In this document: positions 1 to 64,000 of the stretch, one piece after another
Position numbering within the stretch: the stretch's first letter is position 1
Layout: the number at the start of each line of letters is the position of its first letter
Assembly: GCF_900113135.1 (NCBI RefSeq)
Contig: NZ_FOOH01000013.1
Span: 1-64,000 of the forward strand
Length of the DNA stretch: 64,000 bases
Source: Salegentibacter agarivorans
GTDB taxonomy: Bacteria > Bacteroidota > Bacteroidia > Flavobacteriales > Flavobacteriaceae
Direction: 5' to 3'
Translations under genes and position numbers: made by a program
Notes under the pieces: generated by a model
Databases searched by the model: none
What the model saw: the letters and a program-made list of their open reading frames with translations, nothing else
What the model was told of the DNA's origin: nothing

Positions 1-320
1 TTGCTAAGATGGCTTCAGAATGGAGCCAGATGCAAGAGATCGACTTTCAATATATTCAACCCGGGAAACCAACCCAGAATGCTTTTATAGAGAGATTCAA
101 TGGAACATATCGAAGAGGCGTTCTCAATAAGTACCTCTTTGAAGATCTCAATCAGGTAAGGGAACAAACCGAGACCTGGATGGAAGATTACAACAACGTA
201 AGACCACATAATGCATTGGGAAAAATGGCGCCCGTAGCATACGCGAAAAGTCATTCTCCTGGCGGTACCGCCAGGAGAATGAAAAATGATATTTTTGGAC
301 AATCAAGCAGTTCTAATTAG
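1..320 (+). CDS. IS3-family transposase (OrfB), C-terminal part, cut by window edge
   Basis: The frame is open from the first base, so only the C-terminal ~105 residues are visible. The segment [15 protein letters not shown], with the last catalytic Glu of the DDE triad, followed by [11 protein letters not shown], is the signature end of the IS3-family integrase core. It would catalyse cut and strand transfer of its own insertion sequence. The last ~20 residues after PVAYAKS are not typical of the family. They are encoded by a 32-bp perfect palindrome that appears to have replaced the native C-terminus. The ATG at 9 is internal, not a start. The right end of the element was not located between 321 and 375. 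Confidence 0.88.
251..282. repeat. 32-bp perfect palindrome inside the transposase 3' end
   Basis: The two 16-base arms meet at a central GGTACC and are exact reverse complements with no loop. Both strands therefore encode the same peptide, [10 protein letters not shown]. It resembles the other TCATTCT...AGAATGA palindromes of this window and looks like an interspersed repeat inserted into the gene. Confidence 0.85.
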
Positions 321-375
321 GGGAAGCTTACATTAATAATTTAATACGAGAGGCCTTCCATTCTATATTCCAAAT

Positions 376-3066
376 TTACAAATAGACCAATATTCGGTGT
401 TCTCCGGACTTAAGGTTAAAAGCTTTCGCTTTTTGTTTTGATTCAATTTTGTTTCCATCAACTTCAATATTATTTCCTTCTAAAAAAACTGTAGCCGTAC
501 TATTGGGAGGAATTACCACATCATATTTTACCACCCCATTTTCTAGTTTTTCCCATTTTGATAAAATTTCTCCATAAGGCCCTTCATATCTGGCTTCAAA
601 ATGATCTAAGTCTTTTACAAATTTAGGCTTCAGTAGTACATTCTTAAATCCGGGATTTTCGTGATCAGGAAAAATCCCTCCCAGTGCTTTAAAAAACCAG
701 GCACTGATCTCCCCAAACATGATATGATTCCTGGAAAGATCGGAATCTGCACCAATATCCCAGTTCTCCAGCAAGGTGGTCGCTCCATTCTTAATCCACC
801 ATCCCCACGAGGGATAAGTCTCTCTGGATGCTACCTCATAAGCGAGATCTTTATATCCATTTTCACTGAGCGCATTTAAAATAGTCTTTGAACCCAGTAA
901 GCCCACATTGATATGTTTCTCATCTTCTATTACTTTTGCAGCAAGATTCTTCGCCACTAGTTCTTTTTGGTTTGCTGGAACAATCCCCCAATATAATGGA
1001 GCGCTTAATTCTGTCTGGAATCCACTTCCATAGATCCCTGTTTCTTTATTCAGGTATTTCTCATTAATAGCTAGTTTGATCTTTTCAGCCAGATCGCTAT
1101 ACTTTCTATTATCCTCTTCTTTACCAAGAAGTTTGGCTGTCTTTGCCAAAATATTTGCATCTACATAATAGTAGATAGAGGAGGTTAATTCAACCGGAGT
1201 TTTATCCTCTACTGGAACCCAATCACCCAATCCCCAGTCCGTCAAGCCAGAAGGACTGATTTCTGTAATGTGATCTACATATAGTTTTATATTATCGTAA
1301 TTTTCTTCCAATGCACGACTGTCTCCATAAAACTGGTATAGTTCCCAGGGTATTATTGCGATGGTACTGGTCCAATCAGGACCATTCCCCCAATCATACC
1401 CCCAGCCCCAAGTAGGGATAATAGAAGGCAACACCCCATTTGGCTGCTGCTCATCCCTATGGTCATCCATCCATTTTTCATACACTGTAATTCCGTCATA
1501 ATTATATAAACCCGTTTCTATGGCTATATGAGCATCCCCTGTCCAACCGTTTTTTTCTCGCTGAGGGCAATCTGTTGGGTAGCCAAAAAGATTGGATAAA
1601 TATGAAGCATTGGTGGCTTCCCATATTTTATTGATTATCTCATTTGAACTTTTAATTTTTCCCACTTGAGGCACATCACTATGCATAAAAATACCGGTAA
1701 GATTCTCTTTATGTAATTCAATAGGTTTATTGCTTTCTACTTCCACATACTGAAAGCCCTTATAATTGAATTTAGGCATAAAGGTTTCTTCTCCATCTCC
1801 CTTTAAAGTGAAAATATCGGTTTGAAATGGGTCAGAATCGTCCATAGGCCTGTAGTGAACATTGATATTGGACATATCAATAGCCCCCATGCTATCCAGT
1901 TGTTCCGCATGGGTGATCCTTAATTCCGTGTTTGGTTCTCCTTTGAGCTTTATTTTGCTTACACCGGAAATATTACGGCCCAAATCAAAGATGTATTTCG
2001 TATCACTAACTTTTTGTACACTGACCGGTTTAATTTCTTCTGTATTTCTAACAGGGTGTAAGCTTTGTGCCACAATGTTATCTGAAGGGGCTTCAGTCTC
2101 TATCGCATTTTTCCATGCAGAATCCTCAAAATCAGAAGAGTTCCAGTCGGTTTGTTCTAAATTTGCATTATAATGTTCGGCGGTATAAATACTATTAAAG
2201 GTAATGGGGCCGGTTGCGGTTTTCCAGTCGCTATCGGTAACAATATCCTCTGAAGTCCCATCCCTATATTGAATTTTTAAATTCATTAAAAACCTGGGGC
2301 GATTACGCCACTCGGCTTCGTGAAAATTCCATACAGCGGTAGATTGATGATTGTACCATCCATTTCCTAAAATAACCCCAAGGGCAATTTCATCTTCCTC
2401 CTGAATTTGTTTTGTTACATCGTGGGTAACATAGAGGTTCCTTTTATCAAAACGGGTGTAAGTTGGGTCTAAGCGATTATTCCCTATTTTATCCCCATTA
2501 ATATGTAGTTCGAATAATCCCGCAGCAGTGATATACGCAGTAGCTTTTGTTACTTCTTTAGTAATATCAATTTCTTTTCTAAAATAGGGCGCCGGTTTTA
2601 AATCAATATCATTTAAATCGGTAATCCACGAACCTTTCCACTCTTCGTTCATTATTCCGGTTTCAAAACTGGCGACTTCTGAAGTAGCGCTCACAGCATT
2701 ATCTTGGTCCAGTACTTTTATTCTCCAGAAATATTTAGTAAAAGGATTCAGAGAGGGACCATCGTAAACAGCAAGATTAACGGAATCTCTTACAGTTCCT
2801 GATTGCCAGATATTACCTTCTCCTTCTGAAACTGCTATGGAATCTGTTCCTATGTACATTTCATAGGCTACTTGGTGTACATTTTTATCCTCTGTTGCTA
2901 TCTTCCATCTAAACCTTGGTTTTTCTGTATCTATACCAATAGGATCTTTTAGGTATTCGCATACAAGGTCAAATACTTTTACATCTTTATTCTCTTCGTT
3001 TTCACAAGAACTAAACACCAAAAAGATTAAAATAAATATTCTTAATTTTAAAAATTCAGTCTTCAT
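376..3066 (-). CDS. GH78 alpha-L-rhamnosidase, lipoprotein
   Basis: This 896-residue enzyme removes terminal alpha-L-rhamnose by inversion. The N-terminus is a lipoprotein signal with lipobox VFSSC, so it is probably anchored to a membrane, likely the cell surface. Domain order fits GH78: an N-terminal Ig-like domain, the beta-sandwich rhamnosidase_N region, the (alpha/alpha)6 barrel (~450-790) and a C-terminal beta-sandwich. The barrel motif DCPQREKNGWTGD places D499, E504 and D511 with the spacing of the catalytic and substrate-binding acids of Bacillus RhaB. E767 in ATTLLENWD is the likely general base. It is the last gene of the leftward susC-susD-GH78-GH78 operon, 33 nt after its paralogue. 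The target glycan is not evident; no lyase or uronidase accompanies it. Confidence 0.93.
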   Translation of the reverse strand: MKTEFLKLRIFILIFLVFSSCENEENKDVKVFDLVCEYLKDPIGIDTEKPRFRWKIATEDKNVHQVAYEMYIGTDSIAVSEGEGNIWQSGTVRDSVNLAVYDGPSLNPFTKYFWRIKVLDQDNAVSATSEVASFETGIMNEEWKGSWITDLNDIDLKPAPYFRKEIDITKEVTKATAYITAAGLFELHINGDKIGNNRLDPTYTRFDKRNLYVTHDVTKQIQEEDEIALGVILGNGWYNHQSTAVWNFHEAEWRNRPRFLMNLKIQYRDGTSEDIVTDSDWKTATGPITFNSIYTAEHYNANLEQTDWNSSDFEDSAWKNAIETEAPSDNIVAQSLHPVRNTEEIKPVSVQKVSDTKYIFDLGRNISGVSKIKLKGEPNTELRITHAEQLDSMGAIDMSNINVHYRPMDDSDPFQTDIFTLKGDGEETFMPKFNYKGFQYVEVESNKPIELHKENLTGIFMHSDVPQVGKIKSSNEIINKIWEATNASYLSNLFGYPTDCPQREKNGWTGDAHIAIETGLYNYDGITVYEKWMDDHRDEQQPNGVLPSIIPTWGWGYDWGNGPDWTSTIAIIPWELYQFYGDSRALEENYDNIKLYVDHITEISPSGLTDWGLGDWVPVEDKTPVELTSSIYYYVDANILAKTAKLLGKEEDNRKYSDLAEKIKLAINEKYLNKETGIYGSGFQTELSAPLYWGIVPANQKELVAKNLAAKVIEDEKHINVGLLGSKTILNALSENGYKDLAYEVASRETYPSWGWWIKNGATTLLENWDIGADSDLSRNHIMFGEISAWFFKALGGIFPDHENPGFKNVLLKPKFVKDLDHFEARYEGPYGEILSKWEKLENGVVKYDVVIPPNSTATVFLEGNNIEVDGNKIESKQKAKAFNLKSGEHRILVYL

Positions 3067-3099
3067 ATTATTTTTTCTAACTCCTTAGAGGTTTACTCA

Positions 3100-5874
3100 T
3101 CAGTTTTCTATGGTGAAATTATATATACCTGAACCAGTTTCAACGATCACATTTCCTGTTTCATCTTTATTAATAATTACATCATTAAGTGAGGATAATG
3201 ATCTATTTCCCTCTTTAATAGATGAAATCTCTTTCGTTGGTAGGTGAATCTTCGATGTAGTATTAACGGGGATTTCAAATTGCATTTTTATTTTTCCTTC
3301 ATCCTTTTTCCAAAAAGATTTGATTTTTCCATAATAAGTTTCTAATTCTCCATTTACCATAGTCAAACCTTCATTTTCATATTGAGCTTCTACTTTTTCT
3401 GATACTAGATTGTTGTTAGTATGAGGTTTAAAAATTATTTTTTTATAACCCACTCCTTCTGGATCAGTTGCGCTATTTATTCCCGAAAGCGTTTTGTACA
3501 TCCAATCACCAATAGCTCCATAGGCATAGTGGTTAAAAGAATTCATACTGGGGGTTTGGAAGCTGCCGTCTGGCTTTCTCCCATCCCATCTTTCCCATAT
3601 AGTGGTGGCTCCTACGGTAACAGGGTATAACCACGAGGGGTAGGTTTTTTGCATAAGTAAAGTATATGCCAAATCATGATGACCAAACCTAGTAAGAACA
3701 TGATTTAAATATGGGGTTCCTAAAAATCCGGTAGTTAAGTGGTATCCATAATTTACAATATTATCAGCTAAGCGCTTTGCCGCTTGACTCCTTAGATTTT
3801 CAGGAAGCATATTGAAATTAAGTGCTAGAACATATGCAGTTTGTGAACTTGAAACCAATCGACCGTTTGGTGTAAGATATTCTTTAGCAAACGCTTTTTT
3901 TATTTTTTTTAGTAATTCTGAATACTTTTTTACATCCTCTTCTTTTCCTAAAACCTCAGCAGTATTTATAAGATTTTGAGTAGAATGAGCGAAGAAACAT
4001 TGTGCAATTAAGTACTTATCGGTTAATGCCGCCCTGCCATCGTTATCATCCTCAGGACGGTAAAACAGCCAGTCTCCAAAATGAAAACCAGTGTTCCACA
4101 AATTATTTTCACTTTCGTTTTCCATATATTGTACCCAGCCTTCCATACTTTTATATTGTTCTTCCAGTACGCGTTTATTCCCATACATGGTATACAAATC
4201 CCATGGAATAATGGTTCCTGCATCCGCCCAACCAGCAGAACCAGTAGCGTCATCTCCTAAAACGTTTGGGATGACATGAGGAATACTCCCATTTTCTAAT
4301 TGTTCAGAAGCAAGATCTTTTAACCATTTCTCAAAAAAGTTATTGACATGCATGTTAAAACCCGCCGTGCGGGAAAACACTTGTGCATCACCTGTCCAGC
4401 CTAATCTTTCATCTCTTTGAGGACAGTCTGTCGGTACATCTAAAAAATTTCCTTTTTGCCCCCATTTAATATTTCGTTGTAATTGATTTAGCGACTCATT
4501 TGAAGTATAAAATGAGCCTGTTTCATCCATATCTGAATATAGAGCAACTGCAGTAAAATTTTCTGGTTTTATATATTCATTCGCAGCTTCCACCTTAACA
4601 TATCTGAAGCCCTGCCAGGTAAAGTGTGGAAAAAATATTTCCTCTCCCTCTCCATTTAAAATATATGTGTTTTTCTGATCTGCTCCTCGAAGGTTTGCTG
4701 TATAGAAATTCCCGTCTTTATCTAATACTTCGGCATGGTATAGTTTTATGGTGTCTCCTTTCTTACCATTGACTTTCACCTTTACAAAACCTACTAGATT
4801 TTGACCAAAGTCAAGTACAATTTCGTTTTTTGGCGTTTTAATTATCTCTTTAGGCTCAAAAGTTTCTTGCTTTTTAACTGGTTCATTAAGAGTAGCAATT
4901 AAATTATCATAACCAAAACTCTCTACTCTTACATTATACCATTCAGAATCATTAAAACCGGGCCTCTTCCATCCTTTTTCAATTTTAGAAGCATCGGCCA
5001 TTTCACCATCGTATATTTCGGAACTTTGTATGTGACTTTTACTAGATTTCCATGAACTGTCGGTAGTGATTAAATCAGTTGAACCATCGGTATATATAAC
5101 ATTAATTTGCATTAAAAGGCTTATATTATCGCCGTATAAATTATTATTATCCTCCCAGGCTAAAGCACCTCTGTACCACCCGCTGCCTAATATTGCTCCT
5201 ACTGCATTTTCTCCGTTTTTTACCATTTTAGACACATCATACATCTGATATTGAATTCTTTCATCGTAATTAGTCCATCCAGGAGTAAAGTATTCATCTC
5301 CCACACGCTCACCGTTAATATAAGCTTCATACAATCCTCTTGAAGTTATAATGGCAGTAGCAGATTGAATATCTTTTTCTATGTCAAATTCTTTTCTGAA
5401 TATTGGGCTTGGTCTTTTTCCTGAGTTTTCAGAATAGGATGCACTTATCCACTTCGCATCCCAATCATTTTTATTCAGCAAACCCATTTGCCAATAACCA
5501 ATTTTACTCCAATTTGAACTTTTCCCATTTTGATCCCAAACTTTAACTCTCCAGAAATATTTATTAAAAGAAGTCACGGTTTCCCCGCTATAAGGAATAT
5601 GCACTGATTGTGGAGAATTAACTTTACCACTATCCCATAGTAGTCCTTCTTCATTTTCTAAAGAATTTTTAGTACCAGCAACTTGAATTTGATAAGCAGA
5701 TTGTTTTACATTTCTCTTATCAGAAGATAACTTCCACGTAAACTGGGGATGAACAATATCGATTCCCAAAGGGTTCCTTCTATTTTCCAGTAAAGTTTCC
5801 TCAACTTGAATGTTTTGTGCAAATAATATTTGCACAATAAACATAAATGACACTGTATAAATTAATTTTTTCAT
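3100..5874 (-). CDS. GH78 alpha-L-rhamnosidase, secreted/periplasmic
   Basis: A second GH78 enzyme of 924 residues with the same domain plan as its downstream neighbour. It carries an ordinary Sec signal peptide ending in ILFAQ with no lipobox Cys, so it is more likely periplasmic. The catalytic loop DCPQRDERLGWTGD gives D483, E489 and D496, and the base is E761 in GATTIWERWDG. It starts 19 nt after susD, consistent with one transcript. The two tandem GH78 genes are clearly divergent copies. Different anchoring suggests one acts outside the cell and the other on imported oligosaccharides (inference). Confidence 0.93.
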   Translation of the reverse strand: MKKLIYTVSFMFIVQILFAQNIQVEETLLENRRNPLGIDIVHPQFTWKLSSDKRNVKQSAYQIQVAGTKNSLENEEGLLWDSGKVNSPQSVHIPYSGETVTSFNKYFWRVKVWDQNGKSSNWSKIGYWQMGLLNKNDWDAKWISASYSENSGKRPSPIFRKEFDIEKDIQSATAIITSRGLYEAYINGERVGDEYFTPGWTNYDERIQYQMYDVSKMVKNGENAVGAILGSGWYRGALAWEDNNNLYGDNISLLMQINVIYTDGSTDLITTDSSWKSSKSHIQSSEIYDGEMADASKIEKGWKRPGFNDSEWYNVRVESFGYDNLIATLNEPVKKQETFEPKEIIKTPKNEIVLDFGQNLVGFVKVKVNGKKGDTIKLYHAEVLDKDGNFYTANLRGADQKNTYILNGEGEEIFFPHFTWQGFRYVKVEAANEYIKPENFTAVALYSDMDETGSFYTSNESLNQLQRNIKWGQKGNFLDVPTDCPQRDERLGWTGDAQVFSRTAGFNMHVNNFFEKWLKDLASEQLENGSIPHVIPNVLGDDATGSAGWADAGTIIPWDLYTMYGNKRVLEEQYKSMEGWVQYMENESENNLWNTGFHFGDWLFYRPEDDNDGRAALTDKYLIAQCFFAHSTQNLINTAEVLGKEEDVKKYSELLKKIKKAFAKEYLTPNGRLVSSSQTAYVLALNFNMLPENLRSQAAKRLADNIVNYGYHLTTGFLGTPYLNHVLTRFGHHDLAYTLLMQKTYPSWLYPVTVGATTIWERWDGRKPDGSFQTPSMNSFNHYAYGAIGDWMYKTLSGINSATDPEGVGYKKIIFKPHTNNNLVSEKVEAQYENEGLTMVNGELETYYGKIKSFWKKDEGKIKMQFEIPVNTTSKIHLPTKEISSIKEGNRSLSSLNDVIINKDETGNVIVETGSGIYNFTIEN

Positions 5875-5893
5875 AATAGTTGGTTTTAAACTC

Positions 5894-7423
5894 TTACTGA
5901 GGGTTTTGTTCTAAATTATTTAAAGTTACTTCTCTTTGCGGAATTGGTAGTAGTAGTGAATTATCATCAATCTCATAAGCTCCAGATGGGACAATATCCC
6001 CTCTTATTTCTTTTTCCTCTTCACCATGAGTATTCATTATTTCCACGATATTATCCCTACGAAGTAAGTCATACCATCTGTGATTTTCAAACGCCAGTTC
6101 TACTCTTCTTTCTTGAAAAACAGCCTCTCTAAATTCATCTTGATTAGTTACTTCAGTCGAATTAATATCTTCTAAACCAGCTCTATTACGGACTTGATTA
6201 ACTAAATCAAAAGCTTCTCCATCAGCTGAAAAGCCTTCTTCATTTAAACTTTCTGCCAACATCAACAAAACATCAGCATATCTTAATGTAGGAAAATTAA
6301 CACTTGTATTTCCACTTAAATCAAACCCAAAATTATATTTAGACACATATGGTTGTTCAACAAACACCCCATTTTCATCCATAAACCCTAACGATAAAGA
6401 AGCTTCTTTTCTTAAGTCTCCTTCTTCATAGGCTTGAATCATATCACGAGTAGGGTGATTCCACCCACTTCCTGCTGCCAGAGTAGGCATTTGCGGATCC
6501 CCTGTAACAAGGTTACCTGAGTTATTTGGTGCGAACTGATATAGAAATGTACTCCCTAGCCCTTCTTCGGATCCTAGATACTGAACGGAGAAAATAATTT
6601 CTGAGTTGTCCGAATAATTGGGGTCAAAGATTTTTCGGTAACTATCGGAATCACCTGATAAAAGGCTATATTCAGTTATTTCTTGTAAAACGTTTACTGC
6701 TTCAGAGTAACTCCCCTGAGCCATATAAGCTTTTGCTAACATAGTTTTTGCTGCTCCTGAAGTTGCCCTCCCCCTATTGGCATGACCAACAGTCGGCAAA
6801 TTTTCAACAGCTATAGTGAGATCCTCAATAATTGAATTAAAGATTTCCTCTTTCGATGCTCTGCCTTCAGAATGAGCATCACTAGGATTTGTCGTACTTA
6901 CTAATTCTAATGGTATTCCCCCAAATTGTTGTACTAGGTGATAATAATAAAAAGCTCTTAAAAATCTTACTTCTCCTTTATACTCTTTTTTCTGTTGCTC
7001 CTCCAGATCAGAAATCCCATCGATGTAATCAAGTACAGTATTGGCTCTGGCAATTCCCGTATAGGATTTTTGCCAAAAAGTTTCAAGTGGGTCTACCGCT
7101 GACGCTGGAATTAGAAAATAGTCTACAAGGTCCCTATTCTCAAGACCTCTATCTGCATTATAATACTGGAAAGTTGTGTTATCAGATCTCATTTCTCCAA
7201 ACAACCAATATTCCAGAGTAGTTAGATCTCTCAAAGGTACATACGCTCCAATTACAGCTTGCTCCATTTGTGCAGCTGTTTTAAAAAAGGAAGCATCTGT
7301 AGTATTAGATTCAGGATCTAACTCCAAAAAATCATCACTACAACTGCTTAAGGTTAACATCAAAGTACTAATCCCTAAAAGTTTAAAACAAAACTTAAGT
7401 GTTATCATATATTTAGCTTTCAT
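5894..7423 (-). CDS. SusD/RagB-family glycan-binding lipoprotein
   Basis: This 509-residue outer-membrane lipoprotein would act as the lid and glycan-binding partner of the SusC channel encoded just upstream (11-nt gap). The signal ends in the lipobox TLSSC and is followed by SDDFLELDPES, the usual SusD N-terminus. TPR-like helices of the SusD fold occupy the middle, and the C-terminus LLPIPQREVTLN..LEQNP is the family hallmark. It is expected to bind rhamnose-containing oligosaccharides because two GH78 genes follow in the same operon. Ligand specificity cannot be read from the sequence. Confidence 0.94.
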   Translation of the reverse strand: MKAKYMITLKFCFKLLGISTLMLTLSSCSDDFLELDPESNTTDASFFKTAAQMEQAVIGAYVPLRDLTTLEYWLFGEMRSDNTTFQYYNADRGLENRDLVDYFLIPASAVDPLETFWQKSYTGIARANTVLDYIDGISDLEEQQKKEYKGEVRFLRAFYYYHLVQQFGGIPLELVSTTNPSDAHSEGRASKEEIFNSIIEDLTIAVENLPTVGHANRGRATSGAAKTMLAKAYMAQGSYSEAVNVLQEITEYSLLSGDSDSYRKIFDPNYSDNSEIIFSVQYLGSEEGLGSTFLYQFAPNNSGNLVTGDPQMPTLAAGSGWNHPTRDMIQAYEEGDLRKEASLSLGFMDENGVFVEQPYVSKYNFGFDLSGNTSVNFPTLRYADVLLMLAESLNEEGFSADGEAFDLVNQVRNRAGLEDINSTEVTNQDEFREAVFQERRVELAFENHRWYDLLRRDNIVEIMNTHGEEEKEIRGDIVPSGAYEIDDNSLLLPIPQREVTLNNLEQNPQ

Positions 7424-7434
7424 AATCTACTTTT

Positions 7435-10400
7435 TTAAAATGAAAAATTCAATCCAAGAATAAATGTCCTAGCCAAAGGATAGGAGGTAAAGTCAACTCC
7501 AGGAGCAAGTGTAAGGCTCCCACCTCCCCTATTTGCCGAATTAGCAACTTGAGGATTCCCCCTACTATAATCGGTAATAATAAAGGCATTGTTAACACTA
7601 CTATAAATCCTAGCTTGCTTAATAAAACCATTTTCTTGAAAAAAAGATTCAAAACTATAACCTAAAGTTAAATTCCGCATTCTCAGAAAAGAGGCGTCCT
7701 CCACCCAACTCGAATTTACATCGCGATAAGGAACTCTCCCCCCATTGGTGGTAGGTGTCACACCATCACCTGGTTCCTCTGGAGAGCGCCAACGATCCAA
7801 AACATCTGTGGTTACATTGAATATCCCATCAATATTCTTTAAGAATTGATTTGCTCCGACTAATATATCCCCACCATACTGACCATCAATGGCTGCGGTA
7901 AGGTCAAAATTTTTATAATTAAAAGAATTAGTGACACCAAAGGTGAAATCTGGAGTAGGATCCCCAATAATAGCGAAATCGTTAACTGCTTCAATTAATC
8001 CATCATTATTAATATCCTTATATTTTATAGATCCAGGTACTGCAGATGGATATTGTGGAGAATTGTCTAAATCTTCCTGGTCAGTATACACTCCTTCTAA
8101 CACATACCCATAAAACTGTCCAATTGGTTTTCCTACTTGTGTAATATGAGTTGGATTTCCTTCACCACTTCTTCCGGCTAGAATGAAGTTGTTATCACCT
8201 TCTAACGATAACACTTCATTTCTGTTGAATGCTATATTAAAGTTAGTATTCCAGGTGAATTCCCCTTTAATATTTTGAGAATTTAATCCTATTTCCAATC
8301 CCTCATTCAATATTTCACCACCATTAATTGTAGCAAATTGAAATCCAGATGTAGACGGGATCTCCGTATCTATTAACATATTATTAGTGGTCCTTCGATA
8401 GTAATCAAAAATGAAGCTCAATCGATTATTCAGGATATCTCCTTCAACACCAACATCTAATTGGTTGGATTCTTCCCAAGTTAAATTTGGATTTCCGAGA
8501 GAATTTAAAGCCCTTCCATATGCAATGCTGTTTCCTGATACATAATTTGAAGATCCTATTGTTGCTAAGTGTGTGTAATTTCCTATATTGAAATTACCAG
8601 ATAATCCATAGCTAGCCCTTAGTTTTAAATTTTCAAAGAAAGAGTTTTCCATAAAAGATTCTTCACTAATTTGCCAAGCAGCACCTAAGGAAGGAAATGT
8701 GCCATATCGTTCCTCATCCCCAAACCTGGAAGATCCGTCAGATCTTATTGTCGCAGTTAATAAATATTTGCTTTTGAAGTTATAATTCACTCTGGCAAAG
8801 TAAGATAATAGAGCCCATTCCTGAATTATTTCATTCCAACCGTTTATACGTCCTGCTGCACCAATTGTTTGGACTTCATCATCTGGAAAATCTGTTGCGT
8901 TTAAAATTATATTTTCACTTCTTTCTTTTTGTGTTTCGAAACCAGCCGTTAGATCTAAAGAATGATTATCATTAATATATCTGTTATAGTTCAATAAAAC
9001 CTGAGACGACTGATTAAGTCTATTTGAACGATTTAAATTTGCACTAGGTACGATTGGAGGAGGGAGATTGGTTGCTCCAATGAAACTAGGGATGAATTGT
9101 GAGCTTTGACCATTTGAATAATCTGCCGTATAACTATACTTCGCTTTAAAACCTTCGAAAACCTCTAATTCCGCAAAAACAGTTCCTAATCCTCTAAAAT
9201 TTTCTATTTCAGTTCCTGCAAATTCGAGACTATTTAAAGGATTAGGATTCTCATATAATCCTGAACCGCCAACGAAAGGAGTCCTATTACCGTTTTCATC
9301 GGTAACCGGAACAGTAGGGTTTAACCACTGAGTGGATCCTACCACATCAACAAAATCACTTTCAGTATTATTTGTATCTTGAATACTAAAAGTTGGAGCC
9401 AAATCAATTCCCACTTTTAATCTATCAGTCAAGTTGGCTTCTAAACTAGTGCGTATGGTATATCTTTCAAAACCGGTGTATTTTATTACTCCTTCTTGAT
9501 TAAAATAACCCAATGATAAAGCCCCTCTTAAATTATCGCTTCCTCCACGGACATTAAAATAAACATTATGCTGCGGAGCTGTTTGTAAAATTGTTTCATA
9601 CCAATCTGTTCCTTCGCCATACATTTCTGGGTTTTGGTATTCCTCTGGAATGTTCGCATCAGAAGCCTGTCCACCTGCAGCTATAGCAGCATCTTCTCTT
9701 ATTTCTTTTTGAAACTGTGCAAACTGCCTTCCATTTAGTAAATCTGGTCTTCCTTTGTCAGGAACTTGCTGAAAGCCTGTATATGTGTTAAAATCAATTT
9801 GTAATTTACCGCTTCTACCTTGTTTCGTTTCTATAATGATTACACCATTTGCTCCCCTAGACCCATATATAGCAGTAGAACTTGCATCTTTTAAAACTGA
9901 AATAGATGCAATATCATCAGGATTTAGCAAGTTTAAGGGATTGCTTGTTTGATTAAAAGAATTGCTAATAGGAAAACCATCAATTACTACCAAAGGATCT
10001 GAATTAGCTCCGATTGAACCAGATCCCCTAATTTTTATTCTAGCCGCACCTCCGGGTGTACCTGTCACAGTACTCACTTGCACACCAGGTATTTGACCTG
10101 CTAATTTTTGATCGACGGAAGCTACAGGAATATCTTTTATCTCTTCTGATTGTACTGTAGCCACGGAACCGGTCAAATCCCGTCTTTGCTGCGAACCGTA
10201 TCCAACCACAACTACTTCAGATAATTGCTCATCATCCGGAGAAAGAGTTATATCGATATCCGTCCTACCTTCTACTGGAATTTCTAAGGTCTTAAAGCCT
10301 AAAAAAGAAACTACTAAAGTAGCATCCGTAGAAGCTTGTAAACTAAAATCGCCATCAAAATCGGTAACGGTACCATTTGTGCTTCCTTTAACAAATACAT

Positions 10401-10539
10401 TTACTCCAGGCAAAGGCATATTGTCATCGATTGATGTTATATTACCTCTAATTGTAATTACCTCTTGCGCTTGTAATGGAATAGCTAGACATATAGCAAT
10501 TCCTAAAAAGTAACATTTTAACTTTTCTTTTAATTTCAT
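7435..10539 (-). CDS. SusC/RagA-family TonB-dependent outer-membrane transporter
   Basis: A 1034-residue TonB-dependent receptor. It has a signal peptide ending near PLQAQ, a carboxypeptidase-regulatory-like domain (~28-110, with GVNVFVKGSTNGTVTDFDG), the SusC junction EVVVVGYGSQQRRDLTGS, a plug with ISVLKDASSTAIYGSRGANG, and a 22-strand-type barrel ending in the aromatic LGLNFSF. It imports the oligosaccharides captured by SusD, energised by TonB. It is the first gene of the leftward rhamnosidase operon. Its promoter carries the 20-bp site shared with the rhamnose operon. No HTCS, anti-sigma or AraC regulator lies beside it, which is unusual for a SusCD locus. Confidence 0.95.
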   Translation of the reverse strand: MKLKEKLKCYFLGIAICLAIPLQAQEVITIRGNITSIDDNMPLPGVNVFVKGSTNGTVTDFDGDFSLQASTDATLVVSFLGFKTLEIPVEGRTDIDITLSPDDEQLSEVVVVGYGSQQRRDLTGSVATVQSEEIKDIPVASVDQKLAGQIPGVQVSTVTGTPGGAARIKIRGSGSIGANSDPLVVIDGFPISNSFNQTSNPLNLLNPDDIASISVLKDASSTAIYGSRGANGVIIIETKQGRSGKLQIDFNTYTGFQQVPDKGRPDLLNGRQFAQFQKEIREDAAIAAGGQASDANIPEEYQNPEMYGEGTDWYETILQTAPQHNVYFNVRGGSDNLRGALSLGYFNQEGVIKYTGFERYTIRTSLEANLTDRLKVGIDLAPTFSIQDTNNTESDFVDVVGSTQWLNPTVPVTDENGNRTPFVGGSGLYENPNPLNSLEFAGTEIENFRGLGTVFAELEVFEGFKAKYSYTADYSNGQSSQFIPSFIGATNLPPPIVPSANLNRSNRLNQSSQVLLNYNRYINDNHSLDLTAGFETQKERSENIILNATDFPDDEVQTIGAAGRINGWNEIIQEWALLSYFARVNYNFKSKYLLTATIRSDGSSRFGDEERYGTFPSLGAAWQISEESFMENSFFENLKLRASYGLSGNFNIGNYTHLATIGSSNYVSGNSIAYGRALNSLGNPNLTWEESNQLDVGVEGDILNNRLSFIFDYYRRTTNNMLIDTEIPSTSGFQFATINGGEILNEGLEIGLNSQNIKGEFTWNTNFNIAFNRNEVLSLEGDNNFILAGRSGEGNPTHITQVGKPIGQFYGYVLEGVYTDQEDLDNSPQYPSAVPGSIKYKDINNDGLIEAVNDFAIIGDPTPDFTFGVTNSFNYKNFDLTAAIDGQYGGDILVGANQFLKNIDGIFNVTTDVLDRWRSPEEPGDGVTPTTNGGRVPYRDVNSSWVEDASFLRMRNLTLGYSFESFFQENGFIKQARIYSSVNNAFIITDYSRGNPQVANSANRGGGSLTLAPGVDFTSYPLARTFILGLNFSF

Positions 10540-10579
10540 ATCCTGTCGATTAATACATTATTTACAAATTCTTAACATT

Positions 10580-10587
10580 CAAACTTA
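10580..10587 (-). promoter_or_regulatory. -7 promoter element of the susC operon
   Basis: On the minus strand this reads TAAGTTTG, matching the Bacteroidota -7 consensus TAnnTTTG, about 41 nt before the susC start. No TTG-type -33 element lies at the right distance. The operator-like site occupies that position instead, which suggests an activator-dependent promoter (inference). Confidence 0.6.
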
Positions 10588-10606
10588 TTTAGTTCTATTC
10601 AAGAAG

Positions 10607-10626
10607 GTATCCTGTACTATACTGCT
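10607..10626 (-). promoter_or_regulatory. Putative rhamnose-regulator operator, copy A (susC promoter)
   Basis: The minus strand reads AGCAGTATAGTACAGGATAC. It matches copy B in front of the catabolic operon at 18 of 20 positions and lies exactly 19 bp upstream of the -7 element, as copy B does. The core GTAT-N8-ATAC is a partial palindrome, as expected for a dimeric GntR-type protein. Confidence 0.7.
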
Positions 10627-11451
10627 CTAAGAATTTTTTGAAAAATGTATTCGAACTTTACTGAAAAAGAATAGCTTGCGAAATTAGTACAATGAGTATG
10701 AAAGATTATATACCGATAATCCTTTAGAGGTAGGTTTTTAAAATCAAAATTATTACTAGATTAGTAATTCGGAAACTGCAAAACGAAGTATGAATCTTAT
10801 TTAATTAATATATAGAATTAGATTTAATCCAAATTTAGATTCCTCTTTATCCTAACGATACTTTCTTTAAGATTTCTAAAGATCGATAAAGGGAACAGGC
10901 TTGTAACAACTGGCCTCCATTCATTCGATCCTGCTTTTTATATTTATCCGGGTGTGGGTTCCGGCCGTCGTCCACCTATAATTCAGACCACTAAGCCCTT
11001 TTTCAAAAGTTTCTAATGTGTTGTTCTTTACAACTCGGGGCCTGAAAATTTTGAAACGAGAATTATTACCACATCCCAGGGAAACATGATTATAATAGCG
11101 AGCCTCATATTCATTATCATTTTTTTTCTATTTCTCTTAAACATCCCACATTTTTAAAAAACAATCTTTTCACCGTCAAATCCTAAGATTTCTGCTTTCC
11201 AAATGATTAATTGCAGATCACGCTTTTTGAAGACGGCCTTTAAAGCTTTTTCCGTAACTATTTAGATGAATTTTTTGTCACCTATATTCCATCCAAACTT
11301 TAGTAAGGGTTTAAAGATTTACCATCCATAAAAAATTACGAAGGCCGTGAAACGAATTTTTCGCCTATCAGGGTTACATATAACTTCAAATTGGTCACCA
11401 TCTACTGCCATTTGATCTGAATTTCTAAATATCGGTAAGCAAACTAGCTAA
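10627..11451. other. Gene-free, apparently decayed stretch between divergent rhamnosidase genes
   Basis: About 0.8 kb with no credible gene. Short open stretches on the minus strand, such as one reading MAVDGDQFEVICNPDRRKI near 11.38 kb, are interrupted by stops and match no family I recognise. This may be the remains of a lost regulator or another gene, but that is a guess. Confidence 0.45.
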
Positions 11452-11471
11452 AGCAGCACAGTACAGGATGA
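11452..11471 (+). promoter_or_regulatory. Putative rhamnose-regulator operator, copy C (GH106 promoter)
   Basis: Reads AGCAGCACAGTACAGGATGA, matching copy A at 16 of 20 positions, in the same orientation relative to its gene, 138 bp before the GH106 start. Unlike copies A and B it has no TAnnTTTG element 19 bp downstream, so its role is less certain. Confidence 0.5.
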
Positions 11472-11608
11472 AGAAGATTTTGCTTTTTCCTTTTTTTAAC
11501 ATCTGTTATCTGGATGAATTGGGTATATTTTAACTTTTAAGATATATCTACCTTCAATAGAGATGTGGATTAAAAAGCTCAATAAAAATCGAAAAATTAA
11601 AATAAACA

Positions 11609-14600
11609 ATGAAAGCTATATTGACCAAATATCTAGTGAATAAAGTAACCGTATTGCTTCTGGTTGTATTACCACTTTATGCGTGCAACGATAAAGAAGA
11701 CCTGAAAAATGATTATCCAGCAGTTTCTATTGAAGAGTTAAGGACGAACTTTAAAACACCTCCTGAAAATGTAAAGCCTTGGACCTATTGGTATTGGATT
11801 AATAATCATATTTCTAAAGAAGGTATTACTAAAGATCTGGAAGCGATGGCTGAGGTAGGGATTGGAGCCGCTCTTATAGGAAATATTTTTCTAGATGATA
11901 TAGCTGCCGAAGAAGGGGAAGTGTCAGTGTTAAGTCCGGAATGGAAAGAATTAACCCAACATGCCATACGGGAAGGTGATCGAGTGGGAGTAGATATCGG
12001 TTTGTTCAATAGTCCAGGCTGGAGTCAGTCTGGCGGACCCTGGAATGATGAATCCAATTCAATGCGGTATCTTACTTCTTCAGAATTAAAAGTTGAGGGA
12101 GGTAAGAGGATAGAAAAAAAATTAGAAGCTCCAACTGATGATTTTGAAGATGTTAGTGTTTTGGCAATTCCTTCGAGAAATGTAAAAAGCTATCAGGAAG
12201 CCTTTAACATTTCTTCAGATAAGAAAATTTCCAATTTAAATAATTTAATGGATAATGATACAGCCACCACTGTTTCACTTTCTGATCTGGAAAATGTGAC
12301 TTTGCTGCTCGAGGCTGAAGAAAATCAAACTTTGCGAAGCTTAAAAATTTATCCCTCCAGATCCACTTTAATGATGGATGTAAAACTCCTGGCAGAAATA
12401 AATGGTAGTTGGGAAGAAATTCGCAACTTTGAATTTGATCGCAGAAGTGCAATGGATCAACTTGGATATGATGATTATCCGCCTGTTGTGGTTTCCTTTC
12501 CAGAAGTAAATGCTAAAAAGTTTCGGATAGAATTGAGGAATATTAACGCCACTCTTAACAGTAAAGAAATCGGTCTTTCAGAAATTCAAATTTCTTCCAT
12601 ACCTCAATTGGAATATTACACTGAAAAACAACTTGGAAAAATGCATCAAACCCCTTTGCCTTTGGATGATGCTTATAGATGGCCTGATCAACAGGAGCCT
12701 TCTGGTGAAGGTTTGCTCCTTACCAGCGATAGCATTATTGATATTTCGGATAAACTTTTAGAAGACGGAACATTAAATTGGGATGTCCCTGAAGGGGAAT
12801 GGACTATTCTTAGAACGGGGATGACAACCACGGGCATAACCAACTCCCCTGCCGCATCTAATGCTAAGGGATTGGAGGTAGATAAGATCAATAAAGAAGC
12901 GTTGCAGCAACATTTTGATGGTTTTGTAGGAGACATTCTTGAGTCTATGCCGGCCGAAGAACGTAAAGCCCTTAAATATGTAGTGGCCGATAGCTACGAA
13001 ACCGGGAGTCAAAACTGGACTAATGACTTTGAAGATACTTTTCAGGAAACCTATGGCTATGATCCTATAATTTACCTGCCGGTAATGACCGGGAGAATAG
13101 TGAATTCCGTGGGAGAATCTAATCGTTTTCTATGGGATCTTAGAAGACTTATCGCGGATAAAGTTGCAGATGAGTACGTTGGCGGACTAAGGGAAATAAG
13201 TGAAGAAAATGGATTAAAATTATGGCTTGAGAATTATGGCCACTGGGGCTTTCCTTCTGAATTTTTAAGGTATGGTGGGCAATCGCATCTTGTAGCAGGT
13301 GAATTCTGGGCTGAAGGAGACCTAGGAAGTATTGAGTGTAGGGCAGCTTCATCGGCTGCCCATATTTACGGGAAAACCCAGGTTTCTGCAGAATCCTATA
13401 CTGCTGCCGGAGGTCATTTCATGAGGCATCCGGGTAGGCTGAAAATCAAGGGTGACTGGAGTTTTACGGAAGGAATAAACCATCCCGTTTTTCACGTTTA
13501 TATCCAGCAGCCCTATGAGGATAAGGTTCCAGGAGTAAATGCCTGGTTTGGGACAGAATTTAACAGGCATAATACATGGTTTACTAAAGCTAAACCCTGG
13601 GTAGATTATCAACGTAGAAGCCAATATATGCTTCAACAGGGAAAATATGTTGCAGACGTTGCTTATTTTATAGGTGAAGATGCTCCAAAAATGACAGGGG
13701 TAATGAATCCTGAATTGCCTGCCGGGTATTCCTTTGATTATATTAATGCCGATGTAATAATGAACCGTTTAAGTGTAGAAGATGGAAGGCTCACGTTGCC
13801 GGATGGCCTATCCTACAAGATACTTGTTTTGCCTGAGGTGGAAACGATGCGTCCAGAGGTCCTTGAAAAGATAGAAGATCTCGTGTCTCAAGGAGCTGTA
13901 ATAATGGGCAATCCACCGAAAAAATCGCCCAGCCTTCAAAATTATCCTGAAGCCGATGAAAAGGTTGAGAAGCTTTCAAAAGAATTATGGGGAGAAAATG
14001 ATGAAAATATAGAAGTAGTAGATTATGGAGAGGGCAGAGTTTTTCCATATAAAGATTTGGATCAGACTTTGGTGCAGCTTGGAACTGTGCCGGATTTTAA
14101 AACAGATACAGAACAACCTGTTCTTTGGATTCACCGACGTTTGGCTGATAAGGATATATATTTTATTACCAATCAAAGTGAGGAAAGAATCTCATTTGAT
14201 GCATCTTTTAGGGTGAAAGACATGCAGCCTGAAATTTGGGATGCTACCACAGGTACTACTAGAGCCTTACCCGAGTTTTCTGAAACTGACCACTACACGC
14301 AAATTCCCTTACAACTTGAGCCTGCTGAAAGCGGATTTATTGTCTTTTCTAAAGGTAAATTCAAGAGTGAAAGTGATCAGCCTCAAAATTATGAGTCGGC
14401 CAAAACTCTTACAACAATTGATGAAAAGTGGGATGTACAGTTTAAAAATGAAAAAATTGGTATCAACAAAGAAATCGCGATGGATGGGTTGGAAGATTGG
14501 ATAGAGTCTGAGGACAACGATATCAAGTATTTTTCAGGAACTGCGAATTACCGAAATACCTTTAATTTGGAAAAAATCCCATCAGCAAAAAAAATCTTTC

Positions 14601-14926
14601 TGGATATCGGTAAGGCAGATGTCCTGGCAAATATTAAAATAAATGGATCTGAAGTTGGAGGCTTATGGACAGCTCCCTGGAGAATTGACGTAACTGAGTA
14701 TTTAATTGAAGGCAAAAACGATGTGGAGATAGAGGTTACAAACCTCTGGATAAATCAATTAATCGCGGATGATAGGAGAAGGGAAGGTGAGAAGAAGACC
14801 TGGGTTTTAGTTGAAGAAACCTATAACAGCGCAAATTCATTGCAGCCATCTGGGTTAAAAGGACCTATAAAACTCGTGAGCTTTGATGGAATGTATAGTC
14901 GTCAGGTTTCCGATAAGGAATATTAA
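11609..14926 (+). CDS. GH106-family alpha-L-rhamnosidase, lipoprotein
   Basis: This 1105-residue protein has the GH106 N-terminal signature PPENVKPWTYWYWINNHIS followed by KEGITKDLEAM and an (alpha/beta)8 catalytic region. It ends with a galactose-binding-like beta-sandwich (~950-1090: TANYRNTF, then GLWTAPWRIDVTEYL). The lipobox LPLYAC makes it a lipoprotein, probably surface-exposed. GH106 enzymes cleave alpha-L-rhamnosidic bonds with inversion, often in rhamnogalacturonan side chains or other complex glycans. It stands alone, divergent from the SusCD/GH78 operon, and probably belongs to the same regulon through operator copy C. GH106 enzymes are hard to tell apart by substrate, so only the linkage sugar is predicted. 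Confidence 0.88.
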   Translation: MKAILTKYLVNKVTVLLLVVLPLYACNDKEDLKNDYPAVSIEELRTNFKTPPENVKPWTYWYWINNHISKEGITKDLEAMAEVGIGAALIGNIFLDDIAAEEGEVSVLSPEWKELTQHAIREGDRVGVDIGLFNSPGWSQSGGPWNDESNSMRYLTSSELKVEGGKRIEKKLEAPTDDFEDVSVLAIPSRNVKSYQEAFNISSDKKISNLNNLMDNDTATTVSLSDLENVTLLLEAEENQTLRSLKIYPSRSTLMMDVKLLAEINGSWEEIRNFEFDRRSAMDQLGYDDYPPVVVSFPEVNAKKFRIELRNINATLNSKEIGLSEIQISSIPQLEYYTEKQLGKMHQTPLPLDDAYRWPDQQEPSGEGLLLTSDSIIDISDKLLEDGTLNWDVPEGEWTILRTGMTTTGITNSPAASNAKGLEVDKINKEALQQHFDGFVGDILESMPAEERKALKYVVADSYETGSQNWTNDFEDTFQETYGYDPIIYLPVMTGRIVNSVGESNRFLWDLRRLIADKVADEYVGGLREISEENGLKLWLENYGHWGFPSEFLRYGGQSHLVAGEFWAEGDLGSIECRAASSAAHIYGKTQVSAESYTAAGGHFMRHPGRLKIKGDWSFTEGINHPVFHVYIQQPYEDKVPGVNAWFGTEFNRHNTWFTKAKPWVDYQRRSQYMLQQGKYVADVAYFIGEDAPKMTGVMNPELPAGYSFDYINADVIMNRLSVEDGRLTLPDGLSYKILVLPEVETMRPEVLEKIEDLVSQGAVIMGNPPKKSPSLQNYPEADEKVEKLSKELWGENDENIEVVDYGEGRVFPYKDLDQTLVQLGTVPDFKTDTEQPVLWIHRRLADKDIYFITNQSEERISFDASFRVKDMQPEIWDATTGTTRALPEFSETDHYTQIPLQLEPAESGFIVFSKGKFKSESDQPQNYESAKTLTTIDEKWDVQFKNEKIGINKEIAMDGLEDWIESEDNDIKYFSGTANYRNTFNLEKIPSAKKIFLDIGKADVLANIKINGSEVGGLWTAPWRIDVTEYLIEGKNDVEIEVTNLWINQLIADDRRREGEKKTWVLVEETYNSANSLQPSGLKGPIKLVSFDGMYSRQVSDKEY

Positions 14927-15584
14927 ATAAACTTAAAGTTTAATTCTATTTTTTCCGGCTATTGCTATGCTTAGATTAATATTTTTACAAGAAATAATGA
15001 AAATGCCCATTCAATCTCTTTATTTATTCTAGGAGGGTAAATATCCCGAGGCTTGCCTCGCATGATAAAATAGTAATCTTTGAGCGTGAGTTAAACTAAA
15101 CATTTTCATAAAAGTAAGAATGTATCTTTGTTTCCATTTGGTATGTTCAACAAAGTATGACCGATTAGTATTGAGTACCAAAATTGATCACGTATTAAAA
15201 AGGACTTGCATTGAAATTGAAAATAGATGAAGTTCCCTCTGAAGGTCAAAATGATATTTATTGGCATTTTTTTCGGCGCGAAATTGTTATGTCGATTTCA
15301 GGTGCCGATGGCTGGCAGATCGGACCAATGGCATGGCTAAGTTAATATGCGCTAAGGTTCAATGTTTTGTATGGTAACGAATCTATCAAAATAGAATCTT
15401 ATGGGAGTTCTTGAACTGGCTGAAAAAAACCTTCCAACTAGATTATGGAGTATTGAGGGTGAGTCATCTAAAAGATTTTAGCGTGAATATTGAAACTGAA
15501 ATAGAAACCCCTGAAAAGCTAAAATAATTAAGTAGAATTTCAATTGCTAAACACGCTAAAGAGCTTTGTGAGATTTTAATGAAA
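14927..15584. other. Intergenic region between convergent genes, with small relic ORF and hairpin
   Basis: No recognised gene. A hairpin with CGAGGC/GCCTCG arms lies at 15047-15060. A 44-codon open stretch from TTG at 15211 to the stop at 15345 includes DIYWHFFRREIVMSISGADG. A further broken stretch near 15400-15470 reads LAEKNLPTRLWSIEGES. These look like remnants of decayed genes, but I could not assign a family. Confidence 0.45.
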
Positions 15585-16631
15585 TCAGACAGAATTTCTT
15601 TCTATATACTTGAATACGTTTTTAACCTGCTCTTTTTTATTTTTTAAAACCATATAGGCTGCAGATTCTCCCATAGTTTTAAAATCTGTACTAATCACCG
15701 AAATCCCTAAAAGCTCTTTTAATGGAGTTTCATTGTACGATATTATACCGATATTTTTACCAAGGACCAGCCTCTTTTTTCTAACCTGACGTACTAAATT
15801 AACCAAATCTCTCTCTTGAATGGTTATGTAAACATCTTTACTTTGAAGATCCATATCTTCGTATATTTCTTCTAGAATTTCAAAATCCAAATCATTATCC
15901 CAGCAAAATTCCTGAAAACCACGCAAAATCCTCTTTGGATATGGATTAGAATTTTTGCTGGGATACACTAATATTATCTTATCGTATTTATTAATTTTTT
16001 TTAGACCTTCCTTTAAAGCATTATAAATATCATTTTTAAAATCCTGATAAATGGCACCATATTCACCTGAAATACCGGGTTTGGTGTTATCCAACATAAC
16101 AAGTCTGTCCTTGGGAATTCGTTCCAGCACTTTTAAAACATTAGCTGTATAACTAACGTGCTTAGAGTTTTCATCCCTGAAATGAGGCATAATTACATAA
16201 TAGTCATAAGCACCAATGTTTCTTTCTAGTGCTTTAATAAATAAAGATTCATCACAATGATAAATAAACATATTTACATGGCCGTTTATCCCTAGAGTGT
16301 TTACGAATGAGTCGTAAATCATCATTTTGTATGTACTCGGCTTATTAACTAAGAAAAAGACATTAATTTTTGCTACAAGATCAGTTTTATTGATATAGAA
16401 ACCTTTTCCTTTAACAGAAACAATTATTTGACGGCTCTTTAATATTTTATATGCTTTATCTACTGTGTCTCTAGAAAGATAACAGGTTTCACTAAGTTCA
16501 TTTATTGAGGGTATCTTTTCTCCTATTTTTAAATTTCCTTTCGAAATATCATTAATAACAGAATCTACTATCTGTTTGTATTTTGGAACCCTTGAATTAT
16601 CGTTAATTTTTATCTGAAAAGTATGAATCAT
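15585..16631 (-). CDS. GntR-family regulator with LacI-like sugar-sensing domain (probable rhamnose regulator)
   Basis: An N-terminal winged helix (~10-75: VPKYKQIVDSVINDI, IPSINELSETCYLSRDTV, VKGKGFYINK) is joined to a periplasmic-binding-protein-like domain of the LacI/substrate-binding type. The product is 348 residues from the ATG at 16631. A longer frame from 16739 exists, but the conserved domain begins right after this ATG and a TAAATTTG promoter lies at 16673-16680 inside the extension. The gene diverges from the rhamnose catabolic operon, so it is the natural candidate regulator. It would bind the 20-bp site found at three promoters and sense rhamnose or a phosphorylated intermediate (inference). 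Whether it activates or represses is unknown. Confidence 0.85.
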   Translation of the reverse strand: MIHTFQIKINDNSRVPKYKQIVDSVINDISKGNLKIGEKIPSINELSETCYLSRDTVDKAYKILKSRQIIVSVKGKGFYINKTDLVAKINVFFLVNKPSTYKMMIYDSFVNTLGINGHVNMFIYHCDESLFIKALERNIGAYDYYVIMPHFRDENSKHVSYTANVLKVLERIPKDRLVMLDNTKPGISGEYGAIYQDFKNDIYNALKEGLKKINKYDKIILVYPSKNSNPYPKRILRGFQEFCWDNDLDFEILEEIYEDMDLQSKDVYITIQERDLVNLVRQVRKKRLVLGKNIGIISYNETPLKELLGISVISTDFKTMGESAAYMVLKNKKEQVKNVFKYIERNSV

Positions 16632-16672
16632 GGGAATAGCTAAAGCATTCGTATATATCATTAAACGGTTAT

Positions 16673-16680
16673 CAAATTTA
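16673..16680 (-). promoter_or_regulatory. -7 promoter element of the GntR regulator gene
   Basis: The minus strand reads TAAATTTG (consensus TAnnTTTG), about 41 nt upstream of the ATG at 16631. It supports the shorter start of the regulator. No clear -33 element was seen. Confidence 0.45.
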
Positions 16681-16729
16681 ATATAATTTTTAAGAGTAAA
16701 GTTTAAAATATAAAAGTGATAAATGATAT

Positions 16730-16749
16730 AGCAGTACACTACAGGATAC
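16730..16749 (+). promoter_or_regulatory. Putative rhamnose-regulator operator, copy B (catabolic operon)
   Basis: Reads AGCAGTACACTACAGGATAC, 18 of 20 identical to copy A at the susC promoter. The spacing to the following -7 element is 19 bp in both, and both sites take the place of a -33 box. It lies between the divergent regulator and catabolic genes. Confidence 0.72.
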
Positions 16750-16768
16750 TACCCTATAATTTATAATT

Positions 16769-16776
16769 TACTTTTG
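16769..16776 (+). promoter_or_regulatory. -7 promoter element of the rhamnose catabolic operon
   Basis: TACTTTTG matches TAnnTTTG, 29 nt before the aldolase/dehydrogenase ATG. No -33 TTG is present; the operator-like site covers that region. Confidence 0.6.
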
Positions 16777-16805
16777 AGGTATTAAAGAAATTTTTTGAAA
16801 TAATT

Positions 16806-18902
16806 ATGGAAAAAACTTTTAAGTACGTAGACTATCTCTGGGACGATAAAAAAGCTGCAGACCTGGGCGATGACCAGGTTGCATTATTTCTATATAGATC
16901 TAATATCCTCGGTGCAGATTTAAGAATTACTAACTACGGCGGTGGAAATACCAGCTGTAAAACAATAGAAAAAGATCCTTTAACCAATGAAGATGTTGAG
17001 GTTATGTGGGTTAAGGGGTCTGGTGGAGACATCGGCACTTTAACCAGGGAAGGTATTGCCGGATTATATACCGAAAGATTAAGAAACCTTAAAAAGGTTT
17101 ATAAAGGTATTATGGATGAAGATCGTATGGTGGGGCTTTTTAACCATTGTATTTACGATTTAAACAGTAAAGCACCATCCATTGATACTCCTTTGCACGG
17201 TCTTCTTCCGTTTAAACATATAGATCACTTGCATCCAGATGCACTTATTGCTGTGGCGGCAGCAAAAGATAGTGAACAAGTAACCAAAGAAATTTGGGGA
17301 GATACAATGGGTTGGGTCCCATGGCAACGTCCTGGCTTTGATCTTGGTCTTCAGTTAGAAAAATGCCTGGAGGAAAATCCAGGAATTCGAGGAATAGTAC
17401 TTGGAAGTCACGGACTGTTTACGTGGGGAGATACTTCTTATGAATGTTATATTAACAGTCTTGATGTTATAGAAACTGCTTCAGAATATATTGAGAAAAA
17501 GGTAAAAAACCAGGGAGAAGTTTTTGGAGGAAAGAAGGTAGACAGCCTTCCTTCGTCTGAAAGAAAAGAAAAAGCAGCAGAGTTGCTACCGTTGCTTCGC
17601 GGTCTGGCCTCTTCCGAAAATAGAATGATCGGACATTTTACAGATAGTGATGCCGTACTGGAATATATAAATAGTAATGATCTTGAAAGGCTAGCTCCTA
17701 TGGGCACCTCATGTCCAGACCACTTTCTGCGAACAAAAATTCAGCCTCTAATCCTGAAATTAGATCCGTCTGCCGATCTTTCCGATCCAGAGGCAGTTCT
17801 TAAAAAATTAGAACCAGATTTTAACCAATACCGTAAGGAGTATAAAGAATATTACGAAAATTGCAAACATGCTAATAGTCCGGCAATGCGAGACCCTAAT
17901 CCGGTAATTATTATTTACCCGGGGGTTGGAATGTTTAGTTTTGCTAAGAATAAACAAACGGCAAGAGTTGCCAGTGAATTTTATGTAAACGCCATAAATG
18001 TAATGCGTGGTGCAGAGGCTATAACTGAATATACTTCCCTGCCTCGCCAGGAAGCATTTGATATTGAATACTGGCTTCTGGAAGAAGCAAAATTGCAAAG
18101 AATGCCTGCTGAGAAACCACTTTCCAGAAGAGTTGCTATTGTAACTGGAGCAGCTGGTGGTATTGGTAAGGCAATAGCCGATAAAATGGTAGCCGAAGGC
18201 GCAAATGTGGTGCTAACCGATATCACCAAAGAATCTTTAGAAGAGGCTGTTAAGACTTATAAAAAAGACCAGGTGAGCAGTGTGGTTTGCGATGTGACGG
18301 ATGAAGCTTCAATTATCGCTGCTTATAAAGAGGCGAATCTCGCTTTTGGTGGAGTGGATATAATTGTACATTCTGCCGGCTTGGCAATCTCAAAATCTTT
18401 AGAAGATACTAGCATGAAAGACTGGAACCTGCTTCAGGATGTGTTGGTTAAAGGTCAGTTTTTAATGGCACAACACGGAGCTGCTGTGATGAAAAAGCAA
18501 GGATTTGGAGGTGATATTATCAATATTGCCAGTAAAAACGGAATTGCCTCAGGGCCTAATAACGTAGGCTACGGTACTGCAAAAGCGGCACAACAGCATA
18601 TGTCCAGATTATTGGCAACAGAGTTGGGCGGAGATAAAATTAAAGTGAATATTGTTAATCCCGACGGTGTTATTGTCGGTAGTAAAATATGGGAAGGAGC
18701 CTGGGCAGAAGGTCGTGCCAAAGCTCACGGTATTAAGGTAGAAGACTTACCTAAGCACTACGCAAAACGCAACCTGTTACAGGAAATTATTTTACCCGAA
18801 GATGTGGCAAACGGAGTTTTTGCATGTATTGGAGTGCTTGATAAAAGTACCGGAAACACAATAAATGTAGATGGAGGAATGGCCAATGCTTTTGTGAGAT
18901 AA
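16806..18902 (+). CDS. rhaEW: Bifunctional L-rhamnulose-1-phosphate aldolase / L-lactaldehyde dehydrogenase
   Basis: This 698-residue fusion carries out two steps of rhamnose catabolism. The N-terminal half (~1-400) is a class II aldolase/adducin-type domain with metal ligands H141 and H143 in HIDHLHPDA and H202 in GSHGLFTWG. It splits rhamnulose-1-phosphate into DHAP and L-lactaldehyde. The C-terminal half (~430-698) is a short-chain dehydrogenase with the NAD motif TGAAGGIG (447-454) and the catalytic pair Y589/K593 in YGTAK. It is expected to oxidise lactaldehyde to L-lactate. It is the first gene of the operon; a terminator-like hairpin separates it from the isomerase. The fusion type is known from rhamnose loci of Firmicutes and Bacteroidota. 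Confidence 0.92.
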   Translation: MEKTFKYVDYLWDDKKAADLGDDQVALFLYRSNILGADLRITNYGGGNTSCKTIEKDPLTNEDVEVMWVKGSGGDIGTLTREGIAGLYTERLRNLKKVYKGIMDEDRMVGLFNHCIYDLNSKAPSIDTPLHGLLPFKHIDHLHPDALIAVAAAKDSEQVTKEIWGDTMGWVPWQRPGFDLGLQLEKCLEENPGIRGIVLGSHGLFTWGDTSYECYINSLDVIETASEYIEKKVKNQGEVFGGKKVDSLPSSERKEKAAELLPLLRGLASSENRMIGHFTDSDAVLEYINSNDLERLAPMGTSCPDHFLRTKIQPLILKLDPSADLSDPEAVLKKLEPDFNQYRKEYKEYYENCKHANSPAMRDPNPVIIIYPGVGMFSFAKNKQTARVASEFYVNAINVMRGAEAITEYTSLPRQEAFDIEYWLLEEAKLQRMPAEKPLSRRVAIVTGAAGGIGKAIADKMVAEGANVVLTDITKESLEEAVKTYKKDQVSSVVCDVTDEASIIAAYKEANLAFGGVDIIVHSAGLAISKSLEDTSMKDWNLLQDVLVKGQFLMAQHGAAVMKKQGFGGDIINIASKNGIASGPNNVGYGTAKAAQQHMSRLLATELGGDKIKVNIVNPDGVIVGSKIWEGAWAEGRAKAHGIKVEDLPKHYAKRNLLQEIILPEDVANGVFACIGVLDKSTGNTINVDGGMANAFVR

Positions 18903-18920
18903 TTAGAGATAATCAAATAA

Positions 18921-18952
18921 AAAACCTCATAGATTTTATATCTCTGAGGTTT
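18921..18952 (+). terminator. Terminator- or attenuator-like hairpin inside the rhamnose operon
   Basis: Arms AAACCTCA (18922-18929) and TGAGGTTT (18945-18952) pair perfectly. A second short stem AGAT/ATCT stacks inside the loop, and an A/T-rich tail (TAATTTT) follows. Its place between the first and second genes suggests partial termination or an mRNA end that sets different expression for the first gene (inference). Confidence 0.55.
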
Positions 18953-18980
18953 AATTTTAAAAGAAAATATCGCATAGGAA

Positions 18981-20261
18981 ATGAAAATAACCACTGATAG
19001 GATTTCAGAATTCAATAAAAGCAATCATTCTTCTTATAAGACTGAACTTGATTTTCTTAAAAATAAATTTGTCAAAAAAGGAATTGATGCTGAAGAAATC
19101 ATTTCAAAAGTAGCCGATTTCCAGGTAGCCATTCCCAGCTGGGCATTAGGTGCAGGTGGCACGCGATTTGGAAGATTTTCTTATGGTGGGGAGCCTTCTT
19201 CATTGGAACAAAAACTGGATGATATTGGTGTTTTGCACGCGCTTACCCAATCGGCTGGAGCGGTTTCTTTACATATTCCGTGGGATATTCCTAAAGATGT
19301 AAATGCCATAAAGGAGAAAGCCCAAAGTCACGGGATTGTTTTTGATGCAATGAATTCCAATACCTTTCAGGATCAACCCGATGCAAAAGAAACTTACAAA
19401 TATGGTTCCTTAAGTGCAGTAAATGATGCCTCGAGAGATTATGCTGTTCAGCATAACCTGGATGTAATTAAAATAGGGAAAGAATTAGGTTCAAAAAGCC
19501 TTACCGTATGGTTGGCAGATGGGGCTAATTTTCCAGGACAAAATAATTTTCAAAAAGTATTACAAAATACAGAAAACAGTTTAAAAAGCATTTACGGTAA
19601 AATGCCTGAAGACTGGAAAATGTTTATTGAATACAAACCCTACGAGCCTAATTTCTACAGTACCGTTATTCAGGATTGGGGCACTTCTTTTATGCTTGCC
19701 AACGCTTGTGGGGACCGTGCCCATACATTGGTTGATTTAGGACACCATCTACCAAACACCAATATTGAACAAATCGTAGCCACTTTAATGCTGAAGGGGA
19801 AACTTGGAGGTTTTCATTTTAATGATAGCAAGTATGGCGATGATGATATTACCGTTGGTTCCATCAAACCATATTCTTTATTTCTTATTTTTAACGAATT
19901 GGTATACGGGATGGAAAACAATCCGCAAAACCCGGATTTGGCCTGGATGATAGATGCCAGCCACAATACCAAAGATCCGCTGGAAGATCTGTTGCAATCC
20001 CTTGAGGCTATATTAATTGCTTATACTCAGGCGCTTTTAGTAGATCAAAAAGCTTTAAAACAAGCTCAGCAGGGAAACGATGTTGTTACCTGCCAGGAGA
20101 TTCTACAGGACGCCTATAGGACTGATGTTCGTCCTATTATAAGAGCAGCCCGGGATAAATCTGGCGCCGCCTTAAATCCTTTAAGTGCCTATCGAAATTT
20201 AGAAGTTCGAAAAAATCTAATTAAAGAGCGAGGAACAAAATCAATAGCAACCGGACTTTAA
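18981..20261 (+). CDS. rhaI: L-rhamnose isomerase (RhaI type)
   Basis: A 426-residue TIM-barrel sugar isomerase of the Pseudomonas stutzeri RhaI type, distinct from the enteric RhaA. It converts L-rhamnose to L-rhamnulose in the cytoplasm using divalent metal. Recognisable blocks are IPSWALGAGGTRFGRF near the N-terminus, MFIEYKPYEPNFYSTV with a metal-ligand Glu, LVDLGHHLPNTNIEQIV, GGFHFNDSKYGDDD and WMIDASHNTKDPLED. It lies 78 nt after the aldolase fusion, beyond the hairpin, and 13 nt before the kinase. The full pathway in the operon strongly supports rhamnose as substrate. Confidence 0.93.
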   Translation: MKITTDRISEFNKSNHSSYKTELDFLKNKFVKKGIDAEEIISKVADFQVAIPSWALGAGGTRFGRFSYGGEPSSLEQKLDDIGVLHALTQSAGAVSLHIPWDIPKDVNAIKEKAQSHGIVFDAMNSNTFQDQPDAKETYKYGSLSAVNDASRDYAVQHNLDVIKIGKELGSKSLTVWLADGANFPGQNNFQKVLQNTENSLKSIYGKMPEDWKMFIEYKPYEPNFYSTVIQDWGTSFMLANACGDRAHTLVDLGHHLPNTNIEQIVATLMLKGKLGGFHFNDSKYGDDDITVGSIKPYSLFLIFNELVYGMENNPQNPDLAWMIDASHNTKDPLEDLLQSLEAILIAYTQALLVDQKALKQAQQGNDVVTCQEILQDAYRTDVRPIIRAARDKSGAALNPLSAYRNLEVRKNLIKERGTKSIATGL

Positions 20262-20274
20262 AAAGGATTATAAA

Positions 20275-21663
20275 ATGACAAAAGTTAAAGTAACCGCTGT
20301 TTTTGATATTGGTAAAACCAATAAGAAGTTCTTTCTTTTCGACAAGAATTATAAAGAAGTTCTCCGTGAATATAAGCGTTTACCAGAATCTAAGGATGAA
20401 GATGGTTATCCGGCAGAAGACTTAGTGGAACTTCAAAACTGGATGAAATCTATTTTTGAAACAATTCTGGAGAAAGATGAATATAATGTAAAAGCTGTGA
20501 ATTTCTCTTCCTATGGCGCCAGTTTTGTTCATTTAGATCATAACGGCAAAGTGCTTACACCCCTTTATAACTATACAAAATCGATTGAAAAATCGGTAGC
20601 TGAAGAATTTTATAAAAAATATGGCGATGAATTATCTATTGCAACCCGAACCGCATCACCACAGTCTGGATTTTTAAACTCCGGAATGCAACTATACTGG
20701 CTTAAAAAAACTAAGTCTGAACTATTCAGCAAAATAAAATATAGCCTTCATCTTCCGCAGTATTTATCTTATTTATTTACCGGTATTCCGGTAAGTGAAT
20801 ACACCAGTATTGGCTGCCACACTAATTTGTGGGATTATAATAAAAAGGATTATCACGATTGGGTTTATAAAGAAAATATAGATAGAAAATTAGCTCCTTT
20901 AGTGCCAACCTCGGCGAGTATAAATACTTCCTATAAAGGTCAGAAGTTAAAAATTGGGGTAGGTATTCATGATAGTTCTTCAGCATTGCTGCCTTATATT
21001 CTTAGTAAAAAGAAACCATTTTTATTGTTATCTACCGGAACTTGGAGTATCGCTTTAAATCCATTTAGCAAAGATGAGATTACCAGAGAAGATATAAAAC
21101 ATAACTGCTTAAATTATCTTCGGGTTGATGGAAAACCGGTAAAAGCATCTCGATTTTTTATGGGTAATGAATATAGGTTGCAAGTAGAAAAATTAGGTCA
21201 ATATTATGGAAAGGAATATGGTTATCATCGCGAAGTTAAATTTGATAGAGAACTTTATTTAAAATTGATTGAGAGTCCTTCTATCTATTTTAAATTTGAA
21301 GGTATTTCTCTTCAGCGTAAAAAATTACATAAAACTGATCTTGAACCATTCAAAACTTTTGAAGAAGCTTTTCATCAATTGATGATCGAGTTAATGGAAT
21401 TGCAGATACAAACGATTAGAAAAGCCATAGGAAATTCTGAAATCAAAACGATTTACATCGATGGTGGATTTACAGATAATGATGTTTTTATGAAATTAAT
21501 GTCCCATCATTTTAGTGAATTCAAAGTTCTTGCTACTCAATCTCCCTTAGGTTCAGCCCTTGGTGCGGCTATGGTAATATCAAATAAAAAAGTGAAGGCT
21601 TCCTTTTTAAAGGAGAATTACCGCATGAAGAAACTTGTACCTTTATTACTCAACCAAGACTAA
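20275..21663 (+). CDS. FGGY-family carbohydrate kinase, probable L-rhamnulokinase
   Basis: A 462-residue FGGY kinase with two actin-like domains. The N-terminal phosphate-binding loop is AVFDIGKTNKKFFLFD. The middle contains GVGIHDSSSALLPY with the catalytic-Asp region, and the adenosine motif LLSTGTWSIALNPF. The C-terminal ATP-binding region is IYIDGGFTDNDVFMKLM with PLGSALGAAM. It would phosphorylate L-rhamnulose at C1, linking the isomerase (13 nt upstream) to the aldolase. Substrate is assigned by context; in isolation it would only be an FGGY kinase. Confidence 0.88.
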   Translation: MTKVKVTAVFDIGKTNKKFFLFDKNYKEVLREYKRLPESKDEDGYPAEDLVELQNWMKSIFETILEKDEYNVKAVNFSSYGASFVHLDHNGKVLTPLYNYTKSIEKSVAEEFYKKYGDELSIATRTASPQSGFLNSGMQLYWLKKTKSELFSKIKYSLHLPQYLSYLFTGIPVSEYTSIGCHTNLWDYNKKDYHDWVYKENIDRKLAPLVPTSASINTSYKGQKLKIGVGIHDSSSALLPYILSKKKPFLLLSTGTWSIALNPFSKDEITREDIKHNCLNYLRVDGKPVKASRFFMGNEYRLQVEKLGQYYGKEYGYHREVKFDRELYLKLIESPSIYFKFEGISLQRKKLHKTDLEPFKTFEEAFHQLMIELMELQIQTIRKAIGNSEIKTIYIDGGFTDNDVFMKLMSHHFSEFKVLATQSPLGSALGAAMVISNKKVKASFLKENYRMKKLVPLLLNQD

Positions 21664-21668
21664 AAATT

Positions 21669-22817
21669 ATGGCTTTTCCTTTTAATACTGAATATCCATC
21701 TATTGAATCCCTGCGGGAACGTGCGAAAAAAAGAATGCCTGGATTTGCCTTCGAATATCTTGACGGTGGATGTAATGAAAATATAAATATTCGCCGTAAT
21801 ACCGATGAAATCAGAGAGATTCAGCTGAAGCCACGATACCTTAAAAATTACAATACCTCAAAACTTGAAACCGAACTATTCGGGATAAAATATGATGCCC
21901 CATTTGGGATTTCTCCCATTGGGTTGCAAGGAATGATGTGGCCTAATGCTCCGGAAATTCTTGCAAAAGCATCTTTAAAGCATAACATACCATTTATTTT
22001 AAGCACGGTAACCACAACAAGTATTGAACGGGCCAGTGAGCTTACAGAAGGCCGCGCCTGGTTTCAATTATATCATCCTACAGAGGAATGGTTACGAGAT
22101 GATATTCTAAAACGTGCTCACGCTGCCGAAGTTCCTGTCTTAGTGATTTTGTGCGATGTGCCAACTTTTGGTTACCGTCCCAAGGAAATCAGGAATGGTC
22201 TCGCAATGCCACCACAAATGAATTTTAGGAATATTCTGCAGGTTATGGGAAAACCGGCCTGGGCCGCCCAAACTTTAAAACTTGGTCTTCCCAATTTTGC
22301 TACGATGAAACCTTATATGAAAAACGGAATGAGTATTAAGCAGTTGGGAAAATGGATGAACGCAACATTCTCCGGTAGGCTTAATGAAGAAAAAATAAAG
22401 CCTTTGCGCGATTTGTGGAAAGGTAAATTAGTCCTAAAAGGAGTAGTTTCCGATGAAGATGCAGAAGAAGCTATCCGTCTTGGTTTTGATGGAATTATCG
22501 TTTCAAACCACGGGGGACGACAGCTGGACGCGGGAGAATCTACTATAAAACCTCTGGCTCATATTTCAGAAAAATATGGAGATCAAATAAGTGTGATGAT
22601 GGATAGCGGAATTCGTTCCGGACCGGACATTGCCAGGGTGATGAGCAGTGGAGCCGATTTCAGCTTTTTAGGAAGATCTTTTATGTATGGAGTTGGCGCC
22701 CTGGGTGATAAAGGAGGGGATCATACCATTGCCATGCTTAAAATGCAGTTGCAGCAAGTTTTAGAACAGGTATGCTGCGAGAACGTAAAGGATTTACCAA
22801 GTTACTTAGTGAAATAG
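21669..22817 (+). CDS. lldD: FMN-dependent L-lactate dehydrogenase (alpha-hydroxy-acid dehydrogenase)
   Basis: A 382-residue FMN TIM-barrel enzyme that oxidises L-lactate to pyruvate and passes electrons to the respiratory chain. Family marks are FAFEYLDGG near the start, APFGISPIGLQGMMWP, ILCDVPTFGYRPKEIRNG, and the active-site block SNHGGRQLD holding the catalytic His and Arg, followed by the FMN phosphate site MDSGIRSGPDIARVM. It starts 5 nt after the kinase. It fits as the step that consumes the L-lactate made by the dehydrogenase domain of the operon's first gene. A related 2-hydroxy-acid oxidase activity cannot be excluded. Confidence 0.88.
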   Translation: MAFPFNTEYPSIESLRERAKKRMPGFAFEYLDGGCNENINIRRNTDEIREIQLKPRYLKNYNTSKLETELFGIKYDAPFGISPIGLQGMMWPNAPEILAKASLKHNIPFILSTVTTTSIERASELTEGRAWFQLYHPTEEWLRDDILKRAHAAEVPVLVILCDVPTFGYRPKEIRNGLAMPPQMNFRNILQVMGKPAWAAQTLKLGLPNFATMKPYMKNGMSIKQLGKWMNATFSGRLNEEKIKPLRDLWKGKLVLKGVVSDEDAEEAIRLGFDGIIVSNHGGRQLDAGESTIKPLAHISEKYGDQISVMMDSGIRSGPDIARVMSSGADFSFLGRSFMYGVGALGDKGGDHTIAMLKMQLQQVLEQVCCENVKDLPSYLVK

Positions 22818-22871
22818 TAAACTGGATAGAAATTGAATAAATATAGACCATAAAACCCAACAATAAATAAA

Positions 22872-24272
22872 ATGAGTGAAGCCCAAACTGAAACGGAAGT
22901 CTCAGGCGAATTTGAACGCCAAAGTGTACCCAAATCCAAATGGAAGGACTGGAAAAGTTTTTTGGGAATGTACGCCGGGGAGCATGCTGCCGGAACGGAA
23001 TTTGTTATTGGACCATTATTTCTAACGACTGGCGTTAGTGCTTTCGATTTGATTGTAGGCTTATTGATTGGTAATTTTTTAGCGGTTTTGAGCTGGAGAT
23101 TTTTAACAGCGGAGATTGGAACAAAATTTAGGTACACGCTATATTTTCATCTGGAAAAAATATGTGGTACTCGTTTAGTCACCCTTTACAACCTGGCCAA
23201 CGGACTCTTATTCTGCTTCCTGGCCGGTTCTATGATTACTATTTCAGCAACTGCAGTGGGTATTCCCTTTGATATGCAAATGCCCCGTCTAACAGATACC
23301 ATGCCCAACAGCTTGACCTGGATTATAATTGTTTTATGTATCGGTGCGGTTATTTCAGTTATTGCTGCCAAAGGTTATAATACCGTGGCAAAAGCGGCGA
23401 ATTGGATGTCTCCCATCATTGTTTTGGCATTTATAGTTTGTGGAATTGTAGCTTTATTTCAACTTGAGGTAAATAGCTTTACTGATTTCTGGAATATTTG
23501 GGGGGAAGGTGGTGAGCCATTCCCCGGGCAGATAAAATATACATTTTGGCACGTAGTACTTTGGTCCTGGTTTGCCAATGCCGCGATGCATATTGGAATG
23601 TCAGATCTTTCTGTATTCAGATTCGCAGAGAAACCGAGCGTGGGCTGGACCACTGCGGGAGGAATTTATGTGGGTCATTATATTGCATGGATTGCCGCTT
23701 GTTTATTATATGCAGTTTATTTACAATCGCCCGAAGCTCAGGTTTTTGTGACCAATGGGGAAGCACCACCGGTAGCTCCCGGTCCATTGGCTTATAATGC
23801 GATTGGGGTATTTGGAATTTTAGCAGTAATCCTGGCCGGTTGGACGACCGCAAATCCAACTATTTATAGAGCGGGACTTGCATTTCAGGCAATTATGCCC
23901 AAAGCATCTACTTTTTGGGTAACCATCACTGCCGGCGCGGTTGCTACAATTGCCGGTTTGTTTCCTGCCTTCGCAATGAAATTACTCGATTTTGTGGCCA
24001 TTTATGGTTTTATTCTCGCACCAATTGGGGCGGTTATCGTCTTTGAATATTTCTTCGGAAAAAAAGTAGGAATTCAAACCTTCTATGCTGAAAAAACCGG
24101 CATAAAATTTAACCAGGCTGTATTCTGGGCCTGGGCGATTAGTTTTGGTGTCTTTTATACGTTATCAGTTCAGTTTGATATTTTTCTCTCCTTCTTAACT
24201 TTACCCGCCTGGATATCTTGTGGAATATTATTTCTGCTATTTAGTAAATGGTACCAGAAAAATATGACGTAG
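22872..24272 (+). CDS. NCS1-like (purine-cytosine permease type) transporter, candidate rhamnose permease
   Basis: A 466-residue membrane protein with about 12 hydrophobic segments starting near residue 50. The pattern (FVIGPLFLTTGVSAFDLIVGLLIGN; LANGLLFCFLAGSMITISATAVGIP; WTTANPTIYRAGLAFQAIMP) matches the nucleobase:cation symporter-1 fold. Relatives import purines, cytosine, allantoin or hydantoins. Here it closes the rhamnose operon, which has no RhaT, ABC or FucP-type importer. By context it may carry L-rhamnose, or possibly L-lactate, across the inner membrane. That is an inference; family resemblance alone would predict a nucleobase. Confidence 0.78.
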   Translation: MSEAQTETEVSGEFERQSVPKSKWKDWKSFLGMYAGEHAAGTEFVIGPLFLTTGVSAFDLIVGLLIGNFLAVLSWRFLTAEIGTKFRYTLYFHLEKICGTRLVTLYNLANGLLFCFLAGSMITISATAVGIPFDMQMPRLTDTMPNSLTWIIIVLCIGAVISVIAAKGYNTVAKAANWMSPIIVLAFIVCGIVALFQLEVNSFTDFWNIWGEGGEPFPGQIKYTFWHVVLWSWFANAAMHIGMSDLSVFRFAEKPSVGWTTAGGIYVGHYIAWIAACLLYAVYLQSPEAQVFVTNGEAPPVAPGPLAYNAIGVFGILAVILAGWTTANPTIYRAGLAFQAIMPKASTFWVTITAGAVATIAGLFPAFAMKLLDFVAIYGFILAPIGAVIVFEYFFGKKVGIQTFYAEKTGIKFNQAVFWAWAISFGVFYTLSVQFDIFLSFLTLPAWISCGILFLLFSKWYQKNMT

Positions 24273-24361
24273 AAATTTTAAGTGTTTTTTTTACGCTCAA
24301 ATTTTTCACTATGAATTTTGAGCTGAAATAGAGGATCAATCTCAAAAGTTAAGGAGGAATT

Positions 24362-24700
24362 GAAGTAAAGTTTGATATTTGCAAAAAAATAGACTTGGAT
24401 AATTACCTTGATTTAATAAAGAGTAAGAAAGAAATAGAGACCCTTCATCTCTATTTTTAAGAACGTAATATTCCCCCCAAAGAACAATTCTCCCAGGTTT
24501 TAATCTCAAACTTTCATAAGGAAAGAACTCTATTCAGGACTTTTCCTTGCGGGGAAGCACGGTATATCTCCGCGTAAAACGCTGAAGATGAACTAATAAA
24601 GATAACGGAGAGATCCCCCCAAAGAGATCGGAAATTAGTTGATCAGGGAACTCGTACGACCACACAGTTTGTTGCTATTTTAAAACAAATTAATCAATAA
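24362..24700 (+). pseudogene. Degraded ISAon1-family transposase N-terminal ORF
   Basis: Translated fragments in more than one frame match the N-terminal-region protein of ISAon1 (ISL3-group) elements. They include a KFDIC...KKEIETLHLYF block with stops, then QRDRKLVDQGTRTTTQFVAILKQINQ before a stop at 24700. Frameshifts and stops show it is inactive. It lies directly behind the rhamnose operon. Confidence 0.72.
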
Positions 24701-24711
24701 TAAAGCGCTCC

Positions 24712-25101
24712 CTTTAGAGTCAACGGTAAAGAATTAAAACGGTAGAATAAAAATTATCTCAGTGAATTTAAAAAGGGGAAGGAAAAGAAACACGCCAGAG
24801 AATGGCTGGTTTTCCCTAGAACCAGTTAAGAGGTATTTTTAATGAAAACACGGAGGTTAAAATAGCTTACACCAAGCTGGTTCATTGGTATTGAGATGCC
24901 GAAGAGTCAGGCTTCAAAGCATATAATACCGCTAATTCCTTTGGTTTGAACCACAGATCCACCTTAAACTACTTCAAGACCAGAAATACAAATGCTTCTG
25001 CAGAATCTTTTAATGCCAAAAATAAAGCCTTTAGAAGTCAATTTAGCAGAGTGAACAATGTAGAATTCTTTCTGTATAGATTAACTATTATTTTTGCTTA
25101 A
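24712..25101 (+). pseudogene. Degraded and internally deleted ISAon1-family transposase
   Basis: A first fragment encodes NGKELKR...EFKKGKEKKHAREWLVFP, as near the start of ISAon1 transposases. A second, from about 24870, encodes AEESGFKAYNTANSFGLNHR followed by LNYFKTRNTNASAESFNAK and the C-terminal VEFFLYRLTIIFA, ending in a stop at 25099-25101. The DDE core of perhaps 200 or more codons between them is missing, and the pieces are out of frame. The C-terminal NASAESFNAK block is the clearest identifier. Confidence 0.8.
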
Positions 25102-25140
25102 ACACAACAATTAGGCCTGATTCAATAAAAGGCTTCCTAA

Positions 25141-25160
25141 ATGTTGTACATATGTTGTAC
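25141..25160. repeat. Tandem direct repeat ATGTTGTAC
   Basis: Two copies of ATGTTGTAC (25141-25149 and 25152-25160) are separated by two bases, between the IS relic and the tRNA terminator. Function unknown; it could be a remnant of an integration or IS junction. Confidence 0.5.
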
Positions 25161-25176
25161 CCAAGAAGAAACAAAA

Positions 25177-25200
25177 AAGCCTTACATCTCTGTAAGGCTT
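25177..25200 (-). terminator. Rho-independent terminator of the tRNA gene
   Basis: A 10-bp perfect stem AAGCCTTACA/TGTAAGGCTT with a TCTC tetraloop is followed, on the minus strand, by TTTTTTG. It lies just 3' of the minus-strand tRNA. Confidence 0.85.
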
Positions 25201-25208
25201 GATTTTGT

Positions 25209-25285
25209 TGGTGGTCCCACCTGGGCTCGAACCAGGGACCCCTTGATTATGAGTCAAGTGCTCTAACCAGCTGAGCTATAGGACC
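25209..25285 (-). tRNA. tRNA with CAU anticodon (tRNA-Ile2 favoured, or elongator tRNA-Met)
   Basis: The minus strand folds as a complete 77-nt cloverleaf. It has acceptor GGTCCTA/TGGGACC with discriminator A, D stem GCTC/GAGC, anticodon stem CTTGA/TCAAG around loop CTCATAA (anticodon CAT), T stem CCTGG/CCAGG with TTCGAGC loop, and an encoded CCA at 25209-25211. The GACTCATAATC anticodon arm resembles bacterial tRNA-Ile2, whose C34 is changed to lysidine to read AUA. An elongator Met tRNA shares the anticodon, so the amino acid stays open. Confidence 0.9.
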
Positions 25286-25370
25286 AATTCAGGTATTTCA
25301 ACAATACCCGAATTTTAGGAGTGCAATATTATGATATATTTTTAACTCCTGCAAGGTGAAATGCAATTTC

Positions 25371-25811
25371 TTAATTTCTTGCTCCTTCTCCTTTGGGGAG
25401 GGCTGGGGAGGGGCTTTTTTCCTGGCATAATTCTACCAAAACCCCGTGAGAACTTTTAGGATGCATAAAAGCCACCAGCTTATTATCGGCGCCCTCTTTA
25501 GGTTCAGTATTTATCAGCTTAAAACCTTCATTCTCGAGTCTGGCAATTTCAGCTTTAATATCATCTACCGCAAAAGCTATATGATGAATTCCTTCGCCGC
25601 GCTTGTCAATAAACTTAGCAATAGGACTTTCAGAGTTTGTAGCCGCTAATAATTCAATTTTACTTTCTCCAATTTTAAAGAAAGAAGTGCTAACGCCTTC
25701 ACTTTTTACTGTTTCGGTTTTATAATGCTTACTGCCAAAAACCGCATTATAAGTGGCATTGGCCGCTTCAATATCCTTCACTGCAATCCCAATATGTTCA
25801 ATTTTCTTCAT
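25371..25811 (-). CDS. mce: Methylmalonyl-CoA epimerase with repeat-derived C-terminal tail
   Basis: A VOC/glyoxalase-fold enzyme that interconverts (R)- and (S)-methylmalonyl-CoA on the propionate-succinate route. It shows MKKIEHIGIAVKDIEAA, the metal ligands in HIGIAV and GEGIHHIAFAVDDI, and the final ligand Glu in HGVLVELCQ. The family normally ends at about residue 131. Here the frame runs on into SPSPALPKGEGARN, encoded by a GC-rich interspersed repeat (25382-25416), for 146 residues in total. The core looks intact, so activity is probably kept. It is monocistronic and next to the tRNA. Confidence 0.9.
   Translation of the reverse strand: MKKIEHIGIAVKDIEAANATYNAVFGSKHYKTETVKSEGVSTSFFKIGESKIELLAATNSESPIAKFIDKRGEGIHHIAFAVDDIKAEIARLENEGFKLINTEPKEGADNKLVAFMHPKSSHGVLVELCQEKSPSPALPKGEGARN
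25382..25416. repeat. GC-rich interspersed repeat fused to the mce 3' end
   Basis: A purine/pyrimidine-asymmetric block (minus strand AGCCCCTCCCCAGCCCTCCC, then AAAGGAGAAGGAGC) of the kind found between genes in flavobacteria. It is much richer in G+C than its surroundings and supplies the unusual tail of the epimerase. Confidence 0.7.
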
Positions 25812-26238
25812 TTTTCATTTTTTAAATAGATAAAGCAAGTTAAACTTCTAATTTTATATATTCAAAATGGGTAAACTTCTATAAATTTAAAAAGATAACA
25901 CAACATCTTTACTACAATAGGTTAGGTAATACTTAGGTTGCTTTTGAATAAGTTCACTTTGGCCTATCGAAAATTTATCGTGAAATTTGAAGTGAAGTTT
26001 CCGTAAAATTTTAGGCTGTTTAAGCCAACATAAATTTTCATGTAAACAGCAGCTTAATTGGCGAGTTCTTAAAATTTAGATAAAGATTCGCAAGCCTAGA
26101 TTTTTTTGGTTCGTTTTTTCATCAATGGAAAAAATGAACAAGTCAAATATTTAAGAATAGTATAATTCAAAATTAAGACTTGTACGCATAGTTTTTTACA
26201 TTTAGGAGTATACCAATTTATTATAGTATTTTTGCCTT
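25812..26238. other. A/T-rich intergenic region before rbfA
   Basis: I see no gene or RNA here. The only recognisable signal is the rbfA promoter at its right end. Confidence 0.5.
26227..26234 (+). promoter_or_regulatory. -7 promoter element of rbfA, near-leaderless
   Basis: TATTTTTG fits TAnnTTTG and ends only 4 bases before the rbfA ATG. Transcription would start at or within a few bases of the start codon, giving a leaderless message. No -33 box is clear. Confidence 0.45.
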
Positions 26239-26634
26239 ATGGAAGAGACAAACAGACAAAAGAAAATAGGAGGAGTTTTGCAACGCGATCTAGCCGATAT
26301 CCTGCAAAAGAACCTTAAAGATGCCGGGAGAACAGGAGTGATTATTTCGGTCTCTAAAGTGAAAGTAACTACAGATCTTTCTATCGCGAAGGCTTATATC
26401 AGTATTTTTCCGCAAAAACACGCGCAGGAAGTTATAGAGGAAATAAACCTTGGCAAGTCTAAGATAAAACACGAAATGGCACAGCGCACCAAAAACCAGT
26501 TGCGAAAAATGCCGGAAATTAATTACTACCTGGACGATTCTCTGGATTATATAGAAGGTATAGAAAAATCTATTAAAGGCGAAGAAAACCCAATCACTGA
26601 TCCCGATCTTCTGGAACGCCGGAAAAAATCTTAA
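26239..26634 (+). CDS. rbfA: Ribosome-binding factor A
   Basis: A 131-residue KH-like-fold protein that binds the 30S subunit during maturation of the 16S rRNA 5' end. The N-terminal helix ETNRQKKIGGVLQRDLADIL, then VTTDLSIAKAYISIFP and MRKMPEINYYLDDSLDY-type C-terminal features (here LRKMPEINYYLDDSLDYI) are diagnostic. It is followed one base after its stop by the FtsX-like permease gene, an arrangement seen in other flavobacteria. Confidence 0.95.
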   Translation: MEETNRQKKIGGVLQRDLADILQKNLKDAGRTGVIISVSKVKVTTDLSIAKAYISIFPQKHAQEVIEEINLGKSKIKHEMAQRTKNQLRKMPEINYYLDDSLDYIEGIEKSIKGEENPITDPDLLERRKKS

Positions 26635-26635
26635 T

Positions 26636-27841
26636 TTGAAGTTCCCCTTCTACATCGCCAGGCGCTATCTTTTTAGCAAAAGCAGCAATAATGCCATTAA
26701 TATTATTACCATTATTGCCGCCATAGGCGTTTTTGCAGGGGCTTTTTCATTATTTATCGTTCTTTCAGGGTTCGCCGGACTAAAGGATTTTAGCCTTTCG
26801 TTTTCCAATAAATTTGACCCCGATTTAAAAATTCTCCCGTCAAGCGGAAAAACCTTTCAGTTCCCTGACAACAAAGCCAATCAACTCGCTGAAATTGAAG
26901 GAATAGCCAATTTCAGTAAAACCATTGAAGAACGAATTTTTCTAGATTACCGAAATAAAAATCACACGGCTTTTATAAAAGGAGTTGATGACAATTTCCG
27001 GCAGGTCACCCAAATAGACAGTGCGGTTTCGGGCTCTTGGTTAACCAATAGTGAGGCCCAGGTGGTTGTGGGAAACAGAATTTCCCGAAAACTGGGACTT
27101 AGTATTTTTAATTACCAAAATCTTTTAAATGTAATGGTGCCACGCCCAGGAAAAGGGCAAATTACCGGTTTAAATCCAGGGCAGGCGTTTAACCAGGAAA
27201 AAGTGATTGTTAGCGGAATTTATAGTGTAAACGAAGAACTGGACGATAAATATGTATTCTCCAATCTTAATTTTGCCCGAAATCTTTTAGAATTAGATGA
27301 AAATACATTTTCTGCCATAGAAATTAAAACAACTCCAAATGCAGATACCGAAGCGGTAACCGCTGAAATAATAAACCTTTTTGGCGACGATATTATCGTA
27401 AAAAACAGGGCACAACTCAACGAGACTCTTTATAAAATGCTGAACACCGAAAATCTAGCGGTATATCTTATTTTTACGCTGGTTTTGATAATCGCACTTT
27501 TCAATGTTGCCGGTTCTATTATTATGGTGATACTCGATAAACGGGATAACATTAAAACACTATATAACCTTGGCGCTTCAGAAAGTCAGATCAAGCAAAT
27601 TTTCTTTACCCAGGGAATCCTTATGACGATTACAGGTGGGGCCATTGGTTTATCAGCTGCAGTTTTATTGGTTTACCTACAACTACAATTTGACCTTGTT
27701 ATGATCACTCCCAGCCTGCCCTATCCCGTAGCCATTACTTTTGAAAACATTCTAATCGTGATATTTACCATAGGAATTCTAGGGCTTATCGCTTCATTTA
27801 TAGCGGCGGGTAGTAGTAGAAAAGCTTTAAAAGCGGTTTAG
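26636..27841 (+). CDS. FtsX/LolE-type ABC transporter permease (TTG start)
   Basis: A 401-residue inner-membrane protein with the MacB/LolCE plan. TM1 (~20-42, NIITIIAAIGVFAGAFSLFIVL) is followed by a periplasmic MacB_PCD-like domain and then three TM segments near 275-297, 318-345 and 365-388. It resembles LolC/LolE, which extract lipoproteins from the inner membrane with the ATPase LolD (not in this window). The start is TTG at 26636, one base after the rbfA stop. The next Met is over 140 residues in and would delete TM1, so TTG is the only workable start. Probably translationally coupled to rbfA. Confidence 0.85.
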   Translation: MKFPFYIARRYLFSKSSNNAINIITIIAAIGVFAGAFSLFIVLSGFAGLKDFSLSFSNKFDPDLKILPSSGKTFQFPDNKANQLAEIEGIANFSKTIEERIFLDYRNKNHTAFIKGVDDNFRQVTQIDSAVSGSWLTNSEAQVVVGNRISRKLGLSIFNYQNLLNVMVPRPGKGQITGLNPGQAFNQEKVIVSGIYSVNEELDDKYVFSNLNFARNLLELDENTFSAIEIKTTPNADTEAVTAEIINLFGDDIIVKNRAQLNETLYKMLNTENLAVYLIFTLVLIIALFNVAGSIIMVILDKRDNIKTLYNLGASESQIKQIFFTQGILMTITGGAIGLSAAVLLVYLQLQFDLVMITPSLPYPVAITFENILIVIFTIGILGLIASFIAAGSSRKALKAV

Positions 27842-27859
27842 ATTAAGCTTAGTGTTTCT

Positions 27860-28074
27860 GCCACGAATTCACGAATATTTTTCCAAAAAGCTCCCCTACT
27901 TTTTGAGGAGGGGAATGAATTCAGCGTAGCTGAAGAAAGGGGTGGTTGTACACCAACAAATAAGAACACAAAAATTCTGCAACATGGAACCCCTCCGGCC
28001 CACGGCCACCTCCCCTTGAAAATAAGGGGAGGAGCTTTTCATATTTTTCAAATGAATATTCGTGAATTCGTGGC
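27860..28074. repeat. Nested inverted-repeat element between convergent genes
   Basis: An outer 20-bp perfect inverted repeat GCCACGAATTCACGAATATT (27860-27879, with complement at 28055-28074) encloses a second one starting AAAAGCTCC (near 27886) and ending GGAGCTTTT (28039). The ~150-bp core is much richer in G+C than the flanks. It lies between the permease gene and dusB and could serve as a bidirectional terminator. It looks like a MITE- or REP-type insertion. Confidence 0.75.
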
Positions 28075-28083
28075 TTAAATTGA

Positions 28084-29076
28084 TTAAGCAAACTGGAAAT
28101 CTGAAAAATCCCTTTCTACCTCATCAAAGGCGGCAAAGACATCTGCAGCATCGTCGCTGGTTACCATTTTCATGCGGTGTTCTTTGAAGTGGGGGATTCC
28201 TTTGAAATAATTGGTATAATGGCGGCGGGTTTCAAAAACACCCAGCTTCTCCCCTTTCCAGTCGATAGCCATTTGTAGGTGACGCCTTGCAGCATCCAGG
28301 CGTTCCAGCATATTTGGAGGCGGTAAATGTTCTCCGGTTTCAAAGAAGTGCTTTACTTCTCTAAAAAACCAGGGATATCCAATACTGGCGCGACCAATCA
28401 TTGCACCATCGAGTCCGAATTTATCTCGCATCTCTACCGCTCTCTCGGGCGTATCAACATCGCCGTTTCCAAAAACCGGAATATGCATTCGTGAATTATT
28501 CTTTACCTCGGCAATTGGTGCCCAATTCGCTTCGCCCTTATACATTTGAACACGAGTTCTCCCGTGAATAGAAATGGCCTTGCAGCCCACATCCTGAAGT
28601 CTTTCTGCAACTTCAACGATTTTAATAGAATCGTTATCCCAACCCAAACGGGTTTTTACTGTAACGGGTAAATTGGTATGTTTTACCATGGCTTCGGTAA
28701 GGGAAACCATAAGATCTATATCTTTTAAAATACCGGCACCGGCACCTTTGGAAACCACTTTTTTCACCGGGCAACCAAAATTAATATCAATAATATCGGG
28801 GCCAGATTTCTCTACAATTTCTACCGATTGTAGCATAGATTCCAGGTTGGCTCCAAAGATTTGGATGCCTACCGGGCGTTCTTTTTCGTAAATATCAAGT
28901 TTCATGGTACTTTTCGCTGCATCGCGAATAAGCCCTTCTGAAGATATAAATTCGGTATATACCACATCGGCGCCCTGCTCCTTGCAAAGCGCACGGAATG
29001 GCGGGTCACTCACATCTTCCATCGGTGCCAACAGCAACGGGAAGTCTCCTACATCTATATTTCCTATTTTAGCCAC
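28084..29076 (-). CDS. dusB: tRNA-dihydrouridine synthase
   Basis: A 330-residue FMN enzyme that reduces uridine to dihydrouridine in the tRNA D-loop. N-terminal TIM barrel marks are LLLAPMEDVSDPPFRALC, YTEFISSEGL, the catalytic-Cys motif DINFGCPVKKVV, KTRLGWD, and ISIHGRTRVQMYKG. The C-terminal helical domain includes YTNYFKGIPHFKEHRMKM. It is monocistronic with its own TACTTTTG promoter. Family-level assignment to DusB rather than DusA/C rests on the N-terminal blocks and length. Confidence 0.93.
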   Translation of the reverse strand: MAKIGNIDVGDFPLLLAPMEDVSDPPFRALCKEQGADVVYTEFISSEGLIRDAAKSTMKLDIYEKERPVGIQIFGANLESMLQSVEIVEKSGPDIIDINFGCPVKKVVSKGAGAGILKDIDLMVSLTEAMVKHTNLPVTVKTRLGWDNDSIKIVEVAERLQDVGCKAISIHGRTRVQMYKGEANWAPIAEVKNNSRMHIPVFGNGDVDTPERAVEMRDKFGLDGAMIGRASIGYPWFFREVKHFFETGEHLPPPNMLERLDAARRHLQMAIDWKGEKLGVFETRRHYTNYFKGIPHFKEHRMKMVTSDDAADVFAAFDEVERDFSDFQFA

Positions 29077-29095
29077 TTCGGTTTATTTTGGAGTG

Positions 29096-29125
29096 CAAAA
29101 GTACAAAAAGCCCCCTAACCCCCAA
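29096..29125 (-). promoter_or_regulatory. dusB promoter
   Basis: The minus strand has TTG (29125-29123), a 19-bp spacer and TACTTTTG (29103-29096), a full match to the Bacteroidota TTG-N19-TAnnTTTG layout, leaving a short leader of about 15 nt. The -33 part lies inside the GC-rich CCCCCAAAGGGGG repeat (29119-29131), so the repeat may have supplied it. Confidence 0.5.
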
Positions 29126-29193
29126 AGGGGGAATTTAAGTCGGCTCTTCTATAAATCCTCATCCTGTTCCGAAGCTTCGGGATATTTCAGGAT
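29119..29193. repeat. Two palindromic interspersed repeats upstream of dusB
   Basis: CCCCCAAAGGGGG (29119-29131) is followed by a hairpin at 29161-29193 with outer arms ATCCTG/CAGGAT and the centre CGAAGCTTCG. The second matches the element at 46156-46189 in organisation. Confidence 0.6.
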
Positions 29194-29270
29194 CTAACAA
29201 GATATAATTGTAGTATAGGCTTAAGAGCTGAAACAAGTTCAGTTTGACGGAATAAAGGATATCCGGCCTT

Positions 29271-31676
29271 TTATAACCTATTCCTTTCAACGGCGTCTAT
29301 GCTGCGTTGGTTGTCTTCCAGTCTAAAGTTTCCGAAGTTATATTTAAATCCAACCCGCACATAGCGCATTTCTTCTTGCGCGAAATAGGAATTATCCTGG
29401 TTTAGATATTGCGAAGTTAACCTGGTATTGGTATTATTAAAAATATCGTTGATATTCAGGCTTAATTCTGCGCGATTATTCCATAAAGTTTTTCTTACTC
29501 CAAGGCTTAAAGTTGAAAACGGGTCAAAATTATAAGAACCGGTAATATAATCTGAAACGTAGGTAAAGCTTAAATTTCCTGAAAAAGTTCCGTCTTTTGA
29601 CAGCGTAAATGAATTATACAACTGTCCAAAAACAGCATCAATTTCGTTGGTAACTTCTGCATTATTGCTTTCTACCGCTAAAAATGTATTCTCTTCGTGA
29701 AAAAGGGAAGCATATAATTGTGCATACCACCAGCCGGTAATTGATCTGCCGTGCAAAATGTCGAGTCCGTAGCTTTTACTTTCCAATAAATTGGCCTGCA
29801 ACCTTCTAATGGTTAAGTTCTGATTGTCCTGAAAAGCTAAACTTGCAGGTGATCTTCCATTATCACGATAATACACATCGAAAAAATACTGCCCTAAAAG
29901 CGTATAATTCAGATTAATATTATTGCTAATTGCCGCACGTAAATTCGGGTTTCCGGCGTTAAAATCGTTTTCATTTAAAAAATATCTAAACGGGTTTAAA
30001 CTTTCATAACGTGGGCGTTCAATTCTTCGGCTATAATCCAGCGTAAAACTATGATTATCTGAAGCTCGATATTGCAAATATGCCGTTGGGAACAATTCAA
30101 AATATTCCTGACGGTTTCGCTGATTTGTTGATAAAGACACTCCCAAAAGATCGGTATACTCTCCTCTTAAACCAACTTGCGCACTCCATTTTTCCCAATC
30201 CCTGGAGGTATTAATATAAACCGCAGAAACTGTTTCGTCATAATAAAAATCGTCTGAAAGATTATCATACAAATCGTCCAGGCTTTCTGCATTAGAAAAG
30301 TTGATCCCACTGTTAGAATTTATATTTGAAACCTTTGCCCCGGCATCGAAACTCATTTCGCCTAACGAACTATTAAAATCCAGTTGACCGGTAAAAATCT
30401 CTATATTTTGTCCCGAGGAAGTATTGAAATTGATATTTTGAACATTTTCACCGGCTGAATCAAAATAATTAGTGGCGACCTTTTGGTCACGCTCCTGGTT
30501 AAACCTGGTATAATGTGCCGCTGCCGAAAAACTACCTCCATTTTCAAGTTTATGGGTATAAGTTAGATCTAAGCCAATGTTATGTTCATCGGTACCAACC
30601 TCACTATCGGTCATAAAGTTTGAAAAAGCCGTATTTCCCTGTGTAGTAATATCGGTTCGCACCGAATTATCAAAAGTCTTGTCGGGTGAGAAAAAGAGGT
30701 TCGAAGAAAAACTTAGTTTATTTTTTTCATCGAAATCATAATCCAAAATCACATTCGCATTATGTGCCTGCGAGCGCGTAACTCTTTCAAAATCGCTTTC
30801 CCATCTTTGACCAAATTCTTCATTTGGACTAAAATTTATATAACTATCGTCTCGTTTTATCTCTTTCCGCGGACTAAAAGTATAATTCGCAAAAACGTTA
30901 AGCTTATCGCCTTTCCAATAGTGACTGGTTCCAAATTGGTATTTTGGAACAATTCCCTGCGTGTAAGCACCTTCTAAACTTCCCTTATAACCGGGTGAAA
31001 TGGCAGATGTGGTATTGATATTTAGAATAGCACCACCTTCAGCTTCGTAACGTGCCGGCGGATTGGTAATCACTTCAATAGACTTTATATTTTCTGCCGA
31101 GTAACTTTGTAAAAGGGTTTGTAATTCATCTGCAGTAAGTTGCACTTTTCTGTCATTAATATAAACCGTAACTGAAGAATTTCTAACCTGTAATTGGCCT
31201 TGCGCTATAATCACCCCCGGGGTTTGTCTTAAAATATCCCAGCTGCTTCCACTGGAAAGCGTAGAATTTTCAACATCAAAAGTAATGCGGTCTATGCTTC
31301 GGGTAATTTTTGGTTTACGGGCGTTAATGGTTACTTCCTCTAAATTTGAAGCGCCCTCTTTTAAGGTAATCTTTCTTATTTTTTTATCTGAATTGACCGA
31401 AATTTGCTGAAGATATTCTTCATAGCCTACAAAACTTACTTTTAACAAATAATCGTTTGATGCAATTTCCTCAAACAAAAACTCACCATTATCTTCTGAA
31501 ATAGTTCCCTTATATACCGATGTAGAATCTTCGGCATTTAATAATATAACATTCGCAAAAACAATAGGCTCATTGGTTTCGGTAACCAATTTACCCTGTA
31601 TAGTGTGCTGGGCAATTAGAGAATTTGTAAATAAAAAAAGTAGGGTAACTGGAAGTGGGAAAAAAGTTTTGGTCAT
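29271..31676 (-). CDS. TonB-dependent receptor, outer-membrane beta-barrel family
   Basis: An 801-residue outer-membrane protein. It has a signal peptide ending near NSLIAQ, a carboxypeptidase-regulatory-like domain (~22-105), a plug (~125-225, SGSSWDILRQTPGVIIAQGQ, IEVITNPPARYEAEGGAILN) and a barrel of the OMP_b-brl_3 type rich in Asn/Asp/Tyr. It is not a SusC: there is no SusC junction motif and no SusD partner. The substrate is unknown; relatives are often associated with metal or peptide uptake, or with envelope stress. It is monocistronic. Confidence 0.85.
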   Translation of the reverse strand: MTKTFFPLPVTLLFLFTNSLIAQHTIQGKLVTETNEPIVFANVILLNAEDSTSVYKGTISEDNGEFLFEEIASNDYLLKVSFVGYEEYLQQISVNSDKKIRKITLKEGASNLEEVTINARKPKITRSIDRITFDVENSTLSSGSSWDILRQTPGVIIAQGQLQVRNSSVTVYINDRKVQLTADELQTLLQSYSAENIKSIEVITNPPARYEAEGGAILNINTTSAISPGYKGSLEGAYTQGIVPKYQFGTSHYWKGDKLNVFANYTFSPRKEIKRDDSYINFSPNEEFGQRWESDFERVTRSQAHNANVILDYDFDEKNKLSFSSNLFFSPDKTFDNSVRTDITTQGNTAFSNFMTDSEVGTDEHNIGLDLTYTHKLENGGSFSAAAHYTRFNQERDQKVATNYFDSAGENVQNINFNTSSGQNIEIFTGQLDFNSSLGEMSFDAGAKVSNINSNSGINFSNAESLDDLYDNLSDDFYYDETVSAVYINTSRDWEKWSAQVGLRGEYTDLLGVSLSTNQRNRQEYFELFPTAYLQYRASDNHSFTLDYSRRIERPRYESLNPFRYFLNENDFNAGNPNLRAAISNNINLNYTLLGQYFFDVYYRDNGRSPASLAFQDNQNLTIRRLQANLLESKSYGLDILHGRSITGWWYAQLYASLFHEENTFLAVESNNAEVTNEIDAVFGQLYNSFTLSKDGTFSGNLSFTYVSDYITGSYNFDPFSTLSLGVRKTLWNNRAELSLNINDIFNNTNTRLTSQYLNQDNSYFAQEEMRYVRVGFKYNFGNFRLEDNQRSIDAVERNRL

Positions 31677-31708
31677 ATATATTGAATGGTCTTTAAGGAA
31701 AAATCAAA

Positions 31709-31716
31709 CAAATATA
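31709..31716 (-). promoter_or_regulatory. -7 promoter element of the TonB-dependent receptor gene
   Basis: The minus strand reads TATATTTG (TAnnTTTG), 32 nt before the ATG. No convincing -33 TTG was found. Confidence 0.4.
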
Positions 31717-31803
31717 TACTTTCTTAAATAAAATGTAAAAGTTTTAAAGAATCTATTCGCTAATTCAGAATTATTCTCAATGGCAGCAATAAGACTGGGA
31801 GAT

Positions 31804-34752
31804 TTATTCTATCGCATCATACAAAACCTGCTGAATATTGGTTCTGGTATTTAATTGGTAAAGCCTTGTGTTTTCCCGTGAAGGCAAAACCCTGTTTGAA
31901 AGAAAAAGATAGAGTAAATCTTCTTCGGGATCTACCCAGGCGTAAATTCCGGTAAATCCGGTGTGTCCAAAACTGGCTTTGCTGGCATCTTTTGCAGTGT
32001 TGCTACTTTCTCCCTTGTATTCTAAATATGGCTTGTCAAAACCTACCCCACGGTGATTATCATTTTCTGGAAATTGTGCCGTACTCCATTCTTTTAAAGT
32101 TTCTTCTTCAATATAGCGCTCTCCGGCATATTCGCCCATGTTCAGGTACATTTGCATCAGTTTTGCCAGGTCGTTGGCATTAGAAAATAGCCCGGCATTA
32201 GCCGAAACTCCACCCATCATAATCGCACCTTCATCGTGTACCATCCCATGAATGGTTTTTTTTCTGAATAAATAATCGTGTTCTGTAGGTACAATTCTAC
32301 TTTTTTCAAAGCGTTCCAGCGGATTATAACCTAGAGTTGTAGCGCCAAGTTTATCGTAAAAATTTTCATTGATATATTTTCTGAAATCTTCTCCACTAAT
32401 TTCTTCAACTATAGAAGGAAGCAGGTAAAAAGTTAAACCCGAATATTTATATTTTGCCTCGTCTTCCAGCTCAGATTTCTTGATGGCTTTAAACATCTTC
32501 TTTTGGTAATTACGATGTAGCCAAAGATCTTCACTCACTTTAATAGGAAACCTGGCAGAAGAATCTTTCTTAAAAGTATACCATTTAAAGCTTCCATTTT
32601 TGCGCAAGGTGTTTTTCCAATAAGGAATCCAGGGTTTAAACCTGGCCTGGTGCGTTAGAATTTGCCGAAAAGGAACGCCCGCTTTATTCGAGTTTTTGAA
32701 GTACGGCAAGTAGTCATCTATCCCGGCCTCTAAATCAAATTTTCCCTCGTCCTGTAATTTCATTAAAGCCGGTAAAGCCGAAGAAATTTTTGTTACCGAA
32801 GCCAGATCGTACAAATCGGTTTTCTTAACTTTTATGGTATCGCTGTATTCGTGGTAACCGTAAGCTTTGTGTAAAACGATTTTCCCATCTTTAGCGACTA
32901 GAATTTGCCCTCCCGGCGTCGCTTTTTTTTTAATAGCTTCCTGCATTAAGGAATCTACACCGCCAAAAAGTTTTTCAGAATTCATCCCTGCATCTTCGGG
33001 CAGGGTATATTTAAATCTTATTTTTCCTTTAACATCCATCCCGTCTCCCGACTTGAATTTCTCACCAATACTCACCGGAAGTCTTCCGTTTGCTCCTACT
33101 CCACCAAAAATAAGTTGGGCTGCGAGGTCTTGTGTGGTTTTGGTATCCTGATAAGTTAAAATTAAACCGGCTGCATTTTCAATTTTATCCAGTTTATTTA
33201 TGGAATATGGATTTTTAAAATAGCTGAAAATTGTAAGTTCTTTTGCGGCAAGTTCTGCAATGAAATCCTGTACAGGTTTCGAAAATTTCATGGTGTTTCT
33301 AGGAAAACGGCTATCGTCGTGAATTCCACCAATTACAAGGTTATATTCTGAAAGTTTTTCTTTGATTTTTTCGATTTCCGAAGCTTTTGCATCAGCTTTT
33401 AACTGAAAGTTTTTTACTTCGGTATATAAATTCAGCGTTTTCTGAAATTCGGTTTGTTTGGAAGCTCCAAAAGAGACTGAAGCTATCTTTAAAGTATCAA
33501 GCTTTCTTAAAGGCAGTATACTTTTTTCGTTTTTCAATACGGTGAGTGAAGCTTCAACCAGTTTTCTGTTAAGAAAGTTAGCTTCCGCTGTATTGATCTC
33601 TTTCAGGATATTTTTAGGACTTTGCGCTTTAAATTCATTCAAACCAACCCATTGTTTTACCGCCAGAATTTTTCTTACCCGTTCATCTAACTGTTTTTGA
33701 GAAATTAATCCTTGCTTAATGGCTTTATTTACTTCCTCAATAGCTTTTGGAACATCTTCTGTAAACTCTAAGAGATCGTTACCCGCTAAAATAGCGTCTT
33801 TATCTACAATCCCGGGTTCGTTTCCCTTGGTTACGCCTTTCATATTCATCGCATCGGTCACGATTAAACCTTCAAAACCTAAACTATCTTTTAAAATTCC
33901 GGTGATGATAGATTTTGATAAGGTAGAAGGAACCCCGGTAGAATCCAGTGCCGGAATATTTAAATGCGCCACCATTACGCCGCCAATCCCGGCGTCTATC
34001 AATTCTTTAAAAGGGTACATTTCTAAGGAATCCAATCTTTCAAAAGGATGATTTATCTGCGGAAGCGCATAATGGGAATCAGTATCGGTATCTCCGTGGC
34101 CGGGAAAATGTTTAGCTGTGGTTAGCAGATTCGCATCCTGCATCCCACGCATATAAGCGATTCCTTTTGCGGAAACATTTTCTTTATTTTCCCCAAAAGA
34201 GCGGTAATTAATCACCGGGTTATTCGGATTGTTATTTACATCTACTACTGGGGCAAAATTAAGATGAAGCCCCGTACGCTTTATTTGGCGGGCCACTTCC
34301 TGCCCTAAATCGTACACTAAACTATCGTCACGAATTGCACCGAGGGCCATTTGATAAGGATAACTAATGGTATTGTCCAGTCGCATTCCAAGTCCCCATT
34401 CGGCGTCAATCGCTCCCAATAATGGAACTTCGGAAGCTAACTGGTAATCGTTCATCAACTTTAATTGAGTTTCAGGATCACCCTGGAAAAATATTAATCC
34501 GCCAATTTTTTGTTCGTTAATCAGTTTTAGAATTTCTTCTTTATGAGCATTATCCCGGTTAGAATAAGCCGCCACCATAATAAGTTGCGCAATTCGCTCT
34601 TTTGGAGTAAGCTCTTGCATTATAGAGTCAACCCATTTGCTGTTGGTATATTGAAGAAATTCCGGAGATTTCTTAACCTTTTCCTGGGCCTGAAGTGTAA
34701 GCCCGAAAAAGGCCATTAAAAAAATGAATAAGCGTGATATTTTATTTCTCAT
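31804..34752 (-). CDS. GH3 beta-N-acetylglucosaminidase fused to serine beta-lactamase-type amidase (NagZ-AmiE-like)
   Basis: A 982-residue secreted two-enzyme protein (signal peptide ending TLQAQ). Residues ~30-580 form a GH3 NagZ-type unit with KHFPGHGDTDTDSHYALP, where D225 and H227 match the Asp-His acid/base dyad, and the nucleophile D300 in VTDAMNM. Residues ~600-975 form a class C beta-lactamase/PBP-like domain with S652-V-T-K655 (SxxK), YSG in YKYSGLTF, and HTG near the C-terminus. In Bacillus subtilis NagZ and the beta-lactamase-fold amidase AmiE are neighbouring genes acting in turn on muropeptides; here both lie in one chain. It is co-transcribed with the NagX-like gene (16 nt). 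The amidase role is inferred; an esterase is the alternative. Confidence 0.88.
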   Translation of the reverse strand: MRNKISRLFIFLMAFFGLTLQAQEKVKKSPEFLQYTNSKWVDSIMQELTPKERIAQLIMVAAYSNRDNAHKEEILKLINEQKIGGLIFFQGDPETQLKLMNDYQLASEVPLLGAIDAEWGLGMRLDNTISYPYQMALGAIRDDSLVYDLGQEVARQIKRTGLHLNFAPVVDVNNNPNNPVINYRSFGENKENVSAKGIAYMRGMQDANLLTTAKHFPGHGDTDTDSHYALPQINHPFERLDSLEMYPFKELIDAGIGGVMVAHLNIPALDSTGVPSTLSKSIITGILKDSLGFEGLIVTDAMNMKGVTKGNEPGIVDKDAILAGNDLLEFTEDVPKAIEEVNKAIKQGLISQKQLDERVRKILAVKQWVGLNEFKAQSPKNILKEINTAEANFLNRKLVEASLTVLKNEKSILPLRKLDTLKIASVSFGASKQTEFQKTLNLYTEVKNFQLKADAKASEIEKIKEKLSEYNLVIGGIHDDSRFPRNTMKFSKPVQDFIAELAAKELTIFSYFKNPYSINKLDKIENAAGLILTYQDTKTTQDLAAQLIFGGVGANGRLPVSIGEKFKSGDGMDVKGKIRFKYTLPEDAGMNSEKLFGGVDSLMQEAIKKKATPGGQILVAKDGKIVLHKAYGYHEYSDTIKVKKTDLYDLASVTKISSALPALMKLQDEGKFDLEAGIDDYLPYFKNSNKAGVPFRQILTHQARFKPWIPYWKNTLRKNGSFKWYTFKKDSSARFPIKVSEDLWLHRNYQKKMFKAIKKSELEDEAKYKYSGLTFYLLPSIVEEISGEDFRKYINENFYDKLGATTLGYNPLERFEKSRIVPTEHDYLFRKKTIHGMVHDEGAIMMGGVSANAGLFSNANDLAKLMQMYLNMGEYAGERYIEEETLKEWSTAQFPENDNHRGVGFDKPYLEYKGESSNTAKDASKASFGHTGFTGIYAWVDPEEDLLYLFLSNRVLPSRENTRLYQLNTRTNIQQVLYDAIE

Positions 34753-34768
34753 TATTCAGCAATTGAAT

Positions 34769-35926
34769 TTATACTTTAATATAGATACGTTTTTTATGTA
34801 ACCAGTAACCCAACAACCACATAAGCAGCATATAAGAAATGGCAAACAGCAGCGAGGCGTTATAATTGTTTAGCCAGCTAAGATATAAGTTTTCATAAAG
34901 CCATGGTTTGAGTGCCTGCCCATTAACATAAATAATATTCATAAGCATTACTACCAGGCCAGACATTACAAAAACAAACAAAGGATTTTTTCCAAAAGCC
35001 TCGAAGAAAGTCGTCCATTTCTTAAAATTGAAAATTTCAATGATCAAAATTAAGGCCGAAAGTATTAAAAGCGTCCACCCCGTACTGTAAATTACGTAAG
35101 AGCTGCTCCAAATAGGTTTATTTATAGGAAACCAAATATCCCAAATTTGCGCTATAATCAATAGCACGACTCCGTAAACACTTAACTTGATTACCGTAGA
35201 AATATTATTTCCTGATCTTTGAATAAAAACGCCAGCCACATAGCCAGCAATTACATTCACAATTGCGGGAAGCGTACTTAATAAACCTTCAGGATCAAAC
35301 GAGAGGCCATAACCTTTATAAAGATTGGCATCGTTAAATATTAATCGGTCAAACTTCAGCGCAGCATTATGCTCTAAAGAAAGCGGATTAGGCTGATCGC
35401 CAAAAAACCACATAACAGCCCAATAGCCAAGTAAAATTAGGCTTCCAAAAATGATAGATTTTTTCAGTTTTAAATAATGAAGAATTAGCGAGCCAAAAAG
35501 ATAGCAAAGAGCAATGCGCTGCAAAACTCCCATAATTCGCATATTCGCCAAATTCTTAAAAACCAGTTCGCCTTCCTGTCTAAATACAAACGGAAATGCG
35601 TTTAAAAATAACCCGATAAGAAAAATAAGTGCCGCCCTTTTAAAGACCTTTCTTAAAAATACGCTTTCAGAAATGCTTTCATATTTACGTAGGCTAAAGC
35701 TCATCGCGTTGCCAATTACAAATAAGAAAGAAGGAAAAACCCAATCGGTTGGGGTAAATCCATCCCAGGGAGCGTGTTTAAACGGCGCATAAATATGTGA
35801 CCAGCTCCCTGGCGTATTTACCAGTATCATTAGCGCTACGGTAAGTCCGCGCAATACATCTAAAGCTAAATAACGCTGGTTTTTTCCGGTTTTTGCTTCC
35901 TTAAATAGTTTATTGACTTCAGTCAT
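34769..35926 (-). CDS. nagX: NagX-like membrane acyltransferase (heparan-glucosaminide acetyltransferase family)
   Basis: A 385-residue inner-membrane protein with about 10-11 TM segments. It opens with RYLALDVLRGLTVALMILVNTPGSW and then HAPWDGFTPTDWVFPSFLFVIGNA, typical of the DUF1624/DUF5009 group related to lysosomal HGSNAT. In gammaproteobacterial chitin/GlcNAc loci such proteins (NagX) accompany GlcNAc permeases. Some relatives may transacetylate amino sugars across the membrane. Here it is first in a two-gene leftward operon with the GH3-amidase fusion and divergent from the ROK regulator, pointing to amino-sugar handling. The molecular role is unproven. Confidence 0.82.
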   Translation of the reverse strand: MTEVNKLFKEAKTGKNQRYLALDVLRGLTVALMILVNTPGSWSHIYAPFKHAPWDGFTPTDWVFPSFLFVIGNAMSFSLRKYESISESVFLRKVFKRAALIFLIGLFLNAFPFVFRQEGELVFKNLANMRIMGVLQRIALCYLFGSLILHYLKLKKSIIFGSLILLGYWAVMWFFGDQPNPLSLEHNAALKFDRLIFNDANLYKGYGLSFDPEGLLSTLPAIVNVIAGYVAGVFIQRSGNNISTVIKLSVYGVVLLIIAQIWDIWFPINKPIWSSSYVIYSTGWTLLILSALILIIEIFNFKKWTTFFEAFGKNPLFVFVMSGLVVMLMNIIYVNGQALKPWLYENLYLSWLNNYNASLLFAISYMLLMWLLGYWLHKKRIYIKV

Positions 35927-35990
35927 TCTTCTTTATGGTACTCCTAAAAGCTGAGGTTTAGATTTAAAAATTCAAGTTTATAATACCCTA

Positions 35991-36077
35991 TAAAAGTATA
36001 AATTTCGATTAAATAATCAATCTTTTATAAAAAAATCGAAAAAGTATTTTTAAAAATAATTTTTTTATATACTTTTA
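35991..36077. promoter_or_regulatory. Repeat-rich control region between nagX and the ROK regulator
   Basis: TAAAAGTATA (35991-36000) and its exact complement TATACTTTTA (36068-36077) flank a second inverted pair, TTTCGATT (36003-36010) and AATCGAAA (36034-36041), and a related AAAAAGTATT (36039-36048). The sequence is very A/T-rich. Such symmetric sites between divergent genes are plausible operators for the ROK protein, but none is proven. Confidence 0.4.
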
Positions 36078-36141
36078 AATTCAAAATAAATTCATTTTTT
36101 TAAAAGCTTAAAACAAACTATTAATGCTTTTATTTTAAAAT

Positions 36142-37428
36142 ATGACAACTCAAACTATGCCAACAGATCTACATGACTTTTTTATAGATGAAAAGAAACT
36201 ATCTAATATTAATAATGTAGAGCGAAAGAAATTCCTTCAGAAATTAAAGATTATAAAACATCTATTTCTGAATGGTGAAACCTCAAACGCCGAAGTTTGC
36301 CAGCGCTTTAATGTAAGCCTACCTACTTCCATGTCTCTGCTCAATCAACTTATTGAGGAAGGCATAGTGATAAAAAAAGGTAGGGGGAAATCTGAAGGTG
36401 GCCGTAAACCAGACCTTTACGGACTTGTAGAGAATTCGTTTTTTGTGGTGAGTATTCATATAGAACGGTTTAGAATTAAGTTGGCAGTAATTGATAATAA
36501 CCATACCATTCTACACGAACAATCCTGGCCCGCAGAGATTTCTACAGATTCTAATATTGTAGATCTCTTATTTGAGTGGACCCAGAAATTATTAAAAGAA
36601 GCTAAAGTGAAACTGGACCAGGTAATGGGTGTTGGTATAAGCATGCCTGGACTGGTTTCGGCTGAAGCGGGCAAAAACTTCACCTATTATCTAAGCGAAC
36701 AGGAGCCCGAATCACTTAAAAATAAATTTGAGAAAAAGTTTAAAAAGCCGGTGGCTATTTTAAACGATGCAAAAAGTGCTTGTTTAGCTGAATTTCGATT
36801 TGGTACAGCCAAAAACAAGAGTAATGTTCTGGTAATTTCTATGGACTGGGGTATTGGCCTGGGAATTATTATGGGCGGCAGGATGCACAGCGGCGAATCG
36901 GGTTTTGCAGGCGAATTTGGACATATCCCAATGACAGAAGATGGGCTGCTTTGCCACTGCGGGAAACGCGGTTGTTTGGAAACAGAAGCATCGGGACTTG
37001 CCCTTGTTAGAAAAACCAAAGAAGGTTTAAAAGCGGGACAAACTTCGGTATTAAATAAACTTAAGAAGGAAGAGTTAGAAAAACTGGAGCCAGAAACTAT
37101 TATTAATGCCGCAAACCGTGGCGACCAGTTTGCGATAAATGTACTTTCTGAAATAGGAATAAACCTTGGAAAAGGTATCGCAATCCTCATTCAAATCTTT
37201 AATCCCGAATTAGTGATTTTAGAAGGAAAAATAGCCGAAGCTAAACAGTTTATCACCACTCCAATTCAACAATCAATGAACACTTACTGTATGATGCAGC
37301 TTAAGGAACGCACCAAAATAGAACTTTCTACCCTGGGTGCAAATTCCAGTTTATATGGCGGTACCATAGCAGTAATGGACGATATTTTTAAAGACCAGGT
37401 TAGCCTGGTGAAATCCCAAATTAGTTAA
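36142..37428 (+). CDS. ROK-family transcriptional regulator (NagC-like)
   Basis: A 428-residue regulator with an N-terminal winged helix (~25-95, GETSNAEVCQRFNVSLPTSMSLLNQL) and a C-terminal ROK domain. The zinc-binding block CHCGKRGCLE and ESGFAGEFGHIPM are the ROK signature. The ATP phosphate loop of ROK kinases (DxGxT) is replaced by SIHIERFRIKL, although an Asp remains in NDAKSACLAE at the catalytic position. It is therefore more likely a sugar-phosphate-sensing repressor than a kinase. It is first gene of a rightward operon with nagB (6-nt gap) and divergent from nagX, so it probably controls both. Confidence 0.88.
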   Translation: MTTQTMPTDLHDFFIDEKKLSNINNVERKKFLQKLKIIKHLFLNGETSNAEVCQRFNVSLPTSMSLLNQLIEEGIVIKKGRGKSEGGRKPDLYGLVENSFFVVSIHIERFRIKLAVIDNNHTILHEQSWPAEISTDSNIVDLLFEWTQKLLKEAKVKLDQVMGVGISMPGLVSAEAGKNFTYYLSEQEPESLKNKFEKKFKKPVAILNDAKSACLAEFRFGTAKNKSNVLVISMDWGIGLGIIMGGRMHSGESGFAGEFGHIPMTEDGLLCHCGKRGCLETEASGLALVRKTKEGLKAGQTSVLNKLKKEELEKLEPETIINAANRGDQFAINVLSEIGINLGKGIAILIQIFNPELVILEGKIAEAKQFITTPIQQSMNTYCMMQLKERTKIELSTLGANSSLYGGTIAVMDDIFKDQVSLVKSQIS

Positions 37429-37434
37429 AAAATT

Positions 37435-39357
37435 ATGGCCAGATTAAATCTTTTAGAAGAAACACGTTTTGAAAAACTACCGGTAAAAGTTTATGAAGAT
37501 GAACATATTGCCTCAAAAAAGGTAGCTAAACGAATTGCAGATCTTATTAGACGTAAACAAGACAAGCATGAAAATGCCGTGTTGGGCCTGGCTACAGGCG
37601 CCACCCCGGTAGAAGTTTACGAAGAGCTAATTAGAATGCATAAAGAAGAAAAACTTAGCTTTAAAAACGTGATTACTTTTAACTTGGACGAATATTACCC
37701 CATGCAGCCTGATGCTAAACAGAGCTACGTGAAGTTTATGGACGAAAACCTTTTTAACCATATAGATATAAAAAGGGAGAATATTCATATTCCAGATGGA
37801 ACCCTGGCCAAAGAAGATATTACCGATTATTGTCTCGCCTATGAAAATCAAATAGGTGCTGTTGGCGGTTTAGACCTTCAATTATTGGGAATTGGTAGAA
37901 CCGGTCACATTGGTTTTAACGAACCGGGTTCAGCACCAAATTCAGGAACGCGTTTAGTAACATTAGACGATCTTACCCGAAGGGATGCTTCGCGAGATTT
38001 TGGCGGAAAAGAAAATGTACCTACCAAAGCCATTACTATGGGAATTGGTACTATTTTTAAAGCAAAAGAGATTATTTTAATGGCCTGGAGCAAGAAAAAA
38101 GCTCCAATTATTAAAAAAGCGGTTGAAGGAGAAATGTCTGGAAATGTCCCAGCAACTTACCTTCAGCTTTCAGATAATGTAGAATTTATTTTAGATGAAG
38201 ATGCGGCTTCAGAGTTAACAAGATTTAATACGCCGTGGTTAGTAAAAGACTGTTCCTGGAATAAAGCGCTTATTAAAAAAGCGGTAATCTGGCTTTCTTC
38301 CGAAGTAAAAAAACCAATCCTAAAACTTACTGACGAAGATTACAATAATAACGGAATGGCGCAACTTGCCACCGAGCAAGGCCCCGCCTACGATATTAAT
38401 ATAGATGTATTTAACCAGTTACAGCACAGTATAACCGGTTGGCCAGGAGGAAAACCAAATGCTGATGATACCCAGCGCCCGGAACGTAAAAGCCCTGCAA
38501 AGAAACGTTCTATTATTTTCTCCCCACACCCAGATGATGATGTGATTTCTATGGGCGGAACTTTTATTAGGCTGGTAGACCAGGGCCACGATGTTCACGT
38601 AGCTTACCAAACTTCAGGGAACACCGCTGTTTGGGATACCGATGTGTTACGTTACGTAGAGTTTGCCATAGATTTTAAGAAAAGTACCGGGGAAGATACC
38701 GAAAAGCTGGAGGCTACTTACGAGAAAATGCGTGACTTTATCGATAAGAAAGAGCCTAACGAGATAGATTTAGATGAAATAAGAGATGTAAAAGCTTTTA
38801 TTAGAAAATCTGAAGCGATTGCAGGTGCCCGTTATGCCGGCTTAAAAGATAAAAATATTCATTTTATGGCCCTGCCTTTCTATGAAACCGGGAAAAAAGT
38901 AAAAAATCCAGTAACCAATAAGGATGTTGAACTTACCATGGAATTATTGAAAGAGGTAAAACCTCATCAAATATTTGCCGCCGGCGATTTTGCCGATCCT
39001 CACGGGACTCATATTGTATGTTTTAGGATTATCCTGGAAGCTATGAAAAGGCTTAGAAAAACTGAATCCTGGACCAAAGACTGCTGGTTATGGATGTATC
39101 GTGGCGCCTGGCAGGAATTTGAAGTGCACGAAATTGAAATGGCCGTACCGCTTTCTCCCAAAGAAGTACAACGCAAAAGAGACGCTATTTTCCAACACCA
39201 GTCGCAAAAAGACAGGCCGGTATTCCCTGGCGATGATGAACGGGAATTCTGGGTACGAGCAGAAGAGAGAAATCGCGAAACAGCCGAAAGTTATGATAAA
39301 CTGGGATTAGCGAATTACGAAGCAATGGAAGCCTTTGTAAAATGGAAATTCGAATAG
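37435..39357 (+). CDS. nagB: Glucosamine-6-phosphate deaminase fused to PIG-L-type deacetylase
   Basis: A 640-residue fusion. Residues ~15-290 are NagB: LGLATGATPVEVYEELIRMH, ITFNLDEYYPM with the catalytic Asp, and GIGRTGHIGFNEPGS with the catalytic His. They convert GlcN-6-P to fructose-6-P and ammonia. Residues ~355-610 are a PIG-L/LmbE domain with the zinc motif SPHPDDDVISMGG and ADPHGTHI. LmbE proteins deacetylate N-acetylglucosaminyl compounds. No separate nagA is present in the window, so this domain may remove the acetyl group just before deamination (inference). The fusion is widespread in Bacteroidota. Neighbours are the ROK regulator and two amidases. Confidence 0.92.
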   Translation: MARLNLLEETRFEKLPVKVYEDEHIASKKVAKRIADLIRRKQDKHENAVLGLATGATPVEVYEELIRMHKEEKLSFKNVITFNLDEYYPMQPDAKQSYVKFMDENLFNHIDIKRENIHIPDGTLAKEDITDYCLAYENQIGAVGGLDLQLLGIGRTGHIGFNEPGSAPNSGTRLVTLDDLTRRDASRDFGGKENVPTKAITMGIGTIFKAKEIILMAWSKKKAPIIKKAVEGEMSGNVPATYLQLSDNVEFILDEDAASELTRFNTPWLVKDCSWNKALIKKAVIWLSSEVKKPILKLTDEDYNNNGMAQLATEQGPAYDINIDVFNQLQHSITGWPGGKPNADDTQRPERKSPAKKRSIIFSPHPDDDVISMGGTFIRLVDQGHDVHVAYQTSGNTAVWDTDVLRYVEFAIDFKKSTGEDTEKLEATYEKMRDFIDKKEPNEIDLDEIRDVKAFIRKSEAIAGARYAGLKDKNIHFMALPFYETGKKVKNPVTNKDVELTMELLKEVKPHQIFAAGDFADPHGTHIVCFRIILEAMKRLRKTESWTKDCWLWMYRGAWQEFEVHEIEMAVPLSPKEVQRKRDAIFQHQSQKDRPVFPGDDEREFWVRAEERNRETAESYDKLGLANYEAMEAFVKWKFE

Positions 39358-39361
39358 ATCA

Positions 39362-40297
39362 ATGAAAAAATTAATTCCTGTTTTTTATTTAATAATGGCC
39401 TTGGCTATTATTTCCTGCGGAAGTAACCCTTACGCAAAAACCAATCGTTTACATAAAAAACAGGCAAAAGCTTACGGTAAACAATTACAGCAGTTCCCCA
39501 CCCCCGAAAACCAGAAAGAATCCGCACTCAATTATGGTGACTACTGGGTGGGAACTACTAATTTTAACCTGAGAAAACCTAATTACGTGGTAATTCACCA
39601 CACCGCTCAGGATTCTCTTGGACAAACATTAACCACTTTTACCCTTCCCAGAACACAGGTAAGTTCGCATTATGTAATTGCCAAAAACGGTGAAATTTTT
39701 CATATGCTAAATGATTACTACCGCGCCTGGCACGGTGGAATTGGGAAATGGGGAAATAATACCGATTTAAATTCTTCTTCCCTGGGGATTGAAATTGATA
39801 ATAATGGGAAAGAAGAATTTACCGATCTTCAAATAAATAGTTTAATTGAATTGCTTAAGGAAATTAAGGAAAAATACAGTATTCCTGATGAAAATTTTAT
39901 TGGCCATTCCGATATTGCACCCTCAAGAAAAGTAGACCCCAATGCTAATTTCCCCTGGAAACGTTTAGCCGAAGAAGGTTTTGGGTTATGGTATGATGAA
40001 GCTGAAGTAGAAAATCTAAAACTGGAAGCCGAATTTTTTAAACCGAATCCATTGGCGATTAACCTCAACAGCCGACTTAATACCCGAATTCCTTTTATAG
40101 ATAAATTAGTTTTCCCTGAAGTAATTCCCGCCGATTTCAATGTTGAAAATGCTCTTAAAATTATAGGCTTTAATACGTCAGATCTGGAGGCTGCTAAAAG
40201 CGCTTTTAAATTGCATTTTATTCAGGAAGATTTAAACCAACCTTTTGGTAAGCACGATCTTAAAGTACTTTACCAGCTGCATAAGAAGTATTTGTAG
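39362..40297 (+). CDS. AmiD-like N-acetylmuramoyl-L-alanine amidase, lipoprotein
   Basis: A 311-residue zinc amidase that cuts the bond between MurNAc and L-Ala. The lipobox ALAIISC anchors it to a membrane, as in E. coli AmiD. The Amidase_2 domain (~65-210) shows YVVIHHTAQD with zinc ligand H79 or H80, VSSHYVIAKNGEI, AWHGGIGKWGNNTDLNSSS, GIEIDNNG and GHSDIAPSRKVDPNANFPW, which carries the remaining ligands and matches the AmiD pattern. A C-terminal ~90-residue helical segment resembles a peptidoglycan-binding domain. It follows nagB by 4 nt, placing peptide removal in the same operon as amino-sugar catabolism. Confidence 0.92.
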   Translation: MKKLIPVFYLIMALAIISCGSNPYAKTNRLHKKQAKAYGKQLQQFPTPENQKESALNYGDYWVGTTNFNLRKPNYVVIHHTAQDSLGQTLTTFTLPRTQVSSHYVIAKNGEIFHMLNDYYRAWHGGIGKWGNNTDLNSSSLGIEIDNNGKEEFTDLQINSLIELLKEIKEKYSIPDENFIGHSDIAPSRKVDPNANFPWKRLAEEGFGLWYDEAEVENLKLEAEFFKPNPLAINLNSRLNTRIPFIDKLVFPEVIPADFNVENALKIIGFNTSDLEAAKSAFKLHFIQEDLNQPFGKHDLKVLYQLHKKYL

Positions 40298-40348
40298 GCA
40301 CCTATTTTTCAGAAATAAAACAATTTAAAAATTAAATAAGGCAATTTT

Positions 40349-40936
40349 ATGAGTCATATTGGTAAGTTTATTTTGCTTCTTTTGTTTTTCAGTAGCTTTT
40401 CACTTTTTGCACAGCAAATTTCTGAAAATGAATTAGCTATTATTCAAAGAAAAGATTGGAATGCCCAAAAACCGGTTATGAAAATGAAGTCGCATAAACC
40501 GGAATTTATTACCATTCACCATACAGGGATGCCTCAAAAACCGGAACTTTCTATAGAAAAGAAACTGCAGGCATTGCAAAATTTCTCCCAAAAAGATTCC
40601 CCAATGGCCGATGGTAGTATAAAAAAAGCCTGGGCAGATGTTCCTTATCATTTTTATATTGCAACCAATGGTAAAATTGCTGAAGGAAGGGAGATAAAAT
40701 TCCAGGGCGATTCTAATACTGACTACAACCTTGAAGGGCACGTACTAATTGTAGTAGAAGGGGATTTTAATAAAGAAAAAGTGCTACCTCAACAATGGGA
40801 AAGTTTAAAAGAACTTATCTTTTATATTTCCAGCGAATACGAAATTTCCCATAACACAATTAGCGGCCATAAAGACCAGGCCGAGACCAGTTGTCCCGGA
40901 AACAACCTATATCAAAAATTGTCTCAATTAAGATAA
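40349..40936 (+). CDS. PGRP/Amidase_2-type N-acetylmuramoyl-L-alanine amidase, secreted
   Basis: A second amidase, 195 residues, with a Sec signal ending SLFAQ. The T7-lysozyme/PGRP fold is marked by WNAQKP, ITIHHTGMP (zinc His), VPYHFYIATNGKIAEGR, and GHKDQAETSCPGN, with the His and Cys that complete an H-H-C zinc site. That differs from the Asp-type site of its neighbour, so the two may prefer different muropeptides. It lies 51 nt after the AmiD-like gene. Confidence 0.9.
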   Translation: MSHIGKFILLLLFFSSFSLFAQQISENELAIIQRKDWNAQKPVMKMKSHKPEFITIHHTGMPQKPELSIEKKLQALQNFSQKDSPMADGSIKKAWADVPYHFYIATNGKIAEGREIKFQGDSNTDYNLEGHVLIVVEGDFNKEKVLPQQWESLKELIFYISSEYEISHNTISGHKDQAETSCPGNNLYQKLSQLR

Positions 40937-40955
40937 CCTCCTAAAATTTATTGTT

Positions 40956-43900
40956 ATGAAAGCACCTAAATTAATCATCAGCATTTTAGGTCTTTTACTT
41001 TTTTTACCCCTGCAAGCCCAGGAAATAAACCTCAACTGGCAGCCAAGAAAAGATCTAAACATTAACCTACCGGCATCCATAAAGATTTATGATGCTTATG
41101 GAACTTTACCCGATAATAATCCCGTAAGAGCAATGTATGCTCTCGTAGACTTGAGTGACGAAAATCTAAAATTACGTTCTCTTGGCAGCAATACCATTAG
41201 GGAAACCACTAAAGAAACTTATAACAGAGGAAATGGAGTTTTGGCAATAAATGGCGGTTATTTTGCTTCAAATTCTTCGGTAAGTACTATTATTCAGGAT
41301 GGGGAGGTTATTTCACCTGGACCCAGCGGTGAAATTTCCAGGGGTGCATTTGGAATGAAAAACGGAGAGCCGGAAATCGCCTGGGTGAATTCCGGGGAAA
41401 ATGATATTCCAATGAAATTTGCTTCTCCAGATATTAATTCAGCTTCAGAAAATTGGGATGTAAGCCAGGCAGTTGGTGGCGGGCCAGTTTTATTGAAAAA
41501 CGGAAAAATAAATGTAACCGATAAAGAAGAAGGGTTTAAAGGAAGCCATTTAGACCGGCATCCGCGAAGTGCCATTGGCTACAAAGACAAAAACACCCTA
41601 ATTATTATGGTGGTAGACGGGCGGCAGGAAGCCAGTGCGGGAGTAAGTTTAGGCGAATTAGCACAATTAATGTTAGAGGTTGGTGCTAAAGATGCAGTAA
41701 ATCTAGATGGTGGCGGATCTTCGGCAATGATCGCTGCCAACGAAATAGTAAATATTCCTGCAGATATTACCGGCGGAAATCGGAATAGTTTAAGGAAAAA
41801 TGCGGGAGCTTTAGTAATCGCTGAAACCCAGGTGCCGCAACGCCCAAAACCAATAATTTTTGATACCGAAGACAGGAATTATTCTGAAACAGGAATTTGG
41901 AACAGCTCAAACCATTCAAATTATTATGGAGAGAGCGCCTCCCGGGTAGCCACTTCAAACAATCTAAATAAAGCTTTTTATACTTTTGAAGATATTAAGC
42001 GAAATAATTACCAGTTAGCCGCCTGGTTTAGCGTAAACACTCAAAGAAATTCTGAATTTGTAAATTATATTTTACATAGCGAAGGCAAAATCGATACCCT
42101 TAGCATTAATCAAAAATCTCTCAATAATTTAGGGAAATGGAATGTATTGGGAAATTTTGAAATTGGCCCCAGGGATACCCTGGAGATTATAGGAGCTGCC
42201 GAAGGAAAATTTATTACAGATGCTATAAGGTTAGTCGCCAAAAAAGATTCTCCAGTACTACCCAAACGCGGAGATTTACGTATCGCTGTAATTTCAGATT
42301 TAAATTCTGGATTGGGTGCTGCTAATTACGAATGGCAGGTTGATAGCATAATAAATAGAATTCCGAAGGTTTGGCAACCAGATTTAGTTATTTGTGGTGG
42401 CGATATGGTAGCGGGAATGGGAGTTTCTGAAACAGCCCAACTACAAAAAATGTGGAATGGCTTTAAAAAACATATTATAGAACCCCTTCATAAAGAAAAA
42501 ATTCCTTTTGCTTTTACACTGGGCAATCACGATGGCCCAAGAAGCTACCCCGTAGAACATAAATTTGCCAAAAACTTCTGGAAAGAAAATATTGACAAAA
42601 CAGGCCTGCATTTTATAGATGAATCTAATTTCCCAAACTACTATTCGTTTATAGCCAAAAACAACTTTTTTGTTTCCTGGGAGGCTTCTTCTTCAAAAAT
42701 CACGGAAGAAAACCTTGAATGGCTGAAAGAACAATTTCAAACCCCTGAAGCTAAGAATGCACCAAATAGATTTGTAATAGGCCATATGCCACTTTACAGC
42801 GTAGCCCAGGAAAGAGATTCAAAAGGTAATGTACTGGAAAATGCTAAAGAACTCCAGCATCTTCTTGAAAAATACAAGGTGAAGACCTATATAAGCGGGC
42901 ACCAGCATGCTTATTACCCGGGGAAAAGAGGAAAAGTGGAATTCTTAAATACGGGCGCTGCCGGTTCCGGCCCTCGTTCCTGGTTAACCCAGAGCCGAGA
43001 ACCCGTAAATACTATAACGATTATGGATATTTTTAATTCAAAAGATTCTATTGTTTATAGTACTTATGATATAAAAAAAGACAAAGCTGCAGAGATGAGC
43101 TTATTTGAAGAAAAGACTTTACCTTCTGCAATGATAGGTGTAAACGGCTATATGTTGCGTAGGGATATCCCAGACAGTCAAAAATTTAAAGCTTTCCTAT
43201 CTTCTTTAAATTCCAATGCAGAAAATATTGCCGGCATAGCTCAGGTTGAAGCTAAAATTAAAAACGATAAGCTTAAAATTTCAGGAAGCTACTTCAATAT
43301 AACTTCAAAATTTTCTGATAAAAAACCCATAGGTATCTATAAAGGAAGACATACCGAAAAGGGCGAATTGCTGAAAGAAGTGAAGCTCAAAGCATCTTCT
43401 CCCGGAAGTGGTACCTTTTCTACTGAACTAAAACTTACTGAAGAAATTAAGAGCTATCTTAATTTTGGTGGCATTTATATTCAAATAAATACCGAAAAAG
43501 GAAATTTAAGAGCTCAATTATTACCGACTCAAAATAAAGCACCAGAACCTGCTAAAATCACTTCTCATTACCCGAAGAACACTTATGCAATACGCGATAT
43601 TGAGGCTCTCTACGAAATAAAATGGAGCCAGGCCTTAGATGAAAACGGGGATTTTGTAAGTTATATCTATCAACTATCACCTAATAAGGATTTTTCAGAA
43701 ATAATTCTTCAGAAAAAAACAGGTAGGGAAACCAGTTTGAAAATGACAGAAAAACAATGGTATGACCTCCTTGAAGATTCTGAAATTGGTGAACAGGTAA
43801 GCTTTTACCATCGTGTGTTGGCAAGTGACGGTAGCAATTTTTCCTACTCTGCTCCTACCACTCTAAATTTGATAAAAACTAATGAAGCCTTAGATGATCT

Positions 43901-44750
43901 TGCGCAAATACCCGCTCCGAAATATGCCTACAAAGGAAAAACAGCTGAATCTGGTGCTGGCTATGGCGCCGAATGGGATCACGAAGGCAAACTATGGCTG
44001 GCTGATTACAACCGTGGGTTGATTATTCAAAATTCAAATGATAAAGAGACAGATTTTTCACCCTTAACTTCAGTAGAGATAAAGGGCGAGGTCTATAATT
44101 TAAATCCTGTCAACGGAATTGGAGTAGATGTGGACGGAAATATTTTAGTAGGAATTAACCGCAGATTAATTAAGATTGATTCGAAAACCGGGAAAGGGCT
44201 TGCTGTTTGGGAAGCACCTAAAGGCGCACGAGCAATTACAGCACCACGCGCAGCTAAAAATGGAGAAATATACGCGATGTCGCTCTTTGGAGAAGATCCA
44301 AACTATGTACTAAAACAGCAAGGAGAAACTTTTAAACTGCTAAGAACTCTTGAACTAAAAAATAGAAATTTATCGCGAACTTTTGCTATGACTCAGGATG
44401 GCAAAACACTTTTTTTTCCCGATCCTGGCAGCCCTAAGATCCAGGTTTATAGTAGCGAAAATGCTAAAGACTATACTAAGAAGGAGGATATTACCAGCAT
44501 TTCTGCAGGCTCTAGTGCAATACAGGTTGTAGATAATGCCATTTATTCCGCTGTACGTTCCAGCGGAATTTCGCCTTCGAGTATTCACTATAGAAATGAA
44601 GAAAAACAGCAAATGTGGACTTTAGAATTACCTGAGGTTAATGGTGCAGAGCCTCGGGGCATAGGAGTTTCAAAAAATGGGAATACTATAATTTTCTGCA
44701 GCTGGGATAAAGGTGGCGGTTATTACGTATTTGAAAAGCTTGGAGAATAA
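40956..44750 (+). CDS. Phosphodiester glycosidase-metallophosphoesterase multidomain protein
   Basis: A 1264-residue secreted protein (signal ending LPLQAQ). In order it has a NAGPA-type phosphodiester glycosidase domain (~65-290: AINGGYFASNSSV, GGGPVLLKNG, NLDGGGSSAM), a golvesin-like beta domain (~300-430), and a calcineurin-like metallophosphoesterase (~440-700: ISDLNSG, GGDMVAG, GNHDGP, GHMPLYS, SGHQHAYYPG). A CHRD-like domain (~735-880), an Fn3-like region and a C-terminal beta-propeller (~980-1264) follow. NAGPA enzymes release GlcNAc from 1-phosphodiesters. In this locus the substrate could be teichoic acid or another wall phosphoglycan (inference). The first metal motif has Asn where His is usual. 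It is the last gene of the rightward operon. Confidence 0.85.
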   Translation: MKAPKLIISILGLLLFLPLQAQEINLNWQPRKDLNINLPASIKIYDAYGTLPDNNPVRAMYALVDLSDENLKLRSLGSNTIRETTKETYNRGNGVLAINGGYFASNSSVSTIIQDGEVISPGPSGEISRGAFGMKNGEPEIAWVNSGENDIPMKFASPDINSASENWDVSQAVGGGPVLLKNGKINVTDKEEGFKGSHLDRHPRSAIGYKDKNTLIIMVVDGRQEASAGVSLGELAQLMLEVGAKDAVNLDGGGSSAMIAANEIVNIPADITGGNRNSLRKNAGALVIAETQVPQRPKPIIFDTEDRNYSETGIWNSSNHSNYYGESASRVATSNNLNKAFYTFEDIKRNNYQLAAWFSVNTQRNSEFVNYILHSEGKIDTLSINQKSLNNLGKWNVLGNFEIGPRDTLEIIGAAEGKFITDAIRLVAKKDSPVLPKRGDLRIAVISDLNSGLGAANYEWQVDSIINRIPKVWQPDLVICGGDMVAGMGVSETAQLQKMWNGFKKHIIEPLHKEKIPFAFTLGNHDGPRSYPVEHKFAKNFWKENIDKTGLHFIDESNFPNYYSFIAKNNFFVSWEASSSKITEENLEWLKEQFQTPEAKNAPNRFVIGHMPLYSVAQERDSKGNVLENAKELQHLLEKYKVKTYISGHQHAYYPGKRGKVEFLNTGAAGSGPRSWLTQSREPVNTITIMDIFNSKDSIVYSTYDIKKDKAAEMSLFEEKTLPSAMIGVNGYMLRRDIPDSQKFKAFLSSLNSNAENIAGIAQVEAKIKNDKLKISGSYFNITSKFSDKKPIGIYKGRHTEKGELLKEVKLKASSPGSGTFSTELKLTEEIKSYLNFGGIYIQINTEKGNLRAQLLPTQNKAPEPAKITSHYPKNTYAIRDIEALYEIKWSQALDENGDFVSYIYQLSPNKDFSEIILQKKTGRETSLKMTEKQWYDLLEDSEIGEQVSFYHRVLASDGSNFSYSAPTTLNLIKTNEALDDLAQIPAPKYAYKGKTAESGAGYGAEWDHEGKLWLADYNRGLIIQNSNDKETDFSPLTSVEIKGEVYNLNPVNGIGVDVDGNILVGINRRLIKIDSKTGKGLAVWEAPKGARAITAPRAAKNGEIYAMSLFGEDPNYVLKQQGETFKLLRTLELKNRNLSRTFAMTQDGKTLFFPDPGSPKIQVYSSENAKDYTKKEDITSISAGSSAIQVVDNAIYSAVRSSGISPSSIHYRNEEKQQMWTLELPEVNGAEPRGIGVSKNGNTIIFCSWDKGGGYYVFEKLGE

Positions 44751-44760
44751 ATAGCAAAAA

Positions 44761-44793
44761 AAACCTCACAGGTTTCGGAAACCTGTGAGGTTT
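44761..44793. terminator. Strong hairpin terminator between convergent genes
   Basis: A 15-bp perfect stem (AAACCTCACAGGTTT and its complement) closes a CGG loop. An A run on the left gives a T tract for the leftward NlpC/P60 gene, and TTTGAGTAAAT follows on the right, so it can serve both directions. Confidence 0.85.
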
Positions 44794-44810
44794 GAGTAAA
44801 TAACATCGTA

Positions 44811-44833
44811 GATCTTGAAACGATTTCAGGATC
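44811..44833. repeat. Imperfect palindrome GATCTTGAAA...TTTCAGGATC
   Basis: A short inverted repeat of the same style as the GATCCTGAAA/TTTCAGGATC arms at 29170-29195. It is a probable degenerate member of the interspersed repeat family. Confidence 0.4.
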
Positions 44834-44860
44834 AAAGCTATAAGAGCTTCTTTAAAAACT

Positions 44861-46087
44861 TCACATCTTCACTTCTTCAGCTTCTGAAGTAGTAAAAAGA
44901 TCGGTATTTTTAAGGTAGATTAAGCCTTTATCTTCTTTGTTTAAAATCCGTTTGGTTCTTAAGTAGCGATTGTAATTATATTCATCAAAATCTTCGGCTT
45001 CGGTATCAAAATTACTAATATGAACCTCGCCCATTGAATGAATAAACTTGTTATCACCAATCCACATTCCTACGTGAATTACGCGTTCTGAAGTAGAATC
45101 GGTGGCCGGTTTTCCAAAGAAAAGCAAGTCGCCTTTTTCAAGATTTTCAAAGTTTTTATCGGTATCTACTACATCTCCGGTATGAATTTGCTGCGATGCA
45201 TCACGCGGAATCACCATTCCGTTTAGAAAATATATGGTTTTAGTGTAACCGCTGCAATCTACTCCTTTAGGAGAAGTACCGCCCCATAAATAAGGTAATC
45301 CCATCAATTTATGTGCAGTAGCCACCAAATCTTCTTCAGTTTGATCTAAAGATGCCAGCCATTCTTTATAAGGCTGAGCGTAGGCTTTCTCTACAAAGGC
45401 TTTTTTCCCATTTGGATATTCTACCTTATAAAAATTATTTTGTTCGCTTATAAGCTCTAAAATGTTCCCAGCTACAAGATCTGAAACTGTTTGAGAGTCT
45501 GAATTTGCTTCGGAATAAGAATTACCCGTAGGCTCGGTAAAAATTAATTTTTCCTGAGATTTCCAATTAGCAAATTCTTCTTCAGTCATATTTTCAATTC
45601 CGCCGTAATCTACCCAGGCTAAATAACCTTCCGGAGTTTGAACAAAATACCAACTTCCTTCTTTTTTATAAACCTTAAGCGGCATTCCCAGGGTTGCCTG
45701 AGTTACCAATTGCGCCGAATGTTTTGGTTCATCTCTTAGATTTGCCACTGAAATTTTTACAACTCCACGAATCTTATCTTCCAAAGCTTCAGTATCTGGA
45801 AGTACCTGAATGCTATCGGTAAACTTGATATTTTCTGACTCTAGCTTTTCTTTTAAAGAATTTACCGCTTCAGGGTCATTAGATTCTCCTCTCAGAATAT
45901 AGGTTTCTCCATTTTTTTCGGCTGTAACTTCAAAGAGTGCAACCCGTCCATCTGGTGCGTAGTTTTCTTCTACTTCTACTATTTGGTTTTGAAGCGGATT
46001 TTCTTCTTTTTTCTCTTCTTTCTCATCGCAGGAAGCGAATAAGAAAAGCGTTAGTAAAAAGGGTAAATAAGGTTTTATTAAATTCAT
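44861..46087 (-). CDS. NlpC/P60 (C40) endopeptidase lipoprotein with SH3 domains
   Basis: A 408-residue lipoprotein (lipobox LFASC, Cys20) predicted to cut gamma-D-Glu-diamino-acid bonds in wall peptides. A BON-like N-terminal region is followed by two bacterial SH3 domains (~115-175 and ~190-245) and a C-terminal NlpC/P60 domain with catalytic C278 in GVDCSGYTK and H338 in VIHVGMWIGDNKFIHSMG. The start at 46087 gives a normal signal peptide. A 13-codon upstream extension to 46126 would bury it and is rejected. Its expected product, L-Ala-D-Glu, is the substrate of the epimerase encoded next upstream (114 nt). Confidence 0.9.
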   Translation of the reverse strand: MNLIKPYLPFLLTLFLFASCDEKEEKKEENPLQNQIVEVEENYAPDGRVALFEVTAEKNGETYILRGESNDPEAVNSLKEKLESENIKFTDSIQVLPDTEALEDKIRGVVKISVANLRDEPKHSAQLVTQATLGMPLKVYKKEGSWYFVQTPEGYLAWVDYGGIENMTEEEFANWKSQEKLIFTEPTGNSYSEANSDSQTVSDLVAGNILELISEQNNFYKVEYPNGKKAFVEKAYAQPYKEWLASLDQTEEDLVATAHKLMGLPYLWGGTSPKGVDCSGYTKTIYFLNGMVIPRDASQQIHTGDVVDTDKNFENLEKGDLLFFGKPATDSTSERVIHVGMWIGDNKFIHSMGEVHISNFDTEAEDFDEYNYNRYLRTKRILNKEDKGLIYLKNTDLFTTSEAEEVKM

Positions 46088-46113
46088 TATTTCAATTTTA
46101 GTTTCTTGTTTTC

Positions 46114-46130
46114 GCCACAAATTCACGAAT
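46114..46130. repeat. Single arm of the GCCAC(G/A)AATTCACGAAT repeat
   Basis: Reads GCCACAAATTCACGAAT, 16 of 17 bases identical to the outer arms of the element at 27860-28074, close to another palindrome. It is a solo remnant of that family. Confidence 0.55.
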
Positions 46131-46155
46131 GATTTTTACTTTTTGGGAAGCTTAG

Positions 46156-46189
46156 ATTCTGAAACGATCCCGAAGCTTCGGGACAGAAT
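46156..46189. repeat. Palindromic repeat centred on CCCGAAGCTTCGGG
   Basis: Arms ATTCTG/CAGAAT enclose the perfect CCCGAAGCTTCGGG (46169-46182). It lies between the epimerase and NlpC/P60 genes and forms a stable hairpin in the operon mRNA. It is related to the repeat at 29161-29193. Confidence 0.65.
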
Positions 46190-46201
46190 GACGTAATATT
46201 T

Positions 46202-47218
46202 CTATTTCTCATACAATTCAACCCCGGTGCCGTTTCTTTTAGGGAAATGTACTTTTTCGTCATAGACTTTTACGCCATCGGCGATATCATTTTTAATTAA
46301 AAGTCCGCCGTCCATATCTACATAATCCAAGAGCGGCAATAATTGTGCGATGGCTGAAATTCCCACGGTAGATTCGGTCATACAACCCACCATTACTTTT
46401 AAACCGAGTGATTTTCCCTTTAGAATCATTCTTTTTCCGGGCGTTAGTCCGCCGCATTTGGTAAGCTTAATGTTTATTCCGTGAAAATAGCCTGCGCACT
46501 TTTCAACATCGCTTTCTTCAATACAACTTTCATCGGCAATAAGTGGCAAAACCGATTCTTTATAAAGTTTTTCCATTCCCTCCCAATCATTGGCTTTTAA
46601 GGGCTGTTCCAAGAATTCAACATTTAATTCTTTTAAGGCTTTGGCATTTTCAATAGCCTGATCTACCGTCCAGGCGGCGTTAGCATCTACCCGGAAAATT
46701 GAATTTGTATGTTTCCGCAGTTCTCTAACAATAGCTACATCATCTTCGGTTCCGAGTTTAATCTTGTAAAGTGGCCACGGAAATTCTTTAATTTTCTGAA
46801 CCATCTTTTCTACAGAATCTATCCCGATAGTATAGTTGGTAAGCGGAATATTCTTTAAATCCAGCCCCCATAATTGATAAAGCGGTTGGCGATTTCTTTT
46901 TCCGTGGAGGTCATGCATAGCCATATCCAATGCACATAGCGCAAATGGATTTTCTTTTAAATGCGGATAGGTTAACTCCCATAATTCCTCAGGTTCCAGG
47001 AGAATATTTTCAGCAATTAAGTCTTCAATATTAAGAATATCGGCCTGCATTTTTTTAATCGTAACCCCGTAATAGGAAGTTGCTGTAGCTTCTCCATAAC
47101 CGGTAAACCCACGGTCGCTTAAGGAAACGATTAAAGTTGGCTGAACATCCCTGGAACCGTGACTTATGGTAAAGGTGTTTTTTAGTTCCAGGTTGTATGG
47201 ATGAAATTTTAGTTCCAT
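46202..47218 (-). CDS. L-Ala-D/L-Glu epimerase (enolase superfamily dipeptide epimerase)
   Basis: A 338-residue enolase-superfamily enzyme of the AEE/YcjG/YkfB type. It epimerises L-Ala-D-Glu to L-Ala-L-Glu so that murein peptide can be degraded as ordinary dipeptide. The first catalytic Lys lies in YKIKLGTED; metal ligands appear in FRVDANAAW, EQPL and ADESC; the second catalytic Lys is in INIKLTKCGGLTPG. It lies 12 nt after the sodium symporter gene and before the NlpC/P60 gene. Other dipeptide epimerases share this fold; the wall-recycling context favours the L-Ala-D-Glu substrate. Confidence 0.88.
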   Translation of the reverse strand: MELKFHPYNLELKNTFTISHGSRDVQPTLIVSLSDRGFTGYGEATATSYYGVTIKKMQADILNIEDLIAENILLEPEELWELTYPHLKENPFALCALDMAMHDLHGKRNRQPLYQLWGLDLKNIPLTNYTIGIDSVEKMVQKIKEFPWPLYKIKLGTEDDVAIVRELRKHTNSIFRVDANAAWTVDQAIENAKALKELNVEFLEQPLKANDWEGMEKLYKESVLPLIADESCIEESDVEKCAGYFHGINIKLTKCGGLTPGKRMILKGKSLGLKVMVGCMTESTVGISAIAQLLPLLDYVDMDGGLLIKNDIADGVKVYDEKVHFPKRNGTGVELYEK

Positions 47219-47230
47219 TTTCTTAAAAAT

Positions 47231-48688
47231 TTAGTCAATAGAAACCTCATCGGTTTTAGCTTTGTATAGGGCGAAAAGGCCTAACATGGTAATTGCGGCG
47301 TTGACCAACAAAATTTCAAAACCAAACTGATAGCCGTTTAACCAGGCTTCAGAATTGAAATCTAAAATTACTGAAATTACCGGTGATAAAATGCATACTA
47401 CGGGTACCCATTTATCCCTAACCGGATTTTTACTCAATAAACCATAAGCGAATAGCCCCAGAAGTGGTCCGTAAGTAAAGCCGGCAACTTTAAATACGGC
47501 GCTTACCACGCTGCTATCATTTAGCGAATTAAAAACTATAATTACAATAAACATTAATATGGTAAAGCCAATATGAACCAGTAACCTGGTCTTTTTCTGA
47601 TTTTTTTCCTTTTTCTGAATATCTAAAATATCAACACAAAACGAAGTGGTAAGTGCTGTTAATGCTGAATCTGCACTGGAAAATGCCGCGGCGGTAATTC
47701 CTAAGAGGAAAACAACACCGGCGAGAATTCCAAAGTGATTTAAAGCTAGTAACGGATAAAGATCATCTGTTCTTTCGGGAATGGCTATTCCCTGGTCCAT
47801 CGCGTATTTGTAAAGTAAAACTCCCAGGGCTAAAAACAATACAGTAGAGAAGAAAAATACGATAGAAAACCAAAAAATATTCTTTTGTGCTTCCCCTATA
47901 CTTTTACAGGTTAAATTTTTCTGCATCACATTTTGATCAAGTCCGTTCATGGCGATGGTAATAAATATTCCCGCCAGAAAACTCTTGAAAAATGCATTAT
48001 TAGAGCGCCAATTCCAGTCGAAAATCGTAGATTTTTCGCTGTTAGCCACCGTTGCGAATACATCGGTAAATTTAAGTCCCATATGGTCTACGATCATAAA
48101 AATACTGATCACCACAGCTAACAATAAGAAAGTGGTTTGTAGGGTATCTGTCCAAACAATGGTTTTAATTCCTCCTCGAAATGTATACAACCAGATTAAA
48201 GCAATGGTGATCATTACCGTTACCCAAAACGGAATTCCAAAAGCATCAAAAAAAGCGATTTGCAACACCAATGCCGCTAAAAATAATCGAAAAGAAGCAC
48301 CTATTGTTTGGGAAATAAGGAAAAACGAAGCCCCTGCATAATAGGAGTTTTGCCCGAAGCGATCTTTTAAATATTCATAAATTGAAATTAATTTCAATTT
48401 ATAGAACAACGGAATTAAAACAAGAGCAATCACCGCATATCCTACCATATTCCCCATCACAAATTGCAAATAGGTCCAGTTGGAATTACCGACTTCCCCG
48501 GGAACAGAGATAAACGTAACGCCAGAAAGGGTTGCGCCAACCATCCCATAGGCTACCAGGAACCAGGGCGATTGCCTGTTTGCGGTAAAAAAGGTATTGT
48601 TATCGGCTTGCCTTGAAGTAAAATGACTAATAGCCAGTAATAAAACAAAATAACCGGCGATTACTCCAAAAACGAGGATAGGGCTCAT
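47231..48688 (-). CDS. Sodium:solute symporter (SSS family)
   Basis: A 485-residue inner-membrane protein with about 13 TM helices. Family features are GATLSGVTFISVPG in TM2, TFRGGIKTIVWTDTLQ, and the AAAFSSADSALTALTTSF helix with Na+-site serines. Members of this group carry sugars, sialic acid, amino acids or related solutes with Na+. It lies 6 nt after the DigH-like glycosidase and 12 nt before the epimerase, so it may import disaccharide, MurNAc or Ala-Glu peptide (inference). The sequence alone does not settle the solute. Confidence 0.85.
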   Translation of the reverse strand: MSPILVFGVIAGYFVLLLAISHFTSRQADNNTFFTANRQSPWFLVAYGMVGATLSGVTFISVPGEVGNSNWTYLQFVMGNMVGYAVIALVLIPLFYKLKLISIYEYLKDRFGQNSYYAGASFFLISQTIGASFRLFLAALVLQIAFFDAFGIPFWVTVMITIALIWLYTFRGGIKTIVWTDTLQTTFLLLAVVISIFMIVDHMGLKFTDVFATVANSEKSTIFDWNWRSNNAFFKSFLAGIFITIAMNGLDQNVMQKNLTCKSIGEAQKNIFWFSIVFFFSTVLFLALGVLLYKYAMDQGIAIPERTDDLYPLLALNHFGILAGVVFLLGITAAAFSSADSALTALTTSFCVDILDIQKKEKNQKKTRLLVHIGFTILMFIVIIVFNSLNDSSVVSAVFKVAGFTYGPLLGLFAYGLLSKNPVRDKWVPVVCILSPVISVILDFNSEAWLNGYQFGFEILLVNAAITMLGLFALYKAKTDEVSID

Positions 48689-48694
48689 AAATGA

Positions 48695-50293
48695 TTAATT
48701 TATTTCAATTTCTATAAATTCGCTCTGATTACCGGTGCGATCTACAGATGTAATTCCAATTTTTTGAAGTTTAGTTTTCTTCCCTCCTACTTCTTTCTGC
48801 AAATCCTGACTTCTTTTTTCGGAATTTAAAATTTTATAATCCCAGTTTCCGGTTTCGTATTTAAAGTATAGCACCCATTTGTGAATATCTTCATCATTTT
48901 CAACTCCCCAGGTCATTTCAATCTTATCAAGATTTTCATTCACCGTGACATTTGGAATTTCCGGTGGGGTGTTATCTAACCAGGGACTTGGCGGAACCAG
49001 GGTTTTCTTTCTGTAAGGTCCTTCTTTTATAGCTTTTGCCAATTCCTTATTTTTCAACAAGGGACCTATACTCCAATGCACGGCCCCTTTGCTCTGCGGA
49101 AGCATTCCGCGGGTAATCATAATTTGATTGATCACTTCGGTAATATGCATTTCGTCACCTTCCCCACCAACATTCATTCCCGGCCATAAATGGCGTTGTT
49201 TGGTGTTTTCACTTTGCCACCAGCCCAATAATTCCGGAAAACTCTGCCCAAGCTGACTTATTTTCCAGTATAACTGTGGGGTGTAGTAATCTATCCAACC
49301 TTCGTTTAACCAAAGTTTAGCATCGGCATATAACTTATCATACTGGTCGTAACCCTGAACAGATTCAGGATATCCCGGGCGCCAAATCCCAAAAGGACTT
49401 AAGCCGAATTTTACATGGGGTTTTTCTGCTTTAATTTCCTCGTAAATTCTTTTGATAAAAACGTTAACGCTTTCTCTACGCCAATCGCCACGAGAAAGTT
49501 CCCCGCCAGCAGCCTGGTAGGCCCTCCAGCTCTTATCATCTGGGAAATCTTTGCCGTTATTATAAGAATCGTAGGGATAAAAATAATCGTCAAAATGAAT
49601 CCCGTCAACATCATAGCGCTTTACAATATCCATCACTACTGCCGAAGAACGATCTTGTGTTCCTTTTTGAGCAGGATCCATCCACCACATTCCATTTTCC
49701 AGTTCCACAACAAGACCAGGATTGGTTTTAATGACCGATTTTTCACTGATTTCTTTCCCGGTTGTATGATGAGCACGATAAGGATTTAACCAAACATGTA
49801 GCTCTAAACCGCGTTCATGAGCAGCATTAACCCAAAATTTAAGCGGGTCGTAATAAGGATCGGGAGCTTTTCCCTGTTCTCCGGTGAGATAATAAGACCA
49901 GGGCTCTATTTCACTGTCGTAAAGAGCATCGGCCTGCGGACGTACCTGGAATACTACTGCATTAAAATTGTGTTCTTCTAAAAAATCTAAAAGTTCAAGG
50001 GCTTCTTGTTGCTGTGCTGAAGTTGAAAGACCGGGTTTACTGGGCCAGTTGATATTGGCAACGGTGGCCACCCAGGCTGCCCGGAATTCTTCAATATTTT
50101 TTGGAGTATTTGGATCCCATTTAACCTCATCTTCTTCTGGAGTTGCTGGAGCTTCAATTTCCTCTGGGATTTCTTCAACAACCTCTTCAGGTTCAGGTTT
50201 TTCCTGTGGTTGAGGTTGAGGTGCATCTTTCGCAGTTTTACAGGAAAAGAAAAACATACATAGTACAAGGAGGCATAGAATGGATTTTTTCAT
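48695..50293 (-). CDS. GHL10-family glycosidase (DUF187; DigH/YngK-like), lipoprotein
   Basis: A 532-residue lipoprotein (lipobox FFFSC, Cys18) followed by a Pro/Glu-rich linker (~22-60), a GHL10 TIM barrel (~65-400) and an Fn3-like C-terminus. Barrel marks are FRAAWVATVANINWPSK, VVFQVRPQADALY, HVWLNPYRAHH, DGIHFDDYFYPY with likely catalytic acids, and WIDYYTPQLYWK. E. coli DigH (YddW) of this family cuts denuded murein glycan strands, the product left by amidases. That fits this locus, which encodes two amidases. It starts 81 nt after susD, beyond a hairpin, and 6 nt before the symporter. Confidence 0.88.
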   Translation of the reverse strand: MKKSILCLLVLCMFFFSCKTAKDAPQPQPQEKPEPEEVVEEIPEEIEAPATPEEDEVKWDPNTPKNIEEFRAAWVATVANINWPSKPGLSTSAQQQEALELLDFLEEHNFNAVVFQVRPQADALYDSEIEPWSYYLTGEQGKAPDPYYDPLKFWVNAAHERGLELHVWLNPYRAHHTTGKEISEKSVIKTNPGLVVELENGMWWMDPAQKGTQDRSSAVVMDIVKRYDVDGIHFDDYFYPYDSYNNGKDFPDDKSWRAYQAAGGELSRGDWRRESVNVFIKRIYEEIKAEKPHVKFGLSPFGIWRPGYPESVQGYDQYDKLYADAKLWLNEGWIDYYTPQLYWKISQLGQSFPELLGWWQSENTKQRHLWPGMNVGGEGDEMHITEVINQIMITRGMLPQSKGAVHWSIGPLLKNKELAKAIKEGPYRKKTLVPPSPWLDNTPPEIPNVTVNENLDKIEMTWGVENDEDIHKWVLYFKYETGNWDYKILNSEKRSQDLQKEVGGKKTKLQKIGITSVDRTGNQSEFIEIEIN

Positions 50294-50319
50294 AATTAGG
50301 GATTTGGAATAATTAAAGA

Positions 50320-50351
50320 AAAGTCCTTCAGAATTAATTCCGAAGGACTTT
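50320..50351 (-). terminator. Hairpin between susD and the GHL10 gene
   Basis: A 10-bp stem AAAGTCCTTC/GAAGGACTTT with GAATTAATTC pairing inside the loop; on the minus strand it is followed by CTTTAATTA. It probably terminates part of the susCD transcript, so SusCD would exceed the enzymes downstream. Confidence 0.65.
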
Positions 50352-50374
50352 CTAGCTAACTCATATTAAATATA

Positions 50375-52087
50375 TTACCAACCTGGGTTTTGTTCCAGTT
50401 CTACTCCCTGATCTCTATACAATGTAATTTGATCTAATGGAATAGGTTCAAGATAAACTCTGGGGTCGTCAAAAGTTCTTAAGGATTCTTCGGCTGAAGC
50501 TGGGATTAAATAACCTTCATCTCCTTCTGTTACTTCAAGGTTTTCAAGATCTGCATCAGGATAATTTGATTTGTCTATCCAGGCTCCACGATTGATATCC
50601 GGGTACTGAACCATATCTGTATATTCCAGTTTTTCCCAGCGCTTAAGATCGTCTAACCTAAATCCTTCAAATATCAACTCTACCCTTCTTTCTCTACGAA
50701 TTTCCCAAAGAATAGGAGCAACATCTGGATCTCTTTGGGGATCATCGTAAGTTTGGCCGTTAACGGCCGGCTGATCTCCAGAAACTTCAAGATGCGGAAT
50801 ATTAATTCCAGGTCTGTCTCTTAATACATTAATAGATTTGTCTAAATCTTCCTGGGTAAATGCTGCCCCGCCTACTGTAGAAAGCTCGTAAGCAGCTTCT
50901 GCATAATTAACAAGGATTTCTCCATAACGAATAATTGGTGCATCAGTAGGGTTTAAGTTAGAGTTTCCTCTAGGCTCATCTTTAATATCTTCATTTAAGA
51001 ATTTGTGAGCAGCATATCCTGTGGTAGAATAATTTGCATCTATACCATTAATTCTTAATTCATCTGAAACAAAAGTTTCATAAATTCTAGGGTCACGATT
51101 AGCCATTACGTTTTCTATACCTCTGTCTCCCTGATATTGATCAGAAATACCTATAGGTAATCCATCATCTGCTAAGTAAGCTTCAATTCCATCTTTAGAA
51201 ACACCTGTTTGAGGCTCCATGTTATTGTAACTATTTAGAGCGTGGGTTATCATACCCTCTTCATATTCTCTGTAAAGTAGAACTTCAGGGTTTCCTGAAA
51301 GATCTAAAGAATTGAAAACTTCTCTATAATTTCCTAATGAATAGTTGCCGGATTCAATAACCTGTTCAGCTGCCCATTTTGCTGCTTCCAGATATTCAGC
51401 GGCTTTTTCATTATTATTCTCATGGTATTTTTGCCAGGTTCCTTCATATAAGAAAACTCTTGACATAAAACCTAATACCACATCCCTGTCCACTTCAAGA
51501 CCATCATTCTCCACATTTTCTCTTACATTTTCTGCCGCAAACCGGAAATCTTCCAAAACCCGATCCATAACAAAGGTTCTATCATCACGTTTTTTATATA
51601 AAACCTCATCTTCATTTTCAGAAAGTTCTTCTTCATAATAAGGAACATCTCCAAAATCTTTTACAAGGTCATGATATTCTAAACCTCTAAAAAATCTACC
51701 AATACCTGTCCAGTGGTTAATGGCTTCTTCTTCCATATCTACCCCCTGTACACGATCTATAAAAATGTTTGCTTTACGCACCCAGGCAAAGGTCCACCCT
51801 CCACCGGAAGTTGGAACCTGAAGCGTAAACCTTGGTGGATTTGTAGGTGCAAAATCATCATTTAACGATTGTCCTGTAAAATATTTTCCCCAGGTATAAC
51901 CTGAGCCATACCCTGAAAAATATGCGGTATAAAATCCGTAAGCAAAGGTTTTCACATTCCCTTCACTGGACCAGTAAGTCTCGTCTACAAGGACATCCTG
52001 TGGAGGAGTATCCAGAAAATCTTTTTCACAACTTGCAACACCTACCGCAAGAAAGAAAAGAATGAATATTTTATTTGTTATTTTCAT
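50375..52087 (-). CDS. SusD/RagB-family lipoprotein (murein/amino-sugar locus)
   Basis: A 570-residue SusD homologue with lipobox GVASC, then EKDFLDTPPQDVL. TPR helices are in the middle and the C-terminal block is RRERRVELIFEGFRLDDLKRW...LEPIPLDQI...LEQNPGW. It pairs with the SusC encoded 19 nt upstream to take up oligosaccharides through the outer membrane. Neighbouring genes point to murein glycan strands or GlcNAc oligomers such as chitooligosaccharides. It shows no special similarity to the first SusD beyond family features. Confidence 0.94.
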   Translation of the reverse strand: MKITNKIFILFFLAVGVASCEKDFLDTPPQDVLVDETYWSSEGNVKTFAYGFYTAYFSGYGSGYTWGKYFTGQSLNDDFAPTNPPRFTLQVPTSGGGWTFAWVRKANIFIDRVQGVDMEEEAINHWTGIGRFFRGLEYHDLVKDFGDVPYYEEELSENEDEVLYKKRDDRTFVMDRVLEDFRFAAENVRENVENDGLEVDRDVVLGFMSRVFLYEGTWQKYHENNNEKAAEYLEAAKWAAEQVIESGNYSLGNYREVFNSLDLSGNPEVLLYREYEEGMITHALNSYNNMEPQTGVSKDGIEAYLADDGLPIGISDQYQGDRGIENVMANRDPRIYETFVSDELRINGIDANYSTTGYAAHKFLNEDIKDEPRGNSNLNPTDAPIIRYGEILVNYAEAAYELSTVGGAAFTQEDLDKSINVLRDRPGINIPHLEVSGDQPAVNGQTYDDPQRDPDVAPILWEIRRERRVELIFEGFRLDDLKRWEKLEYTDMVQYPDINRGAWIDKSNYPDADLENLEVTEGDEGYLIPASAEESLRTFDDPRVYLEPIPLDQITLYRDQGVELEQNPGW

Positions 52088-52106
52088 TTCAACTAAGTTT
52101 TTAAAA

Positions 52107-55100
52107 TTAAAGCGTTACCTGAACTCCAATAGAAAATGATCTTCTAAAAGGATATACACGGCCAAAAGTTGATGTATCATTTAAACCTGCTGTAGTATAA
52201 TCTACTTCTGGATCTACAGGTATCTGAGCTCCTGTAAATTCAAACAGGTTTTCACCACTTACATAAAGTCTAAATCTTTCTACCTCAAATTTTTCGGTTA
52301 GAGAAGTTGGAATGGTATACCCAAGGGTAATGTTCTTCATTCTCAAATAAGACATATCCAACAAATATTTAGATTGTGGTAAAAAGTTCATAGCGTTATT
52401 AGACTGTCCCTGGTCATTAGGTCTTGGATAATATGCATTTGGATTTTCTGGTGTCCAATAGTCTAACTGATGCTCATACCAGGCTTCTCCATAACGATAT
52501 CCCGGAATGAAAACTGGTCCATTAGCCCAGAAATCACGTTTTCCAACACCTTGCATAAACATATTAAAATCAAAACCTTTCCAGTTTGCTCCTAATTGTA
52601 ATCCATATTGGTATCGAGGTGTAGAATTACCAATTCTTTTCATATCCCCGCTATCACCTACTGTTCTAGAACCAAAATCTACAACGCCATCACCATTTAA
52701 ATCCTTGTATTTTATGTCACCGGGTCCATACTCAAACCAACCGTTTGTTTCAAAAATTTCCTGAGAAGGAATTCCATCAACTAAATTTCCATCTGAATCA
52801 AAATCGTCTTCGGTAAAAAATCTATCGGTTTCGTAACCCCAAATTTCTCCAAGCTCTTTACCTTCATAATAAGAATTAATTCCTTCGGTAGTATTGGCAA
52901 ATTTGGTTACTTTTTCAGTGAAATCGGTTAAATTTCCTTTTGCATTAATGCTAAGTCCGTTATCAAAAGTATGATTAAAATCAACTTCCAATTCCCAACC
53001 GCGGGTTTGGATTTCACCAAAATTCCTTATTGGAGCCGAAGTTCCAAATGAACTTGGTAAAGTTACACCGGCACTATGCATATCACTTATGGTACGCTCA
53101 TACCAGCTAAAACTTGCTCCTAATTTATCTTTAAAGAATCTGGCATCAAAACCAAGGTCTAAAGTAGTAACAGTTTCCCAAGTTAAATCTGCCGGTAATG
53201 CACCCGGTGTACCGGTAGCTAACTGGTTTTCACCATCTATTAACCATCCAGAATTATACGAAGACATTGTTCTGTAAATATTAGAAATTAATGCATTTTG
53301 ATTACCTACAGAACCATAAGAACCTCTTATTTTAAAGAACGATAAAGTAGGCTTTAAAGAATCCATAAAGTCTTCCTGGGTTACAATCCAACCGGCAGAC
53401 ATTGATGGGAAAAAAGCCCATTTTTCATCTGCAGAAAGCCTGGAAGAACCATCATATCTACCATTAAGATTTAAAAGATATTTATCTTTATATGAATAGT
53501 TTATACGAGCAAAAGCACCTAAAGTGGTCCAGTGTTCTCTGTCTCCACCTACAAACTGATCACCTGTAGCTAAGTCTAACTCTCCCTGTTCAGGATTTAA
53601 AAGGTCTCTTCTTTGAGAAGATTGAGCCCATAATTCAAATTCTTCAGCATCACCACCCACTGTAACTTCAAAATCGTGATCATCAGCTATATTAAGATCA
53701 TATGTGGCAAAAGCTTTTGCCGTATTCCTTCTACTCCAGGAAGAATTATAAACTACCCTGTCATAAGCAGGACTGGTGTAAGGTTCATAAACCAAATTTG
53801 GACCAGTAGCCCAGAAGTTATAAGCCGAAACAGAGCCTCCAACCTGGTGTTCATGTCTATCTACACCATCATGAGTATAATCAAAATTAATTGCCAGATT
53901 TTCTATTGGATTAATAGTAGTTCCTAAATTAATTCTGGTTAGTGCCCTGTTATTCTCGTTCATATTAGCTTGGGTAACTTCATTAATATGGCTTCTAAAA
54001 GGATTACCTTCATATGTTCCATATGGATAGTATGCCGGCCATCTGGTAGTATAATACCAGGCATCATAAGTTGCAGAGCCAAAAGCAAAAGGCTCTGTAG
54101 TTCTGGTATTTGTGTAAAGGACCTTAGCCCTTACATCCATCCAGTCAGTAATAGAAGTGTTAACACTTAAGTTAAGGTTATATCTTTCAAATTCATCAGG
54201 GTTTGTTTTATAAACACCTCCCTGTTCTAAATAACCCAAACCTACGTAGTAATTTGTTTTTTCACTACCTCCGGAAACTGACACATCATGTTTTTGTTGT
54301 GGAGCCCATTCTTTAACAAACATTTCCTCCGGGTTCCATGGTCGATAGAAAAATAATCTACCATCCCTAATTTCAAAATCACGTCCTTCTACCATTTCTG
54401 GTCCAAGATCCTGACCTCCATAATTAGTTTCCCAATCCCTCATTCTTTCAATAGCGGTATCATCTAAAAACATATTAACCAGTCCAAATGCATCCAAGGA
54501 AGGGATTCTTCTTCTCACCGCAGCAAAAGCCATTTCAGCTCCCTCAGCCGCAGGTGCTACCGTGGGTGTATTAGTTGGTGTAGACCAGGAAATGTTATTT
54601 GAGTAATTTACAGTTGGTGCCTGGCTTCTTCTACCATTTTTAGTAGTAATCAAAATAACCCCCCAGGCAGCTCGCGCTCCATAAATAGAAGTGGATGCCG
54701 CATCCTTTAAGACAGAAATATCTTCTATATCCTGTGGGTTAATAGATTGAAGGCTCGAAACCTCTACGTTATCTACTAAAATTAGAGGTTGAGCTCCACC
54801 ACCACCGGGACTTAAGGTTCCTACATTACCACGTAGTCTAATGGTTGGGTTCTGACCTATTTGACCCGTTGGAGCAGTAATTGTAACCCCGGGGCTTGCA
54901 CCCTGCAATCCTCGTGCAACATCTGTAATTGGTCTTGAATCTAAAACCTCTGCATCTACAGTAGAGATTGCGCTTGTTACATTACTTCGTTTTTGACTAC
55001 CATAACCAACTACTACAACCTCATCGAGGCCTTCGGTATCGGTTTGCATAGTAATGCTAAAGTTAGTTTGATCTTCTACGGTAATTTTTTGTTCTTGAAA

Positions 55101-55340
55101 TCCCAAAGACGAAAAAACCAGTACTATACTGTTATCATCTGGAATACTCAAAGAAAATTGTCCGTCAAAATTTGTAACAGTTCCTGTTGAAGTGTTCTCT
55201 ACAAATACATTTACCCCTGGAAGAGGTATCCCGTCTGTATCAAAAACTTCACCAGTAACTTCTCTCTCCTGTGCCCAAGCCTGAATTGAAAATAAGCAGA
55301 CTAACACTAAAATAGATTTACGAAAACGTTTTCCCATCAT
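52107..55340 (-). CDS. SusC/RagA-family TonB-dependent transporter (murein/amino-sugar locus)
   Basis: A 1077-residue outer-membrane transporter. It has a signal ending QAWAQ, a carboxypeptidase-regulatory domain (~25-110, GVNVFVENTSTGTVTNFDG), the SusC junction DEVVVVGYGSQKRSNVTSA, a plug (ISVLKDAASTSIYGARAAWG) and a barrel ending FSIGVQVTL. It would import glycans delivered by its SusD. It is first gene of the leftward operon running to the GHL10 glycosidase, symporter, epimerase and endopeptidase. Its promoter carries repeats likely bound by the divergent DeoR-family regulator. Confidence 0.95.
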   Translation of the reverse strand: MMGKRFRKSILVLVCLFSIQAWAQEREVTGEVFDTDGIPLPGVNVFVENTSTGTVTNFDGQFSLSIPDDNSIVLVFSSLGFQEQKITVEDQTNFSITMQTDTEGLDEVVVVGYGSQKRSNVTSAISTVDAEVLDSRPITDVARGLQGASPGVTITAPTGQIGQNPTIRLRGNVGTLSPGGGGAQPLILVDNVEVSSLQSINPQDIEDISVLKDAASTSIYGARAAWGVILITTKNGRRSQAPTVNYSNNISWSTPTNTPTVAPAAEGAEMAFAAVRRRIPSLDAFGLVNMFLDDTAIERMRDWETNYGGQDLGPEMVEGRDFEIRDGRLFFYRPWNPEEMFVKEWAPQQKHDVSVSGGSEKTNYYVGLGYLEQGGVYKTNPDEFERYNLNLSVNTSITDWMDVRAKVLYTNTRTTEPFAFGSATYDAWYYTTRWPAYYPYGTYEGNPFRSHINEVTQANMNENNRALTRINLGTTINPIENLAINFDYTHDGVDRHEHQVGGSVSAYNFWATGPNLVYEPYTSPAYDRVVYNSSWSRRNTAKAFATYDLNIADDHDFEVTVGGDAEEFELWAQSSQRRDLLNPEQGELDLATGDQFVGGDREHWTTLGAFARINYSYKDKYLLNLNGRYDGSSRLSADEKWAFFPSMSAGWIVTQEDFMDSLKPTLSFFKIRGSYGSVGNQNALISNIYRTMSSYNSGWLIDGENQLATGTPGALPADLTWETVTTLDLGFDARFFKDKLGASFSWYERTISDMHSAGVTLPSSFGTSAPIRNFGEIQTRGWELEVDFNHTFDNGLSINAKGNLTDFTEKVTKFANTTEGINSYYEGKELGEIWGYETDRFFTEDDFDSDGNLVDGIPSQEIFETNGWFEYGPGDIKYKDLNGDGVVDFGSRTVGDSGDMKRIGNSTPRYQYGLQLGANWKGFDFNMFMQGVGKRDFWANGPVFIPGYRYGEAWYEHQLDYWTPENPNAYYPRPNDQGQSNNAMNFLPQSKYLLDMSYLRMKNITLGYTIPTSLTEKFEVERFRLYVSGENLFEFTGAQIPVDPEVDYTTAGLNDTSTFGRVYPFRRSFSIGVQVTL

Positions 55341-55365
55341 AATACATTAACAATTAATTATGAAA

Positions 55366-55396
55366 CAAACATATCATATAAATTTTTTAATAGCAA
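55366..55396 (-). promoter_or_regulatory. susC (second pair) promoter
   Basis: The minus strand has TTG (55396-55394), a 20-bp spacer and TATGTTTG (55373-55366), a good match to the Bacteroidota promoter, 25 nt before the ATG. The -33 part overlaps the first TTGC repeat, consistent with repression by the neighbouring regulator. Confidence 0.55.
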
Positions 55397-55471
55397 CTAA
55401 AAATTGCAATAATCTACTTATTTTGCCGTTTTTTTTGCTCTAGTATCCTAATTTTTGCTATTTTTAATTGC
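55393..55471. promoter_or_regulatory. Cluster of TTGC-N8/9-TTGC direct repeats (candidate DeoR operators)
   Basis: Three copies are seen. One is TTGC-AATTTTTAG-TTGC on the minus strand (55393-55409), one TTGC-TATTTTTAA-TTGC on the plus strand (55455-55471), and one looser copy TTGC-N8-TTGC lies at 55423-55438. Direct-repeat operators are usual for DeoR-family proteins. The first overlaps the susC -33 element. Confidence 0.5.
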
Positions 55472-55553
55472 ACACACGGAATTTTAATAAAAAAATAGTT
55501 TTATTTTAAAAACTCTTAATTCAGAAATTTTAACATATTAATTTGATTCAAAT

Positions 55554-55561
55554 TAATTTTG
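55554..55561 (+). promoter_or_regulatory. -7 promoter element of the DeoR-family gene
   Basis: TAATTTTG fits TAnnTTTG, 45 nt before the ATG. A -33 box is not clear. Confidence 0.4.
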
Positions 55562-55606
55562 TTATATACTGTTCTTTAATCCAAAAACCAGTTTCAAAGA
55601 TCTAAT

Positions 55607-56362
55607 ATGAAAAAAACAGAGCGCCATCGAATTATTCTTGACGAAGTACATTTACATAACAGGGTTCTACTAAGTGATCTAACCAGAACTCTTAATGTAT
55701 CTATGGATACTGTACGAAGGGACCTTATGGAACTGGATAAATTAAAACAGCTTAAAAAAGTTCACGGAGGTGCGGTTTCAAATGGATTTAATATTCATTC
55801 CGATAATACTCGGGAGGTGTACGAATATGAAAATAAATCTATTATTGCAAAGAAAGGAGTCGAACTTCTAAACCATCGCGATGTGGTGCTTATTAGTGGG
55901 GGGTCTACTAATTTAGAACTTGCAAAATTGCTTCCTAAAAAGATGAATTTAACTTTCTTTACTCCAAGTCTCCCTATGGCTGTAGAACTGCTTAATAACA
56001 CCTCCAAAAATGACGAAGTACATCTTATTGGAGGAAAATTATCCCGCGGCTCGCAACTTGCGGCAGGAGGAAGTGCAATTAACCTTTTATCGGAAATCAC
56101 AGTCGATATCTGTTTTTTAGGCACAGGTTATATGGATATAAAAAAAGGTGTTACCGAACTGGATTGGGAGGTCGCCCAAATGAAAAAGGCAATGGTTAAA
56201 TCTTCCAAAAAATTAGTTTCACTTACCATTTCTAAAAAGCTAAACACCTATAACCGTTTTAAAGTTTGTGATACGATTGCTGTAGATACACTAATTACAG
56301 AGTTAGAACCTAACTCACCAGAACTACAAAAATATAGAAGTATAGGCCTGGACTTATTATAG
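55607..56362 (+). CDS. DeoR/GlpR-family transcriptional regulator
   Basis: A 251-residue repressor. It has an N-terminal helix-turn-helix (~5-58, with LLSDLTRTLNVSMDTVRRDL and KKVHGGAV) and a C-terminal DeoRC sugar-phosphate sensor (~75-230, SGGSTNLELAKLLP, GGKLSRGSQLAAGGSA, FLGTGYMDIKKGVTE). It diverges from susC and converges with murQ. DeoR proteins are usually released from DNA by phosphorylated sugars; MurNAc-6-P, GlcNAc-6-P or GlcN-6-P are reasonable effectors here (inference). Its likely targets are the TTGC repeats in the shared intergenic region. Confidence 0.9.
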   Translation: MKKTERHRIILDEVHLHNRVLLSDLTRTLNVSMDTVRRDLMELDKLKQLKKVHGGAVSNGFNIHSDNTREVYEYENKSIIAKKGVELLNHRDVVLISGGSTNLELAKLLPKKMNLTFFTPSLPMAVELLNNTSKNDEVHLIGGKLSRGSQLAAGGSAINLLSEITVDICFLGTGYMDIKKGVTELDWEVAQMKKAMVKSSKKLVSLTISKKLNTYNRFKVCDTIAVDTLITELEPNSPELQKYRSIGLDLL

Positions 56363-56439
56363 AGATATTAAAAACAATTAATACCTGAAATTAAGTAATG
56401 CCATTGTAGAAAAGTTACAACATTATATTTCGTAAAATA

Positions 56440-57255
56440 TTAATTTTCATATTTTGCCAGTACATTTCGTACACTTTTGTATGTTTGAAGCAATCGTGCG
56501 GCTTCAGCTTCATCTACATTTAGTTCCTCCATGATCATCCTAGTTCCGCGACCTACCAATTTCTTATTGGAAAGTTGCATATCTACCATTTTATTGCCTT
56601 TTACCCTACCTAGTTTTATCATTACACTGGTTGAGATCATATTCAATACCAGCTTTTGCGCAGTACCTGCTTTCATTCTTGTACTGCCGGTTACAAACTC
56701 AGGGCCAGTAACCACCTCTATAGGGAATTCGCTTGCTTTGGCCAAGGGACTTCCGGAACTACAGGTTATACACCCGGTAACAATTCCTTTAGATCGCGCA
56801 TCCTTAATTCCGCCAATAACGTATGGAGTAGTACCTGATGCAGCGATCCCTACCAACACATCTTTTTCTGAAACATCAAACTTCTGAAGATCTTTCCAGG
56901 CCTGATTGGTATCATCTTCAGCATTTTCTACAGCATTTCTTAACGCAATATCACCCCCAGCAATTAAGCCAATAACTAATTCATCTGAAACACCAAAAGT
57001 AGGAGGACATTCGGAAGCATCTAAAACACCCAGTCTACCACTTGTTCCAGCTCCAATATAAAGTAATCTCCCACCGGCCTCCATTTTAGGTACTATAGCA
57101 TCAACTAATCTTTGAATTGCAGGAAGTTCTTTTTCAACACTTTCTGGAACGGTTTTATCTTCCTTGTTTATATTGTGAAGCAGAGTTGAAGTACTCATTT
57201 TCTCTAAATCATTATATTTAGAAGTTTTTTCAGTTTCGGGATTATTATTCTCCAT
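56440..57255 (-). CDS. murQ: N-acetylmuramic acid 6-phosphate etherase
   Basis: A 271-residue SIS-domain lyase that removes the D-lactyl ether from MurNAc-6-P to give GlcNAc-6-P. Diagnostic blocks are GAGTSGRLGVLDASECPP with the catalytic Glu, GLIAGGDIALRNAVENAEDD, VGIAASGTTPYVIGG and STRMKAGTAQKLVLNMIST. It is slightly shorter than E. coli MurQ (298) but has all core motifs. It is the last gene of the transporter-GH20-murQ run. This is the strongest single marker that the locus handles murein rather than chitin alone. A MurNAc kinase to supply its substrate is not visible in the window. Confidence 0.95.
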   Translation of the reverse strand: MENNNPETEKTSKYNDLEKMSTSTLLHNINKEDKTVPESVEKELPAIQRLVDAIVPKMEAGGRLLYIGAGTSGRLGVLDASECPPTFGVSDELVIGLIAGGDIALRNAVENAEDDTNQAWKDLQKFDVSEKDVLVGIAASGTTPYVIGGIKDARSKGIVTGCITCSSGSPLAKASEFPIEVVTGPEFVTGSTRMKAGTAQKLVLNMISTSVMIKLGRVKGNKMVDMQLSNKKLVGRGTRMIMEELNVDEAEAARLLQTYKSVRNVLAKYEN

Positions 57256-57278
57256 TTTTTAGGTTTAATTATAATATA

Positions 57279-57298
57279 CCTCGATCTATAATTCGAGG
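57279..57298 (-). promoter_or_regulatory. Stem-loop CCTCGA...TCGAGG before murQ
   Basis: A six-base inverted repeat with an 8-base loop lies 23 nt upstream of the murQ start, between it and the GH20 gene. It may be an operator or an mRNA processing hairpin; there is no T tract to make it a terminator. Confidence 0.35.
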
Positions 57299-57330
57299 GT
57301 AAATTTTTTAAATAAAATATCTGAAATAAT

Positions 57331-58905
57331 TTAAAATTTAGATTTAGGCATAAATTCTGAAAAAACACCTTTATTTCTATCGCTGTTCCATTCTACCTCT
57401 GGAGTTCGAAAGTAATGCACATCCATAAGGTCCAGTCGCAATCCATGTTCACTTAATCTTTTTATAAAGTTTTTATAATCTTTATTTTCTTCTTCACTCC
57501 AACCCACTTCTGCCATCGCAATTGTTCGCGGCCAAAACCTATCATCGGCAGCTTCATTAGAAAGTACCATCTCGGTCCAAACCGGAGCCTCTACCCCTAT
57601 TGTATTTGGGTTTTTCACCTTAAAGGTATAAGCATCTTTTAAAGAAACTCCATCTTCCTTGCACCAGTTATTGGTCATTTCCTGTCCCGGCACGTTGGCG
57701 TGATCATAATAAAAACTTGAACAAATAGATTCTATTATAGGCGTATTCACTACACTATTGGTTTTCCCATTCCAACGCTGACTAATCAATGTACTATCTA
57801 CCTGTGCCTGGGTTACTTCTTCCCATCCAATGGTTGTTTTTCCTAAACCTCGAACAATAGAATCTGCTTTTATCACAAATTCTTTATAGCGTTCATCTTC
57901 AATTTCATCTCCTCCAATATGCAAATAATCTCCCGTAGTAATTTCGGCCATTTCGCTTAAAACCGTTGCAACAAAATCGTAGATCTCCGGTTTATCCAGG
58001 CATAATTTGCTCCAGCCCACTGTGTACTCGTGGAAAAGTTGTGGAGGAGTTGCCAACCTGGGTTCAATATTTGCAAATTCGTCGCAATTCAATTCAGGAT
58101 ACGCCATTAATGCAGAATAAATATGGCCGGGCATATCAATTTCAGGAACTATTACAATATTTCTCGCTGCGGCATATTCCTGGATTTCTTTATATTCTTC
58201 CTGGGTTAAATACCCGGAACGACCGCCTTTTACAGCGCCTTTACTTCCCAGTTCAGTTAGTTTGGGTTTTTGTTTTATTTCTATTCGCCAACCCTGGTCA
58301 TCGGTTAGGTGCAAATGAAGTCGGTTTAATTTATAAACAGCCATTCTGTCTAGATGCTTTTTAATATAATCTGGGCCAAAAAAACTACGGGCAATATCCA
58401 GCATGGAACCACGCCACTCGTATTTTGGACTATCTGAAATACTACCCTGCGGAAGTTTAATTTCTTCTGAAACTTTTTTATTTTCAATTTCAGCCGGGAA
58501 CATTTGTCGTATGGTTTGAATTCCATAGAAAAGTCCTGCTTCCGAAGCTGCTTCTAAACTAACCACACTAGAAGATATATTCAAATTATAACCTTCTTTC
58601 CCCAGGGTTTCTTCAAGATTTGGATCAAGATTAAGGCTAAAACCGTTACAGTTTTCGCCTTTCATAGTATAACTTTGCGTATAAGTATTTTTCAACAATC
58701 GCTGCAGCCAGGCAGCCGATGCTTCTGCACCGGAATTAAAACAAACCACTGTCCTTTCCTGGAGTGTAAAGAAACCTTCTTTCCACTCAATTTCTGCCGG
58801 CTGCGGAATGATTGCCGGTTTTTCAGTTTGGGATTCTTGTGCGGATAAACCCCACTGAAATAACACTAAAAAAACTAAACTAACACTTAACTTTAAACTT
58901 TTCAT
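57331..58905 (-). CDS. GH20 beta-N-acetylhexosaminidase
   Basis: A 524-residue secreted enzyme (signal ending GLSAQ). It has a GH20b-type N-terminal domain (~30-150) and a TIM barrel (~150-500) with LHLHLTDDQGWRIEI, VIVPEIDMPGH and the catalytic pair D333-E334 in HIGGDEIED. It uses substrate-assisted retention to release terminal GlcNAc or GalNAc. In this locus it could remove GlcNAc from chitooligosaccharides or from GlcNAc-MurNAc fragments. It lies between the sugar transporter (82 nt upstream) and murQ (75 nt downstream). Murein activity is inferred from context; chitobiose is the standard alternative. Confidence 0.92.
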   Translation of the reverse strand: MKSLKLSVSLVFLVLFQWGLSAQESQTEKPAIIPQPAEIEWKEGFFTLQERTVVCFNSGAEASAAWLQRLLKNTYTQSYTMKGENCNGFSLNLDPNLEETLGKEGYNLNISSSVVSLEAASEAGLFYGIQTIRQMFPAEIENKKVSEEIKLPQGSISDSPKYEWRGSMLDIARSFFGPDYIKKHLDRMAVYKLNRLHLHLTDDQGWRIEIKQKPKLTELGSKGAVKGGRSGYLTQEEYKEIQEYAAARNIVIVPEIDMPGHIYSALMAYPELNCDEFANIEPRLATPPQLFHEYTVGWSKLCLDKPEIYDFVATVLSEMAEITTGDYLHIGGDEIEDERYKEFVIKADSIVRGLGKTTIGWEEVTQAQVDSTLISQRWNGKTNSVVNTPIIESICSSFYYDHANVPGQEMTNNWCKEDGVSLKDAYTFKVKNPNTIGVEAPVWTEMVLSNEAADDRFWPRTIAMAEVGWSEEENKDYKNFIKRLSEHGLRLDLMDVHYFRTPEVEWNSDRNKGVFSEFMPKSKF

Positions 58906-58987
58906 TATAACAATATTTTACTCGATAATCGAAATTTATAAACTCCAGGACCAACCCAGAAATCAGAGATTATTTCTCCGAGGTAAT

Positions 58988-60253
58988 TTACTTTATTTTA
59001 TGCCCTTTTGCAGCAAAAAACCAGATATAAAGGTAACTTGGGATAACTATCCAGTAAGCCGATTGCGGATCAAAAGTATCTGCCAGGTAACCATAAATTA
59101 GCGGTAAAATAGCTCCACCGGCAAGGGCCATAATTAAAAATGAAGATCCCATTTTAGTAAATCTTCCCAGGCCGTGAAGTGCTAAAGGCCAGATAGCCGG
59201 AAATACCAAAGCATTTGCCAAACCTAAAAGGGAAATACAAAGCACTGAAATATACCCATCAGTAAAAATTGCAGCTAACCCGAGTATAATTCCAAGTATC
59301 CCCGAAATTTGCAAGGCTTTCTGCTGACTTATATATTTTGGAATAGTTACCGTACCAATTAAGTAACCTACAATCATTGCAATTAAAGTATAAGTGGTAA
59401 AATATTTAGCCACATCTGTTGCAATATCATGCCCATCACGTGCATAACTTATTACAGTATCTCCTGCAATTACCTCTACTCCCACATACAGGAACATCGC
59501 CAGAGTTCCTAATAATAAATTTGGAAACTGAAGCACACTGGTCTTGCTTTTATTAGCAGCAGCAAGGGTATCATCTTCTCCATCGGTTTCAATTTCAGGC
59601 AAAGCTGAATAATAAATAAGCACCGATAATCCTACCAAAATTACAGCCATAATTATATATGGTGTAATCACGAGTGAAGCGAGTTCATCTAATTCAGCAG
59701 CTTTTGCGGCGGCACCCATTCCTTCTAGCCTTGCTTCTACCGCATCCATATTTTTCAGCAAAATTGCACCGAAAATAATTGGAGCTAAGGCACCTGCAAC
59801 TTTGTTACAAATTCCCATAATACTAATTCGCTTCGCTGCACTTTCAATTGGCCCCAGAATAGTGATATACGGGTTGGCAGCAGATTGTAGTAACGCCAAT
59901 CCTGTTCCCTGAACAAATAATCCAAAAAGGAACATTGCGTAGGTTCTGGACATTGCAGCTGGAATAAAAATTAAAGCACCTATGGCCATAACTATAAGTC
60001 CCAGGGACATTCCGTTCTTAAAACCTATTTTCTTTAAAACCCAGGCTGAGGGGATTGCCATTACAAAGTAAGAAATGTAAGATGCAAAAGCTACGAGGTA
60101 AGATTCAAAATTGTTTAACTGGCTGGCTGTTTTTAAAAAAGGAATAAGCACAGAGTTTAGCCAGGTAACAAAGCCAAAGATGAAAAATAACACCCCAATT
60201 ATAACAATAGATCTACTGGTGTTGTTCTGGTTGGTTGCGGTTTTAGCTGCCAT
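58988..60253 (-). CDS. MFS sugar transporter of the FucP/NagP group
   Basis: A 421-residue inner-membrane protein with 12 TM segments. The N-terminus VIIGVLFFIFGFVTWLNSVLIPFLK, then FVQGTGLALLQSAANPYITILGP and the C-terminal half with FPAIWPLALHGLGRFTKMGSS match the FHS (FucP/GluP/NagP) group of proton-linked sugar importers. In Bacteroidota and Shewanella, NagP members bring in GlcNAc. Here it is first in the run with GH20 and murQ, so GlcNAc or MurNAc is the likely solute. Entry by this route gives an unphosphorylated sugar, so a kinase is needed before MurQ. Confidence 0.9.
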   Translation of the reverse strand: MAAKTATNQNNTSRSIVIIGVLFFIFGFVTWLNSVLIPFLKTASQLNNFESYLVAFASYISYFVMAIPSAWVLKKIGFKNGMSLGLIVMAIGALIFIPAAMSRTYAMFLFGLFVQGTGLALLQSAANPYITILGPIESAAKRISIMGICNKVAGALAPIIFGAILLKNMDAVEARLEGMGAAAKAAELDELASLVITPYIIMAVILVGLSVLIYYSALPEIETDGEDDTLAAANKSKTSVLQFPNLLLGTLAMFLYVGVEVIAGDTVISYARDGHDIATDVAKYFTTYTLIAMIVGYLIGTVTIPKYISQQKALQISGILGIILGLAAIFTDGYISVLCISLLGLANALVFPAIWPLALHGLGRFTKMGSSFLIMALAGGAILPLIYGYLADTFDPQSAYWIVIPSYLYIWFFAAKGHKIK

Positions 60254-60573
60254 AGGTATTTATCTTATATAAGTTGAGAATTTATTTTTGGGTTAAACTT
60301 AACGCCTTTTAGCAAAATTCTAACATAATTGTTTCTTACAAAAAAAAGAAACTTTTTTACAACCACTACACACTTAAGTAAGTTTTTTTATAATTAACTA
60401 AAAGATTAACCATTTTTTTATTTAAATGAATTATTCGAAAAGCGATAATTTCTAAAATCGGTTTTCCATATTCTTATTATCTATCTTTCTTTTTAGGACT
60501 ATGAAATAAACTATATTTGTAAACTTAAATTTGTTGATTACCTTTTAAGGCATTCAATTATTAAAAATACCCG
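60254..60573. other. A/T-rich divergent intergenic region between the transporter gene and lepA
   Basis: It holds the lepA -7 element at 60512. On the minus strand TAAGTTTA (60301-60294) is a weak candidate for the transporter promoter. No gene or RNA was recognised. Confidence 0.45.
60512..60519 (+). promoter_or_regulatory. -7 promoter element of lepA
   Basis: TATATTTG fits TAnnTTTG, 54 nt before the lepA ATG; no clear -33 TTG. Confidence 0.45.
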
Positions 60574-62370
60574 ATGAAGCATATTAGAAACTTCTGTATA
60601 ATCGCCCATATTGACCACGGAAAAAGTACCCTGGCAGACCGTTTACTGGACTTTACCGGTTCTGTAACCGATCGTGAAAAGCAGGAACAGCTCCTGGATA
60701 GTATGGATCTGGAACGTGAACGTGGCATTACTATTAAAAGTCACGCCATACAGATGGATTATGAATATGAAGGAGAAAAATATGTTTTGAATCTTATTGA
60801 TACTCCGGGACACGTAGATTTTTCTTACGAAGTTTCCCGTTCTATCGCAGCTTGTGAAGGTGCTTTATTAGTGGTTGATGCTGCTCAAAGTATCCAGGCA
60901 CAAACTATTTCTAACCTTTATTTAGCCCTGGAAAACGACCTTGAGATAATTCCCGTACTTAACAAAGTAGATTTACCAAGTGCAAACCCAGAAGTGGTAA
61001 GCGATGATATTGTAGATCTTCTGGGGTGTGAATATGAAGATATTATTCCTGCAAGTGCAAAAACAGGGCTGGGAATAGAGGAAATTCTGAAAGCGATTAT
61101 AACCCGCGTTCCGGGCCCACGCGGGAAAGTAGATGCTCCTCTAAGAGCGCTTATTTTTGATTCGGTTTACAATCCATTTAGAGGTGTAGAAACCTATTTT
61201 AGAGTTATTAACGGATCGATTAAAAAAGGCCAGAATATTAAATTTGTAGCTACCCAGAAAAATTATTTCGCCGATGAAGTAGGAACTTTGCGTTTAAAGC
61301 AATTCCCGCGGCAGGAAATAAAAACGGGCGATGTAGGTTACCTTATCACAGGAATTAAAGATGCCCGCGAAGTAAAAGTTGGGGATACTATTACCGATGC
61401 TAAAAATCCTACTACCGAAGCTGTAGCAGGGTTTGAGGATGTAAAACCTATGGTTTTTGCCGGTATTTATCCAGTAGATACAGAAGATTATGAAGAACTA
61501 AGAAGTTCTATGGAGAAACTTCAGCTTAATGACGCTTCCCTGGTATTTTTACCGGAAAGTTCTGCTGCATTAGGTTTTGGTTTCCGTTGTGGATTTTTAG
61601 GAATGTTACACCTGGAAATTATTCAGGAACGGTTAGAACGTGAATTTGATATGACGGTAATTACTACCGTACCCAACGTATCTTACCACGCTTTTACAAA
61701 TAAAAACCCAGATGAATTAATCCTGGTTAATAACCCATCTGATCTGCCGGAACCTTCGTCACTTAACCGTGTAGAAGAACCTTATATTAAAGCTACTATA
61801 ATCACTAAAGCTGATTATGTAGGGAATGTAATGTCGCTTTGTATTGAAAAAAGGGGTGAAATTACTAACCAAACGTATCTTACTACAGAAAGGGTTGAAC
61901 TTTCTTTTGATATGCCTTTAGCTGAAATTGTTTTCGACTTTTACGACAGGTTAAAAACCGTTTCCCGAGGTTACGCTTCCTTCGATTATTCGCCAATAGG
62001 AATGCGCCAGTCAAAACTGGTTAAAGTAGATGTTTTATTAAACGGAAATGTTGTAGATGCGCTCTCTGCACTACTCCACGTTGATAATGCTTACGATATT
62101 GGTAAAAAAATGTGTGAAAAACTGAAGGAGTTAATTCCAAGACAACAATTTGATATTCCAATCCAAGCTGCAATTGGTGCAAAAATTATTGCTCGTGAAA
62201 CCGTAAAAGCGCTTAGAAAAGATGTTACCGCAAAATGTTACGGGGGTGATATTTCCCGTAAACGTAAACTTCTAGAAAAGCAGAAAAAAGGTAAAAAACG
62301 TATGCGCCAGGTAGGAAATGTGGAAATTCCTCAGGAAGCATTTATGGCAGTTTTGAAGCTAAATGATTAG
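60574..62370 (+). CDS. lepA: Elongation factor 4 (LepA), translational GTPase
   Basis: A 598-residue, full-length GTPase that acts on stalled or maturing ribosomes. G motifs are AHIDHGKST (G1), GITIKS (G2), DTPGHVDF (G3), NKVDLPSA (G4) and SAKTGLG (G5). The EF-G-like domains II, III and V follow, and the LepA-specific C-terminal domain ends [19 protein letters not shown]. Sequence is typical, with no anomaly. It is monocistronic and followed by the toxin-antitoxin pair. Confidence 0.98.
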
Positions 62371-62419
62371 AAAATTAATTATAAGCTAATTTTGTATCTT
62401 TAGTTTAAAATGAAGGACT

Positions 62420-62620
62420 ATGGATCTTGTTACCAGAAAATATAACTTAATTCAAGAGCTCACTAAAGTCAAAGATGAGCATGTTATAGAAGTTATTGAA
62501 AAAATTCTATGTCCAGAAATTACAACTTCTCAAAAAGAAGAACTGGATAAGAGAATTAAAAGTTTTGAAAAAAATCCCGAAAATCTTTCAGATTGGGATA
62601 GTTTTAAAGAAACCTGGTAA
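62420..62620 (+). CDS. Small antitoxin-like protein of a RelE/ParE module
   Basis: A 66-residue acidic/charged protein (MDLVTRKYNLIQELTKVKD, then VIEVIEKILCPEI and a C-terminal DSFKETW). The helical pattern and the W-ending tail fit antitoxins of the addiction-module (PF09720-like) kind that pair with RelE/ParE toxins. It overlaps the toxin gene by one base (TAATG), implying translational coupling. Assignment rests on size, order and coupling as much as on sequence. Confidence 0.75.
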   Translation: MDLVTRKYNLIQELTKVKDEHVIEVIEKILCPEITTSQKEELDKRIKSFEKNPENLSDWDSFKETW

Positions 62621-62922
62621 TGGCTTTTTCGGTTAAATTCTTACCTGAGGTTAAAACCGATCTGACGGAAGCCAAAAAATACTACTTTAAAAAAGGAGGA
62701 AATCCACTTTCAGAAGATTTTAAAGCAGAAATAAATTCTGAAATCGAATATATCCGCAAATTCCCTGAACATTATCAGGTTCAATACCAAAATCTAAGGC
62801 GAGCTTTGGTTACAAAATTTCCTTATGCAATTTTCTATCAAATTTCAGAAAATACATTAATTATTTTCGCAGTTCTTCATACAAGTCAGGAGTATAAAAA
62901 AGTTCACAAAAGAAATGATTAA
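62620..62922 (+). CDS. RelE/ParE-family toxin
   Basis: A 100-residue basic protein with the ParE_toxin fold pattern: FSVKFLPEVKTDLTEAKKYY, FKAEINSEIEYIRKFPEHY, RRALVTKFPYAIFYQI and a final strand IIFAVLHTSQEYKKVHKR. RelE members cut mRNA on the ribosome; ParE members poison gyrase; the sequence alone does not decide. It follows the antitoxin with a one-base overlap and ends just before a terminator. Its place between lepA and yebC suggests insertion into a conserved neighbourhood. Confidence 0.87.
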   Translation: MAFSVKFLPEVKTDLTEAKKYYFKKGGNPLSEDFKAEINSEIEYIRKFPEHYQVQYQNLRRALVTKFPYAIFYQISENTLIIFAVLHTSQEYKKVHKRND

Positions 62923-62931
62923 TTTCAAATC

Positions 62932-62947
62932 TCCCTGAGAGCAGGGA
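62932..62947 (+). terminator. Terminator of the toxin-antitoxin operon
   Basis: A six-base stem TCCCTG/CAGGGA with an AGAG loop, followed by TGTTTTTCTGTTTT. Confidence 0.65.
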
Positions 62948-62972
62948 TGTTTTTCTGTTTTATACATTTTCT

Positions 62973-62980
62973 TAATTTTG
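62973..62980 (+). promoter_or_regulatory. -7 promoter element of yebC
   Basis: TAATTTTG fits TAnnTTTG, 27 nt before the ATG at 63008. Confidence 0.45.
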
Positions 62981-63007
62981 TAAGTCTACCATCTAAAAAC
63001 TAAAAAA

Positions 63008-63769
63008 ATGGCCGGACATAGTAAATGGGCAAATATAAAGCACCGCAAAGGTGCACAGGATAAGAAACGTGCAAAGCAGTTTACCCGAGCAATTAAAGAG
63101 ATTAGTGTGGCTGTAAAAGAAGGCGGCGGACCCGATCCTGAAGCTAATCCCGCGCTGCGTAATGCCATTTCTAATGCCAAGGGTGTGAATATGCCCAAAG
63201 ACACTATAGAACGCGCTATAAAGAAAGCCAGCGGCGCTGATGCCGATAATTATGAACTCGTAACCTTTGAAGGTTACGGACCCAACGGAATCGCGTTCTT
63301 TATTGAATGTACTACCGATAATACCAATAGAACCGTGGCTTCAGTTCGATCTACTTTTTCTAAAAATGGTGGAAACTTAGGAACCAATGGTTCACTGGAA
63401 TTCCTATTTGATAAAAAAGGAGTATTTACCATTGAACGGGAGAAAATAGAGATGAATCTCGAAGAATTTGAACTCGAACTTATTGAAGGTGGCGCTTCAA
63501 AAATTGAAAAGGAAGATGATTATATCACTATTTATACCGATTTTAATGATTTCGGCTTAATGGCTTCTAAATTAGAAGAATTGGAAATTGAAGTAAAATC
63601 TTCTGAAGTTCAAAGAATTCCTATGAATACTGTAGAATTACCTGTGGAAGACGCCAAAAAAATCCTGAACCTCGTTGAAAAATTTGAAGACGACGACGAT
63701 GTTCAAAACGTTTATCACAACATGGAAATTACCGATAACTTAATGGAAGAAATGGAAAAAGAAGCTTAA
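63008..63769 (+). CDS. yebC: YebC/PmpR-family regulatory protein (TACO1 family)
   Basis: A 253-residue protein with the invariant start MAGHSKWANIKHRKGAQDKK, then LRNAISNAKGVNMPKDTIERAIKKA, FEGYGPNGIAFFIECTTDN and SVRSTFSKNGGNLGTNGS. YebC-type proteins are described both as transcription regulators and as translation factors that relieve ribosome stalling, for example at proline stretches. The C-terminal acidic tail DDDDVQNVYHNME is usual. It is monocistronic and converges on the partial gene at the right edge with no spacer. Confidence 0.96.
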   Translation: MAGHSKWANIKHRKGAQDKKRAKQFTRAIKEISVAVKEGGGPDPEANPALRNAISNAKGVNMPKDTIERAIKKASGADADNYELVTFEGYGPNGIAFFIECTTDNTNRTVASVRSTFSKNGGNLGTNGSLEFLFDKKGVFTIEREKIEMNLEEFELELIEGGASKIEKEDDYITIYTDFNDFGLMASKLEELEIEVKSSEVQRIPMNTVELPVEDAKKILNLVEKFEDDDDVQNVYHNMEITDNLMEEMEKEA

Positions 63770-64000
63770 TTATTTTTCCTGCTCCTGTTCTTCTCTATCA
63801 CCCTCTAAAGCGTCAACCGTTTCCTCTTCATCTATGGTTTCGTTGTAATCTTCTTCTCCTTTTTCTTCACGCTGAATTTTCTTTCCTAGGTAAACTAACT
63901 GAAATCCTTCCTCAATCTCCACATCTGAGCTGTGCGAAGGTATAATAGTTAACCCTCCCTTGTTATTTTTTACAAATAGCGGAATAATATCAGGATCGGT
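63770..64000 (-). CDS. C-terminal part of a protein running off the right edge (possible transporter with TrkA_C-like end)
   Basis: The minus strand is open from the window end to a TAA at 63772-63770, giving 76 residues. The visible part reads DPDIIPLFVKNNKGGLTIIP, a short beta-rich piece ending FQLVYLGKK, then a very acidic tail rich in Glu and Asp. The beta-rich piece is like the RCK/TrkA_C end of cation:proton antiporters, but this is a weak guess. The stop lies directly next to the yebC stop, so the two genes converge end to end. Confidence 0.6.
   Translation of the reverse strand, partial: TDPDIIPLFVKNNKGGLTIIPSHSSDVEIEEGFQLVYLGKKIQREEKGEEDYNETIDEEETVDALEGDREEQEQEK

Follow-up and report, generated by a model that had tools for sequence, protein, structure and literature searches.

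Does the SusC/SusD pair that lies among peptidoglycan-related genes in Salegentibacter agarivorans serve the use of bacterial wall, and how firmly does it belong there? The genes occupy positions 31804..60253 of the window (the whole 64,000-nucleotide stretch of DNA that was analysed), and a preliminary description had read them as a peptidoglycan-scavenging locus with its own SusCD pair. Peptidoglycan is a large bacterial pool of carbon and nitrogen, and if the reading is right, Bacteroidota would have SusCD systems devoted to bacteria that are dead or taken as prey. A literature search found no published peptidoglycan PUL. According to the portions available of a large PUL survey, families GH23, GH24, GH25 and GH73 are underrepresented in PULs, yet are present in several predicted ones (PMC6499787). 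Loci of the window type use GHL10, NamZ, a NagZ-AmiE fusion and Amidase_2, and thus would be missed by that family list. The block is probably a peptidoglycan utilisation locus, in which an amino-sugar and peptide core has been upgraded by an exchangeable SusCD importer.

The block (strands given as + or -) begins with a 982 aa, NagZ-AmiE-like fusion of a GH3 N-acetylglucosaminidase to a serine beta-lactamase-like domain (31804..34752, -; PF00933, PF00144); the GH3 part has 6k5j and YbbD/NagZ (3bmx/4gyj) as its nearest solved relatives and contains the KHFPGHGDTDTDSH motif. Adjacent are a NagX-like transmembrane acetyltransferase (34769..35926, -; PF07786, with NF046061 below its cut-off), a NagC-like, ROK-family regulator with a winged HTH (36142..37428, +; PF00480, PF13412), and a NagB glucosamine-6-phosphate deaminase fused to a PIG-L domain (37435..39357, +; PF01182, PF02585; NF002557, 1078 bits). 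Two Amidase_2 proteins (both PF01510) follow: an AmpDh2/AmiD-like enzyme with a lipoprotein-like signal, read by eye (39362..40297, +; 4bj4 AmpDh2, E 2.5e-28), and a short one (40349..40936, +), whose counterpart is a NamZ fusion in two relatives (G031, by Pfam; G749, by BLAST). A 1264 aa protein with a signal peptide, again by eye, joins a NAGPA phosphodiester glycosidase to Golvesin_C and a calcineurin-like phosphoesterase (40956..44750, +; PF09992, PF25275, PF00149); comparison with the structure database finds solved NAGPA relatives. The SH3-NlpC/P60 protein (44861..46126, -; PF00877, PF08239) carries a lipoprotein-like signal and resembles YkfC-type endopeptidases in its SH3 plus NlpC/P60 architecture, in the DCSG and HVG motifs that hold the catalytic Cys and His, and in its solved relatives (3pvq/4r0k, E 6e-86; 3h41, E 3e-33). 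Beyond it lie an enolase-superfamily (MR/MLE), dipeptide epimerase-like enzyme (46202..47218, -; PF13378/PF02746; 3iji, E 2.4e-60; 1jpd, E 4e-33), an SSS-family symporter (47231..48688, -; PF00474; TIGR00813, 155 bits against a cut-off of 184), and a glycosidase with a lipoprotein-like signal (48695..50293, -; PF02638) of the GHL10 type, which we take to be that of DigH. Its profile, A1, matches Cwp19 (5oq2, E 2.3e-87) alone among solved structures.

The importer genes come next: a SusD of what is here called type I, with a lipobox-like N-terminal Cys (50375..52087, -; PF07980), and a SusC placed by its tree as a type I barrel (52107..55340, -; TIGR04056, 861.8 bits, cut-off 368). SusC is separated by an intergenic region with GCA/TGC repeats (55341..55606) from a divergent DeoR-family regulator (55607..56362, +; PF00455, PF08220). 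The MurNAc-6-phosphate etherase MurQ (56440..57255, -; TIGR00274, 318.7 bits, cut-off 302; 4lzj, E 1e-74), a GH20 beta-N-acetylhexosaminidase with a signal peptide by eye and an HIGGDE motif (57331..58905, -; PF00728), and an FHS/NagP-like MFS sugar transporter (58988..60253, -; PF07690; TIGR01272 over its cut-off, NF046060 404 bits against 625) complete the block. Every gene named in the preliminary description is thus an open reading frame with the domain assigned to it; its list was incomplete, since it omitted the 1264 aa fusion.

Several finer names fall below NCBIfam curated cut-offs in a profile search of the window's reading frames. The NagX profile gives 161 against 480, AmpD 98 against 143, and the beta-N-acetylhexosaminidase profile PRK05337 144 against 207. 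The epimerase matches best N-acetyl-D-Glu racemase DgcA (219, cut-off 400), while L-Ala-D/L-Glu epimerase (NF011708) gives 139.7 against 343; its closest solved relative is 3iji. The earlier call of an L-Ala-D/L-Glu epimerase is here kept only at the level of an MR/MLE dipeptide epimerase-like enzyme, a reservation on the peptidoglycan reading. The peptidoglycan reading rests on the solved relatives, namely Cwp19 for GHL10, YkfC-type enzymes for NlpC/P60, dipeptide epimerases, NagZ/YbbD for GH3 and AmpDh2/AmiD for the amidase, together with MurQ. The loci of relatives add NamZ, a D-lactate-dehydrogenase (D-LDH)-like gene (in the clusters of G024, G391, G137 and G512), a neighbour of the MurNAc-kinase family, and fusions of an amidase to NamZ or to GHL10; NamZ, the D-LDH-like gene, the kinase-family neighbour and the GHL10-amidase fusions are specific to the peptidoglycan reading.

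The window's SusCD type goes together with peptidoglycan genes. When relatives of the type I SusD were sought by SusD only, at least one of GHL10, MurQ, NamZ, epimerase and NlpC was present in 8 of 8 readable places; the window's rhamnose-PUL SusD, used as a control, scored 0 of 10 (one-sided 2.3e-5 by an exact count that ignores the relatedness of the genomes). Under a stricter criterion, which asks for two or more of four core genes, the 80 titled GHL10 loci show no significant association with SusC (p 0.068); many of these loci are short, and all but one (L080) have a called GHL10-labelled frame. GHL10 was not accepted as a marker for such loci, because most of its matches come without one: of 71 order-level matches, 66 are from a single other family (f5), probably the one that includes Chryseobacterium and Kaistella. 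The titled loci of that family have GHL10 and lack the locus, so that GHL10 alone is not diagnostic. For SusD, the closest solved protein by sequence is 7kv4 only (E 2e-12), which does not inform the ligand. An AlphaFold2 model from seven sequences reached a mean pLDDT of 52; the fold search and pocket reading were therefore dropped.

Other genera share much of the gene block that runs from LepA to the OMP gene, and in relatives the same slot holds different importers or none. In Salegentibacter salinarum the core is present, with 55 bp in place of the window's 6.1 kb of SusD, SusC and DeoR. Another genome of the genus (G486) has kept DeoR together with the signal peptide of SusC (92%), with a different barrel (22-23%) and a different SusD, a mosaic that marks the importer as a swappable cassette. 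In the SusC tree, pairs from two deep clades sit in this locus type. The peptidoglycan-catabolic core, which some genomes have without SusCD, thus carries the pair as an accessory module that can be exchanged. The "own" pair described earlier is present and linked; it is not integral to the core.

Such variation between genomes of one genus, with DeoR and the signal peptide kept, would also be expected if the slot were a hot spot of outer-membrane receptor turnover, for example in phage escape, and the SusCD type said little about substrate. Random turnover would not be expected to place both types with peptidoglycan genes elsewhere and, by record titles, in other families (L057, L064, L066, L067, G024, G391), and this explanation is improbable. 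A somewhat better, though still unlikely, alternative is that the cell uses the block to take back peptidoglycan shed from its own wall, with SusCD recapturing leaked muropeptides and external walls no real food. Core loci lacking SusCD (L034, L036, which is G007, L041 and L047) imply that the core can do its work without SusCD, and that work may be self-recycling; the export and lipoprotein-like signals are compatible with the periplasm. As far as the text available goes, E. coli DigH degrades denuded glycans and acts on its own wall, which it remodels (PMC12288456); the window's GHL10 lies instead inside a catabolic cluster. Self-recycling fits poorly with the placement of two deep SusCD clades in this locus, and the catabolic MurQ-NagB pair, with the D-LDH-like genes of relatives' clusters, suggests carbon use.

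The least probable alternative makes the block a PUL for chitin, GlcNAc or host glycans, whose SusCD binds chitooligosaccharides and whose peptidoglycan genes are mere neighbours. GH20, the NagX-like and NagP-like proteins, NagB and ROK are typical of GlcNAc use, and a GH18 occurs in the G024 cluster and, as one copy outside the locus, in the window's own genome. RmNag3 of Rhodothermus marinus shares the GH3 and beta-lactamase domain fusion and acts on acetyl-chitooligosaccharides; the available parts of that paper propose that it takes part in peptidoglycan turnover, and the neighbourhood in a figure legend is without SusCD, unlike that of the window (PMC6987092). Pfam domains reveal no GH18 or GH19 chitinase among the locus genes, and the 19.9 kb fetched around the own-genome GH18 holds no SusC or SusD; a GH19 search of that genome matched no control, so its negative outcome is uninformative. 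MurQ, the amidases, NlpC, the epimerase and GHL10 would be superfluous for chitin, yet co-occur across genera. With this enzyme set, the additions in relatives and the 8 of 8 linkage, the earlier reading of peptidoglycan as the target fits better than chitin or host glycans.

For use of peptidoglycan, the substrates, order of steps, locations and regulation would be as follows. Exported amidases and the NlpC/P60 lipoprotein would remove peptides, and the NAGPA-phosphoesterase fusion may first release wall polymers from MurNAc C6. Glycan fragments would enter through SusD/SusC, which adjoins DeoR and is probably controlled by it, and the peptide-free glycan would be cut by GHL10. GH20, the GH3-AmiE-like fusion and NamZ, an exo-muramidase found outside the window locus (G000:C27:42696; PF07075) and inside those of relatives, could complete the breakdown to GlcNAc, MurNAc and peptides. 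Digestion to single sugars and short peptides outside the inner membrane is favoured by the lack of any match to AmpG (TIGR00901) in the window's genome, in a search in which 5 of 14 controls matched, 2 of them over the cut-off. The FHS and SSS carriers would bring these products across the inner membrane. A BadF-type, MurK-family kinase outside the locus (G000:C20:258797), a MurNAc kinase by homology only (PF01869, 29.6 bits against a cut-off of 31.5; matches include 8ow9, "putative novel MurNAc kinase", E 3e-47), would form MurNAc-6-P, which MurQ would convert to GlcNAc-6-P and D-lactate; D-LDH-like genes are present in the genome. NagB would then feed glycolysis, and the epimerase would convert L-Ala-D-Glu for peptide breakdown.

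More tentatively, the Bacteroidota may possess a family of peptidoglycan PULs in which a change of barrel and SusD, from one deep type to the other, can leave DeoR and the signal peptide of SusC in place and suit the importer to different wall chemistries. In some of these loci, the NAGPA/phosphatase fusion, which on its domain match may be a teichoic-acid linkage hydrolase, would cleave the GlcNAc-1-P-6-MurNAc bond and thereby remove wall teichoic acid, opening Gram-positive walls to use as food. If the peptidoglycan reading is right, the two types could let genomes reveal wall-type preference. Linkage of the fusion to the locus is not strict: full-length relatives occur in 3 of 299 family genomes, and the copy in G013 is on a different contig from its fetched locus. 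In the available portions of a study of ShfP, calcineurin-like phosphoesterase-NAGPA fusions are noted, (lipo)teichoic acid is discussed as a likely ShfP substrate, and no placement in a peptidoglycan catabolic cluster, such as the window's, is described (PMC11488536).

Parts of this pathway resemble known systems. Bacillus subtilis rescues muropeptides with namZ, nagZ, amiE and murQRP; it is Gram-positive, without an outer membrane or SusCD, and takes up its substrates by PTS. The window's genome likewise has NamZ, NagZ and AmiE with MurQ, and YbbD/NagZ is among the closest solved relatives of its GH3 part. In Tannerella forsythia, ybbC presumably encodes NamZ. This gene belongs to the operon Tanf_08345-Tanf_08385 (ampG, ybbC, murT, murK, murQ), which, in the parts of the reports available, serves peptidoglycan scavenging from external MurNAc and muropeptides and is described without mention of SusCD, GHL10, an epimerase or a NagZ-AmiE fusion (PMC5388701, PMC7670621, PMC10465942). 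The window's genome shares MurQ, a MurK-family kinase and NamZ with it; it differs in having a linked SusCD and no AmpG match, where T. forsythia has AmpG and MurT. As in canonical SusCD PULs, SusC, an adjacent SusD, glycosidases (GH3, GH20, GHL10) and a regulator, the linked divergent DeoR, are clustered; the window locus differs in its probable target, peptidoglycan, and in including a peptidase and an epimerase.

The regions between DeoR and SusC contain repeats. Across 13 such gaps there are 33 TGC/GCA words at 10-bp spacing, where shuffled sequences average 0.16. When 19 sequences, namely the full window and 18 further loci, were scanned, the 10-bp pattern had no match in the window's own gap, and outside DeoR-SusC gaps it was intragenic except in two gaps of G119 (SusC/NamZ and SusC/SusD); a wider DeoR regulon is therefore not claimed. 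The window's own repeats are spaced at 13, and the repeat region at 55341..55606 is a possible DeoR operator.

The genes of the locus at 31804-60253 and their linkage point to a PUL directed at peptidoglycan and equipped with a modular importer, in which the peptidoglycan substrate, its import and its origin in prey are putative. One of the nearest known systems is the muropeptide rescue of B. subtilis. Another is the Tannerella forsythia scavenging operon, which, as described in the accessible portions of its sources, lacks SusC/SusD (PMC5388701, PMC7670621, PMC10465942). PMC6499787 describes underrepresentation in PULs for the classic families of peptidoglycan enzymes, though several PULs do contain them. 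A full-text literature search that covers few subscription papers found no paper bringing together peptidoglycan, SusC, SusD and MurQ, and phrase searches turned up none on this subject.

All of the genes named in the preliminary description lie where it placed them and carry the domains it assigned. Its finer names hold for MurQ, NagB and SusC, which score above the NCBIfam curated cut-offs; several others, notably the epimerase, fall below. Missing from its list was a NAGPA fusion (40956-44750; 1264 aa), which joins NAGPA, Golvesin_C and a calcineurin-like phosphoesterase behind a signal peptide read by eye. An OMP_b-brl_3 outer-membrane protein (29271-31676) adjoins the GH3 fusion, and this synteny is kept in several relatives.

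A GHL10 profile built from nine sequences matches only one solved structure, Cwp19 (E 2e-87), a lytic transglycosylase of C. difficile. E. coli DigH is a GHL10 protein. In the accessible text of PMC12288456, DigH degrades denuded glycans. The solved relatives of the window amidase are AmpDh2/AmiD, and that of MurQ is 4lzj; the GH3 part of the fusion, which contains the motif KHFPGHGD, is nearest to 6k5j and YbbD/NagZ, and the beta-lactamase domain fused to it recalls AmiE. Nearest to the NlpC/P60 protein are 3pvq/4r0k and 3npf, followed by 3h41 (YkfC), and nearest to the epimerase is 3iji, followed by entries titled dipeptide epimerase. MurQ yields GlcNAc-6-P and D-lactate. The pathway pieces missing from the locus appear, judged by sequence, to be encoded elsewhere in the same genome (below, C, G and L numbers denote contigs, surveyed genomes and loci taken from them): a BadF-type, MurK-family kinase (C20:258797), whose solved relatives include 8ow9, a "putative novel MurNAc kinase"; NamZ (C27:42696); and a D-lactate-dehydrogenase-like (D-LDH-like) protein (C32:220456) with 61% identity to its counterpart in the G024 cluster. 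AmpG has no match in this genome, in a search that gives matches in 5 of 14 controls. In the genome of the window, the BadF-type gene has a GAPDH-like gene as its neighbour, and in G030 and G619 it is beside the DeoR-SusCD-GHL10 cassette (L133:1501-2361; L025:917-1780).

SusD (50375-52087) was searched on its own, so that the test of linkage presupposes no locus. It has matches in 10 of 397 family genomes at 1e-90 and in 2 of 395 genomes of an overlapping order-level draw at 1e-100. Eight places are readable, leaving out the window and a short-contig fragment in G614; six are at 68-77% identity and two at 38-40%. At least one of GHL10, MurQ, NamZ, epimerase and NlpC is present at all eight, GHL10 being the sole one of these markers in G030 and G619. 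As a control, 299 family genomes were searched with the SusD from the rhamnose PUL in the window (5894-7423), which has matches at 10 places in 9 genomes, own excluded (39-47% identity), and none of the five markers is found at any of them; there are weak GH20 and NagB matches in G544 and a weak NagB match in G509. The comparison of 8/8 with 0/10 gives a one-sided value of 2.3e-5, with kinship ignored and the control relatives mostly more distant than the test relatives. This second PUL (376-24272) contains two GH78-type rhamnosidases, SusD/SusC and GH106, together with rhamnose-type catabolic genes (an aldolase-dehydrogenase fusion, an isomerase-like protein, an FGGY kinase and an FMN-dependent dehydrogenase).

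The association was also approached from GHL10, using 80 titled loci, the best of at least 584 confirmed candidates and many of them incomplete. SusC is present in 9 of the 20 loci that carry one or more of the markers MurQ, NamZ, epimerase and NlpC versus 5 of the 60 without (Fisher p 0.0007); under a stricter rule of at least two markers, the counts are 4/10 versus 10/70 (p 0.068), kinship being ignored in both tests. One of the five marker-less SusC loci, L055, holds a DeoR-SusCD-GHL10 set of type I, the window's type, with NagB and a BadF gene.

GHL10 occurs in 19 of 120 family genomes searched: a close version (at least 61% identity) in 8, own genome counted, and only a 34-39% version in the other 11. 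Among the seven other close-GHL10 genomes, SusCD shares a cluster with GHL10 in six (G031, G111, G024, G100, G030 and G013, the exception being G007), and MurQ lies inside the fetched stretch in five (G031, G111, G024, G007 and G100). At the distant-GHL10 places of G119, G025 and G080, the three of the 11 examined, the locus neighbourhood is absent; away from its GHL10 place, G119 carries a SusCD of type I together with NamZ and an epimerase. Among the titled matches, the closest relative is Salegentibacter salinarum (Flavobacteriaceae), with 91% identity in GHL10 and 84-98% in the other shared locus genes. Fifteen loci from Chryseobacterium, Kaistella and kin (within L070-L106) have a GHL10 of ~50% identity without the locus; these same 15 of the 80 titled loci have, upstream, a gene with 30-32% identity to LepA. 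G013 (L026/L027) has two GHL10 copies with ~5 kb between them.

Comparison of relatives shows the SusCD importer to be an exchangeable module. In the S. salinarum locus (L034), 55 bp separate the end of MurQ (9945) from the start of GHL10 (10001); at this spot the window holds 6.1 kb of SusD-SusC-DeoR. L034 also has a 42-bp gap where the window (40297 to 44861) carries the short amidase and NAGPA fusion. Core loci without SusCD are found as well in Salinimicrobium catena (L036, from G007), Gillisia hiemivivida (L041) and Christiangramia portivictoriae (L047). The same-genus G486 has a SusC/SusD of different type but has retained DeoR (90%), the NAGPA fusion and both flanks. Its SusC is 92% identical to that of the window (52107-55340) over residues 1-26, 53% over 27-113 and 22-23% in the barrel from residue 236, versus 46%, 61% and 69-74% for the same-type G628; this shift in identity along SusC places the exchange point close to where the signal peptide ends or within the N-terminal domain. 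Another same-genus genome, G031, has a third SusC/SusD pair, without DeoR. A FastTree of 49 SusC proteins separates two deep groups in peptidoglycan loci (types I and II) from the control SusC, with mixed support at the deepest nodes.

DeoR (55607-56362) and susC are divergently oriented in the window, as they are in the 12 further loci that yielded a gap (14 sets tried, none from G137, giving 13 gaps). These gaps contain 33 recurrences of TGC/GCA words at 10-bp spacing, the palindromic TGCA being scored twice, versus 0.16 on average over 300 mononucleotide shuffles; the gaps of L055 and G119 have none of the listed repeat patterns. The window gap (55341-55606) has 13-bp spacing instead, in the stretches 55392-55411 and 55453-55472. 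We infer that a putative DeoR operator survived the importer exchange.

The first domain of the NAGPA fusion is matched by solved NAGPA proteins. Lysosomal NAGPA takes GlcNAc off GlcNAc-1-P-6-mannose, and the wall teichoic acid linkage unit is GlcNAc-1-P-6-MurNAc; therefore, by analogy, we hypothesize that the fusion of NAGPA with a phosphatase could release MurNAc C6 from wall teichoic acid. Versions of the fusion lie within the loci of G486, G730 and G749; a copy in L040 is partial at the end of the fetched stretch, with Golvesin, phosphoesterase and tail visible, and that of G013 is on a different contig from its locus. A phosphoesterase-beta-propeller protein occurs near the same place in G111, G628 and G749, with a Pfam basis for G111 alone.

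Relatives contain further peptidoglycan-type additions. An amidase-NamZ fusion replaces the short amidase in G031 and is found by BLAST in G749. The G024 cluster reads SusC-SusD-SSS-DUF6259-MurQ-GH3-GH18-NamZ-D-LDH-like-NagB-GHL10, and D-LDH-like genes also lie within the clusters of G391, G137 and G512. BLAST identifies fusions of GHL10 with an amidase (Amidase_2) in L048, L050, L062, L101 and L109, and with NamZ in L096 and L100. A BadF-type gene of the MurK family adjoins the DeoR-SusC-SusD-GHL10 cassette in G030, where its PF01869 score is below cut-off, and in G619.

SusC is near the GHL10-Amidase_2 fusion in L048, L050 and L101. A DUF4397 gene immediately follows one type II SusD subtype (L014:18038-18799, L017:5827-6687, L026:17795-18586). 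In two relatives a GH9 enzyme, possibly for N-deacetylated glucosamine, lies between SSS and epimerase (L015:2018-3829, L016:15654-17468), and in the G100 locus a gamma-glutamyltranspeptidase and a TonB receptor are inserted (L023:4905-9537).
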